In this document: positions 1 to 64,000 of the stretch, one piece after another | Position numbering within the stretch: position 1 is the stretch's first letter | Layout of the letters: every line of letters starts with the position of its first letter | From: Spirometra erinaceieuropaei | Taxonomy: Eukaryota > Platyhelminthes > Cestoda > Diphyllobothriidea > Diphyllobothriidae | NCBI GenBank assembly: GCA_902702965.1 | Contig: CACRXP010000032.1 | Coordinates: 1,983,461-2,047,460, forward strand | Length of the DNA: 64,000 nt | Direction of reading: 5' to 3' | Made by a program: the position numbers and the translations under genes | Notes under the pieces: generated by a model | The model's input: the letters and a program-made list of their open reading frames with translations, nothing else | Databases searched by the model: none | Told to the model about the DNA's origin: nothing

Positions 1-98
1 ATACTTTCATTGTCTGCATATTATGTCTACGTAATCAATACATAATTCCGGTAATGAAAATACCTCATCTCCCAAACAAGAGAAGGAGTATTGGCGTA

Positions 99-1087
99 CA
101 GTAGGTGGGTTAACCCATGAAATATCAACCGAAATTTCGAAATGCGTCCTCGTTTCGAAAAGATTAATTAAGTAGTGTTGTAAAACTAAAAATCTTGCAG
201 CACAACTCTATAATGATTCAGTTACCACAGGAGGTCGGCTTTCGAATGAACCTATTTTGATTGCATGAAAGAACTACATTCCGCAAAAAATGACTACATA
301 TACAGCAGGCAATTTTCTCATTGACTTTTGTTGCCCGTGAAAATTCAATTATATTTCATAAAAAATAGGCATAAAAATACTTATTCTTTTGCTTACTCGG
401 TAGAAAACCACGATTTTTCCAATTTTTACTCGAAAGAAGAGTAAAATTGGTTTTCAAAACCTTTTCTTATTCCCGAATAATTTTGAACTTGACGTTCTGT
501 TACACTGGCATTAAGGGTTTCAAATCTACGAGTCGTATAATTTCTGTGTACGGAAAGCCGTGCATTGCTCTACTGTATTAAGGATAGACCATATGGGATT
601 CATAACATTTGACCAGTGGATTTGAGGAATATTGTTAACTTTACAAGATACATTCGCAAGTTCCGATACATGACGTTTTATGAACGGTCATTTTACGCTG
701 TTAAATATTTCACAATTTGGAATTTTTTGAACCAGAATCATACCCTTCTTTTAAGTATAACTTTGGAAGAAAACGTAATTTTCTACCGAATAAGTAAAAT
801 AAGGAATACTTTTATGCATTTCTTTTATCAAATAAAATTGCATTTTCTTGGGCATTGAAAATTAATGAAAAATGTGCATGATACTTAAGTAGTCATTTTT
901 GCATAGTATCGTTCTTGTATGCAGTCAACAATGAGTTCATTCAAATGCTGTTCCCCTGAGGTAACCGAATCGTTATAGAATTATGCTGCAGGATGATTAG
1001 TTTTACAACCTCACTGAATTAAGCTTTTCAAAAAGGGAACCTATTTCGAAATTTCCATTGACGTTTCATGAGTTAGCCTACCTACTG
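99..1087. mobile_element. Palindromic MITE, full-length copy A
   Basis: The left end reads CAGTAGGTGGGTTAACCCAT and the right end is its imperfect reverse complement, closing in CCTACTG. The two arms stay complementary for several hundred bases, so the element is a long foldback. It is 989 bp, matching the 986 bp of the copy at 15876-16861. A TA precedes the left end. A CAGT terminus with TA target duplication is typical of Tc1/mariner-type elements, so this is probably a non-autonomous relative (inference). No transposase frame is present; the 80-codon open frame near 616-858 is arm sequence. Confidence 0.75.
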
Positions 1088-1137
1088 TGGTTTTCTACCG
1101 AGTAAGCAAAAGAATAAGTATTTTTATGCCTATTTTT
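1087..1137. repeat. 51-bp perfect inverted copy of MITE interior
   Basis: These 51 bases, starting at the last base of MITE A, are the exact reverse complement of 361-411 inside the same MITE. The two arms of the MITE itself are clearly diverged, so this duplicate is much younger than the element. Confidence 0.75.
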
Positions 1138-4100
1138 GTCCCAGCGATAGTGTCGCCCTTCTTCAGTTCTGCTCCCTGGGACTCCTCTCTTTACTTCTGT
1201 TGGCATTTTATAACTACAGATGCCGATTAAGTATTGGAGCGCATCATTTTAAATGGTAAACAGGTTACACCGACGCTTACACCGTTTATGCCGACAGTTT
1301 ATACCTAAAAACTGTCTTCACGTCACTTTTAGATTTGCTATCTATCGCAGTTGCAGGAAGGTTAGGTTTGGGGTTGTGTTGCCGTTGGCTTTAGTGTTAG
1401 GCTTAGGATTAGGCCTTCGTAAGTTGGCAATGGGAGTGAAGTAAAAATTGTTAGGTCTTGGCTTTAGGTTAGTAGGGAGGAATCGGTTCCTTTGAGATTC
1501 AGTTCGAGGTCAAGTACATCACGGCGGCTTTATATTCCCGTGTCTGAAGCACTCTACAAAGTAAGCATTATACTGGATGTTTCAGAAACATGAACTGGTA
1601 ATTAACTTCAGAATGCGTGCATTGATATAGGAAGTGTTTGTAAATTGGTTTTCGTCGTGTTTTATGTTTACGCAAACTGTTTCAGTGGTTGAAATGCAAT
1701 AGTAGCGAAACCTTCTCTATGTCTGCAAGTGTACCTGTGATAGATGTTCTCTTAATTGCTCCTGACTGTCATTTGCATTTTTAAATTACCAAATTCGCCG
1801 TCAGAGGTTTTGGTCTTAAAGTATTCGAAGCTATACCCTAAGTCACCTTGAAATCAGTGGTTTATATAAAACACAGCTATGGAGTTTACGTAAAATACAA
1901 TGTCAGACCATTATTTTATTTTATCCACTTTGGAATGTTTAAGCACGCTCCTTCTCAGCCTCGTCAAATATGGGATTTCAAATCTGCACGAAACAGATGA
2001 AGCCACTTGCCTGTGTTGGCATATTTGAGTAAATTGGCAGTCACATTTCTTTTCAACATGCGAAATGAGTTTGTTCAAACAGCACCACGCTCGAAGCATT
2101 GTGGCTAATACGCACAATCCTTAATGCCACCAAGAGTTTAATTTATAACTACCTATCATCGTAAAACCTGCCCCACACTGTAGGCATATATGCATAGTTT
2201 TGCAAAATATTAAAATGCGTTTACACAACATTTTCCTTTGCTGATGATCCATAAATGAGTACCTATTATTGTGGACGTGTACAAAACCTACTACATGATG
2301 TTTCAAACATGCCGTAACTGATAATACTTAAAAATCCAAGAATGAGCGATGTGCAGGATGTAGAAGTATTTGCTAAACCTGTAATGCGTGTGAGCCGAAG
2401 CCGATTTCGGTGTATATACGGTAATATTGGTAAAATACAAGTAATAATGAAACACGTACCAACCTCAACAATGGATACTCTAGACGGAGAATTCCTTGTG
2501 ACTGTTCGAGCAAAGCTACTGCCCAGCTCAAGACCGGAATACAAAACAAGTTAATTAAATGAACGCCAATCATGCCCAAAAGATGACTAGAAAAAAGTGA
2601 AAGCGGAATGTTAACAGGGGCCAAATTTAAAATCACTTACGAATAGGGCGTGAAGAATTCCAAACGTTGACCATGTGGATACAACAGAGCACTTTTTCAC
2701 GTTTCAGTCTAATCGTTTCTATGCTCCATTTAAGTCGATATATCCTCAAATGGATCTTTAGTATCATTCTAAAAAACATATTCAGTAAGTTTCTAAAAGT
2801 GCCACCAGGATGAAACTGATAAGACCAAATTATCACATTTAATATTAACAAATTCACAGAGATCTTTCATTTTTTGCATTATTCAACACTGAAAACATCA
2901 GCAGGCGTCATTGTCGAATTGAAATACTCACTTTTGCCACTAACAGACCGCACATTGCTGTGTACTCTACCGAAAAATGGATTCCCTTGAATAAAACTCA
3001 GGGAGAAGCAGATAACTGAAGAAAAGGCAGGAGGTTAATAATAGATGCAAATAAGATTCGTGACATTTCGGCATTGATTCGCTCCAAAAAGGATTTTTAT
3101 CATTCGCTTTTTCAGCGTAGTGACGAGTGAGTGATGTATTCTTCGAATATAAAGTTGATTGGCGGAATGGTAGGACCACAAAATGGCGGGATTTTAACGT
3201 GTTGGACAGCCACAAAATCTGTAAAATAATTAGCTCAGCTAATGCCTGTAATAGGGTCCACTGAACAAACTAATTTTAGTTGACCACAGCTGAACAGTTT
3301 TCTGCGTGTCACTGACAACAATAATGTTTATAAAATGACTAACATTGGTTTTAGCGTTCTCGTTTTTTGAGAAATCACGATAAAACTCGGTATGACTACT
3401 TATTGGTGTTATCAATATTAGCAGGTTGACAAAAAAACCACTAGGGTAAGCTTTAACTGGTAAAATATTGACGAGCTTAAGTGCAGTCATATTAATAAGC
3501 CCTTTGGTGTAATAATAGGACGTTAATACTTTGCAAAGACCCAGCACGGATCCATATTAACTTAGTTGCTGAATTACAATGCTTCAAAAACCTTTCGCTC
3601 ATCCACTTTCTTCCAATTCATATAACCAATATTTCCTTCGGCTCCGTAAAACACCATGACATTATTCTATGGATGGGGTCCGTAATTATGGACATATGAC
3701 GAAGGCAAACTACTTCCTGAAAAAACGGTTAGGTCAGCATAAACCGCATGGCTGTTGGGTAAAATGTATGCATGGATCGAGTATTAGTCTGAAATATTGT
3801 GCGATTAAAATTTCCCTATACAGATCGAGATGCTTATTTGACTGTCTCTTGTAATACATTGGTGACTATGCTGAGACTGTTCATGCCATTATGAATAAGC
3901 CTTAATAACAGCTTAAAACGTCCTTTGGTTAGTCTTTCAGTGATGAGCGTTGCACATTTACTGTCAGCCCAAATAACGTAGCCAATTGCTTCCTTCCGTG
4001 AGTACACCAGACAAATAGACTCTTTAACAACAAAATGCAGTTTAATAAGTCTACTGGAGTTGTACGTAGGAAGAAAACGCCTTGTGTTTTTTTTGGAAAA

Positions 4101-4140
4101 TATTATACGCGCTGAGGGGTTGTTTGTACTAATAAATTAG
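1138..4140. other. Stretch without recognised genes
   Basis: AT-rich, with open frames of about 100 codons or less and no recognisable domain. A G-rich stretch at about 1360-1475 has several GTTAGG/TTAGG units but no regular array. On the minus strand near 2590-2650 there are isolated splice-like signals (a GTAAGT donor and a TTTTTTCTAG acceptor), but joining them does not keep a frame open, so no gene is called. Confidence 0.4.
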
Positions 4141-4830
4141 ACATGTGCAAATAAAGACGCGATCACTGGAACAAGAAATTAATTGGCTGACGTTTCGGAT
4201 TCTCACTCGAACAGATCATCAGAGACAGTCACAGATAAGGGTAGTGGAGACACAAAGATTTCAGTACGTATAGTACGTACCTGCCGAGGGATCACACGCG
4301 TACAATAACTGACGGCTCTCGAGCACCGCTGGGGGGACCTGCGCGAGGCAATGATGGCTCGTTAGTCCGCATCCGAGTCGTTAATTGCCACAACCTCACC
4401 ATCCGTGTTCCAGGTTCTCATAAAAATTGTTCGACATTCCATCTCGCTGTCACTGGGATTTTTGTTCGTCTGTTCTCTCCCTATGTAGCTAAATCCCCTC
4501 CTCACTTATTGTCTCAACATTAAATTTGGTAACGGGAGGTCACTAAACTTTATGCTGGATTACGCACCTGATGGCCATGATTCAAACAGCTCGCGATTAA
4601 AGCGGCTAATACCTCTAGCGAAATTTCGACCTCTTGAATGTTGCAAATCACCGCGTCTTGTGGAATGAGCCGGCGCTGAGATCAAGCGTCTTTTCTCCTC
4701 CCCGCTGCTGCCAGCCCGGCTATCCGCGTCCAGAGGTAGAAGAAAACAATTAAATGGCCTTCCAGGATGATCGGGTTTGCGTAAAAGATTGCCGTGGCCA
4801 AAAAGAATAAGTGTCGGGAAAAGCAACAAA
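4141..4830 (-). mobile_element. Penelope-like element, 3' end fragment (-)
   Basis: The minus strand at about 4565-4700 encodes a decayed version of the segment after the GIY-YIG core (NFARG...NRELFESW), matching the better preserved segment at 32640-32710. It is followed at 4150-4480 by a 3' untranslated tail shared with the fragments at 5810-6190, 26390-26800 and 44280-44647. The tail ends in a hammerhead-like motif at 4189-4222. The RT domain is absent (5' truncated). Its 5' side faces the plus-strand PLE that starts near 5040. Confidence 0.65.
4189..4222 (-). ncRNA. Hammerhead-like motif at PLE 3' end
   Basis: Read on the minus strand it shows CTGATGA, an 18-base spacer and CCGAAACGTC. 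CUGAUGA and GAAA are the conserved hammerhead core boxes. PLEs are known to carry minimal hammerheads with a very short stem III. Stem pairing here is weak by eye, so activity is unproven. Confidence 0.45.
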
Positions 4831-5176
4831 TACGATCTAATTACAGATCTTCAACAGTAACCACCCGAGAAAACACAAAAACAGTGGCGTACAGTTGTTA
4901 TATCGGCGCTTTAGGACACGTTGCAGTGAAACAGATGGCACGATTACTAAATAATAATATATTCTACGAGTTAACCAATGCATAGGCAGACGATATCAGA
5001 GACCGAATTAAACCAGCCCTAAATTTTCGCGAGCTCTTACGCAGGTAAAGAACGTCTCAGATGCCGTCAGCCGCCTTCTTGCTTCACTTAGATTGGAGGT
5101 TGCCCGCAAGCTGGAAGCAACCATCATCCAGCAAGTCACAAGTCCGAAAAACCCACTGCTAATACAGGAAATGTCT

Positions 5177-5611
5177 AATGGTAGATGGGCGCTTGCCGAT
5201 TGCTCTTACGGAACCCCCTCGTTCCGTTTTGCATCACGGGTTCACTCTCGAGCCCAACCATTAGCCGCACAGCGGCGCATGATATAGTCTGTGTGTTATT
5301 ACCGTTGTTACGCTGCGTGGCTGCTGGTTGGGCTCGAGAATGAGCCCGTAATGCACAACGGAACTCACTCGTTCCGTAAGGACGATCGGTGAGAGCCTCT
5401 CTAGCATTGCATATTCCCGATCGAAACTGACAGGACAACAGGCCCATGGCTCAGTGGTTAGAGGCGTCGGACATTTAATTAACCCGTTGCAAGTTCGAAC
5501 GTCAGGTGTTCCGCACTTCGGAATTGGGTATAACGGGCTGACAACGGCTAATAAACCAGAAACAGCCATTCAAGTCTCCCTTGCCATTGTCGGTAATAAC
5601 ATTCTGTAGGC
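5177..5611. mobile_element. Composite SINE insertion inside a PLE
   Basis: The insertion is flanked by AATGTCT at 5170-5176 and 5612-5618, a probable target duplication. It has three parts: a SINE 3' body in minus orientation (5177-5307), the same body in plus orientation (5308-5415), then a tRNA-like SINE head and its downstream region in plus orientation (about 5441-5611). The body has the core GGTTGGGCTCGAGA and GTTCCGTAAG units; another copy lies at 24115-24245. The arrangement suggests two or more SINE insertions or rearrangements at one site. Confidence 0.65.
5441..5530 (+). repeat. tRNA-derived SINE head
   Basis: The segment carries an A-box-like TGGCTCAGTGGTTAGAGG and, about 40 bases on, a B-box-like AGTTCGAACG. 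That is the internal pol III promoter layout of tRNAs. The 3' part does not fold as an acceptor stem and continues into the SINE body, so it is called a SINE head and not a working tRNA gene. Confidence 0.65.
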
Positions 5612-6152
5612 AATGTCTGGAGTCGTTTGCCATATCCGGCGCAGTTGTGGACTGCACGATTGCTTTCGAGAAACAAGATTACTTTGTATGCGAATGTTCG
5701 AGTAGTGGTGAGCAAAGGCGCAAGTTCTCAGTTAGCTGCTCATTCGACACGGACAATTGATAAGATTCAAGAGACCGAAATTCTCGCAAGAGCCTAATCC
5801 GCGAGCTGCTCGAGTCATGGTTCTTCAGCCCGCAATCCATCAACAAGCGCAGTGACCTGCCCTTATCAAATTCATCGCTTAGGCGTTCGCTTTGCAGGGG
5901 AATCCCTCATGTGGGGAGGGCGTGGACAAACAACAAGCCCAGTGACAGAGACCTATGCTTTCGAGCGAACATCAAGTCAACATCCAACACGGATGATGAA
6001 ATTGCTGTAATTAACAAACCATTATCGTATTAATTACGGTCCCCGCGGCGATCGCAACAGCTGTTAATTATAGCACGCATGTAATTCCACCGCAGCTACG
6101 TGAAATAAATACCGTACTTTTGTGCCTACACTACCCATATCGGCGACCGTCT

Positions 6153-6186
6153 CTGATGATGGTTTCGAATGAGAATACGAAATGTC
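6153..6186 (+). ncRNA. Hammerhead-like motif at PLE 3' end
   Basis: CTGATGA at 6153-6159, then an 18-base spacer, then CGAAATGTC at 6178-6186. It is the plus-strand counterpart of the motif at 4189-4222 and lies at the end of the shared PLE tail. Confidence 0.45.
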
Positions 6187-6596
6187 AGGCCAATAAACTA
6201 GGAGTTATGCTACGTCTAAACCATCTGCAGGGCGCCGCTATGGGAAAATTTACGAAAAAAAGTATTTTCTCGCCTGATAATAACAATTCCATCTAGGTCC
6301 ATATCGAACTATACAGCAACAACTTAAATCAAGTTAAACGGACAAATCAAAACCCGAGGCTGGTCACATGTATATGTTGAAAAATGTGCTCTGGCAACGA
6401 GGTAATTTGCAAATATCAACGCAAAAAACCAGGTTTTAAGAGATGATGCGTCGCAATCAATTTTTTTAGAAAGCTAAAGGTTCCGGAATTTCTGCGTCGC
6501 ATACACCAGTCGGATGAATATATGAACGGCCTTGAAAATAGTCCTCCAACTTGCGAAGAACTGCAGCTGTCATACTGTAAAATATTTATTTATTTC

Positions 6597-9450
6597 TGCG
6601 AAAATTCCCATATTACGATTAAAGACAATTGGCGAACGTATGTTTTCGGTAATTCCTCATCAGGCCTGTACATTTAAATGGCAAATGGTCAGTCTAATCG
6701 TCGACAGGGTATGAATACGTCTAGGGGGCAGGGTTAAGCGGACTCCACGATCCCACGCCACCCGCATGATGCAGTCAACGTGTTGAGGACGGTGGATTTG
6801 GAGTGGGAGGATGGGAAGGAGTTAGAGTGGGAGGGGGGAAGTAGAGGGGTTCCGGTTAGATTGTAGGCGCTCTTAGTGCGTGTAACTGCCCTCAGTGCGT
6901 CGGGACGGCGTGCGATCACCGTCTGGAGTCCGGCCAGGCCAAACATACTGCTTGTGTCAGCGTCTTCTGACAACAGAGTGCTGGGTTTGCCAGCCGAATG
7001 ACCACTACTTCGGCTGTGGCTAGCATCCGTTTGCGCAGGCCTTTAGAGTAGCGTGCGGGTGCCCAGTAGATAACTTTAAATGTTCCTTTAGCGTCGGTTT
7101 GATGGTTCGTATCGATTAGATGTGCGAGAATTGAGCTCGAAATCGATCGATGTTCACCTCTAGCTAGCCAGGCAGGCATGTGTTCGCGTATTCTCTTTTC
7201 CAGACACCCGGTTGTACGGCCAAAACATATCCCGCTCCACAGGAGCAGGCGAATGAATAAAAACACATGAATGTGGCCTGTAACTGAAACCGGTCTTTGT
7301 CCCCCAACCGTTGTAGGGGGGAATATGCGAAGAATACGCGCAAGTTCGCCGCCGTGAGGGCACTCGCGAGAGCTGTCCGGAGACGTCGTCCTCATTAATT
7401 CGCGTGCTGCGCCTCCTATACAAGACAGTCTTAGAAATAAGTCTTTCTTCTCCGCATTTGCAACGGCCGGTTTTTTGGCACGCTCTCTAATATTCCGGAG
7501 GATGATTAGCTCTGGATAGCCGTTTTCGCGGAGCGTGTTTTGCAGCTGCTGGGGTTCTGCTTCAACAGTTTCAGGAGAGCAGATGCGTCGCCCTCTAGCC
7601 GTCAGTCCCTGGACTAAATTTCGTTTTAGATTTAAGGGAACAAAACTGTGAAAATTAATGTATTGTCCCTTCCAGGTTTTCTTTCTGAATATCTTGAGTT
7701 GGATGGATCCGTCCTCTTGTCTGTGTAGAAGGACATTGAGGAATGCGACCACGTTATTCGCCTCGGTCTCTGCGGTAAACATCATAGATGTGTGCGCCCC
7801 GTTAGACTTCTGAACTTGGCCATTGATGTCAGTGATATGACTCGTCATGCGAAAGATATCGTCGACATGTCGACCGTAGAAGTCAAGGTCATTAATGGTA
7901 TCTTTGAGAGTAGTTTCCTCGATCTTGCCCACGAAGACATTTGCGTGAAACGGTCCAAGCGGTGAACCCATTGTCACACCGTCTATTTGTCTGTATAGCT
8001 GGCCGTTGCAGAGGAATTGAACATTCTGTGTGCATCACGTAAGTAGTTTTTTAGCGTCTCCAATGTCATGTCTATCGGATAGTTTGTTTCCCTGATGAAG
8101 TCGACCAGGAAGTCTATTGTCTCCACAACGGGTACGTTGGTGAACAGTGATGATACATCTAACGAGTGCATCGTTTGTCCGTCCACGTTAATGTTCTTGA
8201 TAGCCTCGACAAACTCAAAGGGGTCATTCAAACTCCGCGGATGCAGGCAATTTTAAAGCAGTTTTAACTTTTCTACCAGCCATTTTGCTACTGCGTGATA
8301 GGGTGGATTACTCATGTCCAAGATTGGACGTAATGGTAGCCCGGGTTTGTGAATCTTGGGAAGACCTTACATTCTAGGTATCGTCGTGCCCACAGGTTTT
8401 AGCCCTTCAAACTCACTGTCATACAGAAGTCCATCCTTGTGGAGATCTTTGTGCACGTTCATTAACTGCCTCTCGATTGTCTCGGTTCGATCCTTGTCTT
8501 TCTCGGATTTTGAAAATTTTGTACGGTCCGATAAGATTTCTTCTAATTTCTTCACGTAATCCGTCCTATCCATCAGCACTATGCCTGAGTCCCTGTCGGG
8601 TCTGGTTAGTAAGATATTTTTAATTTCACGAAGCTTCCTGGGACTATCAAGATGGGCTCATGTTAGGGGACCTTTGTTCCTCGGGCCATTTTTTAAATAC
8701 TGTTCACAGCAGTTTATCACAGTCGATTTAAGATAATCAACTTTCCTGGGTTGAGAGGGTTTTAGATCGTTAGTCTGGCTAAAGAGACTCAAACTGGTTT
8801 TTGACCTCAAGTTGCTTCTGCCTTCGCCATGCAATGCAAAACTTAGGACCAAGAGATAGCACTTCTACGAGTTTTGTCAAGGCGTACTGGAGAATAATTA
8901 AAAACGTACCATTCCGGATTGTTCGGAAGGGTGGCCTACGCTTTCACTGACTGGACACATCGTAGAATGTTTGTCCACCTGTCCTCGATTCTCTTATTTC
9001 TGACTGTCTGCATATAGTCTTCAAAATTCATTCTGTCGATACTTTCGAGATGGTCGAGGTCTGCTGTTTTCTGGCATAGATTCCATTGCAGTTCCTCAAT
9101 TCCTGTACTAACTGTCTCCAAATGACTTTCTACATGTCGTCTTAGTGTAGTTGAGGTGGGTGAGATACGGCATCTTCGTAAGGTTTTCCAGTAATATCTC
9201 GGATATTTCCCACGATCACTACATGCTGATATGAATTTCCTCGTCACATTTGCCTCCGCAAGTCTGGTGTCAAACTTCAAGAATCCATTGAGTTCCTTCA
9301 ACACCGAGGGATCTTTGGACTGGTTCAGTTCTGCAGAAATTCCCATATTACGATTGAACCATTGAAAGCATTTATACCCTGTCGACAATTAGACTGACCA
9401 TTTCCCATGTAAATGTACAGCCCTGATGAGGAATTACCAAAAACATATGT
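6597..9450 (-). mobile_element. Nearly complete Penelope-like element (-)
   Basis: The element runs from a 5' end near 9450 to a 3' end near 6640. It holds a broken RT plus GIY-YIG ORF. The 3' end carries a CTGATGA-GGAATTACC-GAAA motif (minus strand, about 6644-6664). The 5' side (9378-9450) carries the reverse complement of that same terminal region, including CTGATGA at 9423-9429 on the plus strand. Beyond the 3' end, 6597-6630 resembles coding sequence at 9333-9365 from near the element's 5' end, in the same orientation. That looks like the start of a tandem second copy, an arrangement known for PLE pseudo-LTRs. Confidence 0.75.
6916..9388 (-). pseudogene. PLE reverse transcriptase/GIY-YIG ORF, broken
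   Basis: The product would be the PLE polymerase: a telomerase-like reverse transcriptase followed by a GIY-YIG nuclease that nicks target DNA. In order on the minus strand: an N-terminal segment (9388-8936 and 8852-8658), a conserved block ending DRTDYVKKLEEIL (from 8579), GLPKIHKPGLPLRPI (about 8350-8310), SLDVSSLFTNVPV (near 8170), MGSPLGP (from 7971), GRHVDDIF holding the catalytic DD (near 7870), and the GIY-YIG part GRTTGCLEKRIREH (near 7220-7180). Stops and indels separate the blocks. Within the GIY-YIG region the start of the domain (YSFACSCGAGYV) is out of frame with GRTTG, apparently because of a 2-nt gain near 7222-7230. The coding order is otherwise complete. Confidence 0.75.
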
Positions 9451-10930
9451 TTGCCAGTTGCCTTTTCAATTTATCTATATATTTTTATTCGTTTTTTTAT
9501 ATATTTTTTTCGTGACGATCAGCTGAAACGACTTTTTTCCTGTCAGTACATGTCTCGAGGAACCATACCTCACAATACCATCGGCTAGACTTTTTAGGCA
9601 ATTCACGGTGTGGTTAATAACACACAATGGATGAATTTGTTATCAGGTGCTTTGCACTAGCAAAATGTTTCATGTTCGTATGGGAGTTCTTGCTCTGCGT
9701 AGGCATTTATAAAGGAAAACATTTTCTTACCTTCCGTTTTAAATCTCGATTGGGATTCGCTGGGACAGCGATCGTGTCTCCTTCTTCAAGACTACTTGCA
9801 ACGTCTGTCAGACATAAGGAGTATTTTCGCGTAACAGTGTATGATACTGTTAGTTAATTTCCGTAGGATGGCCATATGCCGTCTTACGTAGGGCGGTAGG
9901 CTTACAAATGTTCACCGCATCAATGAAGTCCCTTTTAAAAATTATTTTTGGTTAAGACAAATTTTTACATATTGCAAGCATCGCAGTCGTTCAGTCAATG
10001 TTCTGTTCTAGGCGGGGTTTAAAATTCCCAACGAGATTGCAGAACGTTTTGGGTCAAATGCACTCGGCCCTTTGGAGATTTACGTCCCAAGTGTTTCTCC
10101 AACATTGATGCTGCACAATGGAGACGTGACGCTAAAACGTACAGTAGAAATATTTCAAGATCCGATGTAAGACAGGTCGGTACATTGCAGCATGGAGCAA
10201 TGACCTTTGATGCGAACACTAACCAAATCTTTCAAAGGTTTACTGCGAAATATACATGAAGCAAGCACACTGAGCATCAATGTAGGAAAAAAGTGAATTT
10301 CCCTTTTATATATTATAACGTGATACTTAATTATTCTATTGTCCGCGTCCGAAAAACTGCATTGGCGCAGCAGTAAAAGGGACATCATGTGACAGGAAAC
10401 ACTCTATAAGAAGATCTGCCCTCGCTTTACACCACCAGCTGCAACAGTTAAACATGTTTGGTCGTTGAGGAGAGCGGTTCATTCAGCCAGTGTCCTCTGG
10501 GCACTCACCAGTAATATGTTTATATTCCGTTCAATTTCCTGCCATTCTGAAGTCATTTTTTGTGATCCGTTTTTAGACGTGTTCAGAAACTAATTATTTT
10601 TACGTCTGATTAAAACCTCAAGATAGAATTTGACCGACGACTTTTCGCAATTATTCAAAGTGATATATCAGGCGACTATTGTTTGCATTCGTTGTTGAAT
10701 TAGTTATTCCGCTGACCAAACGGGTCTGTGGGCATCAAAACGTTTAATGGCACAAACATTTTTTACGGATTGTTGGTTTCAAGTGTGATTTGCTCTACTA
10801 ACAGCAACATAAATGCAAGAGAAACGAAAATACAAATTATGTCTCCAAATACCTCCATGTCCTTATCTGCGGATAAATTATAATTATTAGTTTAAAACTT
10901 TGAAACCCAAAAGACGTTAAAAATAAATTC
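9451..10930. other. Stretch without recognised genes
   Basis: Mostly AT-rich. Short open frames at 9627-9857, 10019-10219 and 10155-10388 show no family features. Nothing supportable was seen. Confidence 0.4.
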
Positions 10931-12308
10931 ATAGGTTTGGTGTGCGGGCTAACTCATGAAATGTCGTTTATTTTTCGAAAAGATTAATAAAGTAATGTTA
11001 TAAAAGTAATCATCTTGCAGCATAATTCTTCAACAAATATGTTACCTCAGGATGTCATCTTTCAAACGTAGTTCTTTACGGCTGCATGCAAAAACTATGC
11101 TATGAACAAGTGACTAATAAATTTGCATGCATTTTTTTCATTGATTTTCTATTACCCTTTGCCTATTCGGTTAAGAAGTACGTCTTCTTGCAGTTTTATA
11201 CTCAAACAAGGAGTACAATTCGGTTTTCAGAAGCTTATCTAATTCCCCAATAATTTTGAACCCGACTTGCAGTTACACTTGCATTCAGTGTTTCCAAACT
11301 ACAAGCCTATATTTTCCGCGCACGGAAAGCCATACGATATTAAGAGGAGAATACATGCGATTCATTAAATTTTACAGTGAATTTGAGCCATATCGTTGAC
11401 GTTATCTGCCAAATTGATTAGTGCAGAATCATGCATTTTATGAACAGCCAATTCGCGATATTAAAAACTCTCACAATCAGAAACTTTTTCAAAACCGAAT
11501 TATATCGTCTTTCCGAGTATGAAATTGCACGAAGACGTAACTTTTCACCGAATAAAAAAATAATGAATACTTTTGAGTAAGGTGATACCGTGTTAAAAAC
11601 ACAGGTACTAGCCAAAAACCCATGCACGCATGTGAATGCTGGAGGACCCACTGACAAGCCGAAAACCTCTCATTTGCGCCATGCAGCGACAGAATATCGG
11701 CGAAACACGCGTGTGTGGGCTTTTGACTAGTACCCGTGCTGTAAGTATGATATCACCTTACCCTTAATTATACTACTGGCCGCCTGTCGGTAGTTAATGA
11801 ATATTACGCGGATATCCGCTGTGGCTGATGGACTTCGGCCTAAATAGTCATGTAGAAAATTCTCGGTCCATGATTATAGACCTTGAATAAACTGATCTAC
11901 TCCAAGTTGATAGATAATTAATGAGAAAAGTAAAGAACGACAATTTCTAAATAAGAGTAACTTCCATTAGAGACGGGAAATGCTGTGAGACCCACTGACG
12001 TGCCGAACCCCTAGCAGCTTTGCCATGCAGCGGCCGAATATCGGCAAAACCCGCCTGTATGGTTTTTGATTAGTACCTGTGCTGTAAGTGTGGTATAACC
12101 TTACCCTAAAGTATACTACTAGCTGCCTGTCGACAGTTAATGAATATTACACGGTTATCCGTTAACAGTTGGCATCCTGCGGTAACCGAATTTTCGTAGA
12201 ATTAGGCTGCTTGATTATCAGCTTAACAACCATACTAAATTAATCTTTTCGGATCGAAAACGCATTACGGCATTTCGGCTGACATTTCATGAGTTAGCCC
12301 GCCTACTG
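10931..12308. mobile_element. Palindromic MITE copy B with internal insertions
   Basis: The left arm (GGGCTAACTCATGAAATGTC from about 10948) and the right arm ending GCCTACTG before TA at 12308 belong to the same family as copies A and D. It is about 390 bp longer because its centre holds a smaller foldback element (about 11578-11762) and a diverged partial repeat of the same material (about 11990-12165). Confidence 0.65.
11578..11762. mobile_element. Small nested foldback element
   Basis: It begins TAAGGTGATACC and ends with the complement GATATCACCTTA. The inverted ends stay recognisable for about 55 bases, through the GTACTAG and CAAAAACCCA units. Its right half, plus about 50 bases beyond it, recurs as a diverged direct repeat at about 11990-12165, some 345 bp downstream. 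No coding capacity. Confidence 0.55.
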
Positions 12309-12949
12309 TAAAGATCAAAACATGCCAAGTATCGAGAGCATGTTATTTACACATTTTGTGCACCTGAAGTTCCAACAGTATACAGATCGAGGTAACCAGG
12401 GATTAGGAAGCTCGGTTACTGTTTAGATGCAACCATCTGTCCAACAACTGCCGGCTTTGCTTGGTTTTTTAGGAAAGTAATTGTAGATTGCCTTTTCGGT
12501 CTTTGTCATCCTTGTCTTGATATTTTTTAACGCTTTTAGTAAAATGACATTAAGTGTTTTTTTTGATTCCTTGATGTGGAAACGTCATCAGTGGTATTCC
12601 GGTGCCTACGGCTTAACGACGACGACGACGACGCAAATACACAAGTAAAAAGTACGCAAATTTATTTGGGAATAATTGTAAGCCGCAAACAAAATGTCAC
12701 TTCCTTACCCTAAATTAAAAAAACACAATGCCAAAAGGGGGATGCCTAGTCAAGATGAAAGTTGCGCCTGTATTTAGCAATATCAACTTAAATGTATGAT
12801 TTATCACTAATTTTGTGGCAGGTTATGGCGGCAGACTAACGGAAAGCGAACCCCTTAGGTTCCATATGGTTGGTTTTTAAATCCATTCGTGCAGTTATAG
12901 GATTGACGCAGGTTTACTTCTGTGTGTGAATGTGCAGATATTTGAGCTT
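12309..12949. other. Stretch without recognised genes
   Basis: AT-rich. A short GAC microsatellite, six units, lies at about 12615-12632. Nothing else identified. Confidence 0.4.
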
Positions 12950-13165
12950 GCTTGCCAAAACACCCTGTGATTATATTCAATGTGAGCATTTGTAAGGCCA
13001 GACGAATCTACTTCAGCCAGCGTGTTGTTCGACCATGGAACTCACTCTCAAGTGAAATAGTGACATCTGATACAATCGCCAGCTTTAAGAATCAAACAAA
13101 AAGATTAGATTCAATCGGTTTTGTTTGTGCCTATTCTCAGGTTCTTTGTGTCACTTTAAGGCTTT
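12950..13165 (+). pseudogene. LINE reverse transcriptase C-terminal scrap
   Basis: The frame encodes RRIYFSQRVVRPWNSLSSEI followed by a FKNQTKRLD segment. This is the conserved tail of CR1/Jockey-type LINE ORF2 proteins (F-x-x-R-V-V-x-x-W-N-x-L, then a short Phe-Lys helix). The same signature occurs at 43290-43530 (-) and 53780-53960 (-). No RT core is attached. Confidence 0.55.
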
Positions 13166-13805
13166 GATTAAAGCACTTAAATGCATGCTCTATAGCAAAT
13201 TTACAGTAGCAGTATATTACTATAAATCTGCTACTGGATATTGTCTCAATTGCAAGCTAAGTATAGGACAGTGGTGTCATTATTAAACAGAAACATTTTC
13301 TTATCTTATGTCTTTTACTTTTTGTAAAATTACGTTTATTTAGTGTCATATTTCGAAAACATTAAATTGATTCTAACCATCTATAATTAACTCTACCATT
13401 GTCAGATAGTTTATCCTAAACATTCCCAATAATAGCTACAGTCATTGATCTTTTATGTGTATTTAACTATTTAACAAGAATCCAGAATTACATGTATTGC
13501 CGTGGAATTGGATTAAGTTTACTCAGTTAATAATATATAATCGAAATGCCTATGATCAATAAATTATTTTTTGCGTGTTATGCATAATTATGCGCATGTT
13601 TACCTAACAATACTGGGTCGGGTGTGGCTATGCAGCTTCACATAAAGAAAACAAACACGAATCGCCTTTGATAGGGGACCGATGGTAAAAGGTGTTATAC
13701 AGGTGGGAGCGATGAACGCACGGACTACGAGGTCAAGTATTTGTATGAGAAAGAAAAGTTATTGAGAGTGCGCCGTTGTACTTTGAATGGTTGAGCAATA
13801 GTTGC

Positions 13806-13880
13806 GCTAACCCCTAACCCTGACCCTAAACTATAACTTCTTTTCCTTAACCCTAAACCCTAACCCCGACCTCTAACTTT
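13806..13880. repeat. Degenerate telomere-like tract
   Basis: Repeated CCCTAA/CCTAACC units (TTAGGG on the other strand) with interruptions, in otherwise unrelated DNA. TTAGGG is the usual flatworm telomere unit, so this may be an interstitial telomere-like remnant. It is too short and irregular to be certain. Confidence 0.45.
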
Positions 13881-14919
13881 AGCCCCAACAGTATTGTGTC
13901 CATCAGGTGGGGCTACCAAACCACATCATGCCCAATACTTGTGCAATATATATCCATGCCGGCGAATCCAAAGAATAACGTCGAAAAACGTCTTTGCCTT
14001 TTGTAAACAAAAGGCCACACGAATCGGACTTTGTTCATCATATTAAAACATATTACTACCCATTTAAGAACAAGACCTTCCATCAGCTCAGGGCAAAACT
14101 AAGCCTACGCATGCCTTCGTGATGGTTTGTAACCTGTCAGTAAATTCTACACTTAATCACATAGATTACAATCAAAAAAGGACACCTGGATACAGTCTTC
14201 CGTATTTAATGCAACGGTATTGTCACAATGATTTTGGTGTTGCTCGTTCTGAATGGTCGAAGCCTGAAGCAAACGTCGTTTGAGTTTAGTTCTGGGTGTA
14301 ACGTTTAGGCAGAAGCACCGCCTGCCCACTCTTATCGCGCATTTCCTTAGCCATAATGATTTCACATCGAAAATGATAATATAACAGCCAGTTTCCTTTC
14401 AAAGCAGCGTAAACTGATGTAAATATTTAGGTAAACCATTTAAATAAGATACTGTTATTTCGCGTAACATCCTAATGTTTGCACATTAGTAATTCCCAAC
14501 ATCTATAACTGAACGTTTACAATTAGTCATAACAAGGAAGATGTAAATGGAATTTAACACCTATAATTGTTTTAGTTAAAATATGGTCCATTCACCGCCA
14601 CCAATATTAAAAACTTGGATTTGTCACGCAGAACATCACAGTAAACAGGTAGTTGACGATTCTCTCATCTTTAAAACGGTCGTTGTATTAGTTTGTTTCT
14701 ACATCACATGTCTAAGCAGTCCTATCAGACTCCCACACACGTAGTTGTATGTCTAGTCCTTTCTCATCAAAGCACAAATTTTCCGGTTAGCTACGACATG
14801 ACAAATAGCCGCCTGCGTCATCTCAAGCTGTCTGCACATGTTAAATTGGTCAAAATAATGTATAATCACGCCAACAAATCGAAGGTACGAGTTTTATTGT
14901 AAATGTCATGTTAATTAAA
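13881..14919. other. Stretch without recognised genes
   Basis: AT-rich. Open frames of up to 70 codons have no recognised features. Confidence 0.4.
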
Positions 14920-15152
14920 GCAATCAATGAGAAAAAGGCATGCCACTTAAATAGTACATTTTACAAAGAGTATAGTTTTTGCATGCAGCTGGAAAGAAAT
15001 TCGTTTGAAAGCGCGTCATCTGCGGTGATTGACTTATTACAGAAGTAGTCTGTACGACGATTAGTTTTACAACTCTACCTAATACATCTTTCCGAAACGA
15101 AAATAAACATTTTGGAATTTCGGTTGACATTTCATGAGTTAGCCAACCTAAT
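14920..15152. mobile_element. Palindromic MITE copy C, right arm only
   Basis: This matches the right arm of copies A and D: AATGAGAAAAAGGCATG, the TTTTGCATGCAGC unit and GGTTGACATTTCATGAGTTA near the end. The left arm is missing. Confidence 0.6.
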
Positions 15153-15875
15153 TTAGTTATTCATTAACAATCAACCATAAAAAAGATGACAATTTGCATG
15201 CTTATATTGGTTTTAGCTAAAATATAATCCATTCACCGCATATGACAACGGCTTCTTCTCCGGCCCGCGACCGCACAATCGTTAAAAAACTCCGTTTTGT
15301 TATACAACGCAAGTCCTTATCAAATGTCATGAAGATGCATTGGTTGCACGTTGGTTAAGTGTGTTTATGGTACGCTCCCTCCACTGTACATGTACAACCG
15401 ATACATTATTTTTGTCCGGTAACATGATGCCGACGTTTATGTTGTTGAAAACAAGCTTTTTAATTGAATCGTTGTTTCCCTTGACATTTCGTCAACAGCA
15501 TTATAGAATTCTGCGACAGACACGACATTCGCCACATCCAGTTGAGCAAAATCAAGGACCACGTGTTGAGTCACCAGTGCTCCGACAATGTGTCGTCTTG
15601 ACTAAAAGAAACGCGAGGTAACAGTAGCGTTCTACTCATCGCCGGTAAAGTAACGTTCGAAGAGAGAAAGACGAATGTTTGTAGAAAAGGAGTACGTTAA
15701 CGGTAATGGCGAGTATTATTGCCATTTTTAATATTAGTATTCCCAGAAGAACATTAGGAAGATCACAGTCTCCATATTTGATCATAATACGATGTTTGCA
15801 GCCAAAATCAGTTAACGATAACACTGGGCATTTACATTCAGTTCAGTGCCACAGATTTCTGCAAAAGGTGACATA
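15153..15875. other. Stretch without recognised genes
   Basis: Overlapping open frames of 60-93 codons at 15340-15621 and 15706-15897 carry no family features. Nothing supportable seen. Confidence 0.4.
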
Positions 15876-16861
15876 CAGTAGATGTGCTAACGCATGAAAC
15901 GTCAACCAAAATTTCGAAATGCGTTCTCGTTTCGAAAAGATAAATTAAGTAGTGTTGTAAGACTAATCATTATGCAGCAGAAATCTATAATGATCCAGTT
16001 ACCGCAGGGTGTCGGCTCTCAAAAAACTTATGTTCGGCTGCAAGCAAGATCTATACTTTGCAAAAAATGACTACTTAACTAGTATGCAATTTTATCATTG
16101 ATTTTCGATGCCCTTGAAAATTCAATTATATTTCATGAAAAACATGCATAAAAATATTCCTTCTTTTACCTATTCGGTAGATAATCACGTTTTCCATTTT
16201 CATACTCAAAAGAAGAGTATAATTCGGTTTTAAAAAAGTTTTCTATTTCCCGAATAATTTTGTATCCGACCTGCTTTTACACTTGCATTCAGGGTTTTAA
16301 AACTAAAAGCTGTATATTTTCCGTGTATGGAAAACCATGCATTTGTCTAGGGTGTTAATAGGAGACTATAGGAGGTTCATAAAATTAAGCAGTGGATTTG
16401 AGCAATATCGTTAACTTTACAAGACGCACTCGTAAATGTATATTAATGACGTTTCATAACGGCCATTTAACGATATTAAAAAATCTCAGAATTAAAAACT
16501 TTTAAAACCGAATTCTACTCTTTTTTGAGAATTAAATTGGAAAAAGACGTGATTTTCAATGGAATAACTGAAGGAATGAAGATTGCTATTCATGTTTTCC
16601 ATGAACTATAATTGAATTTTAAAGGGCATCGAAAATCAATGAGAAAATTGCATACTACTTAAGTAGTCATTTTTGCAGAGTATGGATCTTGCATGCTGCC
16701 GAAAATAATTTTTTTTGAAAGCCGACACCCTGAGGTAACTGGAGCATTATAGATTTATGCTGCATCATGATTATTTTTACAACACTACTTAATTTATCTT
16801 TTCGAAACGAGGACGCATTTCGAATATTCGGTTGACATTTCATGAGTAAGCACATCTACGC
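15876..16861. mobile_element. Palindromic MITE, full-length copy D
   Basis: The left end CAGTAGATGTGCTAACGCAT follows TA at 15874-15875. The right end (CACATCTACGC) is followed by TA at 16862-16863, consistent with a TA target duplication. Length is 986 bp. The arms are long imperfect inverted repeats around a centre near 16370, and the element encodes nothing. Confidence 0.75.
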
Positions 16862-16863
16862 TA

Positions 16864-19800
16864 TTAATCGTTTCATTATTGGAAGACGACTGTTTGTATA
16901 TATTGAGACTAGTATCCACTAAGTAAATGAAGAATGTGTAAATAGCGAGTTTATGAACTTTAATTTTTCTTATAAATAATTTTAGACTGTGCAATCCTCT
17001 GTTAGCCGTCTTTTAATAATATCACGCATGTTCATTGCTATGTATGTATGCCAGTAAAACTTCCATAAAGATACCCTGTTTAGTTTAATATGATTGCAGT
17101 TAACATTTTTGCTGTCTGTCAACCCTTAGCGTTCAAGAGCCACAAACCATATGCACCGGCATTTTGACGAGCAGCCAAATAAGTTTCGACACGAAAGTTG
17201 CAATGTTAAAAACTTTATATCGACTACTACATTTCCCAAAGAAAACAATACAATTTCTCTCTTTATTGAATAAAATAACATGCGTTTCTGAAGACCGAAT
17301 GCGATCATTCTTTAGTAAGCACCCAGGTATTTGATCTTATGCAGGTTTATAATCCTGTTGAGGACTGACAGTTGCGTGGTTTTCTATTCGTTAACATTAA
17401 AAGATAGACCAAAATAGTAAGTATGCAAATATATTAATGGCTGCTTACTGTAAGGGCGACTGTGATGTTAATGTAAGAGAACGTAAGATTGCATGCCAGC
17501 TTAGAGTCCAACCTTTCTCTGTCTACGCTAACTTTGAAGCATGTGTGTATTGTGGGATCAGTGGGAATGGTCATTTCAAATCTCGTAGTGGTGTTATCTT
17601 CATATTTGCTCTCCAAACTAAATGAAGATATTCTGCGAAGTCCTTCTAGCAGAATTTCTCCCAGATCAACGATCCCTCGGTTACGCGGACAAGGACTGTC
17701 GTTTCTGCGAGGGACTTAAAATAATGTGCATTACAACATCGGGTGTTATTCACTGAGCACAGTCGCATGACAGGTAGGATTTATCTGCTCGTGTAGTGTG
17801 TTTCTTTCCAAATTAATAAGACCTTTTCCATAATGGTTATCAAAGCAGTGGACTTGACAACAATATGCATGCTTGAAAACTGACATCGGATTAGCCGAAG
17901 ACTAGTATATGTTTACTTGTCGGACAGAACATTTAGCTATGTTGCAAAAATATTGTCCCATAGAAATTATAAATAATCTTAATCTAAAGATCTTAAGATA
18001 TTAATAGGCGCAAATGTGTTTCTATAAAAATAACCTATTATGTTTGAGTCATCAAGTAATTATTTGTCAAATAAAAATGCTATAGTCACTAGTACTCTAA
18101 TCACCGCAGAAAAAAAACAAAAAATGTGCTTAGGTACACTATTGCTCCGGTCAGTCAAACTCACGCGAATCTGCAGTCAGCATGCAGGCCAAATGCAATC
18201 CTAAATTTTGGAGTAACACTAACATTCCTAACACCAGAATGCAGCACATGGCAACAAGAATGAAACCTACGTCTCCATGCAACAGGTTACTTTAACACGC
18301 AAACGACACTACCAATAATCTTAGACGTACCAGCCAACCCGGCGTAGTTAATATTCGCAAACCTTGGCTGTACGTATTCGCAAGAATCTGAAAAGAGATT
18401 TACATTTCTGTTCACTTGCGAGTTGACCGTGTGGCCAATAGTATAAACTGATAAGCACTCCATTTATAATATTCCCAATCGTTAGGCTTTAGGGTCGGTC
18501 AAATATTTCAATGTCGGGCATTCAGGTTTTCTTCACTACGCACTGTTCGATCGACTGCAAATTCTTTAGCGGATGTCAAAATTAGCACTTGTCTACTTCA
18601 GGTTTTGTTATTCAGTTCTGCGTACTGATGTATTACACGAGTTAATTGCAAATAGACGGACTCTAAAGCCGTTGTCACTGGGCTGTGGTTGCGCAATTTA
18701 GAGATGTGTATAGTAATAGCCAACAGCTGATTTTTTTCAATTTCCCTAGAGTGCAGTTTTTCTAAGAAGCAACGTTAAGCCACTTCTGCTCTACTAAGCC
18801 CTTATGTTGCAAAAGACATCATTTCATGCATAAATTGTAACAGCTGTATGTACATAAAGAACCGTCATACCATTGAATCTGTATATCTTAAAAACCGTCT
18901 CATCAAGGGTTTCCTCTGCACTACTACGTTCACATTGACCGAAATGTGTTTCTTTGGACTGAATACACAAACAGTGTTTCTATCACTTTTTTATTTCCAT
19001 CTGGTGTTTAAACAACAAAATGGTAGGTACCCGCGGTATGCTTAACAGTAATTTATGTGTTTCAACTATAAACAACATATGCCTTCGCATAGGAAAATGC
19101 AGTCTCACAAATGCACAAACATAGCAATCACATATCGCCCTGCTCACAGCAGAATACTTTCAGCATGTGTGTTGTAGTTGGTTACGGTTAAAGTTCGCTT
19201 TCGACGCAAGGAAAAAACCGACAATAGAAATTCTCAATTATTATATTCATCATAAATCCTTTCACTCTATTCAATTAACTCATGCTCCGAGTTCTATCAT
19301 TTAAGTTGAATAGAGGGAATGTATTTATATATGTGAGTAACAGTTTTGTCAGGAGTAGGGGGCTTAACTTGTACTGATTTAACCGACTAAAATTTGTTTA
19401 CGGAAAAGAGGTTTTATTTTCATGTCAGCTAAATGCAACAGCTTTCCGTATTGATGAAAAACTAATTATACTGGCGACGGCTAATGAATATTTATTTCTG
19501 CATTACTATTGCTTTTATTTACAGTGTTTAGACGGTCTCATTCCTGTCCATTCCGCAGTGTGGACTCGGTGATTACTGCGTCTTTTAAGCTAAAAAATAT
19601 TCCCCTGTATTGCGTCCCAATCTTGACCAGCGTTTACAACTTAAGCGGCCAGCGTTTATGAATCAAACGCACATACCTTTAGCATTTTGTATGACCCCTT
19701 TTTGATGCTTATCGCTGCTAATCACGACAAAAGGATATGTTTCTGATCTGCGCAAATCCTTTACGTTTTATAGCATCAATCGCAAGAAATCGCCCGACTT

Positions 19801-22429
19801 TGGATTGCATTGTCATTTTACTGCAGTAAGGCTTAAACCATGCATATATTCTGTGCTGGTGTTTTTTGGGCTTATATCAAACGGTTGAGCCATCTGATAA
19901 ACACGGGCGCGTTATAGTTTCTCAGGCATAATATCGGAATTGTGCTAATCAGATATGAAGCTAGCAACAGTAAAATTCCAATTTAGAGTCGTATGTGACC
20001 TCGCGAATGTTAAGAGTCGAGTGAGGCAGCAAACGTGTGTTTTGCGAGATCGTGGGTTGTCTGCTGACCCCCTCACTCGTCCCAAATGTGTCGATGAAGG
20101 TCATTGTGTGGTTAAAATACGAGACTTTGCAGTATCGATGTGAAAAGCAAAATGACGTCAAGTGATACTATCCTCCAACCTAATCCGATTCCAAAAAGAA
20201 TAATTTTTCAGAAATCACTCGGCAAATTGCACCGTCGTCCGAGGATGTTCCACCATGAAGTTCAGTTCCTGGAATAAACGTTTGCAAACATTATGTGGGT
20301 GTATATCACAGTGGGATGACGGAGAATGAATGGCTTATTGGTTGTTTTTATACGGCGTCTAAAATCGCTCTACATCTGCTTCTCTAGGCATTATCATAAA
20401 CCCGGGGGCGACAATAATGACCACACCCCTTTTTAGTTAATTTTATGCTATGTTTACCATGGTTGGCATTGTTATAAGAATGGGTCATTGGGTTTTTGAG
20501 GGTTGATCGCCTTGTAAACGGTTATCGCGCGTAAACGATGATTTGTGATAAATAGGTGGAGCTATTCGGGGCTGTGTTACACGCTGCAACAGGCAACAGT
20601 GTCTGGAAATTTATATCCACGTGAACCCGACTGGGTCAAACTTGCCCACTCTTGTTGCCAACTTCGTGCAGCATCGTGATATTAAAAAGATGCTGGAAAT
20701 GCTGATCTGTGAGAACTGGAAACTAAATACTCAGGTCAGGAGAAGCCACAGTGGGACACGCGGTCAGCGTCTCCTATCGTGGCATCAACAAAACTCACGC
20801 AAGGCCATAAAGCCATACGTGCACGTGCTTTGATCTAATAACCCCCAGCAGAATATAAATAATTTAACTCGCATATTTTTGCAAAGTTCTGTAAACTTTT
20901 TGTAAATTTTTTTTGTAAACTTAAAATATGCTGTTTGTCTAGAAAGTCACAGTACCCAATGTGACAACAGCTTTCTCTCCTAAATTTGGAAATGTTTTTT
21001 TACTTTCGAAGACTACAACTGTGTGTTACAAACATGGTGCTCCTACCTGAAAAACTGTAAACAGAAAACTATCTCGGTGCCAAAACGTCATCCAACAATT
21101 AAAGGACATGCGTCTTTGGATCAATTTGGAAAATAAATGCCAACATATAACCGATTTGAATTTGCGCAAGGTTGCTTGAATTAAATACGGAAGTTCTCAT
21201 CAGAACTGCAATGGATAACCTTATATGCTAGTGATTATAAGTATATATTGGGGCTTCAAATCTAGATGTGGATGGCTTTGTGATAAAAATGCTGCTCGTT
21301 TTGAACTCAAGTTATATAAAATCACCAGCATTTGTAGCATTGACGAGCACCAGAAACCATAGCACAGATTGTTTAAATTAGCTGTAGAATACTGGACTTC
21401 TACCCAGATGATGATGCAAAATATATAAACATTGATTTTTGCCGCAATGATTGTAAGACGTATGATCATATTCAGTTTAAATTACGGACTGCTCAGGGAA
21501 TTAGGTGCCTGTGACTGGAAATTGAGACGCATTAGTCAAGGCGAGTTTGGTCTTAGATTAATTCCCACCTAGAGAGAACAAGATCAGAAGACAGACCGTT
21601 ACACGATACAATCACTCTGTTCCCAATGGAAAACTAGCGTCTATCAATTCCAGCTTTCTTTGGGCATAGTTTTGGGGGATGAACGCAGAAAAAGGCTGAT
21701 GGACGAGCGTCCACTTTTATATGACAGTGGCCCCAAATTTTAAATCTATTTTTTTCGTTCGCCAGTGGATCCTCTCGAAGACATTACAACAGTTGACAGT
21801 CCAATGTTCCCAAACGCCTGTATAGCGCATACCATAGGAGGCTACAGGACGTTTTCCGACACTTTAATGAAGTCGTCTTTGTTGAACTCTGTAAAGTCTC
21901 ACCTGAGGAGTGCCAAAATTAAGACATCTTCATCTAACTGGATGCCATCAAAGCTCAGCTGTGGGACGCAGATTTGAGAATGTGGGGCCGAAAACTGAAA
22001 CCTATGTAACACACCGATTACTTTAAGGTCTCCTGGAACACGACTTGCACTCTTGGGGGTCCTAAAGGTAAAACGTTGTTCATTCATACGAGAAGGCTTC
22101 CGGGATTTCGCAGGGAGTTTTAGTCGACGTGCGTTTCACTAGATTCCGCGGTAATGAATAGATTTATCCGCATTGTAAATAACATGATCTCTTTCAAAAG
22201 TTCGGCATTAGCTTCACGATCGTTGATCGGAACCAATGTACTGTTATGCTATGGAGACGCTGAGAATCCGTCATCCTTATGGTTTACCGTAGTGCTGTCT
22301 TATTACATGATAGGTTAACATTCCTACTTTAATATTCAGCTCATGCTTTGAAAACCTAAATTTACTTCCGCCTTTTTGGTTTTCTCTAAAACAGCAAAAC
22401 ATCTGAAATCCAGTTAGTGCACGTTCCCA
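16864..22429. other. Long AT-rich stretch without recognised genes
   Basis: Open frames do not exceed about 82 codons. The frame at 17489-17719 has a hydrophobic run (VCIVGSVGMVISNLVVVL) that could be a membrane segment, but no splice context or homolog was recognised. Frames at 20621-20833 and 21765-21977 have no recognisable motif. No tRNA or transposon signature was seen. Confidence 0.4.
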
Positions 22430-23070
22430 GTCTTCAACCCGGCTGCCGTTACAGGCGACATCCACGTGTATTTATTCATTCACCTGCTCCTGTGGAGTGG
22501 AATATATTGGCCGTACAACCGGTTGTCTGGAAAAGAGAATACGCGAAAGCTTGCCTACCTGGCTAGGTAAAGGTGAACAACGATCGATTTCGAGTTAAAT
22601 TCTCGCACATATAATCGATACGAACCATCAAACGGACGCTAGAGAAAGTTTTAAAGTTATCTTCCGGGCACCGGCACACTACTCTAAAGTCCTGCGCAAA
22701 CGGGTGCTAGCCACAGCCGAAGTAGTGGCCATTCGACTGGCGAACGCAGCAATCTGTTGTCAGAAGACGCTGACACAAGCAGTCTGTCTGCCCTGGCCGA
22801 CTCCAGACGGTGATCGCACGCCGTCCCGACGCACGGAGAGCAGTCACACGCACTCACTGCGCTTACAATCTAACCGGAACCCCTCTTCTTCCCACCCTCC
22901 CACCCCAACTACACCGTTCTCAGCACGTTGACTCCGTCATACGGGTGGCGTGGGAACGTGAAGTCCGATTAACTCTGCTTCCGAGACGCATTTATAAGCT
23001 GCCGACAATTAGACTGATCATTTCCCATGTACATGTACTGGCCTGATGATGGATTACTGAAAACATATCA
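22430..23070 (+). mobile_element. Penelope-like element, GIY-YIG 3' fragment (+)
   Basis: This is the same PLE family as 6597-9450, truncated to the endonuclease and tail. The domain is well preserved: YSFTCSCGVEYIGRTTG, then CLEKRIRESLPTWL, one stop, IDTNHQTDARESFKVI, and RVLATAEVVAIRLANA. Unlike the 7.2 kb copy it keeps an intact C-x-C...EYIGRT core. The tail (from about 23000) matches the terminal sequence at 9378-9440 and carries a variant CTGATGA...GAAA motif at 23043-23062. Confidence 0.7.
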
Positions 23071-24049
23071 TGTTTATATTATTCAGACAACGACTCCAGA
23101 GAGGTCACACATAGGAATTCGGGGTTCGCTAATACTGGAGTATACCTTTGTGCCCTAGGTCTTGCAAAATCGGTTCATAACGATGACGTTTCCAAATGGT
23201 GTACTAATGTTGTCATTTAGACCTCAATGACCGGGAGAGGAGACGAAGGGTGTTTATGGGTGTAATCTTTCGCGGATTTTCAGTTTCGATATTCGCCGAA
23301 GCGTCTTCTATTTTGTTCCAGTACTAGTTGATGACGTTTCATCCTTTCCGCTGCCAAGTAGTCCGACTTAGAGACGCACCCCTTTGGCAATGCTTCAGTC
23401 GAAAATGAATCGTTTTTTTTTGGAAATGCTACATTTCATACTCCAAAGCTTCTGGTGAGTTACTAATAAGTTCATGTTATTTAGTAGTACGCTAGGCCTT
23501 TTTAGTCAATTTAATGTCCATAAGTAATCACTGTAATCAGCAAACGCATACGTGCATGGATGAATTTGAATTTTTACCATGAATGTGCACCTTCGACTAC
23601 TGATCGAACATTTTCGAAGAAACCTGAAAAGTTGCTCCTTAGGATCACCAAATCCCCCTGATAACTAAATAGTCTATAGTTGTTCCATTCACAGGGTCTC
23701 CAGATCTTAATTCAGAACAGCTAAATTCTTGAGACCAATGCCTCACTGCTAATTTATCAGTAACATATCCCTTTGAATAAGTGTACTTAGTCCGTCCAAT
23801 TTCTCATGGTTCTGGCTTAAAAGTTCTGGCTAAATTTATTGAGAAATGGTGTCGTTTTGAGCGTTTGAGATGTAGAAACACGCGCAAAACAAATGATAGT
23901 CAACTAGTACACAATATTTTTCATAAATAGTCTGCCAATTTTAGGATATAACGAGTAATATTTTACGACAAAGATTACCAAATGTATAATGAACGTATAT
24001 TTAGTTTTCGATAGATAAGGTAAGATCTCATCAAGGGTATTTTGTCTTT
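23071..24049. other. Stretch without recognised genes
   Basis: AT-rich, no open frame of note, no recognised repeat. Confidence 0.35.
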
Positions 24050-24089
24050 ATCATGGTGAAGCAAACCTTGGGCCTTCCAATTCTCTTAT

Positions 24090-24245
24090 ACAACGTTACC
24101 TTGTCAATGTCTCTTGTCTTTGTCGGTAATAACATACTGCCTATATCAGGCGCCGCTGTGCGGCTGCTTTTTGGGCTCGAGAGAAAGCCCGTAAGAACCA
24201 TCGGTGAGCGCTGCCTACCATCGTTACCTTACAAGGCAACCCTTA
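24090..24245 (+). mobile_element. SINE body fragment
   Basis: TGTCGGTAATAACATACTG at 24121 matches 5588-5606, and the segment to about 24230 (CGCCGCTGTGCGGCT, GGGCTCGAGAG, ATCGGTGAGCGCTGCC) matches the SINE bodies at 5177-5415. The tRNA-like head is missing. Confidence 0.55.
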
Positions 24246-26194
24246 GGGTAAAAAGGGCTTTTGGACAATAGTTGGATCGTCAAACTAATATAAATAATGT
24301 CTGTGTTGAGCTATTTCTGAATAAGTCGCCATACTTTTCGAAAGGTTAAACGTACTTCTTAGTAATCGGTTAATCCAAGTAAGTTGCAAGTAAATATTCC
24401 TTTCTACCTGAAGATATCTTGACAGTGATGAAATCGAGCTAATACGAAGCTTCACGCATCAACTACAATCCGCATGGCAGCCTTGCTTCTCAATCCGGCA
24501 GGTCTGTAGTACGTCATCGTCTTTGGACATTTAACTGGCACCATGTGCACTCATTTTTCTTCTGTCTCTATTGCACTTTTATGCCCAACGATTTTTTTAA
24601 CTTTCCGCCTGGATGGTTGTAGAGTCCTTCATCCGTCGTCATCGTACGCTACACATGCCAAGTTTTTATTCGGGTTTCTGGTAAATTTTGACTGCGTCGA
24701 AGACTTCCTCGTGGCGCCGTGAATTCGAATTGCACCCGATACCACTGTCGAGTTATTCAAATTTGGTTCTAAGTCTGTGTTTCCTTATTTGCTAAAATGC
24801 CTACTGTTTAAGTGACCCTAGTAGCCGTCTGTGAGGTTCTAGATTGATTACTTGGGAAATCTTGTTTGGGACGTCGGCTACCTATATCCAATTTGGTGAA
24901 TTCTATGCGGTGACGAAGTCTGAGCAAGGCGTTTTGATGCAAAAACGACACGCATTGTCTTTTTTTACTGAGTCGCTGGCAATGTAAACACGGATTGCAC
25001 AGACGGAAGGTGCAGTAATGACTAGAAAATATTATCGCTCCAAGTCCCCAAACACGAGAGTCATACCTTGGGCAAATGCCCTCAACAACTACTTTTACGC
25101 CCAATCTGTAGGTTGGTATAACTGGTTAGGCTGAAATCCATCACTATTTGCAAACAGTCAGCAGACAGTTTGCACACTCTGCGGCTTCAGGGGAGATGCA
25201 CGAGAATTTCGTTTGCATAGTTGTGTCTAAGCGTTCTCCGCACGCTTTTCAGTCATGTTTCTGTCAACTCCGACTAGTTCATTCCGGTCCTGTGCGCTGT
25301 CCATCCTGTCATCCAGTAAATAGTCGTTGTGTTCAGTAGATACCAGCTGAGCAGGAAGGCAGGATCGAATCTGTGCGCGACACACTTTCTTTGTCTTCAC
25401 AGCGGACGCATGTCAGAGTCCTGTCGACATTCGCCGTTTTACTGTTCGACTGTCGACCTTTGTAGTTTAAAAAATCATTTGGATACATTTACCACTAATA
25501 CGCATGTCGATCTGTCTGTTGTCGCGCTACCAGGACAAAGGTCGGGGTTATATGTTATTGAAATCCTTATCGGGGTTGATGCTCAAACTCAGAAAAGTCG
25601 TAGAAAACATCCTTCGAATTATATATCCTAATCCTAACACCATGTCCTCATTGCCATTTTTGGTCTGCCGAATCTGTTTATGGGACAGATGCTTATATAT
25701 TGAGGCAGGCAGATTACCATTTCTGGTGGTCGTCGCTTTTTGCTGTGCCTACCTGTCGATAAAATGCACGCACTAAGGACGACGGCAAGCCGTAACAGCA
25801 AATCTTGACAATCAGATTCGAGTAGGTCTTGTAAAATGCGTGGTTTAAAGAGTAAAAGAAAGAAGCAGCCACCTACAGTTTTGCAAATCTCTAGTCTTTT
25901 TTCAATAACTGGTCCGAAAAATGGTCGTGGACTGATGAAAGATGCCTCTATAGTGTGATTAAAATTTGCTTTATATTTAAAGTTTTCTGTATCGCTCTTG
26001 ACCGGAAGCAGAGCCTTTTATGAACTGTCCAACATGTGCTGGTTGTTTATACCTCCTCGTCTACACAATTCTACGGGCCAGTCATCCTCGTGTGTACATT
26101 CTGTGTTGTGGTATCCTGTGAGAAAACCGTCAAGAATTACGCATAGTACGGTGTTGGGAGAACAGATTACCATTACGAGCATTGTTGACTTATT
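24246..26194. other. Stretch without recognised genes
   Basis: Open frames at 25329-25631, 25504-25776 and 24808-25104 (-) overlap one another and have no recognised motif. Nothing supportable seen. Confidence 0.35.
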
Positions 26195-26800
26195 CACGAG
26201 TGATGAGATTTCAACAAGTAACTACATCAGAGAAACTGGAAGACTGCTCCGGACGCGAATTGATGAACACGCGGCAGCGGTGCGAGAAATGACAAAAACT
26301 CCCAGGTCCCGGCCCATTAGACGAGACCCGGCCACGCATTCAAGTTCGATGCGGCCGAAATTCTCGCGAGAAGGGATAATCGTGTGAGCCGCGAGTTGCT
26401 CGAATCATGGTTCGCGGGACCTCAGTCTATCAACAAGTGCAACGACATCCCCACTCCGCATTCTGTGCTGAGGCATAGGCTGGCCAAAGTAATTGACCAT
26501 TCGGGAGCACGCAAGCCGGTGAGTCATGTGGCCGAGCAATGATTACGCCAACATCCAACACGGGTGGTGAGATTTCAGCAATTAATAGCTGGAATGCCGG
26601 CCATAAAGCAATTAGAGCAACAGCGGACAACAATTCTTGATTCAGGGGAGAGCGGTTAAATACCATAGGTATGCGGTGGCATAGCGTCCGCATCCTATAA
26701 ATACTGCAACTTTCTGTGCACGAATCACCGTTTCTGTCACCGTCTCTGATGGTGGGTTAATATGAGAGCTCGAAACGTAAGGTGGATAAAACCCTTATTC
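26195..26800 (+). mobile_element. Penelope-like element, 3' fragment (+)
   Basis: The frame encodes a piece of the GIY-YIG domain (SNYIRETGRLLRTRIDEHAA), in which the Gly of the YIG triplet is replaced by Arg, then the RRDPATHSSS and FSREG segments. The shared PLE 3' tail follows (INKCND-like at about 26430, AACATCCAACACGGGTGGTG near 26550). It ends in a motif with CTGATGG and CGAAACGTAAG at about 26740-26780. Confidence 0.65.
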
Positions 26801-29166
26801 CAGCGATCGCTCCAACTTCTTATCAAATAGTTCCTGGAACTCGCATCCTCGTTGCATCGGCAAACGTTAAGTGCGGAGTCGATGTGAGCGAAGCCCATGT
26901 GGAGTCATTGCCTACAGTTTCTAGCTTTCTGTTTATAGCCCAAAAGCCTGGCATATGGCCAGATGTTCGGAAATTAATGGGCTGTTGCCTAACCACCAAC
27001 TGACAATAGGGGTTTGGTCACCCGGGTCCGAGAATCATTATGCTTCCCGGAGACCTTGCTAGAAATGGTTATTATACATTGTGGTTAACGTCTTTAGTCT
27101 CAAAAATTACCAATCGAAATTCGCATATATGGAGGTCCGTGAACAAGTACACAGAATTAACGCCAAGGAAACGTGGGCAAATGAATATCTCGGAGACTCT
27201 GATGTTTCTTTTGGTGTATTTCCAGTTTTTTGCGAAAATATAATTTAGGCCTTTAAGGTAGTTTTCGTCTGTGTGCATTGTATTCCTCTCGTGTCATTTC
27301 CGTTGATAGAAAAAAGCTGATTTTTAAATTATGTATGAGTTGGTCATTTTTTCCTGAAGAGCATGGCCATAATTTTTGCGGCAATGATATTTCACCTTTA
27401 GATCAGACGCATAATACCCACTATTGCATGACTGCAGTGATAAATGACGAAAGCGATAGATTAAAGTTAGAAAGTTACCGAAGGTACAGCATGTTCGTAG
27501 AGCGGATTGAACCCGTAGGCAGAACTTACTTTACTATACACGATCTTACTCATGAAACCTGATGAAGGTAAATGAGGCGATAATTGTAAGCAATTAAGAT
27601 CCTCCGCGTTTTCATTATTTACCTAGCCTATTTTAGAGGAAGTATTTTTTTAATGCACAATATGCGTGTCTATGCTGAATGTCGAAATTCTTACAAATTT
27701 GAGCAGGGATATACGTTAGCTTGGATTTCGTCAGGTTCCTTAGCAAGTAGCTAGGCTAAACTAGGTTCGCCTAATCACACGTGCTCTCTACCTAAGAAGC
27801 GAGTAATCCGAGCAGCGGAATTTCACCAAACGGAACTTTCAGCATTTGACGGTAAATGTTTTCTCGCATAAATCACATAAACCACGCGTACGCAAGAAGA
27901 TTCTTTTTAGAAAGCCAGACGATCTGTCCGATTCTAAAGTTGCATTTACAAAGTTGTGTGATATCATACCCTAAAGCGCAGTAAAAACGCCTTTTAGTGT
28001 GCGGTTGTTTACACTTGCATATATTTTCCCGCTGTTTTGGAGATGCTCGATAACGTACGGCCAAGTTACCTTTTTAAGCATACGGTATTATGCGCTTCGT
28101 TTGGTCTGGATTTGAGTGATTTAAAAACGGAAAGGGTGTAGGATGAACAGTTTTGATAGAGTCTAAGCATTTAAGCGGCCACTAGGTTATGCATTTGCAT
28201 CTTTAAAACGGAGCCTAAAAAGGCTCCAAAATGAATTCAAAGTGAGTTCTTTCATTTTTAGCAGAAGAATTACCACCGATCTGCGATGAAGTGAAAAGCC
28301 GATCAGACTTCCTAATTTTATCTTAACTTAAGCTTAGAAAATGACAGTGCGCAGACAGTCGTCATTGAAACAAGTAACCAAAGTGCGGTTTAAAAGACAT
28401 TTTATTAAAACATGATTAATTGGTTTAATCGGTTTTTATTGACTTTCATTTTGATTGTGTTCATTTCTCAATGGTGAGACTTTTATCTGAATGAGGATAC
28501 ATGTATGACTCGAACGGTCATTAGTATTAAAAATAATGCTTCAGTACTTCCTACATTAGCAAATGCTCTCAATAGGTACCTTATTTTGAAAATATTGCTA
28601 CACTCATGGGAGACAATCCTCAGTTATGCGCAAATGATTTAAAATGTCAAACATCGTGAAGCATTCACTGCTGTTCTATACGCGGTTTAAAACTCATCGT
28701 GCTCCAGCGCTCTACGTATATACAAATGAACGTTTTCATGATATGCATACCGCATCTCAAACCATGTAGAAAAGAAGAAATAAGGTCAAATTTTGCACAA
28801 ATGTTTGAATTATTGCTTAAACAGTAGACTGATGGTTGGCAGTCAGACATAAAAATGCTCATATTTCTCGATAAAAAAACAAAAAAAGGAATTACTTACA
28901 AATTTCATCATTAATATATCGCAGTAGCTTACTTTTAGAAACGTATTCGCACTGTGAGAAAGTTTACAGGTATGAAAGTTCCTGTATAAAAAGAATCACA
29001 ACAAATTCCCGATGAAATTTGACTAAATAAATTCCGGTTTAATTTGCATAAAGTAAGAAGTATGAATTTTTTGTTATTAAAATATTAAGTTATTTTAGCT
29101 AGTACAATGAACATTGCCGAGGTATGATGTATCAAATCCAGCCGTCCAAGTGTATTAAAATTACAA
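26801..29166. other. Stretch without a confident gene
   Basis: AT-rich. The frame at 27278-27562 (+) ends in IHDLTHET and has a Lys-x-x-x-x-Trp...Gly-x-Asn-x-x-Gly pattern loosely like the last exon of the gene family described at 29167-30760. Length and splice phase do not match, so it is not called a gene. Nothing else was recognised. Confidence 0.35.
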
Positions 29167-30760
29167 TTAATTGTCTAGTTTCAATTCGAAAACCGAACGA
29201 TTGATTTCACAATGAACTGAACCTCCGTATAATCGATCCTGAGCCATTATATTTCGTCTGCCGTTTGTGTTTATGGAACCTCTGAGATAACTGGCCAAAC
29301 ACGACCGTGGCGAAAATGAAATATTTGATAATAGTTCAGGAAAATCAATCTTCGAAATTCCAGCTATGTCTGAACCATACTGCTCTGTATCCCAATTCGA
29401 AATCTTCAGCGTTGTCTTGATTGGAACTTCTTTTATTTTAAACGGATTCGAGAAGTCCTAAAGATGTTGAGAGCTTGACTGGATATACAATTGGTTACAA
29501 GTTATAACGATAATATTAGCCGAAGCAGTATTATTCCATTGTATAAGGATACTATGATAATGAGACATGTAGTTTACCCTATAGAATGAAAGTGAAACTT
29601 GGTCACATATATTTTCGCAGACATATTCTTCATATTTTTTGTACGTTGAGTTCGCAATTGGGAAACATGATTTAACCCAAATCCTGCCTTGTAGAATGAC
29701 ATTGTATGAACACATATACAGGTCCACAAGCTCGTCGGTCACTGTAAAGTGTGAAACGCGGTTCACTAGATATTTAACAATGTCCGTAATGCGAAATATC
29801 CCTTCATCCTTCGGACAGGATTTACGTCCTAAAACCAGTGTTTGTTTTAGTAAGCGTTTGGTTAAAGCAATTGGGAAAATACGGAATGCTCGACTGTTTC
29901 GTATCTCTCCCTTCTATACGAGTTCCATTCCTTTTTGTGATTAAACACCCTTAACATTTGCTCAAGTGTATCAAAAACAGACTGTTCTTCTTAGTGATCC
30001 TTCAGCACTTATGTCTACACATCTGAAAACTTGCAACTGTCCATTGTGACATTCGAAATCATGTGGCTTTGTCTCCTGCTGGTTTCTCGAGACTACGTGG
30101 CCGCCCTTTTGAGAAGGGGGATAGAATTGTGATGGAAATGTGGGCGACTGTACGACGTGTCCATTTTAAGATACAGTTAGACAAGTAAAAATGTGGTTGA
30201 ACCTTCGTCTAGCAGAGTTTGAAACAAGAAAGAAAACATGGTTATTCAGCCTACAGTCTCTAAAACATATATGCAGGCACGGGTCACTTTTAATAGAACA
30301 TAGTTTAAGTTCACTTACCAAATAGCACACCCTATTCGTACTTCACACTGAATCTATTTTTCTATGCCTAATTATCACGTTAACTGCAGGTATTTTTTTG
30401 ATTTAACTAGCAACATTTGTGCATCTGGAAATTACGTTTATGTTTAAACCCCGCAAATGAAAAACAAATAAGTATACGAAACAGGCTAGTATAGGATGCT
30501 GGTATGCCTCATTCCGAAATTGATGTGACCGATGTTTCGTTTGCTGTTACGTATCTGTTTAAACCATCCAGATGAAATTCATAATAGATAGTCTTATCTT
30601 GTGAGGACACCAGCTCATATTGGAAAGGCAACTTTTAGCGATTAATGAACTTACGGTTGAACGCAGCACACGCATTGCTCTCATAAATACACGCTAATAA
30701 TATTAGCAAGTATCTGCAGACGGCAGAATAGGATACGCAAGCCGACCTCTGCTTGGTCAT
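29167..30760 (-). CDS. Predicted secreted cysteine protein, paralog copy 1 (3 exons)
   Basis: Function unknown. Exon 1 (30760-30655) starts with ATG after a strong TTTTCTGGCTTTTCAG acceptor. It encodes a signal peptide (MTKQRS..., hydrophobic YLLILLACIY, small residues SNACA) and ends at a GTAAGT donor in phase 1. Exon 2 (29828-29578, 251 nt) follows TTTTAG, contains RKSCPKDEG and EEYVCENIC, and ends AGG|GTAAAC in phase 0. Exon 3 (29457-29167) follows TTTAG, contains LKISNWDTEQYGSDIAGIS and VHCEI, and adds 11 residues before TAA. The joined frame is 216 codons including stop, 215 aa. Exons 2 and 3 match copies at 45582-46185 and 62663-63313 in exact coding length and phase, which strongly supports these junctions. 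Joining exon 1 to exon 2 across an 826-bp intron rests only on splice signals and phase, and extra exons are possible. Invariant cysteines suggest an extracellular disulfide-bonded protein (inference). Confidence 0.55.
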
Positions 30761-32007
30761 CTGAAAAGCCAGAAAATGACATAAATTGGAGGCAAAAACA
30801 AAATATGTCAGCCTTAGGCCAATAAATCCTACAGCACAATGACAAGGGACTATCCAATCACATTGCCTTAGGGATGGATTCATAGGTTACCTAACCGTAC
30901 GTGTAATGCGCATAAGCGTCTGTTTCGCCTATGGGCTGATGTAGATTTTCTCATACCGTAGATTTTCTCAATGCCGTTGCCGCTACTTCGAACTGAATAA
31001 GACAACCTTATAAATACTTCGACTTAAATTTTTTCCGGCAGTGGATCTCTGAGGGTGATTTTTGCGTTCCTTTTGCTTGGGACCTGCAGCGCACAACCAG
31101 CAATCGCTTTTATCATAAACAAGCGAATAACCGACCGTAGAAACAATATAAAAGAAACTAAATTCTAGTGTCTTGTATTTGGCCCTACTATTCAGATAGT
31201 CAAGCACAATAAACATTTGCGTGTGGCATGCTCGGCGCGTGCAGTCCCCGTGATATGCACGTTTACTTTTAGAAGGCCAGTAAACTTAAAATTGACAGAT
31301 ATGTCCGGAGGACGACTATTTATTATTATCAGTGAAAAAAATCTCCAAAACGCGAAGCATTTTTCCAGTTCAGTTAAGGTTAAGTTATTAAGTAAACATA
31401 TCCCAAGCAATGTAACCCACGTTCAGAGAGCTAATGAGACTTTAAACCACGAACGTAAATTTCCTTCCTTTAACGCACGGTAAATGGCATTTTGTGTGGT
31501 AGATATCACAATTCAGGAAAGATATAAACAGCAGATTTAATAGCCTACATAGCATGCCTCATTTCTGCAGAATGAGGTCCGTGTGCCTTACGCGTCAGGT
31601 AGTGATTCAGGGCGTCGAATGCCATTACCAGGTTTTTGATCAATTGGTACACTGACGCACCAGAGTTCTGCTTCTGAAGGGAATTTATTCCCACAAATAA
31701 TACATTTCTCTTGAAAACTAGTTCCTATGCATAGCATTGGGCTCAGTGGATTGTCGACCAACGATTTAACTCATTCGCTTAAGTGTAACTCTTATGAGAC
31801 GCTTCATGTTCAATTACAGAGGATCATCACAGACAGATGTGCAAACCGCAAATGTAAATTTAAAATCTTACGTAAAACGCCTAGATGAGCAACGTTCTTG
31901 AGTTTTCCACAGCATTACCTGTGAGAGACTCGCATGTTTTCGGACCGCTGGGCACTGTCGGACTACAGGCACATTGAAGGCATCCGTATACAAGAGCTTT
32001 CTTGGTC
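30761..32007. other. Stretch without recognised genes
   Basis: This is the upstream side of the copy-1 gene, so its promoter or 5' UTR may lie here, but no element was identified. A short tandem GTAGATTTTCTCA pair lies at 30943-30975. Open frames at 31217-31483 (+) and 31192-31410 (-) overlap and have no motif. Confidence 0.35.
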
Positions 32008-32755
32008 TAACGTTTCGGATTCCTGTTCAAACCTATCATCAGAGACAATAGCAGATACGGGGGGTTCAAGCATACGGGGCAGCAGTATTTATGGGATAAT
32101 CGAACAATCATCACACCAACATCCAACACATGTGATTAAATTGCATCGAGTAACGACGATAAGTTCGGCCATCAAACAGACATCACCTCAAGTAGAACAA
32201 TCCCCGTTTCCGAACTGCAATACCTCCGATATTTATTCAAAGCCAATGGCTACCCGCGCAACTTCGTCAACCGGTGCATACGCAAAATGGACGAAAGGCC
32301 TAACCGCACGGACACAAAATCTTGGCGGGCGCTTCCGTATGCTAACAACGTTTCGGAAGCTGTCGGCCGCCTTTTTGCACCACTTGGGGCTGGAGTTGCA
32401 CACAGACCGGAGGCAACCATCAGGCGTCAGGTAACGAAACCGAAAGACCCACTGCCACGGCTAGAAACGTCTGGAGTCCTTTATCCGATCCGGTGCAGTT
32501 GCAGACAAAGCAACTGCGTCAAAGAAACCGGAAGACAGCTCCGAACGAGGATGGCCGAACGCGCTGCAGCGGTGCGGAGAAATGAAGCCAGCTCTCAAGT
32601 TTCGGCTCATTCGACAAGATCCGGCCACACATTCAAATTCGAAGAGGCCAAAATACTAGCAAGAAATGACAACCGCCTGAGCCGGGAGCTACTTGAATCA
32701 TGGTTTTCTGCCCCAGTCCATTAACATGTGCAATTAACTTTACCATTTAAGAAAA
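32008..32755 (+). mobile_element. Penelope-like element, 5'-truncated (+), with inverted tail at its 5' side
   Basis: The open frame from 32212 to 32724 encodes the end of the RT domain (YLRYLFKANGYPRNFVNRC), the linker NVSEAVGRLFAPLG, HRPEATIRRQVTKPKDPL, and a GIY-YIG domain (GVLYPIRCSCRQSNCVKETG, then RQLRTRMAERAAAVRR, SRELLESWF). The YIG-type triplet reads Cys-Val-Lys, so the nuclease is probably inactive. Upstream, 32008-32105 is the PLE terminal region in reverse, including TCATCAGAGAC and ACGTTTCGG, and 32120-32165 resembles another piece of the 3' tail in forward orientation. The 3' tail after 32755 is lost. Confidence 0.7.
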
Positions 32756-32889
32756 TGTAAGGGCCACAGGTTGGCGGTACGTATTGTGTGCGAAACCCAG
32801 GATTGTCCTTCTAGTCGCTGTCGAAGGCAGGACAATTGTTTACTGCACCCAGTCGCGCTCGAGAATTCCGGAGTAAGTGGTGACGGCTG

Positions 32890-35190
32890 GCATTTATTTC
32901 GTCCACCGGTGTCGATCGAGGCAGTGGTGGCTTGAAGTCGCGTGCAAGCAGTAGCAGTGCTTCAAAAAAGGCCTGCTGTTTCCTCGCAAATCCTGCAGTG
33001 TTCGATCAGGGGCCTCGAGCACTTTTTTGCGCCATTGTGCAATCATCCCAAACAATAGGTTTGCATTTCTGCAGTACTTTTCCCATGCCGGATGCTTTGG
33101 AAATGGTACACGCGGGAGTTTCAATGAATTGCTCGTTCAAAGGCAATTTCGAAACTGAATGAACGGGTTTTCTGCCAGGTAGCAGAGTTGCAGCTATTCC
33201 GGGATGCAAGTGCTAGGGCTATGTCATTTATGGGATCGAATTGCCGTCAGAATCGGTCGTTGTAGGAACGTTTTGCCAGTCCCTCATGTTGCATCTAGGA
33301 AGAAGGTTCTTCCAACCCCGTTACTGACATTCCGCAGTATTTGATCGTAAATGTCATTCTGCTCCAGTCTTGGTTTGTGAATGTTTGACTGCAAGCATGG
33401 CAGAAGTTGATCCGTATTTAATTTTGCTCATGGCGCCAATCCACATCTAACGAAGCAGCAGAAGATTGGGTTTGCGGTGACATTCCCAGTTGATTAAAAA
33501 CTTTGTTCGCGATTTCTGCGTGCATATCCTCAATCAATATTAACGCCTAGTTGTAGATTCCTGCTGTGCAAGCCACATTTGAATTTTTCATGCATAGTTG
33601 ACGGAAGATATATTTAGCCATGTGCGATTTATATTTCTCCCGTAAAACTGTTGGAGATGAAGGAGAGAATGCGGTCAATATGACTGCAAACAAGTCATGA
33701 ATTTGTTGTGGATGGGACGTGTTGCAGGCGTCATTAATACATACGTCCCACTGTTGATCGTTCTCCAGTAACTGAAGAGCCCGACACGCACTGCTGAATG
33801 TGGCATGCATGGCGCCGTTGACAGATTTCAACTGACGGATAGAGGTTGGAAGTGGCACATTCGTCAACACCATGCGAAGTAAGATTGGGATGCACGCTGT
33901 GCAGTCTGCCTAGCGCAGTCCTTTGAACATGCCGGGGTGTCCGTCCACTCGCTCTTTTCGTTTGCGTTGTTCGGATGAATTTCTACACACACTCCCTGTG
34001 TTATACGTAGACACTTTCGAATTCGGTAGTGTTTTCGCAAACGCGTCAGTTTGGCTTAAGGTAGAGAACACAGTAAATGTTGTTGCCGGTGGACCTAAGG
34101 CAACCTGTTGCATATTTGCATCTGTAAAGTAAACGCATTGCCCATTCTCTAACTCTACTGCAAGTGAACAACACCTGGACTTCGCTCATGGATGGGGAAT
34201 GAAAGTATCCGCCACACGGCTGTGTTGCTGTTGACGCATCTTCGAGCACAATACTGTGCGATTTCATCGAGTTGTATGTCCGCAACCCCTTCTCTCCTTT
34301 CGTGTTGCGGGCCGAAAACGGCCCTCTCGCTGCCTTTATTCACGTACTTACAAATGTACCTAATTCTTTTCCCGGAAATGCAGTTTTTCACGTTCATCTT
34401 AACTTCCTTTGCTTCTAAAAGCGAAGGCGAATACGGGACAACCCAGCGGTTACCGGCTTGTATGTCACCGATTCGCATTCGCATGGTGGCCAACTTGCCG
34501 ACGTCTTCCGCTGATCGTGTTGGGTATAGGGGACTTCCGTCGTTACCGGTAACTGTGTTGCATGCAAATGCCCGAGGATATCTCTGAGAGCATTTTCCGT
34601 CGGTCATGCCGGGGGGTGGGAGGGGTGGGGGAGAATTGGGATTCAGTGCACCTCAATGTTCATGCATCATATTCTTCGACACAACTTCATGCAAATCATA
34701 TTCGACGTCGGCGTCACGTAATTCAGCGCATATTGCATCGTCGATTGCGTTGGAAGTGATCCTGTTATAGATCCAGATCAATACATGTGCCTGGGGCAGT
34801 CCTCTCTTTTGCCGTTCCAGCTAACACATCCAGCGGCGCACAGACCCAACCAACTCGTGTTTCACCATGAAGTTCATTAGCGATTGCAGTTTCTTCCTGA
34901 TAACACATGCTGTAATGTCCTTCCTATTCACCGGCAATAGCCCTGGATGTAAGAGCTGATAAATATCCCGCCCTAACTGAATTGCACGTGAATGTAATGA
35001 ATAGGTCTGGACGCCCGTACTGACAAACATAAGCAATTGCACCTCGAGCGTACCCGAGCATATGGCGTGGACTCTCTGTGCATGTGGACGACAAAAGCGT
35101 TAGTCTTACAACGCTATCTGCATTACCGTCGTTTACAACTGCATCCTTTGTTTTAATGTCAGCATTGGTGTTAAGGCCCAACATTGTGTC
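32890..35190 (-). pseudogene. Helitron RepHel transposase, degenerate
   Basis: A Helitron transposase nicks and joins DNA by rolling circle (HUH Rep domain) and unwinds it (Pif1-like helicase). Minus-strand order: GRPDLFITFTCN (near 35010), KRGLPQAHVLIW (about 34805-34765), CSQRYPRAFACNTVTGNDG (from about 34595), NRWVVPYSPSLL, RYICKYVNKGSERAVFGP, QLDEIAQYCARR, a middle block VNGAMHATFSSACRALQLLE (near 33810), EDMHAEIANKVFNQLGMSPQ (near 33500), the helicase Walker A remnant GTGKTFLQRPI (near 33290), GIAATLLPGRKPVHS, and Walker B-like IVWDDCTMAQK (near 33030). Frames shift repeatedly. The HUH His-x-His reads Gln-Ala-His, and a TGA stands directly before the GTGKT of Walker A. The helicase C-terminal half is missing. 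Confidence 0.75.
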
Positions 35191-35199
35191 AATTTCTGC

Positions 35200-35858
35200 T
35201 ACTTCCTGCCTTTTCAGGAAAATCCCATGGGGCGCGGAAAAATACTTTGACTTTTCCCAAAGCCTTGCCTACCGCGCTTACTGCACCTGCGACAACCGGA
35301 TTGGCAGACGTTCTTTGGTCGATACTGGTGCGCATTTGCGTGTCATCCCTCCCACGACAGCCTACCGTTTATCCCGCAGCCCTGACCTATTTTCCCTGGA
35401 TGCCAACGCTACCTTCGGTTGCTGTTCTCTGTCTCTGGACATCGATCTCCGGCGTCCGTTTCCTCGGTCGTCGCCGTTGCTGATGTCTCATGTAGCATTC
35501 TTGATGCGGATTACCTTGTAGCAGAGAGTCAGGTAACTAAAATATTGTCGCTTCTCATCTTCTGGCGGACTGCCAACACTTAAATCTAAACGTCCAGACT
35601 ATCCGTCCCACTGTCCAGGGTATCCCGTTCTCTGCAGTGACCACTACTTTGCCATCCTAGGCCCTGACCATTATTGTCCATTTCGGCAGCTCCACACCGA
35701 ATACACTGGCTTCACCTTTTCCATTTTCAGCAGCTCCACTCACCCACTTGACGATGTTCATCATGTCCGCACAACTGGCCCTCCTGTGTTTTCTCGGCCT
35801 CTCCGTCTTGCGCCTGCAAGTCCAGCTGCCGTCAAGATCGAGATGTAAAGGAGAAATT
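35200..35858 (+). pseudogene. Ty3/gypsy pol fragment (protease to start of RT)
   Basis: The frame carries an aspartic protease with intact active site (GRRSLVDTGAHLRVIPPTTA, DTGA near 35320) and the following SLSLDIDLRRPFPRS block. After a frame change come the linker HHVRTTGPPVFSRPLRLAPA (about 35760-35825) and ASPAAVKIEM, which lead into RT in Ty3/gypsy Pol. It stops before the RT catalytic core where a minus-strand LINE fragment begins. No LTR, integrase or gag was recognised next to it. Confidence 0.7.
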
Positions 35859-35859
35859 G

Positions 35860-36430
35860 CCAGGGAATAAAAGGGCATTTAGATCACGTGGAAAGGGCTT
35901 CAGGGAAGATCTAAGATATATAAGGCACCCGTCCTCCTGCTTGTTTGTGCAGTCTTGGCTGTAGTAACCAAAGTCATTTATGAAAAGGTAGAATTATGAA
36001 TCAGACGATGGGTCCAGGATTTGGTTATGCATATAATATCGGGCGTCATTTCGTGATCAATGGCTCTGATTTGGACCATTTTACTTATGACAGACCTGGA
36101 ATTTAGCAAGATATAATATGGTAGCATATAGAGAATCAGAGAGAAAAGGCTAAGAAAGGGACCTGGAATATGTGTTAATGTGGTTTTCAGATACTGGAAT
36201 AGCAACAGAAATATAGAGCAAAGTTAGGCGTGTTGGAGGTTAACTTGGAAAAGAGAGAGGATAGAAGAGAGATAGAGGTTATTACAGGAGGGCAAGCAGC
36301 TACGAGAATTAGTTGCTGGGATGCCAGGTCTAGGGTGAGATGAGAAGGAGTTAGGGTGGCTTACGTGAGAACCACCGACCTTAAGTAGTGTAAAGCCTGA
36401 AATAAGTTGTGGAGTAAATGACGTAGGGAG
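35860..36430 (-). pseudogene. LINE fragment: ORF1 tail and endonuclease start (-)
   Basis: The minus strand encodes ILLNSRSVISKMVQIRAIDH and MTPDIICITKSWTHRLIHNS, the N-terminus of an APE-type LINE endonuclease. It matches 49725-49880 of the large LINE (DARSVKTKVARIRAIALEMM, PDIICVTESW). Upstream DNA (about 36240-36420) also matches the proline-rich end of that LINE's ORF1 at 49350-49480. This is therefore a second copy of the same family, cut at both ends. Confidence 0.65.
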
Positions 36431-36939
36431 AACCCCCTAAGAGCATTTGGTAGGATAAATGATAGGGCGTCCAAATACATATTCTATTTGCTAAGCATTT
36501 CCTAAACTCGTACTTATTCACTTTTGCCTAAGTTGATGATTATGTAACGGCTAGGCGGATACACCAACTGGTGTGAGTTCCGGTTTCAAAAACTGACTTT
36601 TCACCCACTGCTTTTGTTCTTCACTGGGTGGCGTCGACATTTAAGTTCATTCTGGCGCGGTCGTTTCGTTTGGCTTTTCTCGACATGGTTTTAGCGTGGG
36701 ATCACGTTGTCGATTGACTAAGCCCGCCAAAAGTTAATAGATAACTCAGATAGCCCGAGTCTCTTGTCAGGTTTCTTCCTTTCCGTGTTTATCAAGAAGC
36801 CGCCTTTTGATGAGAGAATACACCGAGAAATGCCACACCTAGGGGTCCATTAGCTGCACCAGATCGTCTGGCCTTACTGGCATATACGTAAAAGTTCTGA
36901 ATGAACTCGCTGACTAACTGATCTTCCCGATACCGAAGT

Positions 36940-37480
36940 TCTTCGAAAATAAGATGGAGGCGGGGTTTTGTTTCCCGACTGGAAACCAGCCAACGGAAAC
37001 CTCATATACAAACGAGAAGGGGAAGCCTCACCAAACGTTTTCAGTCCAGCGAGTCCTACAAGCTTTTGTTGTAAATTAAGAAAGAGAATAACACAAACGG
37101 AGCTAATGGGCATATTGGGGAAAAAAACCTGCTTCACTCGCGTCACCATGGATTCAAGAGCGGTAGATCGTGTCTCGCCAGGTTATTCACATTCATGAGA
37201 AGCTGGATGGAATATTTAGAAATATGTTCGTCAGTAGATACAGTCTACGTTGACTTCGATGAAGCCCTCGACAGGGTTTTCCACAAACGGGTATTACCTA
37301 AGCAGTGTTAAATGGGTGTAACTGGCAACCTACTCAAATGGCTGGCAGACTTTATCACGGGCAGATATCTGCGTGATTGTATTGGTGATGCAAAAATAGA
37401 GCGGGTAACCGTTCAAAGTGGGGTTCCGCAGGGAAGCGTTCTAATTTTCATTCTGCTTTCGATATATGCGAACTAGTGGT
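36940..37480 (+). pseudogene. LINE reverse transcriptase fragment (+)
   Basis: Blocks in changing frames: FPDWKPANGNLIYKREGEAS (near 36970), HGFKSGRSCLARLFTF (about 37145-37195), motif A-type VYVDFDEALDRVFHKRVLP (about 37245-37300), LLKWLADFITGRYL, and motif B-type VQSGVPQGSVL (near 37415-37450). This is the order of a CR1/Jockey-like LINE RT. The YADD motif region is missing. Confidence 0.65.
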
Positions 37481-38199
37481 TCCGCAAAGGGCTCTTGTCC
37501 TTCAGTTTGAACAAATGCACCATACAACGCCCCGAAATGAGACATGTGGCCGCCGCTCCAGTTCCCCTTTTTCTCCGGCCCTGTTTTGTCGAACGATGGC
37601 CGCAACAGCTGCTGACACACGGCCATCCCCGCCGCCTAGATCTGGGACTTCTCCGGTCCAACATCAGGGACTCTCGACAGACCTCAAAATATTTCATTAT
37701 CTCACGTGCATCGAAAGCTCTGGCTTGATTCCCGTGAGGCCTTGTGAGCATGCGCCCCCTATTTCTACCCTAATTTGTCCAATCACATGACCAACACTCA
37801 ACCAGTCATCCCCTCCTGCTGACACAAACACTCACACCCGCGAAAACAACACACCGCGACTGACACTCTCCGGGAACGGACGCTTATCTCTGTCGCAAGT
37901 AAACAGCCAACTTACGGCAAACTGCCCTGTATATGGAATAAACTAGTCCTCACAGATCCCTGGCTGTTGACATTAGACGAAACGAACTTATTGCGCGTGG
38001 TTTAAGTTGATCTCACATCCTTGACCGCCACAGACCCCTAGTACGCGGCAATGCTATCTAAACGACATGCCACTCTTTGAAGCAAAAACGCAGAACTATC
38101 CTTGAGACAGCCTAAAGCCCTCTACACAATGCTGCTAGGCGGCTAAGACCGCAACTTCAATGCTATGCGCCGTCAAGCGGGCATTCGCAGTCTTCGATT
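37481..38199. other. Sequence between two LINE pieces
   Basis: GC is higher than the flanks and overlapping frames occur on both strands, with no recognisable protein motif. It sits where the RT catalytic YADD region would be expected, so it may be an insertion or rearranged DNA. Confidence 0.35.
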
Positions 38200-38630
38200 A
38201 TCCGAGGGTATGCAATTCAGTTGAAAAGTCGGAAGATGAGCTAACCTTACAAAATGACTTGGATCGATTGTAACAATCGTGTGGGGGTGACGTTTTCGAT
38301 TCAGTTTCAACAAAGGCTGTATCGTTCGACTACGATGTAGTTAGAGAAAGGTGATAGTATTCGGACATTCGTATCCTATCAGAAGTCACGAACGGGAGCC
38401 AATAAAGAGGTTAAGGGACTTAGGTGTATGGACGTAAACCTTCGGCTATGGGTATCGTAAGAGCGATCAGGAGGTACATTCATTTTGACGAAGGGCTCTT
38501 TGGCGAGTGTTAGGAACATTTGTCCAACTGGTGTTAGAATAGTGTGATCAGGCGTGGCGTCCCCAGATGAACTAAGACTACAGTCTTTTGGAGAACGCAG
38601 AACCAAGGGCCATCAAATTAGCTAGCGGGC
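38200..38630 (+). pseudogene. LINE ORF2 C-terminal remnant (+)
   Basis: EDELTLQNDLDRL near 38225-38270 and LENAEPRAIKLASGLKSLL near 38588-38640 resemble the L-Q-x-D-L and Q-R-R-A-T-K-L-V-x-G-L segments after the RT core of CR1/Jockey-type LINEs. It probably continues the fragment ending at 37480. Decay is heavy. Confidence 0.4.
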
Positions 38631-39869
38631 TGAAAAGCCTGTTGCGGGCAGTCATCATGGCTATGTCTGGCCTCATTTTCCAACGCCCCACTGCCTCAAA
38701 GTCATTTACTCCTTGAAATAAACCATTCCAGACGCGTTGACCCGAGGCCACTTGACTGACTTCAGTTCGGACATACCTGCGTCCACACAGACGCAACTGC
38801 ACATGCAGCCACTTAAACGCACCTCCACCCTGTAATCACAATCCAGGTCCTTGTTAAACGAATGGGCGCATAGTAAGTATTCCCTAGAATAAATGCACTT
38901 GGGTGCTGAGCAACTACTTGCAAGGACAATACAGCGAAACGATGCAATAACACGACTACAGAAAATTATAGCACTGAACACTAACATTTCGAACAACACA
39001 TATACAAGTTAACCCTCCTCTTTAATAAACTGGTTACCCATAATACACACTTTTTTATTCCATATTTTTTCACACGAAGTTTTGCTATATTACAGAACAT
39101 GCGGCACTTTACGGAAGACTGATCGAAGTCCAGGAGTGGAAGAGTTTTAAATACCAGGATCTTCGTCTCCTAGTGTTATCTAACTCTGTTCCAGTGGAGC
39201 CTAATGAAATGCTCCCCTGACCTGATTATCTTAGACCGACCGAATTAAAATTTCCAGTTCTTTATCATTTAAGACCAGAAAAATTGGAAAGAAAATGATT
39301 GCTGGTAGTTTGTGACACGTTTGAACGGCTGATAATCATGTATGTCATTTTGCTTTCGTATTTAGAAATGGAAAGTCAAGTCCCGTTTTCAACTGGCTCA
39401 CTATAACTGTTAACTTTTGAATTTCCAGATTCATTGATGCAACAGCCGATTCTATTGCTGTTGTTTGACATGAATAGGGAGTTCAAGGGCGAAAGCCTCA
39501 TTCCCTTATTAGACTGCCTTAAACTGATTTAAAGATCAGTTTTCGGTAGGTGAGGAAATGAATTTAGACAATTCAGCAACAGGATTTATTCAATTCCTAG
39601 GATAAACATGGGAAAAAAGATTAAATAATTAACTTTTTATCCATAATTCATGAAATGTCATATCAATCATGATCTCACAGAAGGCGCACCAAAGGTATTA
39701 AACTGTTTTATGATAATAATCACACGTTTCTAATAATATGACTGGTCGAAGCTTCTGCCAAGGATTAACTGCCCGCCCACGCAAGTCAAAACTTATCTGG
39801 TTCCCACGTCCAAAATACCAGAGCAGAGAGAGGACATGGTTCCCACGTGCGTGAAATGGGCTTATTCTT
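38631..39869. other. Stretch without recognised genes
   Basis: No domain recognised; frames up to about 97 codons on the minus strand (38706-38999) are unremarkable. Confidence 0.35.
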
Positions 39870-40660
39870 GCGCGAGACGTCTCGACCGCCATAAAAACGT
39901 GGAAACATTGATATCATGTTTGCTGTAATAATTAGGCATGATGTGTGGAGGAGGGATGCCGCGTACGTGCCTGTTGCGCATTGGGCTGGACCCTTCCCGG
40001 GTGTCGTTGTTGTTGGCGAAAATTCCTGGTCATTTGCTATGCGGATCAGGGGTTGTGGTGGCGCGCCTAGGTGTGGGTCCGGCCGGGCGAGCCGCCTTCC
40101 CGCCACCTCCGGTCTTCTTCGCTCTGTCTTAACACCGGGTCCAGGGGGAATGAGGAAGAGAGGGAGTGCGGTAGGTGCTGCGCAAGTCTACTGTCGCTTT
40201 AAACCAATTCGCGCTCAATTCACCGTCCCTTCTCCGCCTTGCTGTGGAGTACGCAGTGGACATCGTAGAACTCGACGGTCGAACTGTGATGTGCATTAGG
40301 TGCATATGCAGCGTAGGATTTGTGCAGATAGGGCGATGCGCGCTTATGGAATGTGGTCTACGGTGCTCTAGAATGGACTTTCGTAGATTTACATGTGCTT
40401 AAGAGGGCCGGTGCGATGCCCAAATGTCGCAAACCAATGTTATTAGGCGAGGTTGCAGTGGCAAATGTATATCGACTCTCCTGACACTGGTTCACCGGTC
40501 GCAGTTCAGTAGGTATTTTAGTGATGGTCGAAGATAACGTGTGATGCAAAGGCGCGATCACAATGGGAACAGTTTCGGACTGAGAACACACTGATGATAG
40601 TATAAGCACTAATGATGGGTTAAACACGAAGAGCAGGTTGCTGGTTTATTTTCTTGACAA
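39870..40660. repeat. Dispersed repeat family, copy 1
   Basis: A GC-richer block sharing dispersed similarity, in the same order, with 56690-57080: a TCTCGACCGCCAT/CTTCGACCGCCAT start, CGTGTACGTGC-type units, GTGCGAT(G/A)(C/G)CCAAAT, and CACTGGTT(C/T)ACC(G/A)GT. It encodes nothing recognisable. It could be an LTR or untranslated part of a retroelement; this is not proven. Confidence 0.4.
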
Positions 40661-43284
40661 TGCCGGCAGTGTCGACGACCAGTGAGAGAATTGACGAGTT
40701 GTGCGTTTTGCCATAACGGTGGATCCGAAGATGTTGGACTAATTCAATTGGTATTCTGAACTTCGGTTGCAAATGCGCAGTGTCAGGTGTTCGGTGCATT
40801 CAACATGGATCCGTCATATACGAAACTTATGCGACATTATGTTCCCTTTTGCCTCTTTTACGTAATATGCCTTGTAGACGGCGGTTCCAGTTCTCGTGGC
40901 AGTAAGCCAACCCGGTCGGCTCAGAACAATTTTATCCAAGGTCCAAGGGTTAATTTGTGTACGGATAGGGGGCATCTGTAAACTGTCCTTGTAGCAGCCC
41001 TATTGGCCGCCTTGTCTGCCAGCATCCGTAGCAATGTCCCTGGTGAATACTTGTTTGAACACGGGATTGTTAACCAGTCCAGTCACGTGGCATCGTCGTC
41101 GCAGTTGCATCTGCCTTGGCGTGGACACTGAGGATTGGGTTCCTTTCACGGACTTCCACATCGAGCAACCTGTATTTCTGAAGAGGCCTCGTTCATGTTA
41201 ACTATCTAGGAACGTTGGTGGAACCAGAGATATATGCATCTCGGCTTTTGCGTTAGAGCGAAGGTCTTGGCAACTCTAATGAGAGCGTAGCAACCGGCCG
41301 AAGGTCTGCCAAGACCTGGAAGATCACACTTGGGACATTGTTGTCAGGCTTAATATTTCTTAAAGCGGGACTGTTCAGTTAAAGGTATTTGTTAAGAGAT
41401 ACGAGGCAAGTTTCATCTGCACTGATTCCGAGGGTGCTGTACTCACGATATGGAGCTAGTAGGGTTTGGGAATGTCCAGATGGGGGTAAACTAAAAGGCT
41501 TAGTAGGCTGATTTATGCAAGCGATGACAGTGACGAACGTGGTCAAACAGTCCGTCTGCGCGTGTTACACACGCCTTGTCTGCGTACGGTGGATCAGTGT
41601 TCTACAGAAACACGAAAAGGTGATTCGAATCATAAAGGTCATAATAAAAGGAACCAATAGCAGCCAGATTCCCCGTCCTGCCAGGAGGACACATTTCAGA
41701 ATTTTGGCTAACATTTATTAAGACAATACACTTAGACGGTTTATCCTCCGGACGCATGTTTTCAGACATCAGGCGACTGTCAAGTGCCTGACCTCATCAA
41801 ATGACCAGACAAGTTATCTACACAAGTTGACGTTGGCGTTAATTTTAAAAGAAAAAACGAGAGGCATTGTCTGGGGGGCAAGCTCTAGCTTCCAACCACA
41901 TGGTGTTTCAAATGTAATCAAGCGTGGGTGAACTACAAGGAGTTAATCTGGCTAGAGCGTCCTACTTAACAGAAAAATTATATGAACTTCTTTATGCAAG
42001 CTGGCAATATTGAGTGGCGCATTGGTTTTCGACGCAAGCCATTATATCTGAAGTCATGTGGAAAGTCATGTGCATTTTGTGCTAAAGTTTGCTGATGATG
42101 CACAGGTTGGAATTAAACCATCCCGTATTGTATCTATTGGGCATTCCGTTGCATTATTCAACCACGGCAAACCTAAAATTATTCTGCTGAAATTATCCTG
42201 CTGTAGAAAACATTGCATGCGCTCACTTTTCACTAACAAGTGCGTGTTAATTGGCAATATATCATATTCAAATATCCCTGTACGTTTCAAGTCAGTCTAA
42301 AACGTCATACAAATTGTCAAACGCAACATCGAAAATGAATGTAAGAGTTGTTTTTTACTGAAGCAGTGCATGGTTGTTGTGACGTGATTTCGTGATTACT
42401 ACTTCTGTCAAGTCAATTACTTATTTATTTTCGTAACCGAATATTGGTCATCTTTATTAGGAAATGCACAGTCTTATATTGACAGCACCTAACCCGGCGT
42501 TTTTCAACCCACACGCAAAACAGGCGCATGCGTTATTTGCGGTATCTGTTTGACTCTTCACGATCCATCTATAGAGGATTCGGTGCTTTATCATAACTCA
42601 TTTATCAAAGCGCACAACAGGGCAGACTACATCTCCACACTCAGTTAATAATGGACTGCTAGAAACTCATATGCCCTTGCGGTTTATCCCCAACATCTTT
42701 TCAATCATAATAATTTAATGCACATTAATAATATTAAAACTAATGTCTAACATAAGTTCTCATGCAGAAAGTACAAGCCTCATTTAAACGTTGCGAATTC
42801 TTGATAATGTTTATGTCCATAGCTAAGGCGCTTCATGAACAGTGTAAAAAACGTTTTCCAATTTTAGTCTAAAACTTTTACACACCTAACAGTAGACCAG
42901 ATATATTGAAGCCAAAATGATGTTGTTTGTATTCTTAGTAGGCCAATGTAGAAATTTGGATGCAAACCTAGTTGCACTCAAGCATAGTTTCGGAAATTAC
43001 GGAATTGATTCCGCACTTTCCTTCTTCGACTGCATCGTAATGAAATACTTTTCTGTTACTGCGATAGGCGTCTTAAAATAATGTTAATCTAAATGCATAA
43101 GTCAGTATAGGTCAGTATATTTTAAGGGTAATAGGCAATGCCATTGAAAGCCCTATCGAGAACGGAACATGCAATATCTATCTTTAAATAAACATGGTAC
43201 AAAAATGTTGTCAGTGACATACACACTTTAAAAGAACATTTTTATTGAAAATGCAGGACCGAAAATCGAGAACATTCAGTTGTA
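40661..43284. other. Stretch without recognised genes
   Basis: Mostly AT-rich. A weak LINE-like peptide (RYMHLGFCVRAKVLATLMRA) can be read near 41230-41290 (+), but no further homology supports it. Confidence 0.35.
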
Positions 43285-43808
43285 GATGAAATCAGTAAAA
43301 TGAAATGACTATCATCCGCATAAGCGGTAGGTGTATGCAGGGCGTTGGTTTGGCACAACAGAGCTGTTCTGTCCAGACAATCGGTATTTTCCAAGCAAAT
43401 ATGCATCTGATCTTGGCTTGAATGTCTCTGTGTTGTCGGCCATTATCACGTCCTCGGGAAGCCCGTTCCAGGCACCGACGACTCGCTGTGAAAAACAGTA
43501 TCTGCGAAAGTCCAGACGGCATCGGGATCCTCTAAGTTTTCGAGAGTTCTCACGCGGTTTGTTGTTGTGGCCAGGGTGAAGAAATCGTCGAGGTTAAGGG
43601 CACAGACCTGATTCCTCAATATCCGATACGTCTGTATGAGATCTCCTCGAATCTGCCTGTACTCAAGAGGAAATAGTTGAAGTTCACTAAGACTGCAGTT
43701 GTAAGGTAAAGTTCCGAGGCCTTTCACAAATTTTGTCGCTCTCCTCTGATCAGGGATAACGTTTAGTCGGCCGATAACTGGTTGACGTTTAAGAGTAGAT
43801 ATCCGCAC
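43285..43808 (-). pseudogene. LINE ORF2 C-terminal fragment (-)
   Basis: The minus strand reads VIPDQRRATKFVKGLGTLPY, LQLFPLEYRQIRGDLIQTYR, then, after a frame change, CFSQRVVGAWNGLPEDVI and FKPRSDAYLLGKYRLSGQ. This is the standard region after the RT core of CR1/Jockey-type LINEs up to the conserved RVVxxWNxLP tail. No RT core is attached. Confidence 0.65.
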
Positions 43809-44262
43809 ATGCGAACAAAGTAATGCGTTCGCGTTCGCAGCTACCGGAGTAAAAGATCAATTTAGAAACACAAATAAGTCCGGCGTTGATTAGTATCCTA
43901 ACATCGGATTTGATTTCAGTCAACCGTCAAACTGAATTTACGTTCGCGGGTAGGGCCTGCACAATCATTTTCGAGAAGAACGATGGCGATTTCTGGTTAG
44001 TTAACTTGCCATATGACTGCCATTTTTGTTACCCGTGATTCTATCGCTCAAGACGGATTCTTGTGCCAGCTCGAGTTCGAAAGCTCCTAGAAATGAGCAC
44101 ATATCCGTCATTCTGGGGTACTTTCCGTCCATACTTAAATAAAGCGTATGACAATGCTCAATATATAGGCCGTTATGTGTCCCTTTTGACACCTCTAAAC
44201 CATTTGATGCCGAAAGCTACCCGTAATTATAGGTGTAATCATTTTAAAAGCTAGCTAAGCAC
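43809..44262. other. Stretch without recognised genes
   Basis: Nothing recognised; it ends at the target site of the PLE insertion at 44280. Confidence 0.4.
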
Positions 44263-44664
44263 TTACAACATTACTGTATGCCATGAGGAGTTTCCTTGCA
44301 ACGTTCAAATTATGGTTCTTAGGCCCGTAATTCACCAACAAGCGCAATGACCCCCCAGTGCCATATTCAGTGCTGAGACATGGACTGATCAAGAAAATCA
44401 GTCATGTGGGGAGGGCGCTGGCAATCAACTCTCCCGGTGACAGCGGGCAGATTGTGAAGTAATCATCACGTCAACATCCAACACGGATGATGAAATTGCG
44501 ACAGTTAGCGACTTGGAAGCGGACTGTCGGGCCATAATCGCCTTAATAACGACCCTCAGCAGTGATCACGACAGCTGTTAATTATAGTACGCATGTGGCC
44601 CAACGTCAGCTACGTGCTATAAATGCTGCAGTTTTAGTGCCTCCATTTACAACATTACTGTATA
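44263..44664 (+). mobile_element. Penelope-like 3' tail insertion with 17-bp target duplication
   Basis: The inserted segment 44280-44647 is a 5'-truncated PLE end. It begins near the end of the ORF (ATTATGGTTCTTAGGCC resembles the ESWF codons), then the shared tail: AACAAGCGCAATGACC, AACATCCAACACGGATGATG, CAGCTGTTAATTATAGTACG. It is flanked by TTACAACATTACTGTAT at 44263-44279 and 44648-44664, a perfect 17-bp direct repeat. The hammerhead-like end present in other copies is absent, so the 3' end is also short. Confidence 0.75.
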
Positions 44665-45581
44665 CTACCAGATGTTTCCCGGTCACGAAAAAACACTGTC
44701 CTAAACAAGAGTCTTTCCGCGTTAAATGATCCGAGAAACTGTCCAGATCCCATTTTTATTAATATGCATCCAGCAAATAAACGTCCGTCCCCTTTCATAT
44801 TACCACCAAATTTGATTTCCCGGCATATTGCCTGGCATGCGCCAGCAGTGTCGCGAAACTTGACAAGGAAGGCCGTTGGCGTGAAGCTGCGTCGCCCTTC
44901 CTTTATCTTCGAAATCCCCACTTAAGGTGCAATTGTGCGCGGTTGAGCGAATACTTTTTGGATATGTTTTCTTCCTGCAAAGATAATGCTCACAAACGTT
45001 ATGCAAAACGTAATCGATATTTTCAAACAGCCTCGGAATCTAACGTACAAATGTCTTTTACACGTAATTTAACCGATACGTGTCTGATGCATTTGGGATA
45101 TTGTTGGACAGGCAGACTCAAATAGTCTCGAGAACATGTTTTTTACGGAAAGCGATTTAATAAATTTGCCTGCCATTGATAGTCTTGCAAAATGGAATAA
45201 AACAATACCGCCGTTTTATCTGAGAAAACAAACGTCTGATGAATCTCAAGTGCCAAATGTCCAGCGCATATGTACTTTTCCTGCAAACGAATTGCCTTCG
45301 GCTTGATCCATTTAGTCAATACTTGGAAGTAACTCTCGTTTAGCCTGTTGAGTATTATCAGTTTTAACAGGTCAGCTTCAGCTTATCCCTAGTCAGATGA
45401 TTGTGGTCGAAACAAATTACGCTATTTCAAGCTGACAGAAACTTCACCCAAATCAGTCCTGCTTAAATGCACTGTACATATACTGAAATTTTATAACTCG
45501 ATGATAGACTTTGCGATGCCATATGTCGTTCTATAGGGTCTCAGTAAACGCCTTAAGTGATGATAGGTAACGATTTTATAG
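44665..45581. other. Upstream region of gene copy 3
   Basis: An open frame of about 62 codons (LENMFFTESDLINLPAIDSL...) lies at about 45128-45306 (+) but cannot be joined in phase to the exon at 45582 by any clear donor. No signal-peptide exon was found, so the 5' part of copy 3 is missing or unrecognised. Confidence 0.35.
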
Positions 45582-46185
45582 AAAGCATCACATGCCATCA
45601 AAGTGGAGGATCGCTCCGTATCTGGGAGATCGCGGAACAATTAATAAGGCGCATCCCAACGATTTCTGTCCAGGAAAAAAACGCCAGATCCGGACGAATT
45701 TCCTACAATGTGACTCCACAAGAACCTTTTCTCATCCACAATTGCCTAAACAGCCGACGTTTGGGTTTGCTTTGTTTTATGGAATATCAGTGTGACGCCA
45801 AATTTGAAACCGTCTTACTATACTTCAATAGGGTAGCTTTTTCCTCAGAATATAATTTACACGTAATAGGATACATGATCACATCTCCGTGTGTAATACT
45901 TAGGCCAAATTACCTCTCCAATTTTAGTATCCGAAAAGGACAATACCAGTAAATGGAACACAATTTCGAATAACACTCCGGGCGTTTCTTTGGAATGCCG
46001 AAGGGGTCAGTCAACGGGGAATAGCCATTTCCAATATTGAAATGCCGCGCTTCTCGAACGCTATCGCAAGTTTGCTGCGAAATGAGCGACGGAACAGTGA
46101 ATCAGTACAATCTCTTAAAAGTGCATGGAATCCGCAACAGTTGTTGGTTTCAATTAAGAATATGAACGTTCACTGCAATATTTAA
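45582..46185 (+). CDS. Unknown cysteine protein, paralog copy 3 (2 exons seen)
   Basis: Function unknown. Exon B (45582-45832, 251 nt) follows TTTTATAG, begins with two bases completing a codon, then SITCHQSGGSLRIWEIAEQL, SYNV, NCLNSR, FMEYQC, and ends AGG|GTAGCT in phase 0. A 95-bp intron ends CTCCAATTTTAG. Exon C (45928-46185) encodes 85 residues and TAA: TIPVNGTQFRITLRAFLW, GIAISNIEMPRFSNA, and the end NVHCNI. Both exons match the coding length and phase of copies 1 and 2 with no gaps. Over exon B all three share Cys4, Gly9, Arg12, Ile16, Leu20, Arg23, Val29, Ser40-Tyr41, Cys54, Tyr68, Cys70 and Phe81. No stops or shifts interrupt it although nearby elements are decayed. The first exon is not identified. 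Confidence 0.55.
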
Positions 46186-47159
46186 TGGGTTTCAACGATA
46201 AAGGACAATTTTAATTCCAGCGTTACTTGTCATTTGAATTCATTGATTAATTCAACAGACTGGCGGTCATCATTACGAATCTCAGAAATACATCACGCGT
46301 TGCACACAAAAGGGATTAAAAGCAGTAAAGATACCATTTATAAAGCTTAACTACCCTATGCCCATTAATGTGAAGGCTCATGAATGCAGTTCACCGTTCA
46401 ATAACTTTTCGAACGCTAAGTTTGGAGACCAACGTGATGTGAAAATTTTTCATTAATGCGACGCATTTGTTCCAATTTTTTGGATATTACTTTGCTTGCC
46501 GTGATTTGGACCTCGTTTGTTACCTTTTTAACTAAACCCTATCCAGATAGATTTTGGAGTTGTAAAAAGATCTTCAAAAACGCACTAAATAGCTGAACAT
46601 GCTATGATACTCGGAAATGTACAGATATCCACACACGATCTCAGCCATGGAAGGTGAAAGTATGTGCCACATTTCTGACATTACAATGTTAACAGAAGTA
46701 AAACACACAACAAATATGAACAGCTGCATAAGAAAACCCTTCGCTTCTGTTAAGGAATTTTGCTCACACCCTCAGGGACACGCAAAACATGCGCAAACGT
46801 ACACATCCTGCGGATACCTGTGGGGAAAAGCAGAAATCACTTTATTTCTGGGCGTATCAGGAAAATGTGCCTTTGCGCGATGTAAAAAACACAGGATCGA
46901 GTAGCTACCTTAAACCTCTTGTCATTACTGTACGTAGTAACTATCCTAATTGATACACCAGCAAATATGTAAACATCAACGCGTAAAATTAGTGATATAT
47001 TTTATAGAAGACAAAGTGGCGAGCGAACGTTGCTTTCGATAACGTTTCTTCGGGCCGGTACAGTTATATGGGAACGGCGTACAGTGACTGAAAAAACCGA
47101 TAAAAGTTAGTTCGAAAATACAGGCTAGGCAAGAGTGGAAGGGTGCAGAAGGTTGTATG
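46186..47159. other. Stretch without recognised genes
   Basis: AT-rich, with a 95-codon frame at 46617-46904 (+) lacking any recognised motif. Confidence 0.35.
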
Positions 47160-48186
47160 TGGTTAGTCAAGCTTTGACCACGGTAAACGCGGAGCCTGAA
47201 CGAGGTTCTTCTGGGCGCATAGGGTCGGTTTTCATAACCTGATGGCGGCCGCTTCTGCTGCTGCTAACAGGCGCTGGCCCAGTATCTTAGGGTAGATCGA
47301 GGGAACCTTATAAATCAGGCGAAATGTTTCAGCGGTGTCCACACGATGCCCTGAATCCACTGCATGCGCAAGGAGGGCGCTGTCTCTTCTCCTAATTTCA
47401 TCTTTTTCCAGCCATGCGGGAAGCTGTTCACGTATTCTTCTGGAGAGGCGCCGAATTGTACGACCAACCTAACCTGCTCCCTGGGAGCGAGCTAATGCGT
47501 AGATTCAAATTGAGATGGTCTGAAGTGGCAGCTTATCATTGCCTTCTACGCGTAAAATAGAGTTAGTAGAGAATGATATTCGAACCCTTGCAGCTGGAAA
47601 GGTGCCCGAGACAGTTTGGTCAAGGCGCCTTCTTAGGAGTTCACTTGTAGTGTCACCTTGGGAAGGGACTTTGAGGAACAACTCTTTCTTTTCGGCGGTC
47701 AGTGTGGTGGGTTTTGCGGGTCGTGCGGAAAGGTCCTTTGCAATGAACCTGTCAGGATACCCGTTTTTGCGAAGCAAGTCCTTGATTTTTCTAAGTTTCT
47801 CCTCGATACTATCTGTTGAACAAGTTTTTCCAGCTCTTTGCGCCAAACACCTGACTAGATTTCGTTTTTGTTGGAGAGGTACGAAGCTAACGAAGTTCGT
47901 GTATTGTCCAGACCAGGTTTTCGTCCGATAGACGCTCCTTCGGATGCTACCGTTAGATCTCCTGTTTAGAAGGACATCTAAGAAAGGAAGCCAACCGGCC
48001 GATTCCATCTCCAACGCGAGTTTGATCGAGGGTTGTGCTCTATTCACAGCATTTATGAGGGCAGCAACGTCGGTTTCTCTGGTGGCAATCGCAAAGATAT
48101 CATCAACGTGGCGACCGTAATGTTTGGGTTTTTCGATCTGATTGCTTAGTTGTAATTTTTCGAGATTGCACATCAAGAATAAAAGT
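47160..48186 (-). pseudogene. Penelope-like element RT/GIY-YIG part (-)
   Basis: The open frame 48176-47505 carries the catalytic segment KHYGRHVDDIFAIA, PFLDVLLNRRSNGSIRR, YRTKTWSGQYTNFVSFVPL and the linker RKNGYPDRF. After a frame break, 47470-47250 encodes GRTIRRLSRRIREQLPAWLE, DSALLAHAVDSGHRVDTAET and LAAAEAAAIRL, the GIY-YIG end. The sequence resembles the 6.6-9.45 kb PLE but is clearly distinct, so it is another lineage. Everything upstream of the catalytic motif is cut off at 48186, where a plus-strand LINE starts. Confidence 0.7.
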
Positions 48187-48214
48187 CACAGGGCGGCGAA
48201 AGCTCTCGGCCTCT

Positions 48215-49580
48215 GTACGTAAGCATGGCTTAACTAAATCCAAGCCAGAAGGCTTAACTAAATCTAATTCAGAAGGCTTACCTAAATCTTAGTCAGAAGA
48301 TATTACTAGTCAGTCGTCACCCGTTGAAACTGGTAGGCAGCTTTATCTGTCTGTACTTGACAACTGCAATGGTCTTATACTACAGTTTGGCAATCTGCTC
48401 TCAATTCTTGGAAAATTATTCGACGGGGACATCTCCCATATTCCCTCTAAAGAATGTAGGCGTCTTGACTCACTCGTTCAACTGATCGCCAGTAGATCTA
48501 GTGAAAGCCACAGGCGCGCTTACAACTTTTTGCTGAAAAATGTTCCTCGATCTGTTCGGCCAAATGATGTTGCGACCAATTTCCCGTATTCGTGTGGTTT
48601 CAACTACGAAATAGCCGATGCAAAATGCTCGTCCTCCCGTAGCAAAAATCCACCCATCTTAATCAAATCATTTTCATCAATCGAGGTTGACACAATCTTT
48701 GCCCATCGAGAGCGTGTCACTGCGTACCTAGAAAATGCAAAATTTTTCCTTTGTCATGATCTTACTCCTATGGAGCGAAGAATCGGGTCCCTCTTGTCAC
48801 TTAAGCCCTCTGCGTCTCAGTCTTATGCTCACTAAATCATACATTATACAACTGGCCCTGAGGATTCAGCTGGTTCTACTCCTGTGACATCTGACTCCCT
48901 CCATCCTCTTACTACTACACCTCCATCTTGCTCAAGCCACTTGACGCATTTGTCTGACCCTAAACTAGCAGCAGCAGCCCCATTTGTCGTTTCTTATCCT
49001 CCGGAGAGCCCCGCTGGGACGCATGAAAATCCGTCTACATCAGCTAGACCGATAATTTCCCATGTTCAACAGGGTTCTGCAAGCTCTTCAGTTAAATCAC
49101 CTGTGGCTTGGAGTCAGAGCGGTAAGACTCCGAAACCGAATCAGACTCCTATCCAAAAGAAAGGTAGTACAGTTCCATTTAGTTGTACGCCGCCTTCTGT
49201 TAGATCTACCAAGTCTTTACAGCCCAGCACGTCTACAACCCCCGCAGCTCCAATTATATCCCAAATAATTCACTGTCCTGCGTACCGGTTACTAACCAAA
49301 GCCCCACTATATATCCAGCAAATAATTCATACGTGGATTGCCCCAAGTCATTTGTTCCCCAACCTACTTCAGGCTTCCCACCACTTAAGGCCAATCGCTC
49401 TCAGGTAAATCAACCTAGCTCCTTTGACTTCCATTTTAAACCTGGTCTCCTACCCTTTTGTTCTTATAGCTGCATACCCTTCCCAACCAGCCCCTACCTC
49501 CCTTCTAGGCCATATCCCCGTCCCCCTCCTCCACAATTTAACTACCAACAAGCCTATCCCTGTTCTAACTCCCCTAGTAT
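48215..49580 (+). pseudogene. LINE ORF1 protein, degenerate
   Basis: ORF1 proteins bind the element RNA. The frame opens with three 8-residue repeats of the type GLTKSxxE (48230-48301; the last is interrupted by TAG). A more ordered domain follows (GRQLYLSVLDNCNGLILQFG, RRLDSLVQLIASRSSESHRR, FLLKNVPRSVRP) to a stop at 48834. After a frame change come a Ser/Thr/Pro-rich region (48884-49408) and a Pro-rich tail. No zinc knuckle was seen. Confidence 0.55.
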
Positions 49581-49719
49581 TTAAATGCTGGAAAACTATA
49601 TCCCCACATCGTTAAGGTCTCATGCCCAGCCTTCTCTTGCTGACTCCCCGTACGTCACTAGCTCTAGAATAACTGGTACTTATATTCCAAGCATCATTAA
49701 TTCACAGCATTAGATATTA

Positions 49720-52535
49720 TATTATTGGATGCCAGGTCTGTTAAAACCAAGGTGGCCCGAATCAGAGCCATTGCTCTCGAAATGATGCCTGATATTATAT
49801 GTGTAACAGAGTCTTGGACCCAATCTCTAATTCCTGACTCTGCCCTTCTGATAGGTGACTTCGATTTTTACCGTTAAGACCGCAAGACTAGGCGTGGAGG
49901 CCGTTGTTTTCATCATTTTAGATTCTACCAAAAGCACTGTCCCTATTACTTGGATATTTCCTCATTCACGGAAAACTTCTGCTTTGCATCTGCTATTCTC
50001 TCGCCGCAAAGAAAGGCGATTATCGGTTGTATTTACAATCCCCCCAAAATTCTTCATTCATTGATGATTCACAACTCTGTTAAATCTTTAAATTAATTTC
50101 GGAAGCTGCTTTCGATTTTAAAATAATAACTGGGGATTTTAACCTTCCTGAAATAGACTGGGTTTCCTATAGCTGTCCATATAGATTCCAATCCTTTCAA
50201 GATATTGTCAACTTTCCTAAATGGTCCTAACTGGTGCGCTCTCCAACATGAGATAATCACATTTTAGATCTAATATTTACCAAGGACATTGTCCCTCTTT
50301 CTGTTGCTTTCAAAAAGGGCCTCAATGATTGTGACCACGCATTAATTCATTGTTGCTTACCGCTTGCCTTTTCAAATAAGACCAGCACCGTGCGGACTTA
50401 CCTAGACTACGATCGTGTAGATAACGACTTAATATATAACTATATTAGATCATTGGATTGGTGTGGCCTCCTTTCCTTTAGCGAGCAACCATTCTTCGTG
50501 ATGTCCTGTCCAATGTTTCCAAGGGCATCCTAGAGTTTGTGCCGCGTGGAGATCTCAAGCCTGATTCTTTAAATTCCATTGTTTCTCATTTTCTCCACAA
50601 CAGACTAAAAAAGTTTAGAAGGCAGCTGCGTAACCTATCTGCTACTTCCTTATCCGTTCATCTTAGAATCACAATGATTTTTAAAATGGCCTCAAGGGTA
50701 GGCCAATCGCGCGGCAGCCAAACAGAATCACCTGCCCCCAGTGATTCGAACCCTAGCAAATCCGTCAATTACATCTTCCGTCATTGGCCCTCCTCTAAGC
50801 GTGGTCACGAACTTCCACCCCTGCTAGATGATGGCAAAGTTTTACTCATCGATGACACTGACAAGGCGGAGTTGTTTAGTGCTTTGTATGCAAAACACGT
50901 GAATACTGAGTCCAAACCAGTCCCTTTCTTTCGTTCACTTTCAGATAGGACATTGAGTACAGTCGATATCTACTCAGATCTCATTAAGAAATGCATAAGT
51001 CGTTTGAAATACTCATACTGCCCAGGAACTGGCGCGATTCCAATTTCGATTATTAAACAAGCGTCCGACTTTCCCATATTGCTTAGTCATTTATTTTCGG
51101 TTAAAATTTCAAAAGGATTCTTTGCTGAAACATGGAAAACGTCAAGTATCATTCTCGTCTTCAAGTCAGGATCTCGGTTTGATGTTAACACCTATCGGGG
51201 CGTGCACAAAACACCGTCTTTAGCAAAGCTTCTTGGAAGGCTAATTTTGAATGAAATGTTTGATTTCTGCCTAGCTAATTGGATTCTGAGCTCCAGTCAG
51301 CACGGATTTTTGCGTGAACGATCCTGTGAAACTTGCCATTTGGCATTTCTTAATCTAATAACTTCTCTGCGTAATGAGCAGCAGTCAGCGGTAGTTACCT
51401 ACTTTGATCTTCGCAAAGCCTTCGACAAGGCGCCCTATAGACGTCTTTTAGTAAAATTAAAAGCTCTGGGCATCCGGCCGCCTCTACTCGACTTCATCAT
51501 GTCCTATCTGTCCAACCGATATCAGAAAGTCATGGTCGGTAATAGCTACTCGACACCCCACTCGATCACGAGTGGCGTACTTAAAGGGACGGTTCTGGGT
51601 CCGTTACTCTTCCTTCCTTACTGAACTGGGAAATTTGCTAACTCTTGTTTATGCCGATGACCTCAAGTGTGTTTACTCATATTCTAAGGACACCGCAAAC
51701 GTTTGTGTTAAAAATATAAATGTCGATTTACTGCGCTTAAGCAGATGAGGTTCAACATGGCAGAGTAAGTTTTCATCATCAAAGTGTATTTTTATGTGTT
51801 TTGGTCCTGCCAATCATCCTGGTTCCATAATTTTCCAAAATAACCCACTCTCAGAATGGTTTACCATAAGGGCCCTAAGTCCAAGTTCTACAAATAAAAT
51901 TGCTTTATCACCTCATGCAGATAGAATCTCTGCCAAAGCCACGCAGATATGTCGATTCATATGGCAGTTTTTTTCTTCCGGAAATGAAGCTAAGACTTTA
52001 TTTATGCTTGTTCTTCCAGTCCTTGAATACTGTTGTTTTTTCTTTGGTTTAATGAACGCTGTGACTGTTATAAGACGGAAAATGTTCGGAGGGTTTTCAC
52101 CCGGGAATTGTTCTCTCAAGTCGCACCCGGCACTTCTTGTACTCACAGATGTCAGCTGACGAACTTTAAGTTTTTGTGGGTTGGAAGACTCGAAGCTGGC
52201 CTTTGCTTCCTTTTCGCATTAACTCTAGCTCCAATCTTTTGCTCATGGACTCTGTCACACCAGGAGATCGATCTTATGCCACGGGCAAATACTCCATGGT
52301 GATTCCACCGCCTCTTTGCACTACATATAAGCGCTCCCTTTTCTTTGCTTCCAAATATGCCTTCCTTTGGAATAATCTAACGCCTGAAATTAGATTATCG
52401 CCTACGTTACTGGTATTCAAGTCGAAATTACGCACACACCCAACACCGGAAAGTATAAGGGCACTTTTAGCGGTCTCATTTTCGAACGCTCATCTTCCTG
52501 ACTTCGAGAAGGGTACTCCTGGGATTAAGAGGTAG
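49720..52535 (+). pseudogene. LINE ORF2 (endonuclease and reverse transcriptase), degenerate
   Basis: The N-terminal APE endonuclease shows LLDARSVKTKVARIRAIALE, PDIICVTESW, GCIYNPPK, the catalytic-type ITGDFNLPEIDW (near 50130) and the NDCDHALIH block that replaces SDH (near 50325). The best preserved RT stretch is 50539-51624: FAETWKTSSIILVFKSGS, QHGFLRERSCETCHLAFL, motif A YFDLRKAFDKAPYRRLL, motif B TSGVLKGTVLGPLLF. Motif C, VYADDLKCVYSY, follows in another frame at about 51648. The tail ends SLFFASKYAFLWNNLTPEI (near 52340-52390). Many stops and frame changes; not functional. Confidence 0.75.
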
Positions 52536-53255
52536 ATGAAGTGGAAACCCTCAATTATTTCATTAGAAACCCATGTTTTGAATTGCTTGCTAAATCCACT
52601 GTCATCACTTCTCCCTCATAGCGACAATTTTCGCGGTTTTTGATGTCATCTCCCGCATTCCGACCTCATGCGGTCTGTGGACACTCACGGCGGAACCCTC
52701 AGTATTCGCCGTCTACAAGTAGTTTGGCCGTACCTTCATTCCTCATTCCTCGGCTGGACTGGAAGCGGACTGTGGCCGATCGCGTCTGGGTTCCTCTCGT
52801 CTAGCCGCCTTGACGCGAATAGTCTCATCCGGCATATCAATTCCGCCCTGACTATGTCCGTTCTAAATCCCGTATACAATACTACACGCAGACCAGCCCT
52901 ATCCAACCCGCATACGTACCCTTCAAGGCTGACATTTATTTCTGCCCTGACGAAGTCCGATTATAATCCGTAATATACCGCCACATGCACGCCAGTCCTG
53001 CCCGCTTTTTTGTGTAATTATGAGCGCGGTTTTTTTCCTGTAAAATTAATCCAACCCTTTTTAAAATTTTTAAGTGGAGTTTTTTCGCCACTCCTTAATC
53101 ATTTTCTAACTGACTACAAATTCAGAAACCATGAATTGCATTTTGTACAGATTTCGCCTACCTCGTCTTAAATTCGTATGTAAATTTTTTTACTTGCTTT
53201 GATGGGACCCCGACTGGTCTTTAATAAAAATTATATATTTATTTATTAAGACGTC

Positions 53256-53750
53256 GGCTAAGTGAGGTCCCAGAGGCGAGGCAACACGGTCGAAGTAGAC
53301 TGCTAAATACCTTGCTTTTGAGTGTGCCTATTGTGAGACAAAATAACGATGGGTCAACCTCAAACTCCCTCTCCATGCTCAGCGTCTAGCGACGGCATGT
53401 TAAGTTCAGTTCAGGCCTAAGCATTATTCACGGAGATGTGATCATGCATCCTATTACGTAAAAATTATATTCAGTGGAAAAAATTACCCGGCCGAAGGTT
53501 ACTAAGACGGTTTCAAATATGGCGTCACACTAGTATTCTATACCAGACTTTCAGAGTTGAGTGTAGGTACAGTAGCCTTCCAAAAATCGCGACCCATTTA
53601 CGGTCACCGCATTCTATCTGCCCCTAGTCTCACTCATGTTCGGTTCAGTGCAGTTTATTGAAGGAAATAGGCGTAAGCCTTTGAGTACCGTATTTACAAC
53701 GCAAAACTGCGTGCGGTGCACAGAGAAATTATCTGAGTTAAATAATTCAA
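53256..53750. other. Spacer after the LINE 3' end
   Basis: No recognised gene or repeat. Confidence 0.35.
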
Positions 53751-53759
53751 ACGAGCCCA

Positions 53760-54245
53760 TAATGGTATGACGAAATGGGAGTGAGTCTCAGGGGATGAGC
53801 TAGATCTCTCATCGCACTTAGTCATTTCGGAAAATAAATTTGTCGAGGTTCTTTTTAAAATTTTGTATCGATAGTGACATCACAACATCCATGGTTTGAC
53901 CACTCGGACAGAGAAGGAGAACTTCCGCTCATCCAGTCTTGCCTGCTGAATGCGCAGTTTTAACGGGAGACCTCGGAGGTTGGTCGTGGGGGCGAACTCA
54001 AAAGAGTCCTTAAAGGCCAGGCCACTCAGTGCCCTTCACAATGCCGAATGCTTGCAACAGATCCCCGCTAAGTTACCTATAACTGAAGGGGAAGAGGACC
54101 AGGCGAGTGACATAAGGAAAGGGGCTTTGACCCCTAACCATCATCGTGGCTCTCCGTTGAATTCTCTCGAGGCGATTTTGGTCTTAAACTGCCCACGGTC
54201 TCCAGGCTTGTATGCTTTATTTCAATTGGGTCCGCACGAATGTTC
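53760..54245 (-). pseudogene. LINE ORF2 C-terminal fragment (-)
   Basis: The minus strand reads RLERIQRRATMMVRGQSPFP, LSGDLLQAFGIVKGTEWPGL and, after decay, the SVRVVKPW-like tail. It is the same region as 43285-43808 but a separate, more decayed copy. Confidence 0.55.
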
Positions 54246-54484
54246 CGAATGTTAATGAGGAAGCACCTTCGTCAAAATCCATATACTCGTGCTTGAGAGC
54301 GTACCGTACGGACATAGCGCATTTGCCACCCTCGAACAATGAGCCGATGGCTTTAGGGAGCTCGTCGCCAACATGCTTAGGTCATTTTGGGCTTCAACGT
54401 CTTGTACTGCTGCCCCGCCCAGAAAGTACTCTCTTGTATTCGCGTATCTGGCTGTGTTGCCTAGGCGAAGTAGATAGATGGATT

Positions 54485-55480
54485 GATAATTTTTTATTAA
54501 AGACCCGTCTGGGTCCCACCAAAGCCAGTTAAAATTAATTTACATGCGAGTTTTAGACAAGGCAGGCCGAATCTTTACAAAATGCAATTCAAAGTTTCTG
54601 AATTAGTAGTCCATTGAGCAACATGATGATTAAGGGGTGAAAAAAGCTCCATACAAAAAGTTAAAAATGATTGGATTAATTTTACAGGAGAAAAAAACCC
54701 CTCAATAAAAATAATGACAGATAAAAAGAGAGCAGGACTGGCCTGTAGGTGGCGGTATATAACGGATTGTTGTCGGTCATCGTCAGCGTAGCAATAAATC
54801 TCAGCCTTGAGGGGTACGTATGCGGGTCAGACAGGACTGGCCTGAATGTGGCATTGTATACGGGATTCACAATTGACATCTTCTGAGCCAGATTGATACG
54901 CCGCATGCGACTATTCGCGTCAAAGAGGCCAGACGAGAGGAACCCAGATGCGATCGGCCACAGCACGCTTCCAGCTCAGCCGAGCAGTGGGGAAGGGTGG
55001 TACGACCAAACTGCAAGTAGACGGTGAATACTGAGGGTTCTGCCGTGAGCGTCGACATACCGCATGAGGTCGGAATGCGGAAGATGACATCAAAAACCGC
55101 GAAAATTGTCGTTATGGGGGAGGAGTGATTGCAGTGGATTTAGAAACCAATTCAAAACAGGGGTTTCTAGTGATATAATTAAGAGTTACTACTTAATCTA
55201 CCACTAAATCCCATGAGGACCCTTCGCGAAGTCAAAAATCTGAGTTTTCGGGAATGAGACCGTTAACATTGTGTTTATGCTTTCCGGTGTAAGACGTTTG
55301 CGTACTTCGACTTGAATACCAGTAACGTAGGCGATAATCTAATTTCAGGCGGAAGATCATTCCAAAGGAAGGCATATTTGGAAGCAAAGAAGAGGGAGAG
55401 TATGCAACATTTACCAACGTTGAACCGCAGGAGCCCACGGTTTGACCAACCTTCCAACTGATTTAGATTCATCCACAGTC
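54485..55480 (-). mobile_element. 3' end of the large LINE family, minus copy
   Basis: The 3' untranslated region 54490-55110 is the reverse complement of 52640-53240 with moderate divergence, including its GGACCCCGACTGGTCTTTAATAAA-like end. The coding tail (SLFFASKYAFLWNDLPPEIR, LSPTLLVFKSK) at about 55300-55400 matches 52335-52430. Just upstream lies NQLEGWSNRGLLRFNVGKC, a segment normally found about 250 residues earlier, so the copy has a large internal deletion or is a fusion. Confidence 0.65.
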
Positions 55481-55489
55481 TGTGTTCGT

Positions 55490-56300
55490 TTGCTGAACCT
55501 CAAATTACATTCCATATTTTCATGTTGTCTGCGACATGGCTACTTCGCGATCCAGAGTTCTAGCGCAACCGTCCACGTATATTAGGAACAATATGGTTCC
55601 CAGTTCTGAACCCTGGCGAACACCGCTTTCGACGATAGCAGGATCTGATTGTCTCTGACAAATGTATACAACCGGTCGTCGACCCACGAGTAAGTTTTCG
55701 ATCCATCTGAGGACGTTGCATCTGATCCCTATTGGTTCGTTCTGTGTAACAGTCTCTGGCGTGGGACTGTGTTGAATGCCTTTTGGAAGTCAAGGAAAGG
55801 TATGTGGACTGCGTGTCCGTCGTCGAGAGCTCAGATCGAACTCTGGAGAAATTGCTGTAATTGTGTTGCACAGGATCTTTCTTTCCGGAACCCATGTTGG
55901 CAGTTCGATAGCAAGTCGTTAGCTTCCAGAAATTGCGTCAATTCATTCTTTTTGGTCCTCTCTAAAACTTTGCAGACAATGCGCGTGAAGCTTATGGGCC
56001 TGTAATTTGTCGTAGATGCCCTGATACCTCATTTGTATAGCGGATTAATAATCGCCAGCTTCCAATGGATAGGAAGTGTTCCAGTGTCAAATGATGTTTG
56101 AAAGAGCATCGACAAAGGCAATGAAAGCTCACTGGAAAGTTCCTTGTGAAGCTTGGGTGGAATCTCGTCTGGTCCTGTCGACTTCGATTTGTTCACTACC
56201 TCTAATTCTCTTCGGACAGTGTCGTCTAAGAAGAGTATATTACTGATGTTTAGGGTCGGCAGTTCTTCTGTGGAGGGAGGAAGGAACCTTTCCTAGTTTG
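55490..56300 (-). pseudogene. LINE reverse transcriptase, second lineage (-)
   Basis: Minus-strand blocks: KSKSTGPDEIPPKLHKELS (near 56190), FDTGTLPIHWKLAIINPLYK, NYRPISFTRIVCKVLERTKK, CQHGFRKERSCATQLQQFLQ (about 55905-55845), motif A-type FLDFQKAFNTVPRQRLL (near 55775), and the decayed SGVRQGSELG-like block. This is a CR1/Jockey-type RT, clearly different in sequence from the 50.5-51.6 kb RT. It lies directly upstream of the minus LINE tail and may be joined to it. Confidence 0.65.
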
Positions 56301-56689
56301 TGTAGACTGACTGGAAAAACTGAAAAATGTGCAGATTTGTCCTGTTGTAATGACACAGATATCCCACGAGGAACGAGCATTTACAGCCGGACTCTCAGTT
56401 ATACATAGAACAGTGTTGACACACAACTTGGCAATCGACCGTCTCGTGGTGCATGGGAATAAATTCAAATTACGCTTATAGACTTTATTCACGAATGCAC
56501 GTGTATATCATAAAAGAGCATTCACAAAGGACACACGATTGCTGCAACACAAACTTTATTTGCCTGACGCTGATCTAAAAAATACATCGACAACACGCTT
56601 AGGTTTCCACTACGATAACCGGGTAACACTAAAATAAATGCTTTACATGTAGTTCAGATGCGTATTTACTGACCTGTCACGCTTCGACC
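56301..56689. other. Stretch without recognised genes
   Basis: Nothing recognised. Confidence 0.35.
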
Positions 56690-57080
56690 GCCATAATTGA
56701 GATGGAAATGCACGTCGCATGCTTGTCCCAGGAGAGAGGCAGTGTGCTGCCGCGGCGTCGTGTACGTGCGTGTTCAGTTTCAGGTGAAAAGGTAACCTTA
56801 TGAGGGGTTTTAATGATGTCTAGACAGCAGTTTCCCACCTAGGATTCTCGGTTAGATGCATATGGTCATGTGCGCCCGTGCGATAGCCAAATATTCTGAG
56901 GAGTGTGGGCAGGTGAGACGGGGGCGATGGGCTTATTTCGAACCTCATGGCACTGGTTTACCAGTTGCAGAAAGGTGGATTTCCTAGCGCCCGACAAGAC
57001 TACGACGTGATTCAGTTGTACGGTAATAATAAGAACAGAACCGTTATGGCGCTTGCGACACTGATGGCAGTAGAGGAGGT
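56690..57080. repeat. Dispersed repeat family, copy 2
   Basis: Shares ordered similarity with 39870-40660 (GACCGCCATAA, GTGTACGTGCGTGT, GTGCGATAGCCAAAT, CACTGGTTTACCAGTTGCAG). Non-coding. Confidence 0.4.
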
Positions 57081-58199
57081 TTCGGTTGCAAGATGTTGTC
57101 TGGTTGTGCAGATGCCACGGTGAACTCCACCGTCATATATGCATACATGGCCGAACAGACTATACAGTATCTGAATGTCCAGGGGGGGTGTATAATAGGT
57201 ACATATTTGAGCCCAGACTCTGTATTGCAGTTGTTCATACGACGGAATATCAGAGGGAGATAAATTAGAACACCAGTACCACAGTGTGGCCGACAGCACA
57301 GAATCCGCTAACTCTAACGTCGTTAACTGACTACCAAAGTTTGATTTCCTAAACAATTAACCGGAAACCCACCAAATGACTGCCAGTTTCACTTAATGTG
57401 ACTGAACTCAAGGCACCTAGCAGGGGTCTCGTAATTGGGAGGGGTGACGCGTGAACAGTACTCTAGCCTAGCCCTTGCTATCTTGGTTTCGAATGACACT
57501 GACGTCGCCGGCCTTTGTTACATTTGGGTAAAATAAATAATCTGCATCTGTTAAACCACCCATATATTCTAGTCATCTTAACAAATGGCCCTTGGCAAAC
57601 AACAACTACTCTTGCAAAAAAACAGTGATTTATTCGAAATAAACCTTACTTATTTAGCCACTACTGTACTGCAAGAATGAATGAAATGAAACAATGCTGG
57701 GAAATTAGGATGATAAAAAATAGTCCTCTGAGATGTTAGTGAGCTGGAGAACTAAAAATAGTTTAAAAAAGTGGATGCTAATTATAACTAGACTGGATTG
57801 CTTGATGTAGAATTTGTACGCTTGATGTTTCAGATCAACTTTGCGATCATGCAGCAAAACCGCAGGGTGTTACGTCAACGGGCAGGTAAGGGGTCTAAAA
57901 GTTATGAATATGATGTTATTCAAAGTCCAGAACGTTGGTACACTTCACAGTCGTCACAGGAGTCTTAATCAATACGCTTGTATGATTGTCGCTACCGAGA
58001 CATTTAACAGTGATTTAATCATGGGAGCCGGAATTCGCCTTGACATAGGCAACGTTCAAACAGACGGACAGTCCCTTATTAAATCCTCTGTCCGAGCGAA
58101 GTCAGAGTGCTGAGTTTGAGGGTGACTGACTTTCGAGAGATTTGATTATAGATTCTGAGCTTAAGGACCGTAGCTTATTCGGATCCTTATTTGTTTCGA
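57081..58199. other. Stretch without recognised genes
   Basis: Overlapping frames at 57012-57356 (-) and 57841-58113 (+) have no recognised motif. Confidence 0.35.
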
Positions 58200-58385
58200 G
58201 GGTTTTGTTTTCGTCGAACTTCAGCTGATGTCAACGTTCACATGAAGGCTTCGTGACTTGGCACTTGATGTCTTTCCCTCCTAACAGGTTTGCGCTTTCT
58301 GCCATCTCGCAGGTTATTCGCTACGCTTAAAACTGCACTGGATCCGGTGTAACTCTCGATTTTCTCTACATCGGGAGGGTGTCTT
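58200..58385. repeat. Diverged repeat pair, member 1
   Basis: Similar in order to 60240-60425: GGTTTTGTTTTCGTCGAACTT against GGTTTCAGTTTCGTTGAACTT, a TTGACATCA/TTGATGTCT unit, and TAACTCTCGATTTTCTCTA against AAACTCCCGATTTCCTCTA. No coding content. Confidence 0.45.
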
Positions 58386-58849
58386 TTGACTGCGGCACTG
58401 GTGTTCAGATTGTCCTATCAATCCGTGTGCAATCCTTACTTCGAATAACGCGAGAATAAGCGAATTGCTTTCGGCACGTTCTGGATAAGCGGAGGCATTT
58501 GGCAAAGTGTGCGTCAAATGTGTGCTGACTTTTGGCCTTTGTATGTCTGCATTGACGTTATTATGCCTGCGGCTTTTGTCATAACTGCATGTGATTGCGC
58601 GCGCGCCATATTGCTACACAGTTTTGGTCATTGCGCAGTAAACCATGAGCCTTTCCTGTCTGTTTTGGGCAATGTAGGGGTAAAGTATTAAATAACGATA
58701 AAATGGAACGCCCTAACCCGTTTACCTAATGCTGTGGCCACAAAGAACGGTCTGACCAAATACTCACGTACGAAGCTGCATCTGATTAGTCAGCGGCATT
58801 GGTGTTTCTTTTAATGACTCGATCACATGTAGAGCATATGTGTTATCTC

Positions 58850-59290
58850 ATAACCAAAATTATAAAACGCGTTTTCGATTCAAAGTTTGCTCAAGTGGAG
58901 ATGTAATATTAATTGTCAAAATATTAAAGTTACTCCAGGATGCCGGTATTTGAAAGGGGTTCTCTTCAGCCATCTGCAAAAACTACACCTCTCAAAAATG
59001 AACTACTTTAGTTACATGGATTTTTCCCATTGATGCTTGATGCCTTTGTAAATTCAAAGGTGTTTTGTAGAAAACATACACCAAAATATTCGCTGGTTTG
59101 CTCATTTCATACTTATTTACGCTCCCTTTAAATCATATAAGGCAAAAAAAATATTTTTCGGTTTTAGAAAAATTCTCAATTTCCGAATAATTTTTGAACC
59201 AACCCGTCTGAGTCCCTGGTTGACCTCTTTCTGCATTCTTCAGGACTTGTCTACATGCTAAAGGTATCCGGTTAAGGATGATGCTGACAT
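58850..59290. mobile_element. Palindromic MITE family, left-arm fragment
   Basis: Matches the left arm of copies A and D (GCGTTTTCGATTC, CAGGATGCCGG, the TGATGCTTGATGCC unit, CCGAATAATTTTTGAACC) but lacks its terminus and the right arm. Confidence 0.55.
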
Positions 59291-59359
59291 ATTTGTTAGA
59301 TTCACGACGTTAAAGTCTGGTTTTTCTGTAAGAATACGACTGCCTTATTTACGGCAGTA

Positions 59360-59910
59360 CAGTGAGTGACCGATCTCATGAAATGTTGGCCGAAATACTG
59401 AAATGCGTATTCGATTTGGAAGGATTACTTAGGCGCGGTTGTGATATTGATTAGCATGCGGCATAATCAACTAATGTTTCGGACTCGCCAGGATGTTGAC
59501 TTTTGAATGCACATTTTTTGATCTCATACAGAAACCACACTCGGCAAAAAATGACTTCTTCATTGGCAGGGATTTTTCGCATTGATTTTCGATGGCGTTA
59601 TAAATTCAAATATATTTTATAGAAAAAATGCACAAAAATATGCTTTCTTCTACTGAATTGGTGGTAAGTCACGTTGACTTTACATTTTATGCTTGAAGAC
59701 AGAACACACTTAGATTTTAGTAAAGTTTTCCAATTCCCGAATAATTTTAAGCCAGATCAGCCTTTGCATTAGCGTTTAGCGATTTAATTCTACAAGGCGC
59801 ATGCTTTCCGTTTAAGGAAAATAATTTGTTCCTCTATGCCTTTAAAGAGATACCATTCAGAGTTAATGAAATTTTACAGTGAGTGCTGACTATGTTATAC
59901 ATTTCATGAG
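59360..59910. mobile_element. Palindromic MITE subfamily 2, left arm
   Basis: Begins CAGTGAGTGACCGATCTCAT after TA at 59358-59359, then the family arm (ATGAAATGTTGGCC, GGACTCGCCAGGATGT, GCAAAAAATGACTTC). The same subfamily start is at 61390. Right arm absent. Confidence 0.55.
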
Positions 59911-60239
59911 GAGCAATGGTAAACAGACAGGTACGATGCCGTATGAATGTTCACTGCACCGTCTTAACGAACGTATAATAAAAAACTTCCTTAAAATCTA
60001 AATATACCCTATCTTACTTGATTTAATTGACAAGATCTGAGTCCCGATCCCCCAAAGCAAATACAGAGAGCTCAAACACAAGCAGTTTGTTGAAGGTATG
60101 ATTAAGCTAAGATAGGATAAGCATTGTGGTCTTAAATTGCCAGTCTTGTGGTCATTTATTTGTCAAACATCGGCGGCGTTGGTGTGGGGCCAACTCATCG
60201 CAGCAAAGGCAGGGCTTGAATCAGACAACATCTTATTCC

Positions 60240-60425
60240 GGAGGTTTCAGTTTCGTTGAACTTGAGCATGCGTTGACGTCCCCATGAGGGCGTTGCGATT
60301 TGACATTTGACATCATTCTTCCATGCCAGGTAGTCGCGTTCTGCCTTTTTGCGATATTGTCCTTGCTCAACACTACATCCGACTCGGTAAAACTCCCGAT
60401 TTCCTCTAACGGACCGAAGGGAATA
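60240..60425. repeat. Diverged repeat pair, member 2
   Basis: Partner of 58200-58385; same order of conserved blocks, non-coding. Confidence 0.45.
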
Positions 60426-60485
60426 TAGTAGAAATTTTCATATATCCGTCAAGCGTCTCGGTTTTCTCACTAATGTAACACAAAA

Positions 60486-61330
60486 CAGCAGGTAGGCTAA
60501 CTCATGAAATGTCAACCAAAATTCCGAAATACCTTTTGGTTTCAAAAAGATTAATTAAGTAGGGTTGTAAAAATAATCATCGTCCATCATTATTCTGTAA
60601 TGATCCAGTTACATCAGGGTGCCCTCTGTCGAACTAACTTCCTTTCGACTGCATTCAAAAACTACTCTGCAAAAATGACACTTATGGAGCATGCATTTTT
60701 CTCTTTGATTTTCGATGCCCCTAAAAGCCCGATTATGGTTCATGGAAAAATACCTAAGAATTTTCATTCTTTTGCTCATTCGGTAGATAATTACGTCTTC
60801 TTCTAATTTTATACTTGAAGAAGGGAAATAATTCGGTTTTAAAGAAGTTTCTATTTGTGGGACTTTTAAATACCGTGAAATGACCGTTCATAAATCGAAA
60901 TGTGTCTGCATTTACCAATGTGGCTTGCGAAGTTAACAATATTGATCAAATCCACTGATTAATTTATGAAGTCCATATGGTCTCGTCTTAATACCGTAGA
61001 GAAATTTGAGGTTTTCCGTACGCGAAAAATATACGGCTTGTAGTTTGGAGACCATGAATCCAAGTGTAACGGTAGAGTGGGTTCAAAGTTATTCGGGAAT
61101 TGGAAAATCTTTTAATAGCGAATTATGTCCCTTCTTTTGAGTATGAGGGAGGAGAGCACAAAATTGGAAGTAGACATAACTGTCTACCGAATGAGCAAAA
61201 GATTGAATATTTTTATGCAGGACTTTTATGGGCATCGAAAATCAGTGAGAAAAATTGATGCTACATAAGAAGTCATATTTTACAGAGCGTAGTTTTTGCA
61301 TGCAACCGGTAGGAAGTTCATGACCTTCAT
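60486..61330. mobile_element. Palindromic MITE family, copy lacking its right end
   Basis: Starts CAGCAGGTAGGCTAACTCAT. The left arm runs to about 60860 and the reversed right arm from about 60890. The right terminus is replaced near 61330 by the start of another family member. Confidence 0.6.
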
Positions 61331-61384
61331 GAACGTTTATGATGTTAAAGTCTGGTTTTTTGTAAAAATGCAGCTGCCTTCTTT

Positions 61385-61672
61385 ACAGCAGTGCAGTGAG
61401 TTACCGATATCATGAAATGTTGGCCAACATTCCGAAATGTGCTTTCGATTTGGAAGGATTACTTAGGTGTGGTTGTAGTGCTTATTATCTTGCAGCATAA
61501 TCCACTAATGTTTCGGACTTGCCAGGATGTCGGCTTTTGAATACACTTCTTTTTGTTCTTCTGCAGTAACCACGGCCGGCAAAAAATGACTACTTAATTA
61601 TCAGGGATTTTTCGCATTGATTTTTGATGGTCTTATAAATTAAAATACACTTTAAAGAAAACATGCACAAAG
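61385..61672. mobile_element. Palindromic MITE subfamily 2, left arm
   Basis: Starts CAGTGAGTTACCGATATCAT; matches 59360-59650. It is cut off by the PLE that begins near 61673. Confidence 0.55.
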
Positions 61673-62485
61673 GGGACGCCCCTCACCAACCCATGGCCTC
61701 ACTCAGTGGTACTCTAACTTACGGACTGGCAAAATGGCTGTTTCGGCGCCAAAATGTCCGACCGCAAATTCAAATACTACAGTCGGTTCGTCAACACAAT
61801 TCTTGGAGAAATTTAAAGTGGTAAACCTCCTGCAAAGCAAGGTCATGGTATTCTCTGATATCACGTTCATTTTTGCTTCTATTTCGCAGTACGCGACAGT
61901 CGAGACCATCGAAGCACTTATACGAGACAAATACAATGAGACGCAGATTCACCCTAGGTATGCCCAAATATAAAAAGTTCTGAAGTTCCGTCTCAAGACG
62001 TATTTTACGTTTGACCAAACAATCTACGGGCAGGCGAAGGGCACGCCAATGGGTTCGCCGATTTCGGGATTCACAGTCAAGGCGGTCCTACAACGGTTGG
62101 AGTCGCTGGTTTTCCAACATCACAAACTGAAATTCTGGGCTCGGCGTGCAGATGATACCTTCGTCGTCATCGAACGGGATCAGGTGCTGGAATTCAAAGA
62201 ACGCCTAAACGCCGTCTTCCCGAATATTCAATTTACGATGGAGGAAAAGGAAAACAACCAGCTAGACTTTCTTGATGTCTTCGTCTGCCGCAAAGATTGT
62301 AGTGGCTTAAAAACCGAAATTTTCAGGAATGCAACAAAGGCAGCGCAAGTACTGGGCTACAACAGCAAACACCCAATCATTCACAAACGCAGTTTCATAA
62401 GGGCGCTATGCCAGCGACAATTACTGACAAGGCATTATAAAATATTAAGATGTCGGCGACCGTTTGCGGTGAAATAAAAAACATG
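61673..62485 (+). pseudogene. Penelope-like reverse transcriptase fragment (+)
   Basis: Blocks in order: the TYGLAKWLFRR-type start (near 61715), SNTTVGSSTQFLEKFKVVNL, MVFSDITFIFASISQYATVE (motif A region), LKFRLKTYFTFDQTIYGQAK, GTPMGSPISGF (from 62040), LESLVFQHHKLKFWARRADD with the catalytic DD (near 62155), LDFLDVFVCRKDCSGLKTEI and HKRSFIRALCQR. The usual Tyr-Val-Asp-Asp core reads Arg-Ala-Asp-Asp. It differs in sequence from the 6.6-9.45 kb and 47.2-48.2 kb PLEs, so a third lineage is present. Both ends are truncated. Confidence 0.7.
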
Positions 62486-62662
62486 TAACTACTTGGATGG
62501 AGTCATTGGCGAATAGATGATATCGTTGAACTAACACATGCATTGCTTTATCGCAGTAGATAGTGGTCATTTAGAATTTCAATTTCCTGTTACTCTGCGC
62601 GCAACCGTTTGTGATTATCCTTCTTCATGTTTTCTTTCCCACGTTGAGCCACATCCGTTTTG

Positions 62663-63313
62663 TCAGATTTCGCAATGGATTCCGCTGCCATACATTTCTT
62701 TTAGCACCAATTGGACCGTCCTCATTGTTGAATTTCTTGGAAAAGGCCGATACCGTCTTTCCTTGCCCTCGAGATATTTATCTATGACAGGCATAATCAA
62801 TGGGGGCATCAGGTTTGAAATTCCTGCGATATTTGGACCCCGCTCTCTTGTATTCCAATTAGAAATTTTGATCGTTGCCAGTAGCGGGAATCTCTTTACT
62901 GGCATCTCATTCAAATCTATCTAAATTAGGAAAAAACATTACTAAACAGTAACTTTACATATTATGCAAACACGTGGCAAACAGAGATGGTTATTTGCAT
63001 TTTATGAACCATCTTCAGTAGATCAAAATCTTAACAAGTGCTGTACAAGAAAAAACAACCACCTGCTTAAATTTGATCAAAATGTTATGCAAGACAATTG
63101 TGCAGTTGTATTTTTCACGGTGGAAACTCGTCCCCTCGTGTTGGAACTGACAGTCATGTATTTTCTGTTTGTCCGGAAAATTGATGCCGTAGGAAAGAAT
63201 TTCCGACTGAAAGGTCTCTTCTTGAACATCTATACGTTTAACCCGACTGACAAGGTGTTCAGCAATCTTCAGGTTTCTACTTAGGCCGTTGTCGCGAGGA
63301 CACATGTTATTTC
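62663..63313 (-). CDS. Unknown cysteine protein, paralog copy 2 (2 exons seen)
   Basis: Function unknown. Exon B (63313-63063, 251 nt) follows TTATTTTAAG and begins two bases into a codon, then NNMCPRDNGLSRN, KIAEHLVSRV, SYGINF, HDCQFQHE and EKYNC, ending CAG|GTGGTT in phase 0. A 142-bp intron ends TTTTTTCCTAATTTAG. Exon C (62920-62663) encodes 85 residues and TGA: IDLNEMPVKRFPLLATIKIS, NWNTRERGPNIAGIS and the end GSGIHCEI. Coding length and phase equal copies 1 and 3. Its only cysteines are the four that all copies share (exon B residues 4, 54, 70; exon C residue 83). The first exon would lie upstream, beyond the PLE that starts near 63600, or outside the window. The opposite strand is also open here, but only this strand has matching splice sites and paralogs. 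Confidence 0.55.
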
Positions 63314-63589
63314 CTTAAAATAAATGCAGATAATTCGGTGCTGATACACGTTTTGAACTACCCTTTTAAAAATAAGTAAACTAAGGTGTTGGTAAAGTAC
63401 CAAAAAATGTATCGAGAAACAAGAACAGATAAAGTTTCTTAAGATCTTTCCAAAAATGTTCTGTCTAAAGATTTGCCCTCGGTTTGGCTGGAATTATACA
63501 AGCTCAGATTATCTTTTATTCCGTAACCTAACGAGATAGAGTGCTCGTTCTTCGTCAAAGGAATTTCTTCAAAGTGCATCTCCACAGTC

Positions 63590-64000
63590 ATAATTTTTAT
63601 AAACGAAGTGCCGTGAGTTGCCTCCTTAATCGAGCAGAAACTCACTGCTCTGGCAACGAAACTTACCAAACAGAATTGAATTATTTGTCCAATTCGTTTT
63701 CAGTGAATGAGTTTCCTGGAGCCTTTGTACTTCAGTGCACAAGGCAACAGAAGTTGAAAAAAGGGAGAAAAATGCGGATTTTTACGATCAGGCGTTTAAA
63801 CCATGAAACTGGCAAACACCTTTGTCCATTAGAAATGTGTCCGAACTCGTTAAAAGAGACCTGAGGAAGCACCAAATACACGTGGCGCACAAACTGACGA
63901 CTACACCTAGCAACCAACTTGTGCACCTTGAGGATAGAAAGGGCTATTTAGATAAGAAAGAAGTCGTCTATAGGATACCATGAGACAGTTGAAATGCAAT
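63590..64000 (+). pseudogene. Penelope-like element, RT end to GIY-YIG start (+), runs off the window
   Basis: The frame reads KRSAVSCLLNRAETHC, TELNYLSNSFSVNEFPGAFV (the conserved E-L-x-Y-L...N-G-Y-P-x-x-F-V element after the RT core), and then, in another frame, KRDLRKHQIHVAHKLT and KKEVVYRIP, the linker and start of a GIY-YIG domain. The two codons where this domain normally has Cys-x-x-Cys are both TGA. The window ends inside the domain. Confidence 0.6.

What the first reader, a model, noticed from the sequence alone, without database searches (positions are those of the whole stretch)
29167..63313. Unrecognised three-member gene family with exactly conserved exon lengths and phases
Three loci (29828-29167 on -, 45582-46185 on +, 63313-62663 on -) encode proteins with no family I recognise. 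In all three the internal exon is exactly 251 nt, enters in phase 1 and leaves in phase 0. The last exon codes for exactly 85 residues up to HC(E/N)I. Introns differ in size (120, 95, 142 bp). The 83 complete codons of exon B and the 85 residues of exon C align with no gaps at low identity. Invariant residues are C4, G9, R12, I16, L20, R23, V29, S40, Y41, C54, Y68, C70, F81 in exon B and T16, W22, I34, S35, H82, C83, I85 in exon C. Frames stay open while neighbouring elements are full of stops, which suggests selection on the protein.
Basis: partly seen in the sequence, partly recalled or inferred. Interest (0 to 1): 0.85.

Follow-up and report, generated by a model that had tools for sequence, protein, structure and literature searches.

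The report
Huge family of tapeworm secreted proteins
The three look-alike genes belong to an unrecognised family with some two hundred or more copies in one tapeworm genome, apparently encoding small secreted proteins that may work at the boundary between parasite and host.

Summary
The loci are homologous. A fourth copy (exon B 17449-17714, minus strand) has a broken last exon, and 53414-53542 is a relic. The three strongest phase-1 signal-peptide exons of the window lie upstream of L4, L1 and L2 on their strands (3 seen, 0.27 expected; cut-off chosen afterwards). The genome (758.7 Mb, a diphyllobothriidean tapeworm by its retroelements) gives 80 and 135 matches at E <= 0.01 to two types of last exon and 150 scored matches to exon B. 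All 26 type I models have a 251-nt exon B. On contig C32 the genes recur in tandem units of about 145 kb. pN/pS among open copies is 0.28-0.46. Pfam, NCBIfam, PDB and two searches of 5.8 billion proteins show no relative. Four cysteines are conserved. One low-confidence fold model (pLDDT 59) resembles tubular lipid-binding (TULIP) and cystatin-like proteins, neither significantly. Best reading: a lineage-restricted secreted family, probably host-facing, possibly lipid-carrying. Family well supported; secretion predicted; function inferred.

The parts
30655..30760 (-). L1 exon A: predicted signal peptide (35 codons + 1 nt, phase 1 donor ACC|GTAAGT), 826 nt upstream of exon B
   Evidence: the same exon stands upstream of 4 other L1-type copies in the genome
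29578..29828 (-). L1 exon B, 251 nt, phase 1 in, phase 0 out
29167..29457 (-). L1 exon C (type I), 96 codons + stop; 85 residues to HCEI
40805..40901 (+). L2 exon A candidate: signal peptide, donor GCA|GTAAGC, 4,680-nt intron
   Evidence: weaker than L1 and L4 because of the distance, and no copy of it was checked elsewhere
45582..45832 (+). L2 exon B, 251 nt
45928..46185 (+). L2 exon C (type I), 85 codons + stop
63063..63313 (-). L3 exon B, 251 nt
62663..62920 (-). L3 exon C (type I), 85 codons + stop; 95-98% identical copies on C32 at 117-175 kb intervals
18165..18249 (-). L4 exon A: predicted signal peptide (28 codons + 1 nt), 450 nt upstream of exon B
   Evidence: similar exons upstream of other L4-type loci
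17449..17714 (-). L4 exon B, 266 nt (5 extra codons at the start), same phases, cysteine spacing 50/16 kept
15330..15601 (-). L4 exon C (type II), broken: two reading frames and a stop; open copies exist elsewhere in the genome
   Evidence: domain E 4e-10 and 1.9e-12 for the two pieces
53414..53542 (-). relic: 129 nt, 84% identical to the end of L2 exon B plus part of its intron, with a stop in the exon part

Best explanation
The loci are members of a very large, lineage-restricted family of secreted proteins in a diphyllobothriidean tapeworm. Where all parts were seen, a gene has an exon for a signal peptide, an exon B of 251 or 254 nt (266 in the L4 type) and a last exon C of one of two types. 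Mature proteins of about 165-185 residues carry four conserved cysteines (two probable disulfides) and sites for N-glycosylation. The family grew by duplication of multi-gene segments and decays by birth and death, while open copies are held by purifying selection. I infer that the proteins are released or displayed at the worm surface. The mechanism I think most likely, at about 0.3, is carriage of lipids or other hydrophobic ligands in a TULIP-like helix/sheet/helix roll. Shown here: family, gene structure, predicted signal exons, selection, arrays. Inferred: secretion into the host, ligand class, fold.
Confidence: 0.6

Rival explanations
1. Secreted cystatin-like proteins: one helix against a sheet, acting as protease inhibitors or binders at the host interface.
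Confidence: 0.15
2. The family is the known cestode GP50 / plerocercoid-immunosuppressive factor (P-ISF) family or another secreted orthogroup already counted in Spirometra or Sparganum.
For: Both are secreted and expanded in cestodes. Sparganum proliferum has further unnamed secreted orthogroups (OG0003096 and others; PMC8166898 section 12).
Against: P-ISF is described as cysteine-rich (PMC8166898 passage), whereas only four cysteines are conserved here. GP50 is reported as apparently absent from S. erinaceieuropaei (PMC4265353 passage). Two searches of a database that holds proteins of both species found no relative (species shown), though that search can miss distant relatives. The sequences were not compared directly.
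Confidence: 0.15
3. The segments belong to a transposon or viral ORF.
For: The window holds retroelements. Short imperfect inverted repeats lie around each locus; one pair (19 nt, 84%) brackets exons B and C of L2.
Against: Spliced genes with predicted signal exons, recurring in the same order within large units. The inverted repeats differ between loci, and the only DNA match between family loci in the window is L2 with its relic. No relative in viral contigs. Target-site duplications were not looked for.
Confidence: 0.02
4. Mostly dead duplicates: the window copies are pseudogenes of a family whose live members are elsewhere.
For: L4 exon C is broken, the L2-like relic is dead, and 3 of the 30 best type I matches hold a stop.
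Against: L1, L2 and L3 exons B and C are open with splice sites in place, and pN/pS is 0.28-0.46 among open copies.
Confidence: 0.08

Closest known systems
TULIP superfamily (BPI/LBP, Takeout/JHBP, group 7 mite allergens such as Der p 7)
   Same: In the one usable fold model: helix, antiparallel strands, helix, short last strand. TULIP-type chains fill 10 of the top 20 Foldseek rows, none significant.
   Different: No sequence similarity in Pfam or PDB scans. Shorter and more numerous strands, four conserved cysteines, low model confidence; unrelated folds score as well by VIA-align.
Cystatin fold
   Different: Only about half of the protein matches; no cystatin family hit.
GP50 / P-ISF secreted family of cestodes
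   Same: An expanded, secreted cestode family (PMC8166898).
   Different: P-ISF is called cysteine-rich; here four cysteines. Not compared by sequence.
Antigen B / HLBP and FABP lipid-binding families of flatworms
   Same: A possible role in taking up host lipids; the PMC3439653 abstract (listing) says flatworms cannot make their own lipids.
   Different: HLBPs are small helical proteins (recalled). Antigen B is reported as apparently absent from S. erinaceieuropaei (PMC4265353 passage).

Membership tests
TULIP superfamily | Six antiparallel elements, helix + four-element beta meander + helix, rolled into a tube (PMC5507252 passage) | tested here: inconclusive
TULIP superfamily | Sequence match to a TULIP family | tested here: inconclusive
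   None in scans of 3, 12 and 7 members at E <= 10; the review notes that fold similarity between TULIP families was shown by structure, not by PSI-BLAST (PMC5507252 passage)
TULIP superfamily | Binds a hydrophobic ligand | not testable with these tools
   needs protein
Cystatin family | Sequence match to a cystatin family | tested here: not met
   none
Cystatin family | Cystatin fold | tested here: inconclusive
GP50 / P-ISF | Sequence similarity to GP50 or P-ISF | not tested
   No GP50 or P-ISF sequence was in hand
GP50 / P-ISF | Cysteine-rich secreted glycoprotein | tested here: inconclusive
   Signal exons and N-glycosylation sites predicted, but only four cysteines conserved
Transposon ORF | Transposase, RT or integrase domain in the family proteins | tested here: not met
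   None in Pfam scans of 3, 12 and 7 members
Transposon ORF | Element ends common to the copies | tested here: inconclusive
   Only short imperfect inverted repeats that differ between loci; target-site duplications not looked for

The most novel reading that the evidence does not exclude
A secreted lipid-carrier family of more than two hundred gene copies, with a TULIP-like roll not recognisable by sequence, built by repeated duplication of multi-gene segments in diphyllobothriidean tapeworms, where it does the host-lipid scavenging or host-signal masking that antigen B-type proteins do in other tapeworms.
Probability: 0.2. Interest if true: 0.8.

Novelty: new variant of a known kind. Interest (0 to 1): 0.62.

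Why it matters
Expanded secreted families are where parasites meet their hosts, and Spirometra, of this order, is reported to lack the classical antigen families of taeniids (PMC4265353 passage). A family with some two hundred or more copies and no curated name is likely to be among the larger ones of this genome. It would give candidates for diagnosis, immune modulation or lipid uptake, and its tandem units offer a natural experiment in birth-and-death evolution.

Tried and rejected
Pfam, NCBIfam and PDB profile scans gave only chance-level matches: DUF900, SH2 of PLC-gamma, Cep120, TMEM132, cyanovirin. Two protein-database searches gave nothing: 565 and 12 candidates, none at E <= 1 and E <= 10. 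The method needs shared 5-letter words and uses at most 100 of them, so this is not proof of absence; a control with a retroelement ORF showed that Spirometra and Sparganum proteins are in that database. Phage and viral collections gave nothing. A first AlphaFold model on L1 was useless. No similarity was found between the two exon C types by hhalign. A search for the L4 last exon with the type I profile failed because it is type II. Foldseek families not listed are not excluded. The literature was searched; none of the listings seen names this family, but subscription papers and supplements were not searched. Papers: passages of PMC8166898 (plus all of section 12), PMC4265353, PMC8400842, PMC12471100 and PMC5507252; PMC3439653 only as an abstract in a listing.

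A direct comparison with GP50/P-ISF sequences could not be made. How many copies the L2 type has in the genome did not complete.

Full report
Observation. Exon B is 251 nt at 29828-29578 (-), 45582-45832 (+) and 63313-63063 (-), entered in phase 1 and left in phase 0; introns are 120, 95 and 142 nt with GT..AG ends. Exon C aligns without gaps over 85 residues to HC(E/N)I. Every pairwise ungapped score exceeds 20,000 shuffles. A profile of the other members finds each left-out B exon at E 2.1e-5 to 2.9e-12 among the 2191 open frames of 20 or more codons in the window, and each left-out C exon at E 0.009 to 4.1e-10. Identity is well above chance at codon positions 1 and 2 and nearer to it at position 3, as expected when protein is conserved and DNA is not.

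More in the window. The B profile found a fourth exon at 17449-17714 (-), E 2e-5, with the same phases and cysteine spacing and five extra codons. A 129-nt relic at 53414-53542 (-) is 84% identical to the end of exon B of L2 plus its intron and carries a stop. First exons: across both strands, three open stretches start with ATG, have a strongly hydrophobic stretch (mean hydropathy about 3.0 or more over 9 residues) and end in phase 1 at a GT[AG]AG donor. They lie 450 nt upstream of L4, 826 nt upstream of L1 and 4,680 nt upstream of L2, each on the gene's own strand; 60 simulated windows average 0.27, at most 2. The cut-off was set after seeing the hits; at 2.2 there are 5 against 2.5 expected, phase 0 has none and phase 2 has three, one of them above 3.0. 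L3 has only 687 nt upstream in the window and none was found there. In the genome, of 30 loci found with L4's exon B (L031 is L4 itself, L039 and L040 are two pieces of one gene), 16 have such a phase-1 exon (cut-off 2.4) and none has one in phase 0 or 2; of 26 type I models 6 have one within the fetched stretch of about 1.1 kb, namely five L1-type copies (one the window's own) and L022.

The genome. A Penelope-type ORF of the window matches Sparganum proliferum and Spirometra erinaceieuropaei best (63% over 99% of the query; 82-83% over 53-54%). The genome has 758.7 Mb in 1932 contigs, within the 539-796 Mb quoted for Diphyllobothriidea (PMC12471100 passage). I therefore call it a diphyllobothriidean tapeworm without naming a species. 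The exon C of L3 finds 101 matches, 80 of them at E <= 0.01. The exon B of L4 finds 326 candidates, of which 150 were scored, all E <= 0.07. A type II exon C finds 150 scored of 169 candidates, 135 at E <= 0.01. Matches are places, not genes: some are pieces of one exon and some hold stops. The places do not coincide by eye. The tool states that such counts are lower bounds for large families.

Gene structure is rigid. Of 30 type I loci, 26 could be modelled and every one has a 251-nt exon B, with introns of 44-186 nt. The rule chooses the nearest in-phase sites, so it leans toward 251, but the sites must exist. Of the 30 loci found with L4's exon B, 25 gave a model: 16 have 254 nt, 4 have 266 nt, and 5 are doubtful automatic choices. 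Exon C comes in two types: KISNW..GxNIxGIS..HCEI (type I, with a variant ending VHCKI next to its own exon B on C42 and C48) and NVSAVAEF..W+..IL..LA..TC (type II). These show no detectable similarity to each other (hhalign), yet both end with one conserved cysteine, giving four in all. The alignments are of chosen rows; L010 lacks the first cysteine and L034 the second. L4 is type II; its exon C at 15330-15601 is broken by a shift of frame and a stop, while copies on C32 and C70 are open.

Arrays. On contig C32 the L3-type exon C recurs at 1,324,068, 1,475,774, 1,609,985, 1,726,490, 1,901,651, 2,046,126 (the window) and 2,193,312, 117-175 kb apart. Three other types recur in the same order between them, with some units lacking one type; L2-type copies were not mapped. 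The last match lies 5.4 kb from the end of the contig. So the window shows one repeat of a multi-gene tandem duplication. Contigs C70 and C94 hold related clusters.

Selection. Pooled pairwise pN/pS over exons B+C is 0.44 (7 L3-type copies, 21 pairs), 0.28 (5 L1-type copies, 10 pairs), and 0.45, 0.33, 0.46 and 0.36 in four other groups. In the two largest groups pS (.037.056) is of the size of intron (.043.038) and flank (.033-.068) divergence. Pairs are not independent, no formal test was made, and copies with stops or without a full model were left out, which favours low ratios. The direction is the same in all six groups: purifying selection on the open copies.

How it most likely works. 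Shown: a large spliced family, predicted signal peptides for several types, four conserved cysteines, potential N-glycosylation sites, purifying selection, segmental arrays. Inferred: the proteins are secreted into the host interface. Flatworms are said not to synthesise their own lipids (PMC3439653 abstract, listing), and antigen B, EG95 and GP50 were reported as apparently absent from Spirometra erinaceieuropaei (PMC4265353 passages). A secreted family with a roll-like fold could therefore serve lipid capture; immune modulation is the other obvious role, as reported for P-ISF (PMC8166898 passages). I give the lipid-carrier reading about 0.3.

Novelty. Unnamed secreted orthogroups expanded in Sparganum proliferum are on record (PMC8166898 section 12), and I could not test whether one of them is this family. 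In the searches made no listing describes it. The kind, an expanded secreted family of a parasitic worm, is known. The family, its rigid exon plan with two last-exon types, and its size appear to be new as far as those searches reach.

Noticed in passing
6916-8034 (-): Penelope-like retroelement ORF, best relatives in Sparganum proliferum and Spirometra erinaceieuropaei; similar fragments at 47505-48185 (-) and 61974-62477 (+) are recognised by eye only.
   Followed up: partly
50482-51624 (+): Reverse transcriptase (PF00078, E 4e-12). Downstream, 52334-53234 recurs inverted at 54486-55398 (82%), so the L2 relic lies between the two copies.
   Followed up: no
97-1088, 15874-16859, 60485-61308: Related elements of about 0.8-1 kb with internal inverted repeats, 70-77% identical to each other.
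   Followed up: no
34155-34652 (-): Frame that reads like a Helitron helicase-like fragment (recognised from memory; no Pfam match).
   Followed up: no
37032-37149 (-) and 20799-20874 (-): Two further, weaker signal-peptide-like stretches with phase-1 donors but no exon B directly behind them; possibly first exons left from lost copies, or chance.
   Followed up: no
genome contig C52:1130760-1131002 (-): Family type II exon C match (E 1.5e-8) inside an open frame of 3580 codons.
   Followed up: no
genome contig C32, ends at 2,218,610: The array runs to within 5.4 kb of the contig end, so it is probably longer than assembled.
   Followed up: no
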